From: Methylosinus sp. LW4
Lineage (GTDB): Bacteria > Pseudomonadota > Alphaproteobacteria > Rhizobiales > Beijerinckiaceae
Direction of reading: 5' to 3'
DNA length: 64,000 bases
NCBI RefSeq assembly: GCF_000379125.1
Contig: NZ_KB900627.1
Coordinates: 448,703-512,702 of the forward strand
Shown: positions 1 to 64,000 of the stretch, in pieces
Numbering within the stretch: position 1 is the first letter of the stretch
Layout of the letters: every line of letters begins with the position of its first letter
The notes under the pieces: generated by a model
The model's database searches: none
Told to the model about the DNA's origin: nothing
What the model saw: only the letters and a program-made list of their open reading frames with translations
Position numbers and translations under genes: made by a program

Positions 1-2
1 GG

Positions 3-356
3 AAAATATTGGAAGGGCTCTTTCCCGAGCTTCCCGACCGTCCAATCCTGCGCCGCCAGGGAAGCGACGTGCGCTATGTGGCGCCGAGCGCGAGTGAGCG
101 CTCCTCCTGCGCGCCGGCGATGATGCTCTTTCCGGCTTACGCGCCCGACACGGCCGCGACGCTCGCCGAGCTTACGCCGCTGCAGACGATCACGCGATTG
201 CTCGGATCGGCGAGGGATATCGAAGCTCCCGTCACCGAAGCGAAGATCGCCGAGATTTGCCGCTTCATCGAATCCACTCCCGCCTATGAGCTGCGATACG
301 GCGATTTGGTGGAGGCGGCCAAATTGGTGGAGGGTGCGCTCGACGCAAACGGCTAG
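3..356 (+). CDS. C-terminal part of a probable HPr-kinase-like serine kinase (cut by window edge)
   Basis: The reading frame is open to the left edge, so the first visible residues are internal and the N terminus with any nucleotide-binding motif is outside the window. About 117 residues are visible. The ending, with LMFP-like strands, a Pro-Leu-Gln helix and a closing PAYELRYGDLVEA stretch, resembles the C terminus of HprK-related proteins often found near PqqD-like genes. No catalytic residues can be seen, so the family call rests only on this tail. It ends 36 bases before a convergent small gene. Confidence 0.45.
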   Translation, partial: KILEGLFPELPDRPILRRQGSDVRYVAPSASERSSCAPAMMLFPAYAPDTAATLAELTPLQTITRLLGSARDIEAPVTEAKIAEICRFIESTPAYELRYGDLVEAAKLVEGALDANG

Positions 357-392
357 GCGATCGCAGAGCCGATCGATAACCGCGCCGCCGCC

Positions 393-698
393 TCACTCCA
401 CCGCCAGCCGCTCGGCCAGCTCGGACACATCGTCCCAGGACAAGAGCCGGCGTCCTTCCACCGTTTCCACGAGAACGCCGTCTTGCCCGACGGTCGCCGA
501 AAATTCGACGTCGCCGCCGACCGGGCTCAGATAGATGATGTCGGCCCGCCGCCAGTCATAGGCGAGAGCGGTGAAATTGCGCGACAAGGTTCGGCCTTCC
601 TCGAGGGTCAGGTCGAAATATACCCGCTCGCTCAGCATCATCCGCAGCATGTCGCCGAACAGCCGGTTCTGCACGCGCTTGACGAGGGGATAGCTCAT
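393..698 (-). CDS. Small protein of unknown function
   Basis: I do not recognise this protein. From the ATG at 698 it is about 101 residues, beginning MSYPLVKRVQNRLFGDML; a GTG at 740 in the same frame would add 14 residues rich in Pro and Glu. It is soluble in appearance, with no membrane segment or signal peptide, mixed helix and strand, and a Trp-Asp-Asp helix near the end. It lies downstream of another unknown gene on the same strand, 85 to 127 bases away depending on the start, so the two may be cotranscribed. No function is proposed. Confidence 0.5.
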   Translation of the reverse strand: MSYPLVKRVQNRLFGDMLRMMLSERVYFDLTLEEGRTLSRNFTALAYDWRRADIIYLSPVGGDVEFSATVGQDGVLVETVEGRRLLSWDDVSELAERLAVE

Positions 699-825
699 GC
701 GTCTCTGCTCGGGTGTATTCGGCGGGAGAGGATCCGCCACCGTCGTCTCTGCGAAGAGACGCGGCGATGGCGGTCACCCATAAAGCAATGCCTGCGCCAT
801 TTTGGCTCTCGGCCCTGCCTCTCGC

Positions 826-1368
826 CTAGACGGCGCGAACCTCCTCCGGCTTCGCGATGAACTCCAGGCGATCGGCGCGATCGAAATCCGCCGCCGCCGC
901 CTCGAGCAGGAAGCGGTTCGGATACCAGAAATTCGCGTAGGGCAGGAACAGATTGCCGAAGGACAGGCTGGCCAGAGGCTCCGTCCCCGCGAAGAGGACC
1001 ACCTCCACGCCAGCGCCATTGGTCGGCGCGGCCGTATTGTCGCCGAACGCCTCGAACTGGACCACGAATTTGGCGGAAGTGACGCCCCCCTCGGTGGTCT
1101 TGATCCCGATGACGCGGAGATCCTGGAAGCGGCGGCCGATCGCGCCATCCGTCAGAAGTTGCGGAAACTCGTGCGCGCGCCCCTTCTTGACCTGACTGGC
1201 GTCGTCCAGCGGGACGCCCAGATCGGCCAATCCTGTGGGCTTGGCGGGCGCCAGCGTCACGATGGTGCGGGTTTCTTGCAATACGGGCAAGGTCGGCTCC
1301 TTGTGGTTTTCGACGTCGGACCCGACAGATCGGGGTCCACGCCGCGCGCCACGCATTTTGCGCGCCAA
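826..1368 (-). CDS. Hypothetical protein, 180 residues
   Basis: I do not recognise the family. The first 25 residues are Arg-rich and may not be translated. After them comes a mixed alpha/beta protein with a strongly aromatic motif, LFLPYANFWYPNRFLLEA, at about residues 138-155. No signal peptide, membrane helix or metal motif is visible. The gene begins just after the terminator of the upstream desaturase, so it probably has its own promoter in the short space at 1369-1415. Codon use matches the neighbours, which supports it being real. Confidence 0.55.
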   Translation of the reverse strand: MARKMRGARRGPRSVGSDVENHKEPTLPVLQETRTIVTLAPAKPTGLADLGVPLDDASQVKKGRAHEFPQLLTDGAIGRRFQDLRVIGIKTTEGGVTSAKFVVQFEAFGDNTAAPTNGAGVEVVLFAGTEPLASLSFGNLFLPYANFWYPNRFLLEAAAADFDRADRLEFIAKPEEVRAV

Positions 1369-1415
1369 ATGCCGAGACGCCCCTTTCGGATCAGCGGCTT
1401 TCCGCCCGCCGCCGA

Positions 1416-1456
1416 CGAAAAAGGCGCTATCCGAGCCGTCAGGATCGGATAGCGCC
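1416..1456 (-). terminator. Intrinsic terminator of the desaturase gene
   Basis: A perfect 12-base-pair inverted repeat (arms 1423-1434 and 1445-1456, loop of 10 bases) is followed on the minus strand by TTTTTCG at 1416-1422. It starts 41 bases past the desaturase stop codon and ends before the next leftward gene, as expected for a Rho-independent terminator. Confidence 0.88.
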
Positions 1457-1496
1457 CTCGATTTCTCTTCCCCGAAGCGGAAAAAAGCCTAACGCC

Positions 1497-2594
1497 TCAC
1501 GCCCAAGCGGCCTCGCCCAGCGTGGACAGCACAGCGCGCATCGCCTCGCGATTGCTGAGCGTGACATAGGCGTAGCCACACTCCTCCATCGCCGCTCTCG
1601 TCGCCTCGCGCATTTTCGTCAAGCGACGGCGAGACAGGCTGGGGAACATATGGTGCTCGATCTGGCTGTTGAGGCCGCCGGTCAGCCAATCGAGCAAGGG
1701 CGAGCTCGGCGTGTTGCGCGTCGCGCGCGCCTGCCGGTCATAGAAACCCTTCGATTCCTTCGCGTCATAGACTTCCATGCCCGTATGGTTGAGCACGAAG
1801 ACGAAGGCGAGGATGAAGCCGCCGAGAAGCTGGGCGCCGAGGAACCAGAGCCAGCCGGTCCAGGCCGGCCCCGGCGTCAGCAGTCCCGCGAGCGCGAAGC
1901 CCGACACCCAATGGGCGACGCAGAGCGACGCTTCCCACCATTGCTTGTTCTTGGCCGCGACCTCTATGCTCTGCCAGCTCCAGTTGAAGCGCGCGACCGA
2001 GAGGATCGGGAAGAACAGCGGAACCTGAAAGCGCGGCAGAAAGAAAGACAGCGCGCGCCCCAGCCCGGCGCGGCGCGCCTTGTCATTGTATGGCGCGAGC
2101 GACTTGTCCCAGACCAGCCAAGGAGGCGAGTCGATGTCGCCGTCGATCGGCGTGCGGCTGCCATCCTCCTCGACGCGGCAGGCGTTCGGGAAGGCATGGT
2201 GAAGCTCGTGCTTCTCGACCCACCATGTCGAGCCGAAGCCCTGAGCCAGCGCGATCAGCCGCAGCTTCAGGCGCGCCTTCATCTCGCCACGAGGCCCCCA
2301 CTGGCTATGCGCGACGTCATGCCCGAGATAGGCCGTCCTCGGATAATGCATCGCGAGAACGAGCATTCCGACCACCGCGGTGAGGCCGCCCTGCGCGAGC
2401 AGAGCGAAAGCGAGGGCAGGAGCCGCCACCAGCTCCAGGCAGCGAAGCGCTTGTTCCCAAAAGGGCACGCTGTAATAGCCCTGCTCATGCGCCCAGGCCC
2501 GCAAAGCAGCGATACGCTGGGCCAGGCCTTTCGCGTCCGGGGCGCCGTCTGGAGCGTCGAGGGTAGCCGGACTTGCTTGTTGTTGTTGGTTCAA
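1497..2594 (-). CDS. Membrane fatty-acid desaturase, front-end type
   Basis: This 365-residue membrane di-iron enzyme should insert a double bond in an acyl chain at the cytoplasmic face. All three histidine boxes are visible: GHDVAHS near residue 92, HELHH near residue 127 and QIEHH near residue 315. Glutamine in the third box is typical of front-end (delta-5/delta-6-like) acyl-lipid desaturases. Hydrophobic segments near residues 50-80 and 225-270 flank the boxes. The N-terminal cytochrome b5 domain of many eukaryotic front-end enzymes is absent, so an external electron donor is needed. The gene stands alone, with a terminator behind it and a 257-base gap to tssK. Substrate and position of desaturation cannot be read from sequence. 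Confidence 0.85.
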   Translation of the reverse strand: MNQQQQASPATLDAPDGAPDAKGLAQRIAALRAWAHEQGYYSVPFWEQALRCLELVAAPALAFALLAQGGLTAVVGMLVLAMHYPRTAYLGHDVAHSQWGPRGEMKARLKLRLIALAQGFGSTWWVEKHELHHAFPNACRVEEDGSRTPIDGDIDSPPWLVWDKSLAPYNDKARRAGLGRALSFFLPRFQVPLFFPILSVARFNWSWQSIEVAAKNKQWWEASLCVAHWVSGFALAGLLTPGPAWTGWLWFLGAQLLGGFILAFVFVLNHTGMEVYDAKESKGFYDRQARATRNTPSSPLLDWLTGGLNSQIEHHMFPSLSRRRLTKMREATRAAMEECGYAYVTLSNREAMRAVLSTLGEAAWA

Positions 2595-2851
2595 TGGAAT
2601 ACCCGGGTAGCACGCTCGGCTACAGTCTGAGGCCGCAGCCTCTGCCTATCGGGCGAAGACAGGGCTTTTGTCAAATTTCTTTCATCGGAGAAGGGGAGGA
2701 TCGGCGTCGAAAATCGGCCCATCCAGCGCCTCTTGATGCTGGAAAAACCGTTGCTTCGAGAATTTTATATCGTAAGCCGCAATAGTCTGGCTCGAGATGG
2801 CTGGACGAGCCCTGCCCAGGGCTGTAGCGGAAACCGCCGCCGAGCGGCCGC
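2595..2851. other. Intergenic region between tssK and the desaturase
   Basis: This 257-base stretch holds no convincing gene. It should contain the end of the tssK transcript and the desaturase promoter. I could not find a T-tract terminator or a good -35/-10 pair. A 6-base inverted repeat at 2722-2743 has its T-run on the wrong side for a leftward terminator. Confidence 0.5.
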
Positions 2852-4198
2852 TCACCGCGCCTCCTCCGCGATCGCCCATAGCTCGAGCTCGAGCTCCGGC
2901 CAGTCGCCGGAAAAATGCAGCCCGATCGAGGCGGCGACGGAGAACTCCCGCCAGAGCGGCGAATGACGATCCAGATAGAAATAGACATGATGCGAGATCG
3001 TGCGAATTTGGCCGGGCGGGGTCGGCATATGCACGAGCGAAATTCCCGGCAGATTGGCGTAGACGATATCGTTCATCCGATTATTCGGCCCGACCTTCAG
3101 CAGCTGCGGCAAGAGCTGCGCGATCTCCGACGGCGGCCGATTGCTCGCCACTTCCAGCACCAGCGTCGCATTGCCGAGCAGCGCGCGGTCACGGATCGGC
3201 GAGATATAGACATTGGGCGCGCGCTGAACCAGCTCCAGCCGCCGTGCGCGCCGGCTGGTCCGGGCGCTCAGAAAATCCTGCAGATCCCGCAGAATCGGCT
3301 CGAAGACATTTTCGAGATCATCGTGATCATAGGGCGGATAGACTCGGCTGCGGCGCTCCTGCGAGCAGAATGTCGCAAGCTCGCCGGCGAGCGAGACGAG
3401 CGATGTGTAGAGCCGCTCGGGATGCGTATAGCCCGACTGCCGCAAATGGCGCAGCAAGGGCGCGGCGCGATTGAGCGTCTGCAGCAAAAGATAATCGGCG
3501 CTCTGCATGCCGCCGCCGGAAGACGGATCCGCGGCATAGCGCGCCAGCTCCTCGAGCTTGCCGTCCACGCAGCCGATCACGCGATCGATCCATCCGATCA
3601 CGACGCTATGCGCCGCGCAGACGAGCAGCGGCGGCGCGAAATTGGGATCGAATATGACGACCTTGTCGCGTATCTCCAAAATACGCGCCACGGCGAGGCA
3701 ATCATATCCCGGCTTCGGACGGCGGGCGAGCTCCAGCTCGAGACGCAGATGCGCGACGTCGATCTCCTCCTCGTCGCGCATCTCGGCGACCGAGTCGATG
3801 ATCGTCTCGACGCCCTCGATGAAACGGCTCGCCACATCTTTCGCGCGATAATCGACCTCGCGCGAATTAGGCGAGGCGTTGGGCAAGGTCAGCCAAACGG
3901 TGAGGCCCGCCGCCTTCGCCGGCGCTTCGATAGAGGCGGGCGCCGGACCTTCGCCCGGAATATCGAAGGGCGTTCCGTCCGGCATCACGCCCGCCGCCTT
4001 TCGCAGCGCGATCTTGCTCTGCTGCGCGAGATCGGAGTCGATCTCGAGCTGCGCAAATCCCCAAGGATAGGGGCTGGAATGCCGCGTGCGGCTCTCGATG
4101 ACACGCTCGAGATAGCGATCATTCTGCTGGAGATGATGCGGCCGCAAGAAAAGACCTTCCCGCCACACGACTTTGCTGCGCCACGACATGTTTCTCAT
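2852..4198 (-). CDS. tssK: T6SS baseplate subunit TssK
   Basis: TssK connects the T6SS baseplate to the membrane complex in the cytoplasm. The 448-residue length is normal for the family. The start shows the family hallmark, W(R/K)EGLFLRPHHLQQNDRYLE at residues 12-31, which is the shell-like head region. The conserved C-terminal half includes NDIVYANLPGISLVHMPTPP and a final HFSGDWPELELELWAI. It is the last of three leftward T6SS genes after vgrG and a small unknown gene, and its 167-base leader suggests an additional promoter. A degenerate GTG-N8-CAC dyad lies in that leader. Confidence 0.96.
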   Translation of the reverse strand: MRNMSWRSKVVWREGLFLRPHHLQQNDRYLERVIESRTRHSSPYPWGFAQLEIDSDLAQQSKIALRKAAGVMPDGTPFDIPGEGPAPASIEAPAKAAGLTVWLTLPNASPNSREVDYRAKDVASRFIEGVETIIDSVAEMRDEEEIDVAHLRLELELARRPKPGYDCLAVARILEIRDKVVIFDPNFAPPLLVCAAHSVVIGWIDRVIGCVDGKLEELARYAADPSSGGGMQSADYLLLQTLNRAAPLLRHLRQSGYTHPERLYTSLVSLAGELATFCSQERRSRVYPPYDHDDLENVFEPILRDLQDFLSARTSRRARRLELVQRAPNVYISPIRDRALLGNATLVLEVASNRPPSEIAQLLPQLLKVGPNNRMNDIVYANLPGISLVHMPTPPGQIRTISHHVYFYLDRHSPLWREFSVAASIGLHFSGDWPELELELWAIAEEAR

Positions 4199-4311
4199 CC
4201 CCTCGCATGCGCGGGCCGCCTCGTCTCGCCGCTGCGCGCACGTCGCGAAGACCCGCCGTTTCTCCTGACGAATCTTCTACCCGAGCAGAAGCGCGGTCTC
4301 GGTGAGAAAAC

Positions 4312-4325
4312 CCACAGCGCTCCGC
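4312..4325. promoter_or_regulatory. Weak dyad upstream of tssK
   Basis: The sequence GTGAG-AAAA-CCCAC (4 of 5 arm positions paired) lies about 120 bases before the tssK start. It has the same GTG-N8-CAC frame as the three stronger dyads upstream of tssA, tssB and hcp. Alone it could be chance. Confidence 0.3.
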
Positions 4326-4365
4326 ATGCCGCAGTCGACTTCCGCGCGCGCTGTCGCCTGCGCTC

Positions 4366-4932
4366 CTATCGAGCGATCTGCGCGAGGCGCAGAGCCTCTT
4401 CCAGCCAATGATGCAGAGCCTCCTCCCGCGCCGACGGCGCGAGACGGCCCGCCGCCATCATCAAGGCGCCGCGAACGCAGCCCGCCGTCAGTCCCGGATC
4501 GACGACGAACGCGACCGCCTCCAAACGACCGCTCGAAGGCAGCCAGAGGCTCGGACCGCAATAAGCGGCCGCATAAGCGACGCTCGTCGCAGGCGTCGGC
4601 CGTACGGCGCGGCGCGCGACATCGAACGCCTGCGCGCGCAACCGCTCCTCCGGCTGGCGAACCCAGGCCTCCGCCGCATCGAGCGCATGGGAATCGAGCG
4701 CGGCGGCCGCCGACTGGGCGGCGCGCAAATTCTGGCACGCCCACCACACCGCTCTACGACGCTCGAGCCAATAGGCGCAAAACGCCACCGCTTCCCGAAT
4801 TTGCCGAGCGCGTCGCAGCCTCGCGAGAAATTCGAGCGGCGCCTCGCTTGTCGGCGCCACGCCGATCTCACGCGCCGCGGCCGGGTAAGCCGCAAACAGA
4901 TCATATGCGGCGCCGAATCTTTCCCGGGTCAT
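4366..4932 (-). CDS. T6SS-locus protein of unknown function
   Basis: This 188-residue, Ala- and Arg-rich, mostly helical protein has no signal peptide. A moderately hydrophobic segment near residues 110-130 and another near 150-165 are too polar to be clear membrane helices. It lies 12 bases after the vgrG 3' part and before tssK, so it is probably cotranscribed with them. Proteins of similar size and composition occur in other alphaproteobacterial T6SS loci, but I cannot name the family from sequence alone. A chaperone or adaptor role is possible from position only. Confidence 0.65.
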   Translation of the reverse strand: MTRERFGAAYDLFAAYPAAAREIGVAPTSEAPLEFLARLRRARQIREAVAFCAYWLERRRAVWWACQNLRAAQSAAAALDSHALDAAEAWVRQPEERLRAQAFDVARRAVRPTPATSVAYAAAYCGPSLWLPSSGRLEAVAFVVDPGLTAGCVRGALMMAAGRLAPSAREEALHHWLEEALRLAQIAR

Positions 4933-4944
4933 CTCGCGCCTCCC

Positions 4945-6931
4945 TCAAGCGACCGGCGCCACGACGCCGACCGCCGTCAAAGGCCCGGGAACCTGCATTG
5001 GACCCACGGCGTTGATAACGCCGGGCCCAACGGTGAAAGTCGCACCGCCAGCTTCCAGAACGATCGACACGCCCGCGACCAGCGTGATCGTCGCCCCAGC
5101 CATGATCGTGACCTCGCCACCCGCTTCGATCGTGATCGCGCCCCCCGCCTGCGTCGTCTGCTCGCCGCCGACGTTCACACTCTGATTGGCGCCCACTGTC
5201 GTCTTGTCGCTCAACGCGATCGTCGCCTCGCGACTCATGCCGACAGTGAGCTTGTCCTCGCTCGCGATCGTGACCTTGCGATCGCCGCTCATGACATCGA
5301 GCTCATCGTCCCCCATCTTGATCGTCGTCTTGCGCGACGATTGCCCGACCGGCGTCTCGAAACGCGCGCCGATCTCCCGCGTCTCCCCATGCTCGATCAC
5401 AGATTCGAGATCGCGCTCCGCGTGCAGCCGGATCTTCTCCGCCAGCTTCGCATCCTCGAACATCAGCTCATTATACCCGCTCCCACCGGCCGAGCTGTTC
5501 GACTTCACGCCCGACTGCGTCTTATTCCCGGGGAGATCGTAAGGAAGCCCATTGTCCCCGTTGTACACGGCCCCGACGATCAACGGCCGATCTGGATCGC
5601 CCTCGAGAAATTCGACGACGACCTCCATTCCGACCCGCGGAATAAATTGCCCGCCCCATTTCGCGCCCGCCCACATTTGCGCGACGCGCACCCAGCAGGA
5701 GCGCAGATCGTCGCGATCCCAATAAAAGCGCACCATGACGCGGCCATAGCCATCGTCATCGACGTCGATCTCCTCGCTTTCCTTGCCTTTGCGCGCAACG
5801 ACCTTGGCCGTCTGCGGACCGTGAATCATCGGCTTCGGCGTCGCCAGCGGCGCACGAAAAGGCCGATCGCTCGGATGCAGCTCATAAGAGCCCTGATAGG
5901 GCCGCGCATCCGCGCGCGCCGGAACGATAGGCTTCCGCTACAAAGCGATGCGCGCAGCGCGCGATCAAATATTCCTTGTTCTCTTCATCTGTCGGATGCC
6001 ACGTCACGCTCACGAGGGCGCCGGGAAAAAAATCCGCCGCATCGCCATCCGCGAAGCGCCGATAATCGGCCGCCTGCGCAGCCTCCAGCCTTATTCGAGC
6101 ATAATGCTTGCCGATGTCGCGCTGCTCGTATTTTCCGGGATAGTCGTAATATTCGAGCGTCGACTTGTCGTAGCGCTCGGTGGCGTTCGCCTCGCCGGAC
6201 ATATCGGCGTTCGGCGCCACAAAATTATAATCGCGCAGCGTCACCTTGCCGGTCTGCAGCTTGCGATTGGACGACCATCCATAGAGACGTCGCGCCTTCG
6301 CATGAATGGAGCCGAACTCTTTGCTCGCATATTCGATCGTCGACGCGCTCGACAGCTTGCGATGGGAAGACGCCGAATCGGCGAGCACGAGCTTTGCTCC
6401 ATCCTCGTCATGCTCGAAGAAATAATAGACGCCATGCTGCTCCATGAGCCGCGACACGAAAGCGAAGTCGCTCTCCCTATATTGCACACAATAATCGAGG
6501 CGCGGAAAATCGCCCGACAGAGCCTTGCGAAAGTCGATCTCGCGCTTGCGTAGCACATCCTCGATGATCTCGATCGCGGTCTTTCGATGCCAAATCGCGC
6601 AATTGCTCGTACGTGTCAGCAGCCACAGCGACGGCCGCAGCACGAAACGATAGGCGAACAGATCGCCGCGCCGCCCGATCGCCTCGGCCTCGGTCGCGAT
6701 CCCGCTGAAATGCCGCGCTCCACCCTGGCTCGCACGCAGGCCGACGCTGCACGAGCGCCCGAGCGCCTGGTCGAAATCGATCGTCGGCTCCCGAGAGAGC
6801 GCGAGCACGCGAAACTCGAAAAGCTCGCTCAGCCCCTCTGTCCCTTCGAAGCTCTCGACGACCAAAGCCCCGTCGCCGAACGGCGACTTGAAAGCGGCGA
6901 GACGCTTCTGCTGATCGAGACGACTGTCCAT
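4945..6931 (-). pseudogene. vgrG: VgrG spike protein, interrupted by a frameshift
   Basis: VgrG (TssI) forms the trimeric needle tip on the Hcp tube. The N-terminal gp27-like half reads from ATG 6931 (AAGGAG ribosome site, preferred over ATG 6961) to a stop at 5882. The gp5/spike half continues in another frame. The second frame opens at 5937 after a TAG and gives RPYQGSYELHPSDRPF, then MIHGPQTAKVV at 5829, the normal continuation of VgrG. The break lies within 5885-5937, most likely in the GCGCGCGC run at 5911-5919. Joined, the protein would be about 660 residues and end in a beta-helix of repeated T/V-I-x-AG units, with no C-terminal effector domain. It may be a true mutation, slippage-regulated, or a sequencing error. 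Confidence 0.85.
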
Positions 6932-7010
6932 TGCGATCCACTCCTTGCCGCCAGCGTTCACGCCGGCGCGCTTCCTCGACGCAAGCTACCCACCCCCGAG
7001 GATTCTGGGC

Positions 7011-7026
7011 TGTGGCATAGGCCACA
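7011..7026. promoter_or_regulatory. Operator-like dyad between vgrG and tssA
   Basis: TGTGGC-ATAG-GCCACA is a perfect inverted repeat with 6-base arms. Its centre is about 73 bases before the tssA ATG and about 87 bases before the vgrG ATG, so one protein could act on both divergent units. The spacing, five plus six plus five, matches CRP/FNR-family sites, with G for A in the arms. Confidence 0.6.
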
Positions 7027-7091
7027 TCGCGCGCGCCATCGGCGCATGAAAAAGAAGCGAGAGACAACGCGAGCATAGAGTGAGCGGAAAC

Positions 7092-8513
7092 ATGACCAAA
7101 ATCGACTTCGCCGCGGCGATCGCGCCACTGTCGCCGGAAGCCCCATGCGGCCCCGATCTCGACCTAGAAGGAGACGACGACTATTTGAACTTCGTCGCCG
7201 TCGCCGAGGGATTGCTTCCGACAGAATATTTCCGTGACGGCGAAGCTTTCGACGCCTCACAACCGGCAATGCTCGCGCATTTCGATCAGATCGACGCTCT
7301 CATGCATCGAACGCGCGACATACGCCTATTCTGCCTCGCCGCGCGCTTCGCCATTCTGCGCCGCGACTATGAGCAGTTCGTCGGCGCCGTCCACGCCATC
7401 GCCGAATTGCTCGGCGCCTATTGGGAAGAGACTCACCCTTGCGCCGAGAACGGCTCGTTCGCGCTTCGCGCCGCCGCCCTCGGACCGTTGAACGAGTCGA
7501 CCGTCCTCTTTCCGCTCCAATACATGCCGCTCTGCGAGGACCGCCGCTTCGGCGTGATCCATTATCGCGCCCAAATGTGCGCGATCGGCGAAGCCAAGCC
7601 CAGGGAAGGCGAGCCCATTCTCTCATCGCTATCCATCTCGCAGGCCTTCCGAGATTGCGAAAATGAACGTCTCATCGCCAAACGGCGCCTCATCGACCGC
7701 CTCGCCGACGCGCTGGAGACGATCAACGGCTGCTTCGGCCGAATGTGCGGCTTCGACAAGACCCCGCGACTCGACAAAATCCACGCGACCGTCGCTGGAA
7801 TGCGCGCCTTGCTCGCGGAGGCGGCCGGCGACGCGCCGAAAGACGACGCCCATAGCGCCGACGCGCCGCACGACCCTCGACATCGCGCCGACTGCCGCAT
7901 CGGCGCTCCTACGCATGCGCGCCGCGCTCTCGACGCCGCTATGGATTATTTTCGACGACACGAGCCTTCCAGTCCGGTGCTGCCGCTGGTCGCCAAGGCC
8001 CGCGACATACAGGGCAAATCTCTCGCCGAAGTGCTCGAATCTCTCGTGCCCCGGCATGCTTCCGACGCCGAATATGAAATCGGCGACCAGAAATTCTTCG
8101 CGCTGCCGCTCGATCTTTTGACCCGAGTCACCCCACCCGCCGAAGGATATTGCGAAGATTCCGACTCCGAGATCGACGCCGCGCCGCACATACCGACAAA
8201 CGAAGAAGACGAGGAACATAGCGATCCGCATTGCGACGACGAGAGTGAACCCGGGACCGACAAGCACTATGAAGCAGATCCTCCCTTCACGCCCTCGCCT
8301 CACATCCCGCCCGAACCGATATTCCACGCGGCGACGCGCGCCGAAGCGATGCAGCTGCTCGACGAGACGTCGCGCTATTTCCAGATCGCAGAGCCTTCGA
8401 GCCCTATCCCCTGGCTGATCGCCAGCGCGAAAAAGCTCGCGGAAAAGGACTTCCTCAGCCTTCTCGGCGAGCTGCTGAGAGAACGCGCGCTCAATGACCG
8501 CAACGCCGAATAG
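7092..8513 (+). CDS. tssA: T6SS assembly protein TssA with duplicated C-terminal motif
   Basis: TssA caps and primes growth of the T6SS sheath and tube. The ImpA-like N-terminal region is clear at residues 1-130 (SPEAPCGPDLDLEGDDDY, RDIRLFCLAARFAILRRDY). ATG 7092 is chosen, but a GTG at 7080 in frame is also possible. The typical C-terminal motif EPSSPxPxLxxxA occurs twice, near residues 290 and 430, separated by an acidic linker of about 85 residues rich in Asp, Glu and Pro. The family normally has one copy. It is the first rightward gene of the locus and is 206 bases from tssB. Confidence 0.9.
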   Translation: MTKIDFAAAIAPLSPEAPCGPDLDLEGDDDYLNFVAVAEGLLPTEYFRDGEAFDASQPAMLAHFDQIDALMHRTRDIRLFCLAARFAILRRDYEQFVGAVHAIAELLGAYWEETHPCAENGSFALRAAALGPLNESTVLFPLQYMPLCEDRRFGVIHYRAQMCAIGEAKPREGEPILSSLSISQAFRDCENERLIAKRRLIDRLADALETINGCFGRMCGFDKTPRLDKIHATVAGMRALLAEAAGDAPKDDAHSADAPHDPRHRADCRIGAPTHARRALDAAMDYFRRHEPSSPVLPLVAKARDIQGKSLAEVLESLVPRHASDAEYEIGDQKFFALPLDLLTRVTPPAEGYCEDSDSEIDAAPHIPTNEEDEEHSDPHCDDESEPGTDKHYEADPPFTPSPHIPPEPIFHAATRAEAMQLLDETSRYFQIAEPSSPIPWLIASAKKLAEKDFLSLLGELLRERALNDRNAE

Positions 8514-8550
8514 AGGCCGCGCAGAACTCGCGGAGCGCCAAAGCTCGCCT

Positions 8551-8566
8551 TGTGACTTTAGTCACC
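8551..8566. promoter_or_regulatory. Operator-like dyad upstream of tssB
   Basis: TGTGAC-TTTA-GTCACC lies in the 206-base gap between tssA and tssB, about 161 bases before the tssB ATG. It equals the CRP consensus TGTGA-N6-TCACA at nine of ten defined positions and shares its geometry with the dyads upstream of tssA and hcp. Nothing else in the gap (8514-8719) is recognised. Confidence 0.6.
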
Positions 8567-8719
8567 GCCAAAAGCGCTCCCTTCCCGCATTTTGCGCTCA
8601 GGACAAATCGCCGGCCGACGTGAAGCCGCGACGACGACAAACGCTCCGTCCTGAAAGCCCCGGAATCACCGGGTCGATGCGCGCAGCCGCGAACATCGCA
8701 CCAACGCGAGGACCGAAAA

Positions 8720-9223
8720 ATGACCAGACAAAGCAATAGCGGACAGAAGTTCATCAGCCGCAATCGCCCGCCGCGGGTGCAGATCACCTACGCCAATCCC
8801 ACGAATTCCGAAGAGAAAATCGAGCTGCCTTTCGTGATGGGGGTGATGGCCGATCTCTCCGGCAATGCGCCGAGCACGCCGAAGGACGACATGACGCAGC
8901 GAAAATTCCTCGAATTCGACATGGACAATTTCGACCAGCGCATGGCCGCCGTGGCGCCCGGCCTCTCATTGCGGGTCGACAACAAGCTCGGCGACGAGCC
9001 GGGCGAAAAGCTCGCCGTCAACCTTCGCTTCGAGACGATGGCCGACTTCAATCCGGCGTCCATCGCCGCGCAGACGCCCGCACTCGAGAAGCTGCTCGAG
9101 GCGCGCACCCAGCTCGCCAATCTGCTGCGCTACATGGACGGAAAGGCCGCCGCCGAGGAGCAGCTGCGCAAGCTGCTCAAAGACCAGAAGCTGATGGCCG
9201 ATCTGCGCGATAGCCGCGCGTGA
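8720..9223 (+). CDS. tssB: T6SS sheath small subunit TssB
   Basis: TssB forms the contractile sheath with TssC. The 167-residue protein shows the family features: an early PRVQITYANPT strand, LPFVMGVMADLSGN, a QRKFLEFDMDNFD stretch and the helical tail with LRYMDGKAAAEEQLRKLL. It is followed by tssC after 55 bases and the two must be made together. Confidence 0.97.
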   Translation: MTRQSNSGQKFISRNRPPRVQITYANPTNSEEKIELPFVMGVMADLSGNAPSTPKDDMTQRKFLEFDMDNFDQRMAAVAPGLSLRVDNKLGDEPGEKLAVNLRFETMADFNPASIAAQTPALEKLLEARTQLANLLRYMDGKAAAEEQLRKLLKDQKLMADLRDSRA

Positions 9224-9278
9224 TCCAATTCGCCGACTAGATTTCCACAACCAGATTTCCGCACGAAACGAGGATCAC

Positions 9279-10772
9279 ATGTCCCAGGAACAGGAAATTC
9301 TTCACCACTCCGAGCCCTCCCAAATCGTCATCGCCGACGATTTTTCCGAGGTGCTCAAGCAGAGCTTCAAGCCGCGCACGGAACGCGCCGAGACCGAAGT
9401 CCAGAATGCCGTCTCGACGCTGATCAAAGAAGCGCTCGCCGACACGGCCGTCATCAAGGACGATGTCGTCGAGACGATCGAAGGAATCATCGCCGCGATC
9501 GACGAAAAGCTCACCTCGCAGATCAACGCGGTCTTGCACGACCCGGAATTTCAGAAGCTCGAATCCGCCTGGCGCGGCCTGCATCACCTCGTCTATCATT
9601 CGGAGACCGACGCCACGTTGAAGATTCGCGTGATCAATGCGTCGAAGGAGGAGCTCTATCGCCATCTTCGCCAATATCCAGCCGCCGCCTGGGACCAGAG
9701 CCCGCTCTTCAAGAAAGTCTACGAGGAGGAATATGGGCAGCTCGGCGGCCGTCCTTATGGCTGTCTTATCGGCGACTATTATTTCTCGCACCGCGCGACC
9801 GACGTGCAGCTGCTCCGCGATCTTTCGAAGATCGCCGCTTCCGCGCATGCGCCCTTCATTGCGGCCGCCGACCCGACGCTGATGGGCATGGACAGCTGGA
9901 CCGAGCTGTCCAACCCGCGCGATCTCTCCAAGGTCTTCGACACGCCCGAATATGCCGCATGGAAAGGCTTGCGCGATTCGGACGACGCAAAATACATCGG
10001 CCTCTGCCTGCCCCGCGTGCTCGCGCGCCAGCCCTATGGCGCGAAATCCGAGCCTGTGCCGCAATTCGCATTCGAGGAGGAGACCGACGGACATTCGGGC
10101 GAAAACTATGCGTGGATGAACGCCGCCTATGCGATGGCGTCGAATATCAATCGCGCCTTCAAGGAATATGGCTGGTGCACGCGCATTCGCGGCGTCGAAT
10201 CCGGTGGCGAAGTCGAAAATCTCCCTACCCACACATTTCCGACCGACGATGGCGGGGTCGATTTGAAATGCCCTACGGAAATCGCGATCAGCGACCGCCG
10301 TGAAGCCGAGCTCGCGAAGTCCGGCCTCATTCCGTTGATCCACCGCAAGAACACCGATCGCGCGGCCTTCATCGGCGCACAGTCTCTGTTCAAGCCGAAG
10401 GCCTATCAGAATGATCCAGAGGCGACCGCATCGAGCAATCTCGCCTCTCGCCTTCCCTACATGTTCGCGGTGAGCCGCTTTGCGCATTATCTGAAATGCA
10501 TGGTGCGCGACAAGATCGGCTCATATCGCGAGAAGGAGCAGCTCGAGCGCTGGCTGCACAATTGGATCCAAGACTATGTCGACGGCGATCCGACCAATTC
10601 GACCGAGGACGTGAAGGCGCGCCGTCCTCTCGCCGGCGCATCGATCTCGATCGTGCCGAATGAGGAAAACCCCGGCTATTACTCCGCCACATTCGAGCTG
10701 CGCCCGCATTATCAGCTCGAAGGCATGGATATCGGCCTTCGCCTCGTTTCACGCTTGCCGACTGGCAAGTAA
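9279..10772 (+). CDS. tssC: T6SS sheath large subunit TssC
   Basis: TssC is the main sheath protein, which contracts to drive the Hcp tube outward and is recycled by ClpV. The 497-residue length is normal. Conserved features include ESAWRGLHHLVYHSETD near residue 90, ADPTLMGMDSWTELSNPRDL, a Gly-rich GVESGGEVENLPTHTF, and LPYMFAVSRFAHYLKCMVRDKIGS near 390. The end, GYYSATFELRPHYQLEGM, is typical of the family. Confidence 0.98.
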   Translation: MSQEQEILHHSEPSQIVIADDFSEVLKQSFKPRTERAETEVQNAVSTLIKEALADTAVIKDDVVETIEGIIAAIDEKLTSQINAVLHDPEFQKLESAWRGLHHLVYHSETDATLKIRVINASKEELYRHLRQYPAAAWDQSPLFKKVYEEEYGQLGGRPYGCLIGDYYFSHRATDVQLLRDLSKIAASAHAPFIAAADPTLMGMDSWTELSNPRDLSKVFDTPEYAAWKGLRDSDDAKYIGLCLPRVLARQPYGAKSEPVPQFAFEEETDGHSGENYAWMNAAYAMASNINRAFKEYGWCTRIRGVESGGEVENLPTHTFPTDDGGVDLKCPTEIAISDRREAELAKSGLIPLIHRKNTDRAAFIGAQSLFKPKAYQNDPEATASSNLASRLPYMFAVSRFAHYLKCMVRDKIGSYREKEQLERWLHNWIQDYVDGDPTNSTEDVKARRPLAGASISIVPNEENPGYYSATFELRPHYQLEGMDIGLRLVSRLPTGK

Positions 10773-10788
10773 GACGCGCGCACGCATT

Positions 10789-10804
10789 GTGGCTTCCGCC
10801 ACAT
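10789..10804. promoter_or_regulatory. Operator-like dyad upstream of hcp
   Basis: TGTGGC-TTCC-GCCACA is a perfect inverted repeat with the same arms as the dyad at 7011-7026. It lies in the 114-base tssC-hcp gap, centred about 90 bases before the hcp ATG, suggesting that hcp has its own regulated promoter. Confidence 0.6.
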
Positions 10805-10886
10805 CATCCAAAGCGCATTTTCTTCAATGTAGAGCCATCGTCGAGATCGACGAGACCCAGCTAAGCAAAACCGAAAGGAACTCCAT

Positions 10887-11393
10887 ATGTCTTCAAATGC
10901 TTTTCTCCACATTTCCGGCATCAAGGGCGAGTCGAAGGCCGAATACGCCGAGCTGAGCCCGAAGGGCGAATGGATCGATATCCTCGATGTGAACTTCAAC
11001 ATGCACAATCATTCGAGTTCCAGCTATGGCGGCGGCTCTGGCGTCGGCAAGGCCGACTTCGGCGCCATCTCCTTCGTCAAGCGCTACGACAAATCCTCTC
11101 CCGGCCTCATGCACTTCTGCGCGGTCGGCAAGCATATTCCGAAGGTGCAGGTGAAGCTTTTCAAATCCTCCGGCGACAAGGAGCCGCTGGACTATATCAC
11201 GATCGTGATGGAGCAGTGCTTCATCACCAGCGTTGTTCCTTCCGGCCTCACTACCGGCGAAGGAATGGAGGCGCTCGGCCTCACCTTCGCGAAGTTCGAC
11301 CTCTCCTACAATGAGCAGGACGGCGACGGAAAGAAGGTCAAGGGCGGCCAGTTCGCTTGGGACCTCAAGGCGCTGCAAGGCAAGGCAAGCTGA
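10887..11393 (+). CDS. hcp: T6SS tube protein Hcp
   Basis: Hcp hexamers stack into the tube that is fired through the sheath and are secreted. The 168-residue protein begins FLHISGIKGESKAEYAELSPKGEWIDI, as in the family, and contains HFCAVGKHIPKVQVKLFKSSG and the closing SYNEQDGDGKKVKG region. There is no signal peptide. A strong stem-loop follows the gene, and a dyad lies in its leader, both consistent with expression set apart from tssBC. Confidence 0.97.
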   Translation: MSSNAFLHISGIKGESKAEYAELSPKGEWIDILDVNFNMHNHSSSSYGGGSGVGKADFGAISFVKRYDKSSPGLMHFCAVGKHIPKVQVKLFKSSGDKEPLDYITIVMEQCFITSVVPSGLTTGEGMEALGLTFAKFDLSYNEQDGDGKKVKGGQFAWDLKALQGKAS

Positions 11394-11411
11394 CCGACGA
11401 CCATGCGACGA

Positions 11412-11441
11412 GCCGCTGCGCGATCAGCCTCGCGCAGCGGC
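11412..11441 (+). other. Strong stem-loop between the two hcp genes
   Basis: A perfect 12-base-pair GC-rich stem (arms 11412-11423 and 11430-11441) with a six-base loop sits in the 83-base gap between hcp and the second hcp-like gene. There is no T-run after it, so it is more likely a 3' stabiliser or partial terminator than a full terminator. Confidence 0.7.
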
Positions 11442-11476
11442 GACGACGAAATCGAAAATCGCCGCGGAGCATTTCC

Positions 11477-11959
11477 ATGAGCTCGACCAATTACACATTG
11501 CAGATCGACAGCGTTCGTGGCGAAGCCAGGCGCGGCGGAAAGGACGATCTCATAGAAATCCTCGGCTTCGAATATGCGACGGCCGCCAATCATTTCCAAG
11601 GCGAGCCCGGCCATAAGCGAAGGAGCTATTCGAATGTGCGCTTCCGCAAGGTCGTCGATCGAGCGAGCGTCACCATACAGCAGATGCTCGCGCAGAACAC
11701 CAAGGTGCGTAAGGCGACGCTCAGCCTGACGAAGGGAGGCGGCGAGCCCCTCGTCTATTACACGCTCGTTCTCAAGGATGCGTATTTCGTCTCCTACAAG
11801 ATTTGCGGCGAGGACGCCGCCGACGAATTCGCGGCGCTGCCGAAGGAGGAATTCGAGATCAGCTATCGCCGTCTCGAGGTCGAATATGAGGCCCAAGACG
11901 ACAGGGGTCTGAAAGACGGCGCCGTTTCCTTCGCCGACGATATTGCGAGCAATGACTGA
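11477..11959 (+). CDS. Second Hcp-family protein
   Basis: This 160-residue protein has the Hcp-like fold pattern: an opening NYTLQIDSVRGEARRGGK strand pair, then a stretch giving the middle loop, VTIQQMLAQNTKVRKATLSLTKG, LVYYTLVLKDAYFVSYKI and a final YRRLEVEYEAQD. It differs strongly from the main Hcp, so it may cap the tube, pair with a different VgrG or carry cargo. ATG 11477 is chosen because residues before it lack family similarity. It lies 11 bases before tssE. Confidence 0.85.
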   Translation: MSSTNYTLQIDSVRGEARRGGKDDLIEILGFEYATAANHFQGEPGHKRRSYSNVRFRKVVDRASVTIQQMLAQNTKVRKATLSLTKGGGEPLVYYTLVLKDAYFVSYKICGEDAADEFAALPKEEFEISYRRLEVEYEAQDDRGLKDGAVSFADDIASND

Positions 11960-11970
11960 GGGAGACGGAC

Positions 11971-12510
11971 ATGGCGGAATCGCTGCGAAACAGGGTCGAG
12001 TCTTCATTGATGCATTGCTTTCGGGCCGCGCATGCGGCGAAAGATATGCGGACCAATCCCGCCGTCGGCGCGTGGCGGCCTACGCCGACGACCTCACGCG
12101 GCGGGCGCCGGGTCGCAATCACCGAATCGGCCCTCAAGGACGAAGTCGCCCAGCACGTCGAAGCCCTGCTCAATTGCGTCGCAGTCGATTCGACGATCGA
12201 TCTCGAGCGGTTTCCGCGGGCTCGACGCTCGGTCTTGAATTACGGCTTTCCCAGCATCGCGCGGCGGACGATAGACGAGCTGGAGCGCTCGGGTCTCGAA
12301 TCGGAGATCGAAAGGACCTTGCGCAGCTACGAGCCGCGGCTGATCGCCGCGACGCTGCAAGTGACGCGAGATCGACGCGTCGATCCCGCCGAACTCACGA
12401 TTCGCTACGTCGTTCATGCAGAGCTCGCGAGCAATCCGCTGCCGCTTCCCATGGAATTCATCGCCGATGTCGAAGTCACGACCGGCAAGATCCAAATTCA
12501 GCAGAGGTGA
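11971..12510 (+). CDS. tssE: T6SS baseplate protein TssE
   Basis: TssE is the gp25-like baseplate wedge protein. The 179-residue chain contains the gp25 core, with FPRARRSVLNYGFPS near residue 80, a helix and then LRSYEPRLIAATLQVTRD near 110-130, which carries the conserved YEPRL motif. The first 65 residues are basic and poorly conserved. It precedes tssF by four bases. Confidence 0.92.
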   Translation: MAESLRNRVESSLMHCFRAAHAAKDMRTNPAVGAWRPTPTTSRGGRRVAITESALKDEVAQHVEALLNCVAVDSTIDLERFPRARRSVLNYGFPSIARRTIDELERSGLESEIERTLRSYEPRLIAATLQVTRDRRVDPAELTIRYVVHAELASNPLPLPMEFIADVEVTTGKIQIQQR

Positions 12511-12514
12511 CGCT

Positions 12515-14458
12515 ATGAACCGCGAATTCCTCGATCTCTACGATCGTGAACTCCATATCCTGTACGAACATGGTCGAGATTTTGCGGAAGAATACCCGGG
12601 CGTCGCGTCGCGCCTCGGCGGCCTCACCCGCGAATCCATGGATCCATCGATCGCGGGCCTGTTCGAGGGCTCGGCGTTTCTCGCCGCGCGCGTTCAGCTG
12701 AAGTTGAAGCACGAGTTTCCCGAATTTATCGGCAATCTCTTGGAGCAGCTGGTTCCGAATTTTTTGGCGCCCACGCCGTCCATCTTCCTTGCGCAGATTT
12801 GTCCGCCTTTCGGCGACCCCGCTCTGAAAGAGGGGCGTGTGATCGCGCGTGGGACCAATGTGGACGCCGCTCATATCGAGCGCGACCGAGAAGTCTCTTG
12901 CCGATACAAGCTCACAGCGCCTGTCGAACTCTGGCCATTCGATATCAGCGACGCGGAGTATTGCCAATCAGCGGCGCCGCTGGTCGCGCTCGGCGTGAAG
13001 CCCGGACCGGAAACTGTCGCCGGAATGAAGCTGACCTTGAACATGCGTTCGGCCGCCGCCACCCGCGACGGCGACAGAGCCTCCCAAGACATGTTTTCGT
13101 CGTGTCTGGTGGAACATTTGCCAATTCATTTCTGCGGCGCGGAGGCCGAATCGGTCGGCCTTTATGAGCAGATGTTCGCGCATTGCACCGGCGTATGGCT
13201 TCGCTGCCTCGATGACACCGGCGAGCCGATCGTAATGTCGCTAGGGCGCGAGGCCGTCGGCGACATCGGCTTCGACGACGATGAGGAGCTGATCCCATCG
13301 GATGATCGAATTTTCCGCGGATTCGAGCTGCTGCGCGAATATTTCGCCTTTCCGCAAAAGTTCCTGGGATTTGATCTTCGCGGTCTGCGACGCGGGATGA
13401 CGCGAATGGCGGCGAGCTCGATCAGCGTGATCTTCGGCTTCGATGAGGTCAATCCGCAGCTGGCCGCCGCAGTGCGTGCGCAGATGTTTTCGCTATTCAG
13501 CGCGCCTGCAGTCAATCTGTTCGAGATGACGACGGATCGAATCCGCATTCGCACAAATCAGCATGAGCATCAGATCCTGCCGGACCGAAGCAAGCCGCTC
13601 GACTTCGAGCCCTATCGAATCCTCGATGTCTTCGCCTATATGTCGGGCGGAGGAGAGAAGCGGCGGGTGCGTCCGCTCTACGCCGCGACGGCCGACGACG
13701 CGTCGACGTCCGATCCGAGCTACACGATACGAAGACGCCCGCGGCGGCGGTCGGAAGACGAGAAACGACGCGGCGTGGCGTCCAATTACACGGGCTCCGA
13801 CGTATTTATCTCCATCAACGAGCCCGCCTCGCTCACCACGGGAGGCGAAATCGCTGAGCTCGGCATTCGCGCCTTATGCTCGAACCGGCATCTTCCCGAG
13901 CATCTGCCGGTCGGGACCGGCAAGACAGATTTTCGCCTATCGGACGACATGTCGCTCGACGTCGCATGCGTCGCCGGGCCGACCGCGCCGCGTGATGCGA
14001 TCGTTTCGCAGGTCAAGAGCCGCACCGAATCGGCTTACGCCGGCGTCGTCGCATGGCGTCTCTTGAACATGCTCAGCCTCAACTATCTGGGCGTCACCGC
14101 ACATGGCGGCGGCAAGAATGCGTCGGCGCTTCGAGAAATGCTCGCGACATTCGCCGACGCCGCGGACAGCTCGATCGAGAAGCGGCTGCGTGGAATCCGA
14201 TCCGTGGAGAGCCGGCAGATCGTGCGCCGCTTGCGTCGCGCCAGAGGCGTCGGGACAGCGCTCGGGATCGAGATCACGGTCACAGTCGACGACAAGGCGT
14301 TCGAAGGATCGGGCGCATTTCTGCTCGGCGCCGTGCTGGATCGATTTTTCCCGGCCTATGCAGGAATGAACAGCTTCACGCAGCTGGTGATGCAGACCAG
14401 CGAGCGCGGCGAGATCAAGCGTTGGCCGGCGCGAATCGGCTCGCGGAGGCTGGCGTGA
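12515..14458 (+). CDS. tssF: T6SS baseplate protein TssF
   Basis: TssF builds the baseplate wedge with TssG and TssE. The 647-residue protein starts MNREFLDLYDRELHILYEHGRDFAEEYPG-type sequence, which is the family signature, and has FLAARVQLKLKHEFPEF, LLEQLVPNFLAPTPS and a C-terminal AYAGMNSFTQLVMQTS segment. ATG 12515 with AGAGGTG upstream is preferred over the longer frame from 12416, which overlaps tssE. Its stop overlaps the tssG GTG start. Confidence 0.96.
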   Translation: MNREFLDLYDRELHILYEHGRDFAEEYPGVASRLGGLTRESMDPSIAGLFEGSAFLAARVQLKLKHEFPEFIGNLLEQLVPNFLAPTPSIFLAQICPPFGDPALKEGRVIARGTNVDAAHIERDREVSCRYKLTAPVELWPFDISDAEYCQSAAPLVALGVKPGPETVAGMKLTLNMRSAAATRDGDRASQDMFSSCLVEHLPIHFCGAEAESVGLYEQMFAHCTGVWLRCLDDTGEPIVMSLGREAVGDIGFDDDEELIPSDDRIFRGFELLREYFAFPQKFLGFDLRGLRRGMTRMAASSISVIFGFDEVNPQLAAAVRAQMFSLFSAPAVNLFEMTTDRIRIRTNQHEHQILPDRSKPLDFEPYRILDVFAYMSGGGEKRRVRPLYAATADDASTSDPSYTIRRRPRRRSEDEKRRGVASNYTGSDVFISINEPASLTTGGEIAELGIRALCSNRHLPEHLPVGTGKTDFRLSDDMSLDVACVAGPTAPRDAIVSQVKSRTESAYAGVVAWRLLNMLSLNYLGVTAHGGGKNASALREMLATFADAADSSIEKRLRGIRSVESRQIVRRLRRARGVGTALGIEITVTVDDKAFEGSGAFLLGAVLDRFFPAYAGMNSFTQLVMQTSERGEIKRWPARIGSRRLA

Positions 14459-15570
14459 CCTATCTGGAGTATTTGGAAGCCGAGCCCTGGCGAGTCGATT
14501 TCTTCGAGATGATGCGTCGTATCGAACGCTCGCTCGGAGAAGCGTCGGGTGAAGCGGAGGCCAGGCCGCGGATCGGCGACAGCGCGTCTCGCAGGGAAGA
14601 GACGATCGAAATCGACGGCAAGGCGGTCGCGCTGTCGTTCGGGCAGGATCCATGGATGAGCTTTCCCGGCTCGAATGTCGCGCGCGTCGAATGGCGGGAA
14701 CGCGCGCCGAACGCGGACGGAGAGCGGGAGGCGACGGAGCGCAGCGAGCGGCTGCACATCGTGCTCAAATTCCTCGGCATGCTCGGCCCACAGGGCGCAT
14801 TGCCTCTTTCCGTCACAGAGGAGGCGCATGGCTGGTCATTGCAGCGGGACCCGTCTTTCCCGCACTTCTTGGATATTTTCAACAATCGCTTCCTGCAGCT
14901 CTTCTATCGCGCCTGGGCCGATTCTCGGGCCATTGTTCAGCACGATCGACCAGATTGCGATCGCTTCCGCGATTATGTGAATTCGACCATCGGCGTCGGA
15001 ACGCGGCCCTTTCGCGAGCTCGCCGCGACGCCGAAAGGCATCTCCGCCTATGCCGGTCTTCTGGGCTCGCGGACGAAATCCGGCGAACGGCTCGCGGGCG
15101 CCATTCGCGGATTGTTCGCGGTGGACGTCGAGATCGAGCAGCTCGTCGGCGGCTGGCTCACGATCGAGGAAAGCGAACGCAGCAGGCTCGGACGCAAGAG
15201 CTGTAGCTTGGGCGGCGATGTAATGCTCGGCGCGTCATCCTTCGAGCTCGATCACAAATTCCGAATTCGAATTTTCGTTGAAGATATGAATCGCTATCGC
15301 GACTTTCTGCCGGGAGGTGAGGATTGCCACAGACTGAGTGACCTCCTTTTCTTTTATATCGGCGAGGAAATGGAATGGGACGTCGAAATTTCTCTTCCGG
15401 CGACACAGACGACTCCGATTGCGCTCGGGCGTGCGGGGGAACTCGGCTGGACCAGCTGGATTGCGCCGAACCGCACGACTGCCGAGCGACGCTGCGACGC
15501 CCATTTCAATCCGGCTAAGCGCGCGCCGCGAAGCGGCGGACTCGTTGATTTGAAGGAGGGGTGGAAATGA
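14455..15570 (+). CDS. tssG: T6SS baseplate protein TssG
   Basis: TssG pairs with TssF in the baseplate. The 371-residue protein starts at GTG 14455, overlapping the tssF stop by four bases with GGAGG upstream. Family features are EPWRVDFFEMMRRIERSLG near residue 8, VLKFLGMLGPQGALPLSVTE near 103 and FLQLFYRAWAD near 145. The stop overlaps the clpV start as ATGA, showing tight translational coupling. Confidence 0.95.
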   Translation: MTYLEYLEAEPWRVDFFEMMRRIERSLGEASGEAEARPRIGDSASRREETIEIDGKAVALSFGQDPWMSFPGSNVARVEWRERAPNADGEREATERSERLHIVLKFLGMLGPQGALPLSVTEEAHGWSLQRDPSFPHFLDIFNNRFLQLFYRAWADSRAIVQHDRPDCDRFRDYVNSTIGVGTRPFRELAATPKGISAYAGLLGSRTKSGERLAGAIRGLFAVDVEIEQLVGGWLTIEESERSRLGRKSCSLGGDVMLGASSFELDHKFRIRIFVEDMNRYRDFLPGGEDCHRLSDLLFFYIGEEMEWDVEISLPATQTTPIALGRAGELGWTSWIAPNRTTAERRCDAHFNPAKRAPRSGGLVDLKEGWK

Positions 15571-18191
15571 CAGAGATCAGCCTGGAGACCGTGACCGGCA
15601 AGCTCAATCGCGTCGGCTATGACGCATTCATGCGCTCCTTACGACAGGCGAAGCAGGCCGGGCATCGCAATGTGGAGCTCGCGCATTGGCTGTTGCATCT
15701 TCTGCAGAGCGAAGGAAGCGATTTCGATCTCACGGTCGACCGCTTCGCGCTGGACCGGACCAGGCTGTCGAGCGATCTGGAACGCGTCATCGGCTCGTTT
15801 CGCATCGACGAGACACAAATGCCGGGCGTCGCCAACAATGTTATCGACGCGCTGGATCGCGGCTGGCACTTCGCCACTCTGCTCTTCGGTGAGACTCAAA
15901 TTCGAAGCGGCCATCTACTGACGGCGCTTTTGAAGACGCCGGAGCTTCGCCGCGCTCTGCGGTCGCTGTCGAGGGAGTTCGACAAGATCGGAGACGAGGC
16001 TCTGATGCAGGAGGCCAATAGGATTTGGGCCGGATCGCAAGAGGAGAATCTTCGGCCGCTGGACGGCGCCGGGCCTGTCGCCAAAGGCGCGCGCGAGGCA
16101 AAGGGCGCACATACGGCGCTCGATCGCTTCGCTCAGGACCTGACGGAAAGGGCCCGCAGCGGCGAGCTCGATCCTGTGCTCGGACGCGACGACGAAATTC
16201 GTCAGGTCATCGACGTGCTCATGCGACGTAGGCAGAACAATCCTATTCTGGTCGGCGAGGCGGGCGTCGGCAAGACGGCGATCGCGGAAGGATTTGCACA
16301 ACGCATCGTCGCCGGCGTCGTGCCTCCGGCCCTGCGCGACATTCGCCTGCTGTCGCTCGATATCGGCCTTCTGCAAGCCGGCGCCGCGATGAAGGGAGAG
16401 TTCGAGCAGCGGCTTCGGTCCGTCATCGACGAGGCGCAATCTTCGCCGACGCCGGTGATCCTGTTCATCGACGAGGCGCATACGCTGATCGGCGCCGGCG
16501 GCCAAAATGGCGTCGGCGACGCCGCCGATCTGCTGAAGCCGGCGCTGGCGCGCGGCGCCTTGCGCATGCTCGCTGCGACGACCTTTGCGGAATATCGGCG
16601 CCATATCGAAAAGGATCCGGCGCTGTCTCGACGCTTTCAGCCGGTCGATGTCGACGAGCCTTCCGTCGAGCGCTGTATCGAGATGCTGCGCGCCATGGTG
16701 AAGCCGATGGAGCGGCACCACAATGTCCGCGTCTCCGAGAATGCGATCAGAGCGGCGACCAAGCTGTCGCAGCGCTACATTCCGGCGCGCAAGCTTCCCG
16801 ACAAGGCCGTCAGCCTTCTCGACACGGCCTGCGCGCGCGCGGCGATCTCGCAGAATGCGATGCCTGCGCACATAGAAGATGCGCGCGCCATGATCGCAGC
16901 CTTGGAGAGCGAGCGTGCGGCGATCATGATCAATAGTGACATCGAGGCGCTGGACGAGCGCCGCCTGCATGAAGTGGAAGGGGAGATATCGTCCGCGCAG
17001 GAAAAGCTCGCCGAGCTCGAATTGCGTTGGACGCGCGAACGTGGCCTCATCGACGATATTCGCCGATTGCGGGAGGAGGCGGCCTCCGCCGATCCCGCGC
17101 ATCGGCGAGCTCTGCGCGAGCAGATCGACGCCAAGGCGGAGGCGCTGGAGACGACGAGTCCAGAGGGGCGCATGATCTACGCGCATGTCGACGAGCAATG
17201 CGTCGCCTCTGTCGTGTCGGATTGGACCGGCGTTCCCGTCGGACGCATGGTGACGGATGAGATTGAGACGGTCCTTCATTTGACAGATATTTTGAACAAG
17301 CGCGTCGTCGGACAGACGCACGGTCTGCGGTCGATCGCAAAGCGCATCGAAACGAGCCGTGCGCGATTGGACAATCCCGATAAGCCGATCGGCGTGTTCA
17401 TGCTCGTCGGTCCGTCGGGCGTCGGCAAGACGGAGACCGCGCTCGCGCTCGCGGAGGCGCTCTATGGCGGCGAGCAGAATGTCATCGCCATCAACATGTC
17501 GGAATTTCAAGAACCGCATAGCGTGGCGACGCTCAAAGGGGCGCCTCCCGGCTATGTGGGCTTCGGCGAAGGCGGTCGCCTGACGGAAGCCGTGCGCCGC
17601 AAGCCCTATAGCGTCATTCTGCTCGACGAGATCGAGAAAGCGCATCCCGACGTTCACGAGATTTTCTTTCAAGTCTTCGACAAGGGCCAGATGGAGGACG
17701 GCGCGGGTCGGCGCATCGATTTTCGGAACACTCTCATCATTCTGACGTCCAATGTCGGAACCGATCTGCTGATGCGGCTCGGCGCCGATCCCGCCTTCGC
17801 CAATGATGCGGATGGGCTCGCGCAGGCGCTGCAGCCGGAGCTGCTGCGCGTGTTTCCGCCGCCGCTGCTCGGCCGCATCGTGACCGTGCCTTACTTCCCG
17901 CTCTCTCGGCAAATGCTCGCCGGAATCGCGCGCTTGCAATTGGATCGCATCGGCAAGCGGGTGACGGAGGGCTATCGCGCGGCCTTCACCTATGACGATA
18001 CAGTGGTGGACCACATTGTCGAGCAATGCCGCGATCCCGACTCGGGCGGGCGGATGATCGATAATATCGTCACCAACACGCTATTGCCGGCTCTATCCCG
18101 CGAGTTCTTGAAAAAAGCGCTGGCCAAGCAGGAATTGGCGCTTGTCGCCGTGGGGGTCCGAGATGGCGCATTCGAATATTCTTGCGCATGA
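15567..18191 (+). CDS. clpV: T6SS sheath-recycling ATPase ClpV (TssH)
   Basis: ClpV is an AAA+ unfoldase that dismantles contracted TssBC sheaths in the cytoplasm. The 874-residue protein has an N-terminal Clp-N domain (1-150), a first ATPase with Walker A GEAGVGKT near residue 229 and Walker B FIDEAHTLIGAG, a coiled-coil M region near 420-520 and a second ATPase with GPSGVGKTET near 614 and LLDEIEKAHPDV. ATG 15567 follows GAAGGAGGGG and is preferred to GTG 15561. It ends 20 bases before the convergent PKS-NRPS gene. Confidence 0.97.
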   Translation: MTEISLETVTGKLNRVGYDAFMRSLRQAKQAGHRNVELAHWLLHLLQSEGSDFDLTVDRFALDRTRLSSDLERVIGSFRIDETQMPGVANNVIDALDRGWHFATLLFGETQIRSGHLLTALLKTPELRRALRSLSREFDKIGDEALMQEANRIWAGSQEENLRPLDGAGPVAKGAREAKGAHTALDRFAQDLTERARSGELDPVLGRDDEIRQVIDVLMRRRQNNPILVGEAGVGKTAIAEGFAQRIVAGVVPPALRDIRLLSLDIGLLQAGAAMKGEFEQRLRSVIDEAQSSPTPVILFIDEAHTLIGAGGQNGVGDAADLLKPALARGALRMLAATTFAEYRRHIEKDPALSRRFQPVDVDEPSVERCIEMLRAMVKPMERHHNVRVSENAIRAATKLSQRYIPARKLPDKAVSLLDTACARAAISQNAMPAHIEDARAMIAALESERAAIMINSDIEALDERRLHEVEGEISSAQEKLAELELRWTRERGLIDDIRRLREEAASADPAHRRALREQIDAKAEALETTSPEGRMIYAHVDEQCVASVVSDWTGVPVGRMVTDEIETVLHLTDILNKRVVGQTHGLRSIAKRIETSRARLDNPDKPIGVFMLVGPSGVGKTETALALAEALYGGEQNVIAINMSEFQEPHSVATLKGAPPGYVGFGEGGRLTEAVRRKPYSVILLDEIEKAHPDVHEIFFQVFDKGQMEDGAGRRIDFRNTLIILTSNVGTDLLMRLGADPAFANDADGLAQALQPELLRVFPPPLLGRIVTVPYFPLSRQMLAGIARLQLDRIGKRVTEGYRAAFTYDDTVVDHIVEQCRDPDSGGRMIDNIVTNTLLPALSREFLKKALAKQELALVAVGVRDGAFEYSCA

Positions 18192-18211
18192 ACGGTCCGG
18201 CGGCGCGCTTG

Positions 18212-25726
<7,515 letters not shown>

Positions 25727-25742
25727 TTCGGGTCTCGCGCTT

Positions 25743-26531
25743 TTATTGCGTCGTGGCCGCGAGCGTCTCGCAGCAGGCCGTGACGATCTCCATCAGCGCC
25801 CGCTGTCCGGCCGCCGGGCGAAAATAGAAGTGATCGCCCGCGACGAGGCGCCGCTCGAAGCCGCCGCCGGCATGCTGCTCCCAGGCGTCGAGTTCGGCCG
25901 CCGACACGAGCGGATCGCCATCGCCGCCTACGACCGTCAGCGGGCAGGAGAGCGGCGGACGCTCGGTCCAGTCATACGTCTCGTTGATGAAGAGATCGGC
26001 CTGCAGCGCGCGACCGATCATCTCGACATAATCGGGCTGCTCGAGCAGAGCCACTGGAATATTGCCGTGCAGCTTCGCGACGCGAAACACGACGTCGCGC
26101 GGCGGAAGATGCGACACGCGCTCCGCCCGCGAGGGCAGATGCGGCGGGACGCGGCCCGAGGCGAGGAAGCGCAGGCGCTCCGGCGCCGCGCGGCGCTCCG
26201 CCAGCAGGCGCTGGACGATCTCGTAAGCGAGCAGCGCGCCGAAGCTGTGTCCGAAAATCAGCAGCGGCCGATCGGCGAACGCCGCGACCGCCTCGGCGAG
26301 CGGCGCCGCGAGAGCGTCCAGCGCGCGCGCCGGCTCCTCGCGCAGCCGCTGCTCACGACCCGGCAGCGAGGCGGCGTAGAGATTTGCGCGGCCGCGCAAT
26401 GGCGCGATCCAGGGCCAAAAGCCCGTCATGCCGCCGCCCGCGGGCGGGAAGCAGATCATTGTCACTAAAGAGTGATCGTCTGCGGACATACGCTTGAGCC
26501 AATCGAGCGAGGCGAGGGTCGGCTCGTTCAT
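25743..26531 (-). CDS. Type II thioesterase
   Basis: A stand-alone alpha/beta hydrolase of 262 residues that removes stalled or wrong acyl groups from carrier proteins of PKS/NRPS lines. The opening MICFPPAGGG, the nucleophile motif GHSFGA, the Asp in GGDGDPLVS and the His in GDHFYF are all visible and match the GrsT-like family. ATG 26531 is chosen because upstream residues are low-complexity. It is the first gene of the leftward unit and is 16 bases before the hybrid synthase. Since neither synthase has its own thioesterase, it may also take part in release, but that is inference. Confidence 0.92.
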   Translation of the reverse strand: MNEPTLASLDWLKRMSADDHSLVTMICFPPAGGGMTGFWPWIAPLRGRANLYAASLPGREQRLREEPARALDALAAPLAEAVAAFADRPLLIFGHSFGALLAYEIVQRLLAERRAAPERLRFLASGRVPPHLPSRAERVSHLPPRDVVFRVAKLHGNIPVALLEQPDYVEMIGRALQADLFINETYDWTERPPLSCPLTVVGGDGDPLVSAAELDAWEQHAGGGFERRLVAGDHFYFRPAAGQRALMEIVTACCETLAATTQ

Positions 26532-26932
26532 GCGGCGCCGCGCGTGATCGCGATGTGATGCAGCGCACACCGCATTTCGGCGGCGCCTGCTATGGAAGTA
26601 GACATAGAAGACGTCTCGATAGAATCCGACAGGTCGCGCAATGAAACCACCCGCGCTTTTGATTGTAAGAGCAATATTTCGCATCGCAGCGCGCCGCCGC
26701 CGCGCTTGGCCGCCTTTGCTTTTTACGCTACAGTCCAAAGGGATGCAACGCCATCCATGGGTTGCGAACGTCGATAGGACGACCTATTGGTCGTTCGTTA
26801 CGGTCGGCGCCGAAGGGAACGCCGGATAGCCTCCGTGCTACTTCGGCGTTTCGCGCAGATGCGCGACGAGATTATTTCGCGTCGAAAGACGCCGAGCTTT
26901 TTTGTCGAAAACGATCGCTGGGAAGATGTAGA
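26532..26932. promoter_or_regulatory. Divergent promoter region of the PKS/NRPS cluster
   Basis: This 401-base gap separates the leftward thioesterase-synthase unit from the rightward oxygenase unit. It has no credible gene. At 26779-26794 it holds a perfect 16-base dyad, ACGACC-TATT-GGTCGT. A weak -35 (TTGCGA, 26762) and -10 (TATTGG, 26785) overlap the dyad, which is suitable for a repressor. Confidence 0.55.
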
Positions 26933-28087
26933 ATGAGCGGATCGACGCATGTCGACTTCGAGCACACGGGCCCCGGGCTTCCGGCTGGCGAATTGCTGCG
27001 GCGCTATTGGCAGCCGGCCTTCGTCTCCGAAGAGCTTCCGGTCGCGCATCCGAAGCCTCTGAAAATTCTGGGCGAGGAGCTCACCCTCTATCGGGGTGAG
27101 GACAAGGTGGCGCGCATCATCGACGGACGTTGCCCGCATCGCGGGCTCGTGATGTCGGTCGGCAAGGTGGAGGGCGACAGCATTCGCTGCCGCTATCACG
27201 GCTGGAAGATCGACCCGACCGGCCAATGCGTCGAGCAGCCCTTCGAGCCCAAGAGCTTCGCGGCAAAGGTGCGCGTGCGCAGCTATCCGGTGGAGGAATA
27301 TTTCGGCCTGATCTGGGTCTATCTCGGCCCCGCGCCGACGCCGCCGCTCCCGCGTTGGCCCTCGCTCGAGCAATGCGGCTATTTCCACGTCGTCGAATTG
27401 CGCAAGTGGAACTATTTCCACGATCTCGAGAACACGGTCGACGATGTGCACCAGCGCTGGGTGCATGCCGAGGGCATTTATCAGGACGCCGCCAACGCCG
27501 GGCAGATTCCCGCCGCCACGGCGCTCGAGACCGAATACGGCCTCATGCAATACACATCCTTTCCCAACGGCTATTTGCGCAAGCTCGCGCTCTTCATGCC
27601 GAACATGCTCTATTTCACCTCCGGCGCCGGCATGCTGCGCGGATTCAAGAGCTTCTTGTGGAATGTGCCGGTCGATGACGTCAGCCACAAAATGTTCTTC
27701 CTCCTCGTCGCGGCGCATTTGTCGCCGGAGGATGGACGCGACGTCGCCGAGGGCGTGCGCTCGGGCATGCGCTATGTCGCCTCCTCCTTGCCGCCCGTCG
27801 AGCAGGTGATCCAATCCGTGCTCTCCGGCGAGAAGCGCTGGGAAGACATAGAATCGCGGCCGGATCTCCTGCTCATCGAGGACGGAATCGTCCTCGTGGG
27901 CCAAGGAATCATTCCCGATCGCTCGAAAAATCGGCTCGGCGCCTCCGACGCGGCAATCATTTTGCTGAGGAAGCTCTATACGCGGGAAATGTCTCGTATC
28001 GAGAAGGGGGAGCAGCCGACGGCCTTTCCCGGACCGGACGAGCAGCTGCTCGCGCAGATCGATGAATTTCAGGCCGAGCCTGCGTGA
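26933..28087 (+). CDS. Rieske non-haem iron oxygenase
   Basis: A 384-residue oxygenase alpha subunit that uses a [2Fe-2S] cluster and a mononuclear iron to hydroxylate, demethylate or cyclise a substrate. The Rieske motif is CPHRG followed 16 residues later by CRYHGW (residues about 65-88). The iron site is NTVDDVHQRWVH near residue 165, giving D-x2-H-x4-H. ATG 26933 is chosen because upstream residues lack similarity. No reductase is encoded nearby. Position next to the divergent synthase suggests it tailors that product. A terminator follows within 11 bases. Confidence 0.92.
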   Translation: MSGSTHVDFEHTGPGLPAGELLRRYWQPAFVSEELPVAHPKPLKILGEELTLYRGEDKVARIIDGRCPHRGLVMSVGKVEGDSIRCRYHGWKIDPTGQCVEQPFEPKSFAAKVRVRSYPVEEYFGLIWVYLGPAPTPPLPRWPSLEQCGYFHVVELRKWNYFHDLENTVDDVHQRWVHAEGIYQDAANAGQIPAATALETEYGLMQYTSFPNGYLRKLALFMPNMLYFTSGAGMLRGFKSFLWNVPVDDVSHKMFFLLVAAHLSPEDGRDVAEGVRSGMRYVASSLPPVEQVIQSVLSGEKRWEDIESRPDLLLIEDGIVLVGQGIIPDRSKNRLGASDAAIILLRKLYTREMSRIEKGEQPTAFPGPDEQLLAQIDEFQAEPA

Positions 28088-28097
28088 GCGGGGAGTC

Positions 28098-28134
28098 AAA
28101 AAGCGGGCGTCGGCTTTTCGAAGTCCCGCTTTTT
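28098..28134 (+). terminator. Terminator-like hairpin after the Rieske gene
   Basis: Perfect 10-base arms, AAAAAGCGGG and CCCGCTTTTT, flank a 17-base loop. A T-run ends the stem on either strand, so it can act in both directions. It would limit read-through from the oxygenase gene into the SCP2 and PKS genes. Confidence 0.75.
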
Positions 28135-28184
28135 CAAACGGCTCCGAGCAGCAATTTTTACGCGTGAGAATTCGAGGAGGGCGC

Positions 28185-28511
28185 ATGCCCACGGTGAAAG
28201 ACATATTGGATCGGGCCGCCCAGATGATCGACACGCACAGAGACAAGGCGAGCTCTCTGGGCGCCCGCTATAAATTCGTGCTGAAGGGCGAGGGCGCCTG
28301 CACTTTTGTGCTCAATCTCACAGCGGATGATCCCGGCGTGCGCGAAGGGGAAAGCGAGGCCGATTGCACGATCCGCGTCGCCGCCACCGATTTCGTCCGC
28401 ATGGCCGAGGGAGAGGTGGACAGCCGCGATTTGTTCTTCGCCGGAAAGCTGAAAGTCGATGGCGATATGGGGCTCGCGCTGAAGCTGAAGAAGATGGTCG
28501 CTTCGGCGTGA
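28185..28511 (+). CDS. SCP2-domain lipid-binding protein
   Basis: A 108-residue stand-alone SCP2 (sterol carrier) fold. It shows the usual order: N-terminal helix, YKFVLKGEGACTFVLNLT strands, ADCTIRVAATDFVRMAEGE, LFFAGKLKVDGDMGLALKL. Such domains bind fatty acyl or sterol-like ligands. ATG 28185 has GAGGAGGG upstream and replaces a longer frame. It sits between the oxygenase and the fatty acyl-AMP ligase, so it may hold or present a lipid intermediate; this is inferred from position. Confidence 0.9.
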   Translation: MPTVKDILDRAAQMIDTHRDKASSLGARYKFVLKGEGACTFVLNLTADDPGVREGESEADCTIRVAATDFVRMAEGEVDSRDLFFAGKLKVDGDMGLALKLKKMVASA

Positions 28512-28526
28512 GATGAGGGGCGAGCA

Positions 28527-28559
28527 GGCTTCGCCGGCCCGGGGGCGATAGGCGAAGCC
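28527..28559 (+). other. Stem-loop after the SCP2 gene
   Basis: Perfect 9-base arms, GGCTTCGCC and GGCGAAGCC, flank a 15-base loop. Only GCTTTG follows, so termination would be weak; processing or attenuation before the ligase-PKS genes is possible. Confidence 0.5.
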
Positions 28560-28640
28560 GCTTTGACGAAAGAGGTTGGGACACTGCGTCCACGCCGCGG
28601 CTGCGGCGTGATCGGACGCGTGCGCGTTGGGGGCGACGAA

Positions 28641-30799
28641 ATGGGCGCGACGAATTTATTGAGCGGGGTCGAGGAGCTGACGACCGAGCGGCTGCGGCGC
28701 CACGCCGTCGAACATCCAGACCGGCTGGCGGCGGCCTTTCTCGACGATGATCTGGAAATCCGCCAATCATGGAGCTTCGGCGAGCTCGATCGCCGGGCGC
28801 GCTCCATGGCCGCCTTTCTCCAAAGGCATGGCGCGCCCGGCGAGCGCGTGCTGCTCGCCTTTCCGACCTGCCTCGATTTTCTCGCCGCCTTCTATGGATG
28901 TCTGCTCGCAGGAATGCCGGCCGTGCCGACCTCGCTGCCGCTGGCGCATGGCAAGGACAGACGGCTCGAGCTCATCGTCATCGACAGCGGCGCCAAGCTC
29001 GTCCTCACCACATCCAAGCATGTCGAGCTGCTGCAGCGGCGCCTCGCCGAAGGCGAAGCCTCGGCGACGCCGATCATCGCCATCGACGATCTCGCCGATG
29101 AGAGCGCCGTCTGGCGCGACATTCCGCGCGCGGCCGGCGAGCTGGCGTTTCTCCAATATACCTCCGGCTCGACGCGCGCGCCGGCGGGGGTGATGGTGAG
29201 CCACGGCAATGTGGCCGCCAATCTGATGGCGCTGCACGAGGGCTCCGGCTCCTCGCCGGCTTCGGTCTGCGTGAGCTGGTTGCCTTTGTTCCACGATATG
29301 GGGCTCGTCGCCGGCGCGCTGGCGCCGACATGGGCCGGATGTCCCGTCTATCTCATGAGCCCGGCGAGCTTCGTGCAGAGCCCCTTGCGCTGGCCGCGCG
29401 CCATCTCGCGCTACCGCGGCACGATCGGCGGCGGTCCCAATTTCGCTTATCAGGCCTGCGTCGAGGCGGCGCGCGCGCAGGGCGTCGCCGGGCTCGATCT
29501 CTCCTCCTGGACGATCGCCTGGAATGGCGCGGAGCCCGTTCGCGCCTCGACGATCGACGATTTCGCGAAGACATTCGCGCCGGCCGGCTTTCGCGCCGAG
29601 ACGCTGACGCCCGCCTTCGGCCTCGCCGAGGCGACGCTGCTCGTCACCGGCAAGCGCGGACAGGTTCCGCCGCTCGTTCGCGCGGTCGACGAGGCCGCGC
29701 TGCGCAGCGACAATGTCGTCTTCTGTGACGCAGAGGATGCGCGCGGCAAGCGGCTGGTGAGCTCCGGCGAGACGGCGCTCGGCGTCGACGTCCGCATCGT
29801 CGATCCCGAAACGCTGGTCGAGGCGCCGCCCTCGCAGGTCGGCGAGATATGGGTGGGCGGCGCCAGCGTCGGCCAGGGCTATTGGAACAAGCCGGAGGAA
29901 TCGGCGGCGACATTCGGCGCACGCACGGCGGCGGGCGAAGGCCCCTTCATGCGCACGGGCGATCTCGGCTTTCTGACCGATGGCAGGCTCTTCGTCACCG
30001 GGCGACGCAAGGATCTGATCGTCATTCGCGGCGTCAATTATTATCCGCAGGATCTCGAGCAGACGATCGAGGCGAGCCATCCGGCCTTGCAGCCGGCCTC
30101 CTGCGCCGTCTTCGGCGTCGAGGAGGGCGACGCCGTGCGCCTCGTCGCCGTGCAGGAGCTGCGCCGCAGCGCCTGGCGCTCCGTCGATGCGGCGGAAGTG
30201 TTCATGGCCATGCGGCGCGAGGTCGCCCGCGAGCATCAGCTCGCTCTGCATCGCATCGTGCTGCTGAAATCCTTCGGCCTGCCCAAGACCTCGAGCGGCA
30301 AGGTCCAGCGCGCCGCCTGCCGCGCCGCGCTCGAGGACGGAACGCTGGCGGCGCTGCACGAATGGCGCTCGACCATGCAAGTCGCGCCCATCGACTTCAC
30401 CGGCGAGCCGCTCACACAGCCGGGCGTGCTGGAGCGTCAGCTCGTCGATTGGCTGCAGCGCGAATGCGGCGTCGAGAACATCAGCTGGAAGACGCCGCTG
30501 ATGGATCTCGGCATCGACTCGCTGAAAGGCGTCGAGCTCGGCAATGCGCTCTCCGCCGCCTTCAAGCATTCCTTCCCGGTGACGCTGATGATCGAGCATC
30601 CCACAGTGGAGGCGCTCGCCCGGCTCATTCGCGAGGAGGCGCTGGGGATGAAGCCCGCCGAGCCGGAGCCGGAGCCTCCGCCGCCCATCGCCTGGGAAGG
30701 CGCCTCGCTCGAGCAGGAGATCGATCTGCTCGACGACGCCGCTCTGGATGCGCTGCTCGAGGGCAGCATAGACGCGGTTCTCAAAATGGATAGACGCTC

Positions 30800-30803
<4 letters not shown>
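28641..30803 (+). CDS. Fatty acyl-AMP ligase fused to an acyl carrier protein
   Basis: This 720-residue starter enzyme activates a free fatty acid as acyl-AMP and loads it on its own ACP. Features: adenylate core YTSGSTRAPAG near residue 172, LPLFHDMGLV near 214, GAEPVR, and the C-terminal GRRKDLIVIRGVNYYPQDLE near 453, all typical of FAAL rather than CoA ligases. An ACP follows (LGIDSLKG, Ser about 627). The last 30 residues, DLLDDAALDALLEGSIDAVL, form a helix that resembles C-terminal PKS docking tails. ATG 28641 follows GGGGGCG; a TTG at 28563 would add 26 residues. The stop overlaps the PKS GTG start. Confidence 0.93.
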
Positions 30804-41839
<11,036 letters not shown>

Positions 41840-41932
41840 GCGGTTCCGAGCCTCCCCTGGCCCATAGGGACGCGACGTGACGACAAAGACGCTTTTATGA
41901 GCAATTTTCTGAGCTTGCAGGCAATCTCAGAG

Positions 41933-41972
41933 ACTAGCTTTCCTTGACAGCGCGTGTCTCGAAAGCTAGTAC
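41933..41972 (+). promoter_or_regulatory. Promoter of tolC within a nested inverted repeat
   Basis: A -35 box CTTGACA at 41943-41949 is followed after 17 bases by TAGTAC at 41967. It is framed by a perfect 10-base dyad (ACTAGCTTTC 41933-41942; GAAAGCTAGT 41961-41970), with an inner 4-base dyad GACA/TGTC. The dyad overlaps both promoter elements, as in repressor-controlled efflux genes. The 218-base gap at 41840-42057 contains no gene. Confidence 0.65.
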
Positions 41973-42057
41973 CGTCAACAGGTCGTTAATTCGGCCGCCC
42001 CGAGCTTTACGCTCGTGTCATATTTGTAATTCGCGCTCCAAAGGGCGGCTGGCACGG

Positions 42058-43455
42058 ATGAAAATACATGCGTGCATCATCATCGGCCTGACGGCGGTCG
42101 GCGCGATACTCGCGCCCGCCAGCGCCGAGACTTTGCCATCGGCTCTCGCGAGCGCCTATGCCTATAATCCCGATCTCAACCAGCAGCGCGCCAGCGTGCG
42201 CGTGCATGACGAGAGCGTCGCCAAAGCCTGGAGCGGCCTGCGGCCCAACGCCTCGGTGATCGCCGGCCTCGGCGCCATGCGGACCGAATTGCTGGTGCCG
42301 ACGATCCGCCTGCCCTTCATGCATGAGCGCATCTATCTGCATGGCGACCATGACGGCAATCCGCAGGCCGTGACCGTCAATGTCTCGCAGACGCTCTTCG
42401 ACGGCGGCCGCACGCTCAACAATGTGAAGAAAGCCGAATCCACCGTTCTCTCGGCGCGCGCCAATCTGCGGCTGATCGAGCAGGCGGTCCTGCAGAACGC
42501 GGCGACCGCCTATATGGACGTGCTGCGCGACACGGCGATCCTGTCGCTGCGTCAGAACAATATTCGCGTGCTGGAGCTGCAGCTCGCCAACACGCGGGAG
42601 AATGCGGCCGCCGGCTATCTGACCGAGACCGACGTCGCTCAGGCGGAAGCGGCCCTGTCGCAGGCGCGCTCCGATCTCTATGGCGCGCAGGCGCGGCTGA
42701 AGAGAAGCGCGGCCAGCTATCATCGCATCGTCGGCGAGGAGCCCAAGCGGCTGCAGCCCGCGGGCTCGGTGGAAAAGCTGCTGCCGCGCAGCGTCGAGGA
42801 CGCCATCGCCATCGCCACAGGCGCTCACCCCGGCGTGGAGGCGGCGCATCATCAGGTCGATGCGGCCGAATTCGCCGTCCATGCCGCGGAGGCGGATCTT
42901 CTTCCATCCGCCTCGGTGAGCGGCCAGCTCTCGCAGCAGAACGACTTCTTCCTGGGCCTGCCCGGATGGCGGCAATTCAGCTATGGCGTCAATGTGAACT
43001 TCCGCGTTCCGCTCTATCAGGGCGGCGCCGATTTCGCCTCGGTGCGCCAGGCGAAGGAGCAGGTGGGCCAGGCCCGCTTCGGCGTGGATATGCAGATGGG
43101 CGACGCGCGCGCCAATGTCGTCGGCAGCTACGCCTCGCTGGAGGCCGCCAAGCTGCAGATGAAGTCGGACCACGCCACGGTGAAAGCCGCAGAAATGGCG
43201 CTCAACGGCGTGCGCGAGGAGGCGAAGGTCGGCCTGCGCACGACGCTCGACGTTCTCAACGCGCAGCAGAGCCTGCTTCATGCGCGGGTGAATGTCGTCG
43301 TCTCACAGCATGACGTCGTCGTCGCCTCCTATGCGGCGCTGGCCTCGATCGGCCGGCTGAACCGGGCGGCGTTGAATCTGGACGTCGAGCATTACGACGC
43401 CGAGCAGCACTTCGAGAATGTGCGCGGCAAGTTCTTCGGCGTGGATACGCCCTGA
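42058..43455 (+). CDS. tolC: TolC-family outer-membrane channel
   Basis: This 465-residue protein provides the outer-membrane duct for a tripartite exporter. A signal peptide of about 23 residues ends ASA before ETLP. Two related halves with long helices and beta strands follow, with the typical LPSALASAYAYNPDLNQQRA, VSQTLFDGG (near residue 110), VNFRVPLYQGG (near 315) and TTLDVLNAQQSLLHA (near 395) segments. ATG 42058 is selected because it starts the signal peptide. It faces the convergent exporter operon, so it likely serves the DevBCA-like complex next door. Confidence 0.95.
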   Translation: MKIHACIIIGLTAVGAILAPASAETLPSALASAYAYNPDLNQQRASVRVHDESVAKAWSGLRPNASVIAGLGAMRTELLVPTIRLPFMHERIYLHGDHDGNPQAVTVNVSQTLFDGGRTLNNVKKAESTVLSARANLRLIEQAVLQNAATAYMDVLRDTAILSLRQNNIRVLELQLANTRENAAAGYLTETDVAQAEAALSQARSDLYGAQARLKRSAASYHRIVGEEPKRLQPAGSVEKLLPRSVEDAIAIATGAHPGVEAAHHQVDAAEFAVHAAEADLLPSASVSGQLSQQNDFFLGLPGWRQFSYGVNVNFRVPLYQGGADFASVRQAKEQVGQARFGVDMQMGDARANVVGSYASLEAAKLQMKSDHATVKAAEMALNGVREEAKVGLRTTLDVLNAQQSLLHARVNVVVSQHDVVVASYAALASIGRLNRAALNLDVEHYDAEQHFENVRGKFFGVDTP

Positions 43456-43486
43456 ACGACCTGCCGAGAATATCCCGTCGAAGAGC

Positions 43487-43520
43487 CGGCTTTCCTCAAC
43501 GAGACGGCTTTCTCAACGAG
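43487..43520. repeat. Imperfect direct repeat between tolC and the exporter operon
   Basis: CGGCTTTCCTCAACGAG (43487-43503) is repeated as CGGCTTTCTCAACGAG (43505-43520), differing by one base. The second copy includes the stop codon of the membrane-fusion gene, so this looks like a small local duplication. Confidence 0.6.
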
Positions 43521-44565
43521 CTGGCTTGGCGGCGACGAGCTCTCCGAAGAGATAGGCGTCCACTCTGAGCCCGACGGGCAGCTTGGCGTCGTCGTCGAGA
43601 TCGATGAGCACTTGCAGGACCTTCGTGTCGACGCGGTCGCCGGGACGCCCGGTCTGCACGATCTTCGAGCCCATTCGCGACGACACCCAGCTCACGCGGC
43701 CCTGGAACTTGCGCCCCGGATAGGCGTCGCTGACCACCTCGACGCGCTGATCCGGCGTCACCTTGCCGATGTCGGTCTCGTCCACCTCGGCGCGCACCTT
43801 GAGGCCGCGCAGATCGCCGACGATCGCGACCGCCGTCGGCGGCACATTGGTGACAGTCTCGCCCACCTCATGGGTGCGGCGCAAGACGGTTCCCGCCACC
43901 GGCGAACGAATGAAGGTCTTGTCGAACATCGCTTTCGCCGAGGCCAGCTCCGCATCGGCGAGCCGCAGCCGCGCGCGCGCGGCGTCGACGTCCTCGGAGC
44001 GCGCCCCGCTCTGCAATTGCGCGAGGCGCTGGGCGGCGACGGTGCGGCGCGCCTCGCTGGCGTCGAGATTGGCCTTCGTCTGATCGAGCATCGCCTGCGG
44101 CGAGACGCCCCGCTTGGCCAGCGGCAGCCGGCGCTCATAGTCGCGCCGCGCATATTTGAGCCCGGCGTCGGCTTCCGAAAGAGCGGCCTCAGCCTCGCGC
44201 AGCTCCTCGGCGCGCGCGCCATGCAGAATGCGGTCGAGCTCGGCCTGACGGAGCGCGAGCTGCGCCTGCGCGGAGGCGACGCGCGCGCTCTGCTCGGCGT
44301 TGTCGATGATGGCGATGATCTGCTCCGCCGTCACCTCGTCATTCTCCTCGACCTTGAATTCCTTGATGACGCCGACGATCTGCGCGGAGATCTCGCGCTC
44401 CTTGCTATTGGGCTCGACGACGCCGGGCGCGGCGGCGACCCGATGCTGCGAGACGAGCTTGGTGCTCGATGAGAGCGCCTGCTCCGCGCGGCCGCTCATC
44501 GTGGACGATACGGCGGCGAGGCCGACGAGAAGAAGAATGGCCGGCGACGGCCGATCGAGTTTCAT
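43513..44565 (-). CDS. DevB-like periplasmic adaptor (membrane-fusion protein)
   Basis: A 350-residue HlyD-family adaptor joining the inner-membrane ABC pump to TolC. A signal or anchor segment (residues 8-25) is followed by a lipoyl half-motif (ISAQIVGVIKEFKVEENDEV), a long alpha-hairpin of Ala/Arg/Glu-rich helices (90-210), the second lipoyl half (TFIRSPVAGTVLRR) and beta-barrel strands near 250-330. The order permease-ATPase-adaptor with 4-base overlaps matches DevCA-B type exporters that move glycolipids in heterocysts. Cargo here is inferred from neighbours. Confidence 0.92.
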   Translation of the reverse strand: MKLDRPSPAILLLVGLAAVSSTMSGRAEQALSSSTKLVSQHRVAAAPGVVEPNSKEREISAQIVGVIKEFKVEENDEVTAEQIIAIIDNAEQSARVASAQAQLALRQAELDRILHGARAEELREAEAALSEADAGLKYARRDYERRLPLAKRGVSPQAMLDQTKANLDASEARRTVAAQRLAQLQSGARSEDVDAARARLRLADAELASAKAMFDKTFIRSPVAGTVLRRTHEVGETVTNVPPTAVAIVGDLRGLKVRAEVDETDIGKVTPDQRVEVVSDAYPGRKFQGRVSWVSSRMGSKIVQTGRPGDRVDTKVLQVLIDLDDDAKLPVGLRVDAYLFGELVAAKPAR

Positions 44566-45284
44566 GACGCGCTCCCTGCGCCGAAGGAATGGGACGATTC
44601 TGGAGGCTTATCGACGATGCGGCCGTCCTCCAGATGCAAGACGCGATTCGCGAACTGAAAAATGCGAAAGTCATGCGTGACGATGACGACGGCGCGGCGG
44701 CCGTTGCGCGCGAGCGCCTGCAGAAGCTCCATCGCCTTCAGACCATTCTCGGAATCGAGCGCCGCCGTCGGCTCGTCGGCGATGAGGATCTCGGGATCGG
44801 CGGCGAGCGCGCGCGCGATCGCCACGCGCTGCTTCTGTCCGATGCTGAGCTCCGCCGGAAAAGCGTCGATGCGATGACCGAGGCCGACGCTGCCGAGCAG
44901 CTCATGCGCCCGGACACGCGCGACATCCTTATCGACGCCCATGAGATCGAGCGCGACCATCACATTCTCCGTCGCCGTCAGCATCGGGAACAGATTATGC
45001 GCCTGAAAGATGAAGCCGAAATGTTGAAGGCGGAGCTCGGCGAGCCGATCTTCGTCCAAAGTCTCGGTGGACTTGCCGCAAATGGTGATCTTGCCGGCGG
45101 TGGGGCGCAGCAGATGGCCGAGGATATGGACCAGCGTCGTCTTGCCGCTGCCGGAAGGGCCGACGAGGAGCAGGACTTCCGCCGGCAGAATATCGATGTC
45201 GATATTCTTCAGAACCTGGACGGCGCTCGGCCCTTCGCCGAAATTGTGAACGAGGCCGCGCGCGCTCAAAATGGGCTGCATCAT
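44562..45284 (-). CDS. DevA-like ABC transporter ATPase
   Basis: A 240-residue ATP-binding subunit of the MacB/LolD/DevA type. Walker A GPSGSGKTTL near residue 41, Q-loop FIFQAHNLF, signature LSIGQKQRVAIARAL (LSxGQ) and Walker B ILIADEPTAALD are intact. ATG 45284 overlaps the permease stop, and the stop overlaps the adaptor start, so all three are coupled. Confidence 0.95.
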   Translation of the reverse strand: MMQPILSARGLVHNFGEGPSAVQVLKNIDIDILPAEVLLLVGPSGSGKTTLVHILGHLLRPTAGKITICGKSTETLDEDRLAELRLQHFGFIFQAHNLFPMLTATENVMVALDLMGVDKDVARVRAHELLGSVGLGHRIDAFPAELSIGQKQRVAIARALAADPEILIADEPTAALDSENGLKAMELLQALARNGRRAVVIVTHDFRIFQFANRVLHLEDGRIVDKPPESSHSFGAGSAS

Positions 45285-46411
45285 CGGAACACCTTCACCG
45301 GATCGATCGTCATCACCTTGCCGATCGAGCCGATCGAGGCGGCGACGCACATCAGCATTGTCGCCACGACGATGCCGAAGGCGAGCCAGAGCGGCACCTC
45401 CGGCGCGGAGCTGAGATTGCGGGTGAAGATCACGACGACGCCGATGACGCCGAGGCCGATCGCCGCGCCGAACACGCCGCCGAGCACGGCCTGCTGCACG
45501 ATGATGCGGTAGAGATAGGAGCGCGGGCCGCCCATGGCGCGAATGACGGCGTATTCCGGCAGGCGGTCCATCGTGCTGGCGTAGAGAGTCTGCGCGACGA
45601 TGACGACGCCGACGAGCAGCGCCAGCAGAGTGGAGCTGACCAGCGTGATGCCGGCGCCGGTGGTCACGAGCCAATAATATTGGCTGCGCCAGGCGAGCTG
45701 TCCCGCCGTCAGCACCTCGACCTCCGACATGCGCGCGGCGAGCGCCTCGGCCACGGCCTCCGGTCTATAGCCCTCGGCGACGCGCACCAGCACATAGGCG
45801 ATGTCATTGTCCGGCGCATAGAAGAAGGATCGCGCCTTGGCGAGCGACATGAACACATAGGGCGCCTGGGTGAAGGTCCTTATGCCGTCCGTGAAGCCGA
45901 CCACGCGAATTCTGTGGCTGTTGATCTCGACCGTCTCGCCGAGCGTGCGAATGCCGAGCTTATCGGCATAGAGGCGATCGATCACCGCGCCGTCCGGCTC
46001 CGCCAGCGCCTCTTTCGCGCTCGGCCCCTCGACCATGGCGAAGGGCAGGCCCATGGTCGAATCGGGATCGATGCCGATGACGATGACGATCTGCCGAACG
46101 CCGTCCGGGCGCTTCAGAAAGCCGAAGTGGAGCATATAGGGCTCGGCCGCCGCGACGCCCTCCACCGACAGCGCCTGAAAGCGCCGCCGCTCCTGCAGAG
46201 GCGTCGCGAGATCGACGCTGGGCACGCCTTCCGCCGTGATCCAGAGATCGGCGCCGGCGTGATCGACGACGGTCGAGATCGTATGAACGAAATTCAGCAG
46301 CATTCCGAGCTGAATGCCCATCAATATCGTGGAGAAGGCGATGCCGGTGAGCGTGATGGCGAAGCGGATGCGATCATGGACGAGATTTCGCCATGCGATG
46401 AGCAAGGTCAT
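45281..46411 (-). CDS. DevC-like ABC transporter permease
   Basis: A 376-residue inner-membrane permease of the MacB/FtsX type. It has one N-terminal helix (IRFAITLTGIAFSTILMGIQLG, residues 16-37), a large periplasmic region of about 220 residues and three C-terminal helices near 260-360, ending DPVKVFR. The opening AWRNLVHDRIRFAI and early helix match cyanobacterial DevC. ATG 46411 is chosen; a GTG at 46486 is possible. It is 140 bases after the dehydratase-transferase gene, with a hairpin between. Confidence 0.92.
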   Translation of the reverse strand: MTLLIAWRNLVHDRIRFAITLTGIAFSTILMGIQLGMLLNFVHTISTVVDHAGADLWITAEGVPSVDLATPLQERRRFQALSVEGVAAAEPYMLHFGFLKRPDGVRQIVIVIGIDPDSTMGLPFAMVEGPSAKEALAEPDGAVIDRLYADKLGIRTLGETVEINSHRIRVVGFTDGIRTFTQAPYVFMSLAKARSFFYAPDNDIAYVLVRVAEGYRPEAVAEALAARMSEVEVLTAGQLAWRSQYYWLVTTGAGITLVSSTLLALLVGVVIVAQTLYASTMDRLPEYAVIRAMGGPRSYLYRIIVQQAVLGGVFGAAIGLGVIGVVVIFTRNLSSAPEVPLWLAFGIVVATMLMCVAASIGSIGKVMTIDPVKVFR

Positions 46412-46540
46412 CCGCGCGCCTTTCGACGCGGCGGCCGAGACGCTCTCGGCGCGGCTTTTCAGCGCGTATAGGGTATCGCCGGACACAAGGACCCTTTCCA
46501 CCTCGCCGCCAGCCGCCCCGCGGGGGACATTGCGGCGCCC

Positions 46541-46579
46541 TCGGAAAATACTCAAGCCGAGGCGCATTCCGCGCCTCGG
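46541..46579 (-). other. Hairpin at the end of the dehydratase-transferase gene
   Basis: Arms CCGAGGCGC (46557-46565) and GCGCCTCGG (46571-46579) form a 9-base stem with a 5-base loop. On the minus strand a short TATTTT follows near 46544-46549. It may reduce transcription of the exporter genes relative to the biosynthetic genes. Confidence 0.45.
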
Positions 46580-48276
46580 GGCGGAAGAGGAACGTCCTCC
46601 GTCACACAAGCTATTATAAAGCCATTGCTTTCTATAGTCTCGACAGCATAGGCGGACATGGTTTCCCGATCCTGGATTCGAATGCTCCCCTGTGGCGAAA
46701 AATCGACCGCTTCGAGCGATTTCAGCCTTCCGTCGACGCCGGAGCCGAGCAGCTTTCCCACCGCCTCCTTGGCTCCCCAGAGCCGGGTGATCCATTCGGC
46801 GCGACGGGACGCTGCGAGCGCCTTCACCTTCTCGCGCTCGTCAGGGCCGGCGACGGCGGCGAGAAATCCATCGTCCCGATCGGCGATCCGCTCTATGTCG
46901 ACGCCGACGCGCCCGCTATGGGCGGCGGCGATCGCCCGATCCTCGCAATGGGCGATGCTGACATGGGGCAGGGCCTCGCGCCCGTCCGCGCCGGCGACAT
47001 AGGGGCGGCCGGCCGGGTCGGATCGGAGGAGGATCGCGGCCGGATGCGCCATTTCGGCCCCCGTGCGGTCGCTGATCCAGCGTCGGACGCAATCCTTGGC
47101 GACCGTGCGGCCGAGCAGCCATTGGCGCTGGCGCGCCGGAAAGCGGGTGTGGCTCTCATAGACGGCGGCTTCCTCGAGGCCGAGACAATCGCGCGCGAGC
47201 ATTCGCGGATCGAATTTGCCGAGATCGGGCTCGGCGAGGTGGAGGACCAGCGGGCCGTCGGCCGTGTTCCCGACCGGCGCGGGCCGGCCGAGCAGAAATT
47301 GTCCGGGCGCGCGGCGGTAATCGACGAGCCGCCGCTCCCATTGGAATTTCCAGCAGCGCAAATCCGCGATACGCATCCAGACGCCGCCTTCGCCATCCTC
47401 CACCTCGACATCGGCGTGAATGGTCTTGCCGTCGGTCTTGCGCAGCTCGATGCGCACGGGGACGAGCGATCCCGCGGGCGGCGTCGGCCGATAGAGCTCG
47501 AGCTTGCCGAGCCCCACGGGAAACGCATAGCGATCCCGCTGCATCGCATGGACGCCCACCATCTGGCAGATAGCGTCGAGCACGCAGGGCTGCAGCAGCA
47601 GCTGAGGCTCCGTTGTGGAGCGAAACAGGCCGGCGGGCGAGGGGATGCGCAAATGGCCGGCGATGCGCCGATCCTCGACGAAAACCTCGCCGAAGAGGCA
47701 GCGGAAGGCCGGCCCATGGAACAAATGACGCTCGGCGTAGAGGTGCGCGGCGTCGATCCTGAGCGCGGTCCCTGCGTCGAGCGCGTCGAAATCCGGGAAC
47801 AGCTCCAACAGATAGTAGCGGCCGAACAGCAGCGTCGCCTCGATCGACGGCCCGCTCTGGCCTTCGGCGCGAATGGCGGCGCGCACGAATGTAGCCTCGC
47901 GCTGCGGATCATAGCGGTCGAGACGCGCTTCGATCGTCAAAATTGCGGACTCGGCGTCGACGAGATCGATCCATCTCGTCGCCTTTATCTCCTCGACGCC
48001 GATGAGCCCCTGTCCCGGAACGACACAGGCCGCGACCTCCGCCATCGCCTCTATGCTCATCGTCATCGGCAGCACGGGCAGACAGGCCGAGAGCGGCTTG
48101 ACGCCGGGCGCGTGAACAAAGGCGTGGTCGGCGAGATAGAGGTCCTCGTCGAGATGCAGGACGCGCTCGACGAGGACGCTCTCGCCTTGCGTCGCGGCGA
48201 TGACGCGGCCGACGAAAGGCAGCGCGCCGCCGCGTCTCGACACGATCCGATCCCGAGCTTCGAGCACGGCGTCCAT
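46552..48276 (-). CDS. Polyketide dehydratase fused to a 4'-phosphopantetheinyl transferase
   Basis: This 574-residue protein has two functions. Residues 1-320 form a double-hotdog dehydratase like those in enediyne and PUFA-type synthases (LADHAF with His51, LPVLPMTMSIEAMAE, and LDAICQ with Asp234). Residues about 380-560 form a Sfp-like transferase with GVDIERI (458-464) and WGAKEAVGK (500-508), which would load carrier proteins with phosphopantetheine. It lies 11 bases after the type III PKS gene. It should act in trans on the large synthase, which lacks a dehydratase, and could also prime the other PKS/NRPS carrier domains. Confidence 0.92.
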   Translation of the reverse strand: MDAVLEARDRIVSRRGGALPFVGRVIAATQGESVLVERVLHLDEDLYLADHAFVHAPGVKPLSACLPVLPMTMSIEAMAEVAACVVPGQGLIGVEEIKATRWIDLVDAESAILTIEARLDRYDPQREATFVRAAIRAEGQSGPSIEATLLFGRYYLLELFPDFDALDAGTALRIDAAHLYAERHLFHGPAFRCLFGEVFVEDRRIAGHLRIPSPAGLFRSTTEPQLLLQPCVLDAICQMVGVHAMQRDRYAFPVGLGKLELYRPTPPAGSLVPVRIELRKTDGKTIHADVEVEDGEGGVWMRIADLRCWKFQWERRLVDYRRAPGQFLLGRPAPVGNTADGPLVLHLAEPDLGKFDPRMLARDCLGLEEAAVYESHTRFPARQRQWLLGRTVAKDCVRRWISDRTGAEMAHPAAILLRSDPAGRPYVAGADGREALPHVSIAHCEDRAIAAAHSGRVGVDIERIADRDDGFLAAVAGPDEREKVKALAASRRAEWITRLWGAKEAVGKLLGSGVDGRLKSLEAVDFSPQGSIRIQDRETMSAYAVETIESNGFIIACVTEDVPLPPRGAECASA

Positions 48277-48287
48277 GCGATCCGCGC

Positions 48288-49541
48288 TCAGATCTTCTCG
48301 AGCACGAGGCCGGTCGCGGTGAGGCCGGGGCCGAAGCCCAGCGCCACGACATGCGCGCCCGTGGGAATGGAGCGCTCCTCGACGATCGCCTTCAGAATAT
48401 GCGGCACGGTGGCGGAGGACATATTGCCATTCTCGAAGAACACATTCTTGCTCATCGCCACCTGATCGTCGTCGAGCTTCAGCTCGGATTGGATATGCTC
48501 GACGATCTTGGGTCCGCCGGGGTGAATGGCGAAATAGAGCCGGCTGCGCTCGCGCTCGAAATCCAGCCCGGCGCGGCGCAAAAGGTCCTCGACAAAGCCT
48601 TTGACCGCGGCCTTGATGACCACCGGCACCATGATCGACAGGCTCATATGGAAGCGCGTCGGACCCGGCACCCAGGTCATGTCGTCGGCCGAGTCGGGAA
48701 GCAGATGCTCGTTATAGGCGAGCACCTTGAGGCCGGAGAGGCCCTGGCTCCTCAGATAATCCTCGGTGACGGCGGAGTATTTGATGAAGCCGTCCGCGAA
48801 CAGAGTCATGGTGATGATGTTCTGCGCGGTGAGCTCCTCGGCGTCGCGATGCGCGGAGAGAATCTCCGTATGCACGATATCGACGCGCTCCTTCGGCGGC
48901 GTGACGCCCATATGGGAGGAGGCGAGAAAGCCATGCGCCATGCGTATGGCCGGAAAGGCGCCGTAGCAGCCCATATGATAGCTGTGCGTGACGGTCGTGC
49001 GCAGCCAGCCCTTTTTCGCGGTCATGCGCTCGACCGGGCTCGGCGCGAGATAGCCCGAGCAGGTGACATGGATGAGATCGTCCGGCGCCTCGAAAACATC
49101 GGCGTATAGTTTCTCGAGGCAATCATCCGCGACATGCGCGTAGCTCTCGTGCCGCGCCTTCAAATCCTTCGGATTGAGATCGCGGTAATTGTCGAAGAGC
49201 CGCATATATTCTTCTTCCGGCTCGGCGACGGAGAATTCGCCGTCGGCGAAGACGATATCCTTCAGGCGCGGAAAAAAGACGAGCTGGCGCGCTTTCACGA
49301 CCGAGGGAGACAGTCCGTAATTGGAAAATTTCTGCCTGATCTCCTGATGCTTGGCGAAGAACGCCTCTTTGTCGGTCAGACCGTTGCGCGAGCAGAAGGC
49401 GCGCGCGAATCCATAGGCGCTGAGCTCCAGCGTCAGACCTTGCGGCGTCGGATCGGCCATGCGCACCGGAACGAAATCGGTGAGGCAGCAAGCATTTTTG
49501 ACGCTGGCGCGCGTAAGGCGCTCGGTAAGTGCGAAAGACAT
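48288..49541 (-). CDS. Type III polyketide synthase (chalcone/stilbene synthase family)
   Basis: A 417-residue homodimeric ketosynthase-like enzyme that extends an acyl starter with malonyl-CoA and may cyclise it, for example to a resorcinol or pyrone. The catalytic triad is visible: Cys192 in HMGCYGAFPA, His340 in AIHPGGPKI and Asn373 in NGNMSSAT. A ribosome site GAGGGGG precedes ATG 49541. It lies 38 bases after the large synthase and 11 before the dehydratase-transferase, in one operon. This pairing recalls Azotobacter ArsA-D, where a fatty-acid synthase feeds a type III PKS. Starter length is unknown. Confidence 0.9.
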   Translation of the reverse strand: MSFALTERLTRASVKNACCLTDFVPVRMADPTPQGLTLELSAYGFARAFCSRNGLTDKEAFFAKHQEIRQKFSNYGLSPSVVKARQLVFFPRLKDIVFADGEFSVAEPEEEYMRLFDNYRDLNPKDLKARHESYAHVADDCLEKLYADVFEAPDDLIHVTCSGYLAPSPVERMTAKKGWLRTTVTHSYHMGCYGAFPAIRMAHGFLASSHMGVTPPKERVDIVHTEILSAHRDAEELTAQNIITMTLFADGFIKYSAVTEDYLRSQGLSGLKVLAYNEHLLPDSADDMTWVPGPTRFHMSLSIMVPVVIKAAVKGFVEDLLRRAGLDFERERSRLYFAIHPGGPKIVEHIQSELKLDDDQVAMSKNVFFENGNMSSATVPHILKAIVEERSIPTGAHVVALGFGPGLTATGLVLEKI

Positions 49542-49579
49542 TTTTTAAACCCCCTCTTCGACCCGCCCGTTTCGACGCC

Positions 49580-52500
49580 TCATTGGCGCAGCGCCAATTG
49601 CGCAATTCTCTGCATGCTCGCCGCGACGACGATCTCTGGATTTCCGGTCGCGCCGCGCGCCAGCTCGTCCAGGCATTCCTGCCGTCCCTGCTCGATCTCG
49701 AGCGTGCGAATGTCCTTGGATTCGTAGAGCCGGCGCAATTCGTCCGTGACCATGCCCCCGTTCCACGGCCCCCAATTGATCGCGACGACATGCGTCTTGG
49801 GCCATTCGAGGCTCAGCCGCGAGGCGAGCTTGTTCAGCACCTCATTGGCCGCGCTATAATCGCTCTGGCCGGCGTTACCGAAACGCCCCGCGATCGACGA
49901 GAAGAACAGCAGGAAGCGTAGCGCTTCGGGACGCAGCTTCTCGATCAGCGTGAAGGCCGGCGTCGCCTTGGTCGCGAAGACGCGATCGAAAGAGTCGAGC
50001 GTCTTGTCGCGAATGAGGCGATCGTCCAGCACGCCGGCGCCATGCAGCACGCCGTCTATGCGGCCGAAGCGCGCATACACATCATCGATGAGCCGGCCGA
50101 AAGCGTCGGCGTCGGTGATGTCGAGCGAATGATATTCGACGCGCGCGCCGGCCGCCGTCATCGCCTCGAGATTGGCGAGGATCCGGCGATCCTTCAGCAT
50201 GCGCTTCCATTCGCGCTCGATCTCGACGGGCTTCACCTTCGGATTTTCGCCGCGCAGCCTGCCGATCAGAAATTCTTTCAGCTCGCTCGCGGAAAGTCGC
50301 CTTGTCTCCTCGGGCTCCGCCGCCGGCGCGGGGCTGCGCCCGACGAGGACGAGCCGCGGACGATAGGCGGAGGCGACCGCTCTCGCTATATCGGCGGTGA
50401 TGCCATAGGCGCCGCCGGTCGCGAGCACGACGGCCTCGGGATCGAGACGCAGGCTCTCGATCTCGGCCGTCGCGGCGCTCGCCCGGCCGAGATCGAGCGT
50501 CCAGCGCCCGTCCTCGGTGAGGCCGATCTCGAGCGGCGCGGCGCGCAGGCCGGCCTCGATCATCAGCTCGCGCGCGATCACATCCTCCGCGAGCCGCGGA
50601 TCGACGTCGATGCAGCGCACGCGCAAATCCCGCCATTCCTGCGCGGCGGATTTGGCGACGCCGAGCGAGCCCGCCGCGGCGGCCGAAAACCTTTGCTGTC
50701 GACGCAGGCCGAATTGGCCGTCGAGCGCGGTCACATTGACGAGCCAGCCGCCGCCGCGGCCGGCGCTGTCCTTCAAATCGCCTTCGAAAGTCTTGAGCAG
50801 CTGAAACAGATTGCGCGCGCAGGCGAGTCGGCGCCGATCCTCGGCGCCCTCGCCGTCGAGCCCGGCGAGGTTGAACAGTGCGCCGACGCGATAGCGGCCT
50901 TCGGCGAGACGCGTCGCCAGCGCCTTCACTCCTTCAGGATCGGCGAAGTCGATCGTCATCGCATCCGTCGCGAGCGGCGCCGTCTGGTCGCCCGGCAGCA
51001 CGCGCCAAACCTGATAGCCGCGCGCCTTCAGCGCCGAGTCGAGCGCCGTGGCGATCGGCGTCGCCTCGCCGACGATGAGGATCATGCGCTCATAAGGATA
51101 GCCGTCCATCTCCGACGCCCGCGCGGCGCGCGGCGCGGGGAGGGGGGCGAGCACATAGCGAAGCGTTTCTTTAGAACCCACTGTCTCACTATTGGACTCC
51201 ACCGTCCCCAGCGGGGACAGAGACGACGGAGCCTGAGATTTTTTTGCCGGTTCGGCTCCTTCCGCTTCCGCGCGGCGCGCATGCAGGCCGTCATACCATT
51301 CGACGACGGCGTTCAATGTCTTGAGCCCTGCGAGCTCGTCGAAGATCGCTTCTTCGTCGCGCCCCTCCATGAAGGGGAAGCGATCCTTGAGCTGGTTGAA
51401 AATCTCGATCCGCTTGATGGAGTCGACGCCGAGATCGGCCTCCATATGGGCGTCGAGATCGAGCATTTCCTCCGAATAGCCAGTGCGCTCGATCATTGTG
51501 GCGAGAAGCTCGGCCTTGAATTGCGCGGTCGGCGGCATTTCGATCGATGCGCCCTCGGCTTTCGGGGCCGTGGCGCCATTGGCGTGCGCCGGCGCTTTTG
51601 CAATGGGCGCAGCCGCCGCGCCATTGGCGGCCGCGAGAATCGCCTCCGGCAGCACAGGAACCGGCACGCTCGGCGTCAGCAGACGTTGCGGCGCCGGCGC
51701 GACGGGTTCGAGGCGCTGCGGCGCCTCGAACCGGGCCGGCTCTGGCGCAGGCTCGTCGTAAGAGGCCGTCTCGGCGCCGGCGAGGAGCCGCTCCTGCAGC
51801 GCGATGAAACGCTGCAGCGTCACCTGCTGCTCGCGCTGCAATTCGATGAGCTGCGTCAATTCACTGCGCATCTGCGCCATCGTCGGCGGCGAGCCTCGCG
51901 GACTCGCCGCGGCCGGCGCGGGCTCGCCGGCTTTCGGCTCTTTGTCGCTCACCATTTCTCTCCTTCGATACGGGATCGGCGTCGCTGCGACGCCATTCGA
52001 TTCGATGGGCTTTCGAGGTCCGCTCGCGCCATTGACGGCGACGGGCGCGGGCGGCTTCTCGCTCGGAATGCGGATCGGCTCGGGCGCCGAGCTTTTCTCG
52101 ACCGCCGTCGACGCCGGAGCACGCCAAGGAACCGCCTTGCCGCCGCTGACGCGCCAGACCGAGGCCGGCGGATCGGCGGCGGCCGCGGCCTCGTCGAGCA
52201 GCGCTTGCAGCCGCAATTCCGCGAAGCCCCGATGACGGAACCATTGCGCCACGTCCACCGGCAGGCCGAGCGTGATCGCCTGGGCGACCAAATGCCCGAA
52301 TTGCAGCCAGCCCGGACGCTCCGGCGCATCGACGGCGAGCGTCACATGCTCGCGCTTGCCGAGAATGCGATCGACGAGGCCGCTCAGAACCATTCCCGGC
52401 CCCGCCTCGATGAAGACGCGCGCGCCCGCCTCATAGAGGCGCTCGATCTCCTCGACGAAGCGCAACGGCTCGGCGATATGGCGCGCCAGCAGCGCCTCTA

Positions 52501-55500
52501 TCTCCCGCGCCTCGCTCGGATAAGGAGCGGCGGTCGTATTGCCGTAGACGGGCAGCTTCGGCGCGGCGAATTCGATCTTCGACAATTCCGCGGCGAGACG
52601 CGCCTGTGCCGGCGCCATTGCGGCGCAATGAAAGGCCGCCGTCACCGGCAGGCGCTTGGCGCGCAGACCCTGCGCGCGGAAGGCTTCGACCGCTCTGTCG
52701 ATTGCAGCGCCGGCGCCGGCGACGATCGTCTGATCGGGCGCGTTGAGATTGGCGATCGCGACCTCGAGGCCGAGTGAATGGATCACTTGCGCGACGCGCG
52801 CCTCGTCGGCGGCGACGGCGGCCATCGTCCCGCCGTCGGCCGCGGCGGCCTCGGCCGAAATCTGGCCGCGAATCTGCGACAGCTTCAGGAGATCGTCGCG
52901 CGAGATCGCGCCGGCGACGCAGAGCGCGACATATTCGCCATAGGAATGGCCGGCGACGAAATCCGGCGCGAGGCCGAATTCGGCGAGAAGATCATAGGCG
53001 GTGAGATCGGCGACGCCGAGCGCCGGCTGCGCGGCGCGCGTGTCGTCGAGCTCCACCTTGCGACGCTCGCGCTCCTCCTCGGAAAAGCTCGGCAGGGGAA
53101 AGATATATTGCGAGAGCCGCTGCGGCAGCGCGCCCGCGAGAGCCTGATCCGCACGCTCGAAGAGGCCGTGACTCGATGGGCGCGACATCACGAGATCGCT
53201 CAGCATGTCGAGCTTCTGCGAGCCTTGCCCGGGGAAGAGCATGCAGACGCCGCCGGCCGGCGCCTCTGCGCCGCGATCATGAAAATAGATCCCTTGCGGC
53301 GCTCTGATCGTGCGCTTGCCCTTGCCTTGGCGCAGGAAGAATTCGAGCTTCGATCGCAGATCCTCGACCGAGGTCGCGACGATCGCCAGACGGCTCACCG
53401 GCTCGCCGGCGGGATGGCGGATCGCCTGCTCGTCGAGATGCAGCGAATAGGCGAGCTGCCCGAGCGAGAGAAGGTCTGGATGGACGAGCCGCTCGAGAAG
53501 GCTCTGCGCGGCGCGCTCGACCTCCGCGCCATCGGCGCGCGTCACCACGATGAGCTCGGCGGCGCGCGGCGTGAAATTCTCGACGTCGCCCGCGCGATAG
53601 CCGCCGTCATATTCCTCGAGGACGGCGTGGAAATTGGTGCCGCCGAAGCCGAAGGCGCTGACGCCGCAGCGCCGCGGCTCGTCCGGCGAACGCGCGAGCC
53701 ATGGCCGCGCGCGCGTGTTCACATAGAAGGGCGTCTGCGAAAAATCGACGCGCGAGCTGGGCTTGTCGACGCCGAGCGTCGGCGGCAGCACACGATGCTT
53801 CAGCGCCAGGGACGCTTTGATGATCGCCGCGAGACCGGCCGTCACCTTGGTGTGGCCGATCATCGATTTGACCGAGCCGACCGCGCAGGACTGGCGCGCC
53901 GCGCCATCCTCGCCGAAGACCTGGGTCATCGACTTGATCTCGCATTTGTCGCCGACGGCCGTGCCGGTGCCATGCGCCTCGATGAGCGCGACGCTCGCCG
54001 GGCTCACGCCGGCTTTCTCATAGGCGCGCTGCAGCGCCAGCGCCTGGCCTCTATTGTCCGGCGCGGTCAGGCTGCGATTGCGGCCGTCGCTCGAGCTGCC
54101 GACGCCCTTGACCACCGCATAGATATGATCGCCGTCTCGCTCCGCGTCCGAGAGGCGTTTCAGCACGATCGCCGCGACGCCTTCGCCGAGCACAATGCCG
54201 TCCGCCGCATCCGAGAAGGGGCGGCACACGCCCGTCGGCGACAGCGCATGAGTCTGGGCGAAGGACATGAAGGCCATGCAGCCATTGGCGCCGTCTATGC
54301 CGCCGACGAGGGCCACATCGGCGTCATGCGACTGCAGCTCGCGAATGCCGGCGTCCAGCGCGGCGAGCGAGGAGGAGCAGGCCGCATCGACAGTGAAATT
54401 GGCGCCGCGCAGATCGAGGCGATTGGAGACGCGGCCCGCCGCCACATTGGCCAGAAAGCCGGGGAAAGAGTCCGGCGTCCATTGCGGCAGCTCCTTGCCA
54501 TGGAGAGAGGAGACGATATGCGCGCGCGTCTCCTCCGAGAGGCCGGCGACTTTCGGCAGATAATGCGAGAGCAGCGTGCGGAAGACATAGAGCGTTCCGA
54601 GCTCGTTCATCGCGCCGCTGGCGAAGATCGTCGCGGTGCGGTCCTTGGGGAAGGGCCGGCGATCGAAGCCGGCGTCGGCCAGCGCTTTCGTGGCGACATG
54701 CAGCGCCAGCAATTGCACCGGCTCGATCGACGGCAGGCTCGCCGGCGGAATGCCATAGGCGGTCGGATCGAAGGCGATCTCGTCGAGGAAGGCGCCCCAT
54801 TTCGAATAGACGCGATCCGGCGCGCGGGCCGTGTCGAAAAAATCGCTCGGACGCCAGCGATCCTCCGAGACCTCGCGGAACATGCAGACGGATTGGACGA
54901 TATTGCGCCAGAAGGCGCGCGCGTCCTTCGCGCCGGGCATGACGCAGGCCATGCCGACGATGGCGATGTCCTCGCCCTTTTGTCGCGCGGCGCGCGCGTT
55001 CGCCGCCTCGGCCGCGACGCGCCGCCTCGCGAGCAGATCGGCGGAGCCGCGCGAAACCTCGTCATGCAGCTCGGCGATGGTGAGCGTGTCGCGACGCAGG
55101 CGCGCGACCTCGCCCATCATATAGAGGCCTTCGCGCCGCTGCGCCTCGACATCCAGCTCGACATAGCCGCCGCTCTCGTCGAGGCCCTTCTGCTCGCCCT
55201 TATGCGCGAGGCCCTTGGATGCGATGCGCAGACGGCCGACATTGAGCAGCTCCAGCGCCACCAATTTCTCCTCGTCCGACTTACCCTCGCGGATGAGGCG
55301 CCGGCGCGTCGCGTCGAACTCGTCGCAGAAGGGCGTCGCGGCGCAGCGCGTGTAGAGGCCGACGCCCGATTGCAGGAGCGCCGTCTCCTCGCAGCGCAGC
55401 GCTTGGTTCTGAAACTCCTCGAGGATCGCGCCGGCGCTCACCGCCTCGCGGGTGAAGAGATAGGCCGTGCCCATCAGCACGCCGATCTTCATGCCGCGCG

Positions 55501-57022
55501 CCGCGAGCGGCGCGGCGAGGCAGGAGACCATCGCCGCCGACAGAGCGTCATGCACGCCGCCGGCGAAGAGAATCTGCACCGAGCGCGGATCGTCGATCTT
55601 GGCGTCGGCCAGAATCTCGATCGCGGATTCCCAAAGAACGAAGCTCGCGCGCGGGCCGGTATGGCCGCCGCATTCGCCGCCCTCGAAGATGAATTTTCGC
55701 GCGCCCTCCTTCAGGAACCCCTGCAGCAGGCCGGGCGAAGGGACATGAAGATAGGTCGAGACGCCGAGCGCCTCGAGATCGCGCGCCTGGCTCGGACGGC
55801 CGCCGGCGATGATCGCGAAAGGCGGCTTGGTTTCGGAAATGGCGTCGATCTGCTCCTGGCGCAGCTCCAGCGGCGTGAAGCCCAGCATGCCGACGCCCCA
55901 GGGCTTCTCGCCCATGAGCGCCTTCGTCTGCGTGAGCAGCGCGCGCGCCTGCGGCCCACGCAGCACCGACAGAGCGAGAAAGGGCAGGGCGCCGCCATCC
56001 GCCACTGCGCGCGCGAAAGGCGCGACGTCGCTCACCCGCGTCATCGGCCCTTGCACGATCGGATAGCGCGCTCCGTGAATGGTCGCGAGATCGGAGCCTT
56101 CGGCGAAAAGCGTCTCGACGCCCGGCGGCGCGGCCGTCTCCAACGCCTCGGCGATCGCGGCGACGGCGCGCCCGGTCGAGCCATAGCGGCGCGCGAATCC
56201 GCCCGCGAAGGCAATGTCCTGACCCATTGGCAGAACAGGGTCTTCGCCCTGCGACGATCGGCGCAGCAGCGCCCGCCAATCCTCGCCCTCGGCGACGGCG
56301 CGCTCCAGCGCGCGCAGCTTCTCCCTTCCGTGCCGGCTCGAGAGCCGCAGCATTGACGAGCCGTCGCCGATGACGACCGTCTCGCCGCCGTCGAGCCGGC
56401 TCCAGGAAGCGGCGAGAGCCGGCGCTCCATAAGGCCCTTCCTCGGTGAGCCAGAGCTGCTCGCAGAGCACGACGCCCGCCGCGCCGGCGAGCGCCGCCGC
56501 CGCCGCCGCGCTGCGCGGCCCTATGCCGCCCTCCGCCCAGAAGGGAATGCGCAGCGCGCCCGAAAATTCCTGCAACAGTATGAAAGACGAGGATTTGCCG
56601 ATCCGGCCGCCGGCCTCGGCGCCCTTGACGACGACGCCGTCATAGCCCGCCTCCTGGGCCGCCAGCGCGCTTTCGAGATCATAGACCTCGAGAGCGACGA
56701 AGCAGGCGAAGCGCGCCGCGCTCGCGCGGATCGCCGCGGCCTCTTCGCCGGAAACCCCGGCGACGACGAGACTATCGACATGGCCGTCCACCAGCCGCTC
56801 GAGCTCGGCGACGCTCGCCACGCTCGAAAATTGCGCGTCCCAACGCAATCCCCATTTTCCGACCGCCGCCTTATCGCGAAGGCGCGCGAGCGTCGCACGA
56901 AGCGCGTCGTGATCGGCGTCCGCACCAATGTCGAGAAGCCCGGAGCCCCCGGCCCGGGTGGCTGCAACGATAATTTCAGCGTTTCTACATCGGCTGGGAG
57001 AAACAGCCGCTACTCGCTCCAT
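49580..57022 (-). CDS. PUFA-synthase-like iterative megasynthase with tandem flavin enoyl-reductase-like domains
   Basis: This 2480-residue enzyme likely builds a long acyl chain iteratively. Domains: a first nitronate-monooxygenase-like barrel (1-290; KGAEAGGRIG, AEGGIG), a second PfaD-like barrel (310-620; IVQGPMTRVSD, FEGGECGGHTG, LFAGG), KS 690-1120 (Cys882, EAHGTGT, MIGHTKVTAG), AT 1220-1540 (Ser1360 in GHSYGEY), a Pro/Ala-rich linker, one ACP (DLGVDSIKR, Ser1868) and KR 1960-2470 (TGGAYGIT; Tyr2389 in QSDYSAANE). The ACP and KR motifs are those of PfaA/HglE-type synthases. In PUFA systems the enoyl reductase PfaD is usually separate, and ACPs are in tandem. Dehydration is presumably supplied by the next-but-one gene. 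Confidence 0.93.
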   Translation of the reverse strand: MERVAAVSPSRCRNAEIIVAATRAGGSGLLDIGADADHDALRATLARLRDKAAVGKWGLRWDAQFSSVASVAELERLVDGHVDSLVVAGVSGEEAAAIRASAARFACFVALEVYDLESALAAQEAGYDGVVVKGAEAGGRIGKSSSFILLQEFSGALRIPFWAEGGIGPRSAAAAAALAGAAGVVLCEQLWLTEEGPYGAPALAASWSRLDGGETVVIGDGSSMLRLSSRHGREKLRALERAVAEGEDWRALLRRSSQGEDPVLPMGQDIAFAGGFARRYGSTGRAVAAIAEALETAAPPGVETLFAEGSDLATIHGARYPIVQGPMTRVSDVAPFARAVADGGALPFLALSVLRGPQARALLTQTKALMGEKPWGVGMLGFTPLELRQEQIDAISETKPPFAIIAGGRPSQARDLEALGVSTYLHVPSPGLLQGFLKEGARKFIFEGGECGGHTGPRASFVLWESAIEILADAKIDDPRSVQILFAGGVHDALSAAMVSCLAAPLAARGMKIGVLMGTAYLFTREAVSAGAILEEFQNQALRCEETALLQSGVGLYTRCAATPFCDEFDATRRRLIREGKSDEEKLVALELLNVGRLRIASKGLAHKGEQKGLDESGGYVELDVEAQRREGLYMMGEVARLRRDTLTIAELHDEVSRGSADLLARRRVAAEAANARAARQKGEDIAIVGMACVMPGAKDARAFWRNIVQSVCMFREVSEDRWRPSDFFDTARAPDRVYSKWGAFLDEIAFDPTAYGIPPASLPSIEPVQLLALHVATKALADAGFDRRPFPKDRTATIFASGAMNELGTLYVFRTLLSHYLPKVAGLSEETRAHIVSSLHGKELPQWTPDSFPGFLANVAAGRVSNRLDLRGANFTVDAACSSSLAALDAGIRELQSHDADVALVGGIDGANGCMAFMSFAQTHALSPTGVCRPFSDAADGIVLGEGVAAIVLKRLSDAERDGDHIYAVVKGVGSSSDGRNRSLTAPDNRGQALALQRAYEKAGVSPASVALIEAHGTGTAVGDKCEIKSMTQVFGEDGAARQSCAVGSVKSMIGHTKVTAGLAAIIKASLALKHRVLPPTLGVDKPSSRVDFSQTPFYVNTRARPWLARSPDEPRRCGVSAFGFGGTNFHAVLEEYDGGYRAGDVENFTPRAAELIVVTRADGAEVERAAQSLLERLVHPDLLSLGQLAYSLHLDEQAIRHPAGEPVSRLAIVATSVEDLRSKLEFFLRQGKGKRTIRAPQGIYFHDRGAEAPAGGVCMLFPGQGSQKLDMLSDLVMSRPSSHGLFERADQALAGALPQRLSQYIFPLPSFSEEERERRKVELDDTRAAQPALGVADLTAYDLLAEFGLAPDFVAGHSYGEYVALCVAGAISRDDLLKLSQIRGQISAEAAAADGGTMAAVAADEARVAQVIHSLGLEVAIANLNAPDQTIVAGAGAAIDRAVEAFRAQGLRAKRLPVTAAFHCAAMAPAQARLAAELSKIEFAAPKLPVYGNTTAAPYPSEAREIEALLARHIAEPLRFVEEIERLYEAGARVFIEAGPGMVLSGLVDRILGKREHVTLAVDAPERPGWLQFGHLVAQAITLGLPVDVAQWFRHRGFAELRLQALLDEAAAAADPPASVWRVSGGKAVPWRAPASTAVEKSSAPEPIRIPSEKPPAPVAVNGASGPRKPIESNGVAATPIPYRRREMVSDKEPKAGEPAPAAASPRGSPPTMAQMRSELTQLIELQREQQVTLQRFIALQERLLAGAETASYDEPAPEPARFEAPQRLEPVAPAPQRLLTPSVPVPVLPEAILAAANGAAAAPIAKAPAHANGATAPKAEGASIEMPPTAQFKAELLATMIERTGYSEEMLDLDAHMEADLGVDSIKRIEIFNQLKDRFPFMEGRDEEAIFDELAGLKTLNAVVEWYDGLHARRAEAEGAEPAKKSQAPSSLSPLGTVESNSETVGSKETLRYVLAPLPAPRAARASEMDGYPYERMILIVGEATPIATALDSALKARGYQVWRVLPGDQTAPLATDAMTIDFADPEGVKALATRLAEGRYRVGALFNLAGLDGEGAEDRRRLACARNLFQLLKTFEGDLKDSAGRGGGWLVNVTALDGQFGLRRQQRFSAAAAGSLGVAKSAAQEWRDLRVRCIDVDPRLAEDVIARELMIEAGLRAAPLEIGLTEDGRWTLDLGRASAATAEIESLRLDPEAVVLATGGAYGITADIARAVASAYRPRLVLVGRSPAPAAEPEETRRLSASELKEFLIGRLRGENPKVKPVEIEREWKRMLKDRRILANLEAMTAAGARVEYHSLDITDADAFGRLIDDVYARFGRIDGVLHGAGVLDDRLIRDKTLDSFDRVFATKATPAFTLIEKLRPEALRFLLFFSSIAGRFGNAGQSDYSAANEVLNKLASRLSLEWPKTHVVAINWGPWNGGMVTDELRRLYESKDIRTLEIEQGRQECLDELARGATGNPEIVVAASMQRIAQLALRQ

Positions 57023-57575
57023 GTCTCAGCCCCATCCATTCGCGCACGAAGACGCAACATCCGCCATCGCAAAGCATTATTTCTTCAAACATCGAAGCCG
57101 ATGGTCGCGCTTCCCTGGAAAGCGACGCCGAACCTGTGCGCCGCACCCAAAAACAAGGCAATATGCTCAAAAGCCCGGCTTCGAAAAGCCGGAGAGCAAT
57201 TCTCCCTCCGGCCTCATGATCTACAATCCAATTCGATTCGACCTGCGTCGACGTGATGCAGATCGCGCCGGCACAGTCGCTCATCGACGCCTTCCCCAAA
57301 AGCAAGCTCTGCGCCATCCCTTTACGGGACTGGGCAAATTTGCCGGCGAAGCCGCCCGGAAGGATCGATCCTCGGTCCGTTGGAGACGTCGAAATCGACG
57401 CGCCGAGCCGGACCATGCGCAGATTTAGACGAAGATGCTGTGACTTGGCGCACATCCCGGTTTTCGATAATGATGATGATGCGGAGCGGACCGCGAGTCC
57501 GTCGCCTGATTGCGCGACGCGACGAAGCGTCGTCCTGGTCGATTTCAAGAAATTCATCGAGGAAGGGTGGCCCCC
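57023..57575. promoter_or_regulatory. Divergent intergenic region between the megasynthase and glycosyltransferase
   Basis: These 553 bases have no convincing gene, though they must hold both promoters. A hairpin with perfect 7-base arms CCGGCTT/AAGCCGG and a CGAA tetraloop is at 57175-57192. A 12-base palindrome AGGATCGATCCT is at 57361-57372. An open frame on the minus strand runs through most of it but lacks protein-like composition. Confidence 0.5.
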
Positions 57576-58931
57576 GTGACGTCACGCCCGAAATTCGCGA
57601 TCGTCACCATAGGAAGCGGCTCCTATCTCGGCTCGACCGTCCATGACGCCACGCTGGCCAATGCGCTCCGCCGCCGCGGTTACGAGGTCGTCGTCTATTG
57701 GATGCTCGAAGAGACGCCCGAGCTTCTCGCCGAGGGAGTCGAGCAGAGGATGCTGTGCCACGGCACGCGCTATCAATTCTCGCGCCCTTCGGAATTCATG
57801 GACCGAGTCATCGGCCGCATCGCCTTTCGCCTGCCGCGGAAATTGCGGCGCGCCGTCGCCCAGGGCGTTCCGGGCTTCGTCGAAAATCTCATGCGCAATC
57901 TGGTCCGCTCGCTCTTTTGCTACGAGCGGACCGACGTCGCTCTCGCCGAGCGCCTCGCGCGCTTCATCGAGCAGGACGGCGTCACCCATGTCAAAATGGG
58001 TTTCGGCTCGATCGGCGGGCTGGCGCAGGAAGCGCAAAAGCGCACGCGCAAGCGGTTCGATTATTTGGTGACGTTTCAGGGCGACGAGGAATTCGCGAGC
58101 CTCGCGGAAGCCTGCGGCGTGACGGATGTCTATCGCCGCCGCGTGGACGAGGCGGTGCGAGGCGCCCGCTGGCCGGCGATCGTCCTCAGCCGTCATTACG
58201 CGTCGCGTCTCGTCGATGATCTTCGTCTCGACGGCTCTCGTCTCGAGGTTCTCTATTGCGGGATCGAGCCGCCGCAGCAAGGGACGGCCCCCGATTTCTC
58301 GATTCTGACGGAGACCTTTCCGCGTCTGCGGCGCGATCTTCCGATCCTCGCCTTCGTCGGCCGCCAGGAGAGCGAGAAGGGCATCGACCTGCTTCTCTAT
58401 GCGGCGAAAATTCTTCTCTCCCGCGGGCTGCGCTTTCAGCTGGTCGTCTGCGGCGCCACGGCGAAGGGCCTCGCCTATCGCGCCGCCATTCGGGATATTG
58501 TGACGCATCTCGGCGTCAATCTCCATCATTCCGGCGCCATCTCGATAGCGACGCGCGACGCTCTTTTCGCGCATTGCCGCTGCGCCGTATGCCCCTCCAT
58601 CAATGGCGAGCCCTTCGGGCTCGTGGTCGCCGAGGCCATGAGCCTCGGCGCTCCGGCGGTCGTTCCCGATTATGGCGGAGTCGCCGAGGTGGTGGATGAT
58701 GGCGTCCGCGCCGGCGGATTGATCTTTCGATGCTGGGACAGCGGCGATCTCGCGCGGCAGCTCGAACGCCTGCTGACCGACGACGCGCTGCACGCCGAGC
58801 TCGCCGATAATGCGCCCCGCGTCGCCGCGCGCTTCTCGACCGAGAATATGGTCGACGGCTTTCTCGCGCATATCGGCCTGCAGGAGAAGGCCGAGCCGCA
58901 AATTCTCCATGAGGACGCGACGAGCCTCTAG
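57576..58931 (+). CDS. GT4-family glycosyltransferase
   Basis: A 451-residue GT-B fold enzyme that transfers a sugar from a nucleotide donor. The N-terminal half begins FAIVTIGSGSYLGSTVHDATLANALRRRG; the C-terminal half has FVGRQESEKGIDLLLYA (near residue 260) and the GT4 donor-site motif SINGEPFGLVVAEAMSLGAPAVV (near 345), including the E-x7-E pair. GTG 57576 with GGAAGGG upstream is preferred. No signal or membrane segment is seen, so it acts in the cytoplasm or at the membrane surface. It is divergent from the lipid operon and is likely its glycosylation step. Confidence 0.88.
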   Translation: MTSRPKFAIVTIGSGSYLGSTVHDATLANALRRRGYEVVVYWMLEETPELLAEGVEQRMLCHGTRYQFSRPSEFMDRVIGRIAFRLPRKLRRAVAQGVPGFVENLMRNLVRSLFCYERTDVALAERLARFIEQDGVTHVKMGFGSIGGLAQEAQKRTRKRFDYLVTFQGDEEFASLAEACGVTDVYRRRVDEAVRGARWPAIVLSRHYASRLVDDLRLDGSRLEVLYCGIEPPQQGTAPDFSILTETFPRLRRDLPILAFVGRQESEKGIDLLLYAAKILLSRGLRFQLVVCGATAKGLAYRAAIRDIVTHLGVNLHHSGAISIATRDALFAHCRCAVCPSINGEPFGLVVAEAMSLGAPAVVPDYGGVAEVVDDGVRAGGLIFRCWDSGDLARQLERLLTDDALHAELADNAPRVAARFSTENMVDGFLAHIGLQEKAEPQILHEDATSL

Positions 58932-58964
58932 AAAGGGCGAAAGCAGGCCCATTGAACGCCGCTC

Positions 58965-58990
58965 ATTGTGACGCTATATTGCGTCATAAT
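58965..58990 (+). promoter_or_regulatory. Operator/promoter of the toxin-antitoxin pair
   Basis: TGACGC-TATATT-GCGTCA is a perfect dyad (58969-58986), extended by ATT/AAT after one mismatch. A CATAAT -10-like box sits inside it, about 30 bases before the antitoxin ATG. Autorepression by the Xre-type antitoxin is the expected mechanism. Confidence 0.65.
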
Positions 58991-59016
58991 ATTCGGCTTC
59001 CAGCGGAGGCGGAGCA

Positions 59017-59367
59017 ATGAGTCTGGCTCGATATGCGGATGACGGGATTTTCGCGCCGCGCAAGATCGCGGACATGCTCCGCACCTCCAGCGAGGAGATC
59101 GCCCGCACCGCCGGCCTGGGCAAGGACGCCGTGCAGCGGGCCGGCCGGCTTCGCTCCGACAAGACGCAGCGTCGCCTGCGGGAGATGGTCGAGATCCTCA
59201 ACAAGGTCGAGCCGCGCTTCGGCTCGGCGCTTCTGGCCTATGCCTGGTACCGCTCGGAACCGCTCGCCGGCTTTTCCGGCTTCACCGCCATGCAGCTCGT
59301 CAAGAGCGGCCGGGCCGACGAGGTGCTCGATTATATCGACGCCGTCGACGCGGGCGTCCACGCCTGA
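59017..59367 (+). CDS. Xre/MbcA/ParS-family antitoxin
   Basis: A 116-residue antitoxin that binds the RES toxin and DNA. An N-terminal helix-turn-helix-like region (IADMLRTSSEEIARTAGLGKDAVQR) is followed by the C-terminal toxin-binding domain, LREMVEILNKVEPRFGSALLAYAWYRSEPLAGFSG, typical of this family (MbcA-like). GAGGCGGAG lies before the ATG. Its stop overlaps the toxin's first codon by four bases, so they are coupled. Confidence 0.93.
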   Translation: MSLARYADDGIFAPRKIADMLRTSSEEIARTAGLGKDAVQRAGRLRSDKTQRRLREMVEILNKVEPRFGSALLAYAWYRSEPLAGFSGFTAMQLVKSGRADEVLDYIDAVDAGVHA

Positions 59368-59873
59368 GCGCGGCCATCGCCTATAAGGGCAAGCTCTATC
59401 GAGCGCTCAATCCCGTCTATGCGCGCGAGCCGCTCTCGGGCTACGGGGCGGCGCTGCATGGCGGCCGCTTCAATCCCAAGGGCGTTCCTGCTCTCTATTG
59501 CTGCCTCTCAATCATGACCGCCATTCGGGAGGCCAATCAGGTCGGCAATCTGCAGCCCACCACGCTCGTCTCCTACGACGCCGATCTCGAACGAATATTC
59601 GATACGCGGGATGCGACGGCGCTGGCGAGCGAAGGCATGGACGCCGCCGCGCTCGCGGCCTCGACCTGGCGCGACGAGATGCGCGCGAGCGGCGAAGCGA
59701 GAACGCAGAGCTTCGCCCGGCGCCTGATCGGCGCGGGCTATTGCGGGCTGCTGGTTCGCAGCTTCGCCCCGGGAACGCGCGAGGACGATCTCAACCTCGT
59801 GCTCTGGTCATGGGGAAACGCCCCTCCGTCCTGTCTGACGCCGATCGACGACGAAGGTCGCCTGTCGAGGTGA
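59364..59873 (+). CDS. RES-domain toxin (NAD+ phosphorylase/hydrolase type)
   Basis: RES toxins deplete NAD+ in the cell. Translating from CTG 59364 gives 169 residues with the full RES start: KLYRALNPVYAREPLSGYGAAL, GGRFNPKGVPALYCCLS. Arg35, Tyr45 and Glu56 have the spacing of the conserved Arg-x9-Tyr-x10-Glu group, and Ser133 follows in VRSFAPG. The first ATG in frame (59514) would remove this site, and no ATG, GTG or TTG lies closer upstream, so a CTG start, overlapping the antitoxin stop as CTGA, is the best reading. Confidence 0.85.
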   Translation: MSAAIAYKGKLYRALNPVYAREPLSGYGAALHGGRFNPKGVPALYCCLSIMTAIREANQVGNLQPTTLVSYDADLERIFDTRDATALASEGMDAAALAASTWRDEMRASGEARTQSFARRLIGAGYCGLLVRSFAPGTREDDLNLVLWSWGNAPPSCLTPIDDEGRLSR

Positions 59874-59890
59874 CGCGAAAGAAGCGGACG

Positions 59891-62026
59891 CTATCTCGCA
59901 TGCTCATCGAGAAACTTGCGGCAGGCGTCGAAGTCCTGCCGATAGCCATCGGGCAATTTCACTTTCTTGGCTCGCGAGAGATTTTGCGCGTAAGCGACCA
60001 TTTTCTCGGTCGGCGCTTTGGCGCGCCCAGCGCTCTGCTCGACGGCCTCCTGCGATGCGGATGACGTCGCCTTGGACGCGCGCCGCCGCGGGCTCGCGCT
60101 CGCGCTCTTTGGCGCCGCCGCGGGGCGAGCGTCGGTAGGCCCGCTGCGGCGACGACGTCCAGATCGACGCGCCGGCGGCGCCGCCGTCAGCTCGACCTTT
60201 CCATCCGATTTTCCGACCAGCGCCTCGATCAGCTCCTGCGCGGCGGCGGCGACGCCATCGATGACCGCATGATAATCCGCCTTTCCGACGAGAATCTCGT
60301 CGAGACGCATCTCCCACAGAGCCGTCGTCGCGGGATCGACGAGCGCGGGCGCGGCGCCCCGCAGCAGCTCGAACAATTGCAGCCCGGCCGGCGTCGGCAG
60401 CACCAGCTTGCCATCGGCCGTCAACAAATTCTGCCGCTTCAATCCCTTGATGATCTCCGCCCGCGTCGCCGGCGTGCCGATCCCCTTGGCTTCCTTCAGC
60501 CGGTCGCGAAGCCCGGCATCATCGACGAAGCGCCATGCATTCTGCATCGCATCGACGAGCGTGCCTTCATTATATCGAGGCGGCGGCTGCGTTCTCTTCG
60601 CCTCGACGCGCGGCTCGGAAAGAGTGGCGCTCTCGCCATCGCGAAGCGGGGGCAGCGTCTGCTCGGCCTCTGTCTCGGCGTCCGGCTCGTTCGCCTGATA
60701 GACCGCCTTCCAGCCGAGCCGCAGCGGTATCCGCCCGACGGCGCGAAACTCGGCCGCGCTTCGGCCTGCGATCGGAACGTTCATTGTGACGATGGTCTGC
60801 CGATATTCGTAATCGGGCATCACGGCGGCGAGATAGGAACGGCAGATGAGCGCGAACAGCCGCTTCTCATCCTCGTCGAGACGCGCCAAGCGGGCCTCGA
60901 GATCGTCGAGAACATTGACATTGGGCACGACCGCATGATGCGAGACGCCTTCCAGCGCCTCGTCGCAGAAATGGCCAGACTTGCCGCGTCGGATCACCGG
61001 TGCGGCGATCTCCAGCCGCGCAAAGCCGCGCAGGCGCGTCAGCGCGGCGACGATCGCTGGCGCGTCGCCCATCTGATTTTCGCTCAGATAGCGCGCTTCC
61101 GCCCGCGGATAGGTGATGAGCTTCTTGCCATCGCCATCATAGAGCGCCTGCGCCACGGACAGCGTCTTGTCGGCCGTCCATCCCCAGCGCTGGCCGCAGG
61201 TCTTCTGCAAGGAGGGGAGATCGAAGAGACGCGGCGGCGCCTGCCGTTTTTCATCGACGGCGACGCCGAGAGGCCCCTGATGGCCATTGGCAGCTCTGGC
61301 GATCGTCTCGGCCTCGGCGCGCGTCTTGATCCGCGCCTTGGCCGCCGGAGCATGGCGCATCGAAAAGCTGCCGCCTGCGACGGTCGCTGTCGCGACGACC
61401 TCGAAATAATCCTCCGGCCGAAAATTGCGGATCTCCAATTCGCGAAGGCAGACGATCGCCAAGGTCGGCGTCTTGACCCGGCCGATTCCGATCACGCCGC
61501 GAACGCCGGGCGAGAGCAATGTCTTCGTCGCCGTCCGCGTCAGCGACAGGTTGAAGATTTGATCGGCCTGCTGGCGCGCCACCGCCGCCTCATAGAGCGG
61601 GCGCATGTCGGCGTTGGGCTTCAGCCGGGCGAAAGCCTGCTGCAGCGTCTTCGGGTCCTGGGCGGTGAACAGAGCCCGCCGCACGCGCCCGCGATAGCCG
61701 AGATGATCCAGGATTTCCTGGCCGATCAGCTGCCCCTCGCGATCACAGTCGGTCGCGAGAATCACATCGTCGCAGGCGGAGAGCGCCGTCGCTATGGCCC
61801 GGAGCTTCGCGGATTTGTTGCCTTGCGTGGCTTCGCGAGTCGGATAGAGCCCGTCCGGCTTGAGGACGACGCAGGACCAGCGCTTCCAGACGGGGTTGAT
61901 CTCCTCGGGCTCGGCCAAGCGAAGCAGATGGCCTTCCGCCGGCAGAATCTGCCCGAAGCGCGCGCCGAGCGCCGCGCGAAGATCTTTCGCCTGACTGGCC
62001 TTTTCCGTGATGATCAGTGTCGCCAT
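59891..62026 (-). CDS. topB: DNA topoisomerase III (TopB/TraE type)
   Basis: A 711-residue type IA topoisomerase. It starts MATLIITEKASQAKDL at the TOPRIM domain with ATDCDREGQLIG near residue 110; active Tyr306 lies in ITYPRAEARYL, where ITYPRTDSRYL is usual, and GIGTPATRAEII is near 530. It has no C-terminal zinc ribbons; a basic Ser/Arg/Ala linker leads to a short terminal helix domain (MVAYAQNLSRAKKVKLPDGY). This type is common on integrative and conjugative elements but no other conjugation gene is present. ATG 62026 is chosen. It converges on the RES gene, 17 bases apart. Confidence 0.93.
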   Translation of the reverse strand: MATLIITEKASQAKDLRAALGARFGQILPAEGHLLRLAEPEEINPVWKRWSCVVLKPDGLYPTREATQGNKSAKLRAIATALSACDDVILATDCDREGQLIGQEILDHLGYRGRVRRALFTAQDPKTLQQAFARLKPNADMRPLYEAAVARQQADQIFNLSLTRTATKTLLSPGVRGVIGIGRVKTPTLAIVCLRELEIRNFRPEDYFEVVATATVAGGSFSMRHAPAAKARIKTRAEAETIARAANGHQGPLGVAVDEKRQAPPRLFDLPSLQKTCGQRWGWTADKTLSVAQALYDGDGKKLITYPRAEARYLSENQMGDAPAIVAALTRLRGFARLEIAAPVIRRGKSGHFCDEALEGVSHHAVVPNVNVLDDLEARLARLDEDEKRLFALICRSYLAAVMPDYEYRQTIVTMNVPIAGRSAAEFRAVGRIPLRLGWKAVYQANEPDAETEAEQTLPPLRDGESATLSEPRVEAKRTQPPPRYNEGTLVDAMQNAWRFVDDAGLRDRLKEAKGIGTPATRAEIIKGLKRQNLLTADGKLVLPTPAGLQLFELLRGAAPALVDPATTALWEMRLDEILVGKADYHAVIDGVAAAAQELIEALVGKSDGKVELTAAPPARRSGRRRRSGPTDARPAAAPKSASASPRRRASKATSSASQEAVEQSAGRAKAPTEKMVAYAQNLSRAKKVKLPDGYRQDFDACRKFLDEHAR

Positions 62027-62131
62027 GCGCCAATGCCGAATCGAAGAGGGTTTCAGCGTAACGCATTTGTGAGAACGAACAAAGAACAAAACGCCGCCCG
62101 CGCCCGTGAGCGAGAACATCCGCAAAATCCG

Positions 62132-62161
62132 TTGTCGCGACCGCGTCAGCGATATATATCG
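62132..62161 (+). promoter_or_regulatory. Possible promoter of the luciferase-like gene
   Basis: TTGTCG (62132) and TATATC (62155) are 17 bases apart, the latter inside a 12-base palindrome CGATATATATCG (62150-62161), 31 bases before the TTG start. The rest of the 165-base gap is unremarkable. Confidence 0.35.
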
Positions 62162-62191
62162 AACTGACATAGCGTTAGCGGGGGCGCGTCA

Positions 62192-63238
62192 TTGAGCGAC
62201 GAGGAAAAAGTCGGAGCGCCGAAGCGCTTTCGTATTGGTCTTTCGGGCTGTGGCGGCGGTCTCGAATCCGTGTCGACATCACAATTGCTCGCGCTCGCCG
62301 AACGCGTCGAGGCGCTCGGCTTCGATGCGATCTGGATCAATGAGGAGCATTTTCAGGGAAGCATCATCGAGGTCGAGGGCCGGCGCTGCCATTCGCCCAT
62401 CGCGCTCGCCGCCGCCATCCTCGCCCGCACGAAGCGCCTGCGCGTCGGCTTCTCCGTGCTGCTGCTGGCGCTGCATCATCCCATTCGCCTCGCCGAAGAG
62501 ATCGCGACGCTCGATGTCCTGTCGGATGGCCGCGTCGATTTCGGCGTCTCGCGCGGCGGCAATAGCCGCTATCTCGAGGCCTATGGCGTTCCGGCGGAGA
62601 ATGTGAACGCGCTGTTCCAGGACAATCTCGCGCTCATTCGACGCGCCTGGACCGAGGAGAAAATCACGGTCGGCGAAAGCGCGCTCTCCGTCGAGCCGAA
62701 GCCCGTGCAGCATCCGCATCCGGCGATCTTCATGGGCACCTATACGGATGAGACGGCGGCCTGGGCGGCGCGCGAGGGCCATTCGCTCATTCTGCACGGC
62801 ATCACCAGCATGGCCAATCAGCGACGGCTGCTGAAAGCCTATGTCGAAGCCGGCGGCGACCCCGCGCGCGCGCCATTCGGACGCTTCGTCTATGTGAGCG
62901 AGACCGACGAAAGCGCGCGGGAAGAGCTGTGGCCGACGATCGAGAAGCTGACGGCGCGGCTGCGCGGCTTCGGCCTCTTCAATCGCAAAGGCGTCGTCGC
63001 CGAGGCGGAGCTCGAGCCCGAGAATTTCTATCGCGACATGGTCATCGCCGGCTCGCCGCAGACATGCGCGCGGGCTTTTCTCGCGCTGCACGACGAGCTC
63101 GGCGTCACCTATGTGAATGCGCTGAGCGCCTTCTTCGGCTTTCTGCCTCTGCCTCTGCTCGAGAAGTCGCTCGCTCTGCTGGCGCGCGAGGCGCGGCCGC
63201 TCGTCGAGGCCGCCCTTCAGGAGAGGTCGGGGACGTAG
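62192..63238 (+). CDS. Luciferase-like flavin-dependent monooxygenase
   Basis: A 348-residue TIM-barrel enzyme of the bacterial luciferase/alkanal monooxygenase superfamily using reduced FMN or F420. Typical elements are RVEALGFDAIWINEEHF near residue 37, LRVGFSVLLLALHHPIRLAEEIATLDVLSDGRVDFGVSRG-type sequence (split here) near 85-125, and the closing GSPQTCARAFLAL. Start is TTG 62192 with GGGGGCG upstream. Its last 22 bases overlap the convergent ABC gene. Substrate is unknown. Confidence 0.88.
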   Translation: MSDEEKVGAPKRFRIGLSGCGGGLESVSTSQLLALAERVEALGFDAIWINEEHFQGSIIEVEGRRCHSPIALAAAILARTKRLRVGFSVLLLALHHPIRLAEEIATLDVLSDGRVDFGVSRGGNSRYLEAYGVPAENVNALFQDNLALIRRAWTEEKITVGESALSVEPKPVQHPHPAIFMGTYTDETAAWAAREGHSLILHGITSMANQRRLLKAYVEAGGDPARAPFGRFVYVSETDESAREELWPTIEKLTARLRGFGLFNRKGVVAEAELEPENFYRDMVIAGSPQTCARAFLALHDELGVTYVNALSAFFGFLPLPLLEKSLALLAREARPLVEAALQERSGT

Positions 63239-63999
63239 CCCACGACGCCTCTGCTTTCTGTGTCCGCCAGCCTCAGCAAAGGCGCGCCATAGAGCCGGCT
63301 CATCGAGCCGAGATCGCAGACCGCCTCGGCGCGCCCCTCGGCGATCATACGGCCGTCCCGCAAGAGCGCGACCCGCGCCTTCAGATTGAAAGCTTGATCG
63401 GGCAAATGCGTGGTCATGACGACGCTCTTGCCGCCACCGGCGAGCTTGCGCATCAGATCGAGCACGCGGCCTTGATTTCCGAGATCGAGGCTCGAGGTCG
63501 GCTCGTCCATGACGATGATCGACGTGTCTTGCGCGAGCGCGCGCGCGATCAGCGCGAGCTGCCGCTCGCCGCCGGAAATCTGCGTGAAGGGCTTGCTCGC
63601 CAAATGCTCGACGCCCGTGTCCGCGAGCGCGCGCCGCGCGATCTCGCGGTCGCGGAGCGAGGGCGATCCAGCGCCCTCTATATGGGCGGAGCGGCCCATC
63701 AGAACCATCTGCTCCACTGTGAAGGCGAAGGCGCTGTGGCCGGCCTGCGGCACATAGGCGATGCGTCGCGCGACCTCGCGTCTCGGCAGGCGATCGAGAT
63801 CGTCGCCCAGCACGCGGATGCTTCCGGCGTGTGGCGCGGCGAGGCCGAGCAGGCAATGGACGAGCGTGCTCTTGCCGGCGCCATTGGGGCCGAGCAGCAC
63901 GAGCGTCTCGCCCGCTGCGAGCGCGAAAGAGATCGCATCGAGCACGAGCCGCTCGGCGCGGCGGAATGAAAGACCCTCGATCGCGATCGCCGGCGTCAT
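63217..63999 (-). CDS. ABC transporter ATPase, siderophore/cobalamin import type
   Basis: A 260-residue ATPase like FecE/BtuD, energising uptake of an iron-siderophore or corrinoid. Walker A GPNGAGKSTL (near 38), AYVPQAGHSAFAFTVEQMVLMGR, signature ISGGERQLALIARAL and Walker B IIVMDEPTSSLD are complete. The start is one base from the window end, so partner permease and binding-protein genes probably lie beyond it. Confidence 0.93.
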   Translation of the reverse strand: MTPAIAIEGLSFRRAERLVLDAISFALAAGETLVLLGPNGAGKSTLVHCLLGLAAPHAGSIRVLGDDLDRLPRREVARRIAYVPQAGHSAFAFTVEQMVLMGRSAHIEGAGSPSLRDREIARRALADTGVEHLASKPFTQISGGERQLALIARALAQDTSIIVMDEPTSSLDLGNQGRVLDLMRKLAGGGKSVVMTTHLPDQAFNLKARVALLRDGRMIAEGRAEAVCDLGSMSRLYGAPLLRLADTESRGVVGYVPDLS

Positions 64000-64000
64000 G

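Follow-up and report, generated by a model that had tools for sequence, protein, structure and literature searches.

A stretch of 64,000 nucleotides from Methylosinus sp. LW4, referred to here in its entirety as the window, encodes a PfaA-like megasynthase beside a type III polyketide synthase (PKS) and a tripartite exporter, and the question is what this combination makes and how the product leaves the cell. Every gene named in the preliminary description of the DNA was found, on the strands given there (gene starts were refined partly from the annotated homologue on plasmid pMSC49a of Methylosinus sp. C49):

49580–57022, minus strand: ArsA-like megasynthase (longest open reading frame; start unsure, the C49 homologue being annotated with 2424 aa)
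48288–49541, minus strand: arsB-like type III PKS
46552–48276, minus strand: arsD-like dehydratase (DH)-phosphopantetheinyl transferase (PPT) protein
45281–46411, minus strand: devC-like permease (MacB_PCD and FtsX)
44562–45284, minus strand: devA-like ABC ATPase
43513–44565, minus strand: devB-like periplasmic adaptor of the HlyD family
42058–43455, plus strand: outer-membrane channel of the TolC family, convergent with devB
about 57576–58931, plus strand: family-4 glycosyltransferase (GT4), divergent from arsA (frame open from 57510; start set by C49 homology)

The arrangement is not due to chance, because pMSC49a has the identical gene order, and a 22-kb query from the window is covered there to 100% with 94.7% DNA identity. 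Conservation of the neighborhood among relatives, proposed beforehand as a check, was examined and found. The ars locus is plasmid-borne in two species, on pMSC49a in Methylosinus sp. C49 and on pBIND02 in Beijerinckia indica.

The biosynthetic core

Judged by orthology, the biosynthetic half of the locus is the known ars phenolic-lipid system of Azotobacter vinelandii, named “Type P” (Shulse and Allen, 2011) and already reported in B. indica (PMC3098273). The ArsA-like protein contains two NMO/PfaD-like enoyl reductase (ER) regions, KS, AT, one ACP and KR, the domain set of a Type P synthase, and its identity to A. vinelandii ArsA is 68% in KS, 66% in the PfaD-like NMO, 63% in KR, 62% in ACP, 59% in AT and 46% in the first NMO. 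Azotobacter ArsA is thus, by these domain comparisons, itself a PfaA-like protein of the same kind, and what had been taken for a merger of HglE and Ars logics is one known system. The arsD-like product, a PS-DH dehydratase domain fused to a 4′-phosphopantetheinyl transferase as in Type P, is 49% identical to A. vinelandii ArsD. Membership in the PUFA synthases (PfaA-E) was rejected: the synthase does pass the TIGR02813 (PfaA) cut-off (1058.9 vs. 1010.1), but a domain search of the series found a single ACP stretch, no tandem ACPs and no PfaB or PfaC partner.

We consider it likely that in Methylosinus this locus, whose biosynthetic part is orthologous to the Azotobacter ars operon, both produces and exports a phenolic lipid. 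The chemical, transport and developmental steps that we infer would run as follows. The PPT domain of ArsD would load the ACP of ArsA, and ArsA (KS, AT, KR and PfaD-like ER) together with the DH of ArsD would build a saturated, very long acyl chain, the Azotobacter chains being C22–C26. The chain would be handed to the ArsB-type PKS for malonyl additions and ring closure to a 5-alkylresorcinol, which the linked GT4 may then glycosylate. The DevC-DevA pump, the DevB adaptor and the ars-linked TolC would deliver the lipid to the outer membrane or the cell surface; the probable setting is the resting stage, which in Methylosinus is the exospore.

The linked glycosyltransferase

Core ars loci, defined by the presence of arsA, arsB and arsD, number 30, and a full-length linked GT4 occurs in half of them (15), recurring from alpha- to gammaproteobacteria; among the others, six have a GT2 instead, seven have neither, and in two the GT4 is broken or cut. 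GT4 orthologues were found in 5 of the 20 genomes searched, only beside ars. GT4 distances track ArsB distances (r 0.85 over 19 loci), which is expected for any co-inherited gene pair and is no proof of joint function. The enzyme is therefore no simple flank but a gene evolutionarily linked to the series, and the glycosyl step suggested earlier holds up as a possibility, with the GT4 as a candidate for glycosylating the predicted phenolic lipid. Azotobacter cysts contain alkylresorcinol galactosides, although these did not turn up in the literature searches.

It is nearly as plausible that the GT4 serves a surface polysaccharide or some other pathway and merely travels with ars. The best NCBIfam model of the window enzyme is an exopolysaccharide GT4, though at 73 of 400 bits, far below the cut-off; the gene lies on the strand opposite to the ars series, and the seven core loci lacking both GT4 and GT2 fit such independence. 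Against it speak the confinement of the orthologues to the ars neighborhood and the arrangement in both Beijerinckia genomes, where the GT4 follows arsD and precedes devC, all three in one orientation. As for the donor sugar, a PDB look-up gave generic GT4 matches only.

The type III PKS and its predicted product

The PKS is 64% identical to A. vinelandii ArsB and 60% to ArsC, and keeps the Cys-His-Asn triad (Cys192, His340, Asn373) expected of the Type P enzyme. The Pfam N-terminal model PF00195 had no match in the genome of the window, which counts against the type III label; the label is retained because of the C-terminal model PF02797 (6e-20), the PDB type III PKS entries 3vs9 and 3vs8 (1e-169 and 8e-168) and the triad. 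In an order-wide ArsB search of 397 evenly sampled genomes, a sample that missed 13 relatives found by a family search, 127 genomes matched, none outside the window's own genome above 35% identity.

Trp290 of the window enzyme occupies the position that decides between resorcinol and pyrone. In Azotobacter, ArsC makes pyrones, and a W281G change turns ArsB to pyrones as well (PMC6274091). The window PKS carries Trp like ArsB, and therefore a long-chain alkylresorcinol is predicted. That the product is instead an alkylpyrone or another tetraketide lipid seems unlikely to us: the pyrone-making ArsC is 60% identical to the window enzyme, and a single residue decides the product in Azotobacter, but at that residue the Azotobacter ArsC copies have Gly. 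The earlier suggestion of an exported phenolic lipid, with a resorcinol among the options, stands as a prediction.

The export module

An ABC export module lies 3′ of arsD in all 29 informative core loci, one of the 30 being incomplete. In 24 of the 30, it is of the LolD-LolC/E type, accompanied by a LolA-like carrier in 23 and by an outer-membrane barrel in 17 of these 24; DevBCA occupies the place in five (Beijerinckia, Methylocystis and Methylocystaceae), as in the window, and the two modules occur together in none of the 30. Among 12 genomes searched, a devC orthologue was present in all nine that bear ars and in none of three ars-free congeners, so that the two are jointly absent. Flanking sequence was retrieved for 11 DevBCA-type genomes; in nine of them a TolC is linked to ars, and these nine channels, including that of the window, form one clade against 19 other TolCs (90/95); in the scanned flanks of the two Beijerinckia genomes, no TolC was found near ars. 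Like the GT4, the channel is therefore linked by descent to the series that it had been thought to flank. With ATPase, permease, adaptor and channel encoded together, the parts of a tripartite ABC-adaptor-TolC exporter are complete, and DevC-DevA-DevB and the ars-linked TolC are probably a conduit to the outer surface for the predicted phenolic lipid.

We regard it as quite improbable that this exporter serves the neighboring PKS-NRPS cluster (18212–41839) and stands beside ars by accident. On its own strand, tolC begins about 0.2 kb behind a PKS gene encoding 3679 aa, and that PKS gene is also present in genomes G463 and G564; the Methylocystis and Beijerinckia loci, however, have devCAB 3′ of arsD and no match to the 3679-aa PKS, and in Methylocystis the ars-linked TolC occurs without it. 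Assignment of the TolC to the PKS-NRPS cluster alone was rejected in view of the ars-linked TolCs of relatives and their clade.

Among the closest known systems is that of the heterocyst glycolipids of Anabaena, in which DevBCA-HgdD moves a lipid with a long chain through the envelope (PMC8277102). It shares with the window a PfaA-like synthase and an adaptor, a permease, an ATPase and a TolC-family channel, and differs in the synthase type, the type III PKS and the predicted aromatic product. Of the NCBIfam models, TIGR02982 (DevA) fits the window ATPase best and TIGR01185 (DevC) the permease, but the scores stay under the curated cut-offs (DevB 93 of 129, DevA 234 of 296, DevC 132 of 290 bits); the exporter may nevertheless work like DevBCA. 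A true heterocyst-type system, in which an HglE-type synthase, DevBCA and a channel like HgdD would yield a glycosylated hydroxy-lipid, is suggested by these resemblances but is very improbable and was rejected, given the sub-threshold Dev scores, the orthology to ArsA with its domain order, DH and one ACP, and the outcome of domain and family searches, which found no KS-CLF-AT gene in the series, hglC being the partner gene that defines Type F (PMC3098273).

Two export modules on one core

In A. vinelandii, the orthologues of ArsA, ArsB and ArsD are ordered as in the window and share the Cys-His-Asn triad and Trp, though arsABCD encodes two type III PKSs against one here. Near the core, both have an ABC export module as well as a GT4; in Azotobacter these are downstream, and the literature, in the portions consulted, passes over them without comment. 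A LolD/LolC-E/LolA-like/barrel module takes the place of DevBCA and TolC there, and the GT4 is not divergent from arsA as in the window. On pBIND02 of B. indica, arsA, the type III PKS, arsD, GT4, devC, devA and devB all face one direction; this locus differs from the window in having two type III PKS genes, the GT4 inside the series and no TolC within the scanned flanks. According to PMC3098273, B. indica was not known as a maker of cysts or phenolic lipids, a point against the proposed function.

The alternative module of beta- and gammaproteobacteria resembles by family the LolCDE-LolA lipoprotein sorting system, of which the window has no component; in Azotobacter it scores under the LolD/LolCE cut-offs, and its predicted cargo is a phenolic lipid. 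An AlphaFold prediction for the barrel protein of Azotobacter, made from 17 sequences, has a mean pLDDT of 74.8, with residues 1–85 below 50, and its fold neighbors are general porin and AlgE barrels (TM about 0.5); as modeled, the protein is a barrel, and the model points to no function.

The biosynthesis being already known as ars/Type P, the new part of the system is the export side, and only to the latter does the earlier remark that no described system has this exact set apply, within the literature searched. Literature searches and a search by terms in PMC10651043, PMC3098273, PMC4824345, PMC12358690 and PMC10896814, with Funa 2006, Miyanaga 2008, Segura 2009 and supplements outside their range, found no description of a phenolic-lipid route to the cyst outer membrane or exine. 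On balance, we lean toward the view that dedicated exporters of cyst-type phenolic lipids have been overlooked, even in Azotobacter, and that one biosynthetic core is served by either of two interchangeable machines. Beta- and gammaproteobacteria would use an ABC extractor resembling Lol, together with a LolA-like carrier and an outer-membrane barrel; Beijerinckia, Methylocystis and Methylosinus would use a conduit made of DevBCA and TolC. The GT4 would glycosylate the resorcinol and, in Azotobacter, would thus fill the place of the enzyme still missing for the galactosides of the cyst alkylresorcinols. The two kinds of module also allow transport by a soluble carrier to be compared, in naturally occurring systems and for a single predicted cargo, with transport through a trans-envelope conduit.

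The conserved modules make phenolic-lipid export a question that can be approached by deleting genes in A. vinelandii, where markerless deletions, arsABCD among them, have been published (PMC12358690). In proteomics of this organism, Avin_29510, assigned by gene order as the ATPase after arsD, has a value of 0 in the algU mutant, as do ArsA, ArsB and ArsC (PMC10651043). The ars locus predicts alkylresorcinols in some members of Methylosinus and Methylocystis; for these methanotrophs, exospores and “lipid” cysts are reported as the resting forms (PMC7285482).

Biosynthesis of a Known Type With a Probable Export Side

The ars locus of the window comprises the following genes:

57022 to 43513, minus strand: six-gene series encoding an ArsA-like synthase, a type III polyketide synthase (PKS), a DH-PPT protein, a permease, an ATPase and an adaptor
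42058–43455, plus strand: tolC, convergent with the ars series
about 57576–58931, plus strand: family-4 glycosyltransferase gene (GT4), divergent from arsA

By their coordinates, the first three genes of the series are separated by 38 and 11 bases, and 4-base overlaps join permease to ATPase and ATPase to adaptor. Plasmid pMSC49a of Methylosinus sp. C49 has the identical annotated gene order and matches the 22-kb window query over its full length at 94.7% DNA identity. The locus is plasmid-borne in this strain and in Beijerinckia indica, consistent with its patchy distribution; in the LW4 genome it lies on an 842,783-base contig. This genome also has three PmoA/AMO matches, and the one checked is nearest to PDB 3chx, a Methylosinus trichosporium protein. 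This makes a Methylosinus host very probable.

The preliminary description read the locus as a merger of heterocyst-glycolipid (HglE) and Ars logic. The ars system of Azotobacter vinelandii and that of B. indica are already classed together as Type P PfaA-like synthases (PMC3098273); the likeness to PfaA is a property of ArsA itself, with no HglE contribution, and the merger falls away. The biosynthesis is thus of the known ars type. The export side is undescribed in the literature searched. In the available text of PMC3098273, “transporter,” “glycosyl,” and “export” each occur 0 times. The neighborhood search proposed at the same time was run, and gene content and conservation are seen in relatives. 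Among the best 80 of 123 PKS relatives found in a genome scan, 30 loci have arsA, arsB, and arsD together (core loci).

Biosynthetic Enzymes and Predicted Product

The window PKS matches PDB 3vs9 and 3vs8 over 403 residues (1e-169 and 8e-168), which are ArsC G284W and wild-type ArsC, respectively, according to PMC6274091. There, ArsB W281G is described to yield pyrones in place of resorcinols. The window enzyme has W290 at the W281 site, and Cys192, His340, and Asn373 are present; the PF00195 model had no match in the LW4 genome, which counts against the type III label. In core loci from the best 80 relatives, the cyclization residue of the first PKS copy is Trp in 26 of 30 and Glu in four, namely Burkholderia sp. 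lig30 and three Paraburkholderia, while a fourth Paraburkholderia (locus L016) has Trp. The second copies of three Azotobacter carry Gly, and that of Beijerinckia mobilis carries Leu. The window ArsA is 46–68% identical to that of A. vinelandii in catalytic and carrier domains and 36% in the linker, with KS, AT, ACP, and KR motifs intact, and ArsD has both DH and PPT domains. Full chain reduction is possible, since KR, DH, and a PfaD-like ER are all present. In Azotobacter, a C22–C26 chain is handed directly from the ArsA ACP to the PKS (PMC3098273, PMC6274091), and by analogy the Methylosinus locus would use the same chain length and transfer. The product is strongly predicted to be a resorcinol.

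The four loci with Glu-type ArsB (L021–L024; three Paraburkholderia, one Burkholderia) have no barrel and GT genes, and may make a different product. In Chlorobiaceae loci L030 and L033, the type III PKS is paired with a second PKS-like copy devoid of the triad His and Asn.

Two Alternative Candidate Export Modules

Locus L002 ends before any exporter, so exporter counts rest on the other 29 core loci from the best 80 relatives. Five have devC, devA, and devB (B. mobilis, three Methylocystis, and one Methylocystaceae MAG). The other 24 carry LolD paired with LolC/E; they come from Azotobacter, Methylobacter and other Methylococcales, Methyloversatilis, Azoarcus, Massilia, Duganella, Burkholderia, Paraburkholderia, and further taxa. 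Each of the 29 has exactly one of the two kinds. A LolA-like gene accompanies 23 of the 24 Lol-type loci, the remaining one (L020) being incomplete, and a barrel gene 17. Some loci have a gene for a GT or a methyltransferase separating arsD from the exporter. In A. vinelandii, the module ATPase is nearest LolD and its FtsX permease nearest LolCE, both under curated cut-offs; a PF17131 LolA_like protein and a family-less protein, a predicted beta barrel, complete the picture. Two non-core Chlorobiaceae loci (L030, L033) have a PKS with distant LolD, LolE, and LolA-like genes.

A single set of the ArsB tree (100/99) unites the window with Beijerinckia and Methylocystis and contains all DevBCA-type loci and the incomplete L002. 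Because Chlorobium lies outside, a single Lol-to-Dev exchange would be the simplest history on this tree, which is midpoint-rooted only. In Methylocystis (L003:19202-21195, also L141–L145), methyltransferase and FAD oxidoreductase genes separate devB from tolC, which may point to additional modification of the lipid in that genus.

Proteomics offers independent support. A table in the AlgU proteomics study of A. vinelandii (PMC10651043) gives the value 0 for Avin_29510 (“ABC-type antimicrobial peptide transport system, ATPase component”), next to entries for ArsC (29530), ArsB (29550), and ArsA (29560). Its position and the accompanying discussion of ArsA/B/C suggest that it is the encystment table. 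By tag order and annotation rather than sequence match, Avin_29510 is probably the LolD-like gene that follows arsD. Its tag appears a single time in the main text available, undiscussed, and in no other paper of the literature searched.

Co-inheritance of Candidate Exporter and TolC

In the family search, the PKS is found at 1e-60 in 14 of 397 genomes, including three of ten listed own-genus members; two of the 14 (G693, G703) have no ArsA or ArsD beside it. When 12 chosen genomes were surveyed for devC at 1e-10, it was present at the ars locus in all nine ars-bearing genomes (at least 518 bits; best match elsewhere, 147 bits) and gave no match in the three ars-free congeners. Twelve genomes of the family have both ArsB and ArsA, and the flanks of 11 (all but G737) were surveyed for TolC: it lies within about 3.4 kb of the ars series in nine, and none was found there in the two Beijerinckia genomes. 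The LW4 genome has four TolCs above the family cut-off. The nine ars-linked TolCs fall on one side of a branch versus 19 other TolCs (90/95; 88% of bootstrap trees). From gene linkage and joint absence, we infer with good confidence that the linked module exports the lipid.

The Linked Glycosyltransferase

Core loci from the best 80 relatives have a full-length GT4 in 15 of 30 cases, a broken or cut copy in two, an HpnI-like GT2 in six, and neither GT4 nor GT2 in seven. Both Beijerinckia have GT4 between arsD and devC. Among 20 chosen genomes, GT4 reaches at least 543 bits in five, always beside ars (LW4, two congeners, and two Beijerinckia); other full-length relatives score at most 47 bits, and it was not found in the six genomes of genus g5, taken as Methylocystis because its member G617 is M. 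rosea (L003). GT and ArsB distances correlate at 0.85 over 19 loci (0 of 5000 permutations as high), for which shared descent alone would suffice.

An ars-free congener (G552) retains only a 63-residue tail of the GT, from the 3′ end of the gene, next to topB (L133, G552:C4:12000-31000, from 10059), and its DNA likeness to the window has an edge at 58723 inside GT and extends through topB. Thus, ars and most of GT are absent there as one block. The likeness of G564 ends at about 58881. On its right side the ars block reaches to the end of the GT gene. The linked GT4 supports a glycosyl step, short of proof and not universally, and a sugar on the lipid is plausible.

Neighboring Genes

The PKS-NRPS cluster at 18212–41839 combines a KS-AT-condensation-adenylation protein of 2504 aa with a thioesterase, a Rieske protein, an AMP-ligase bearing a carrier domain, and a two-KS PKS of 3679 aa; this PKS adjoins tolC in G463 and G564 too. 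Type VI secretion genes occupy 7080–18191 (ImpA_N, VipB sheath, TssF, TssG, and a ClpV-like AAA protein). Between GT and topB (59017–59873), an Xre/MbcA/ParS-type antitoxin gene is followed by a RES-domain gene, likely a toxin-antitoxin pair.
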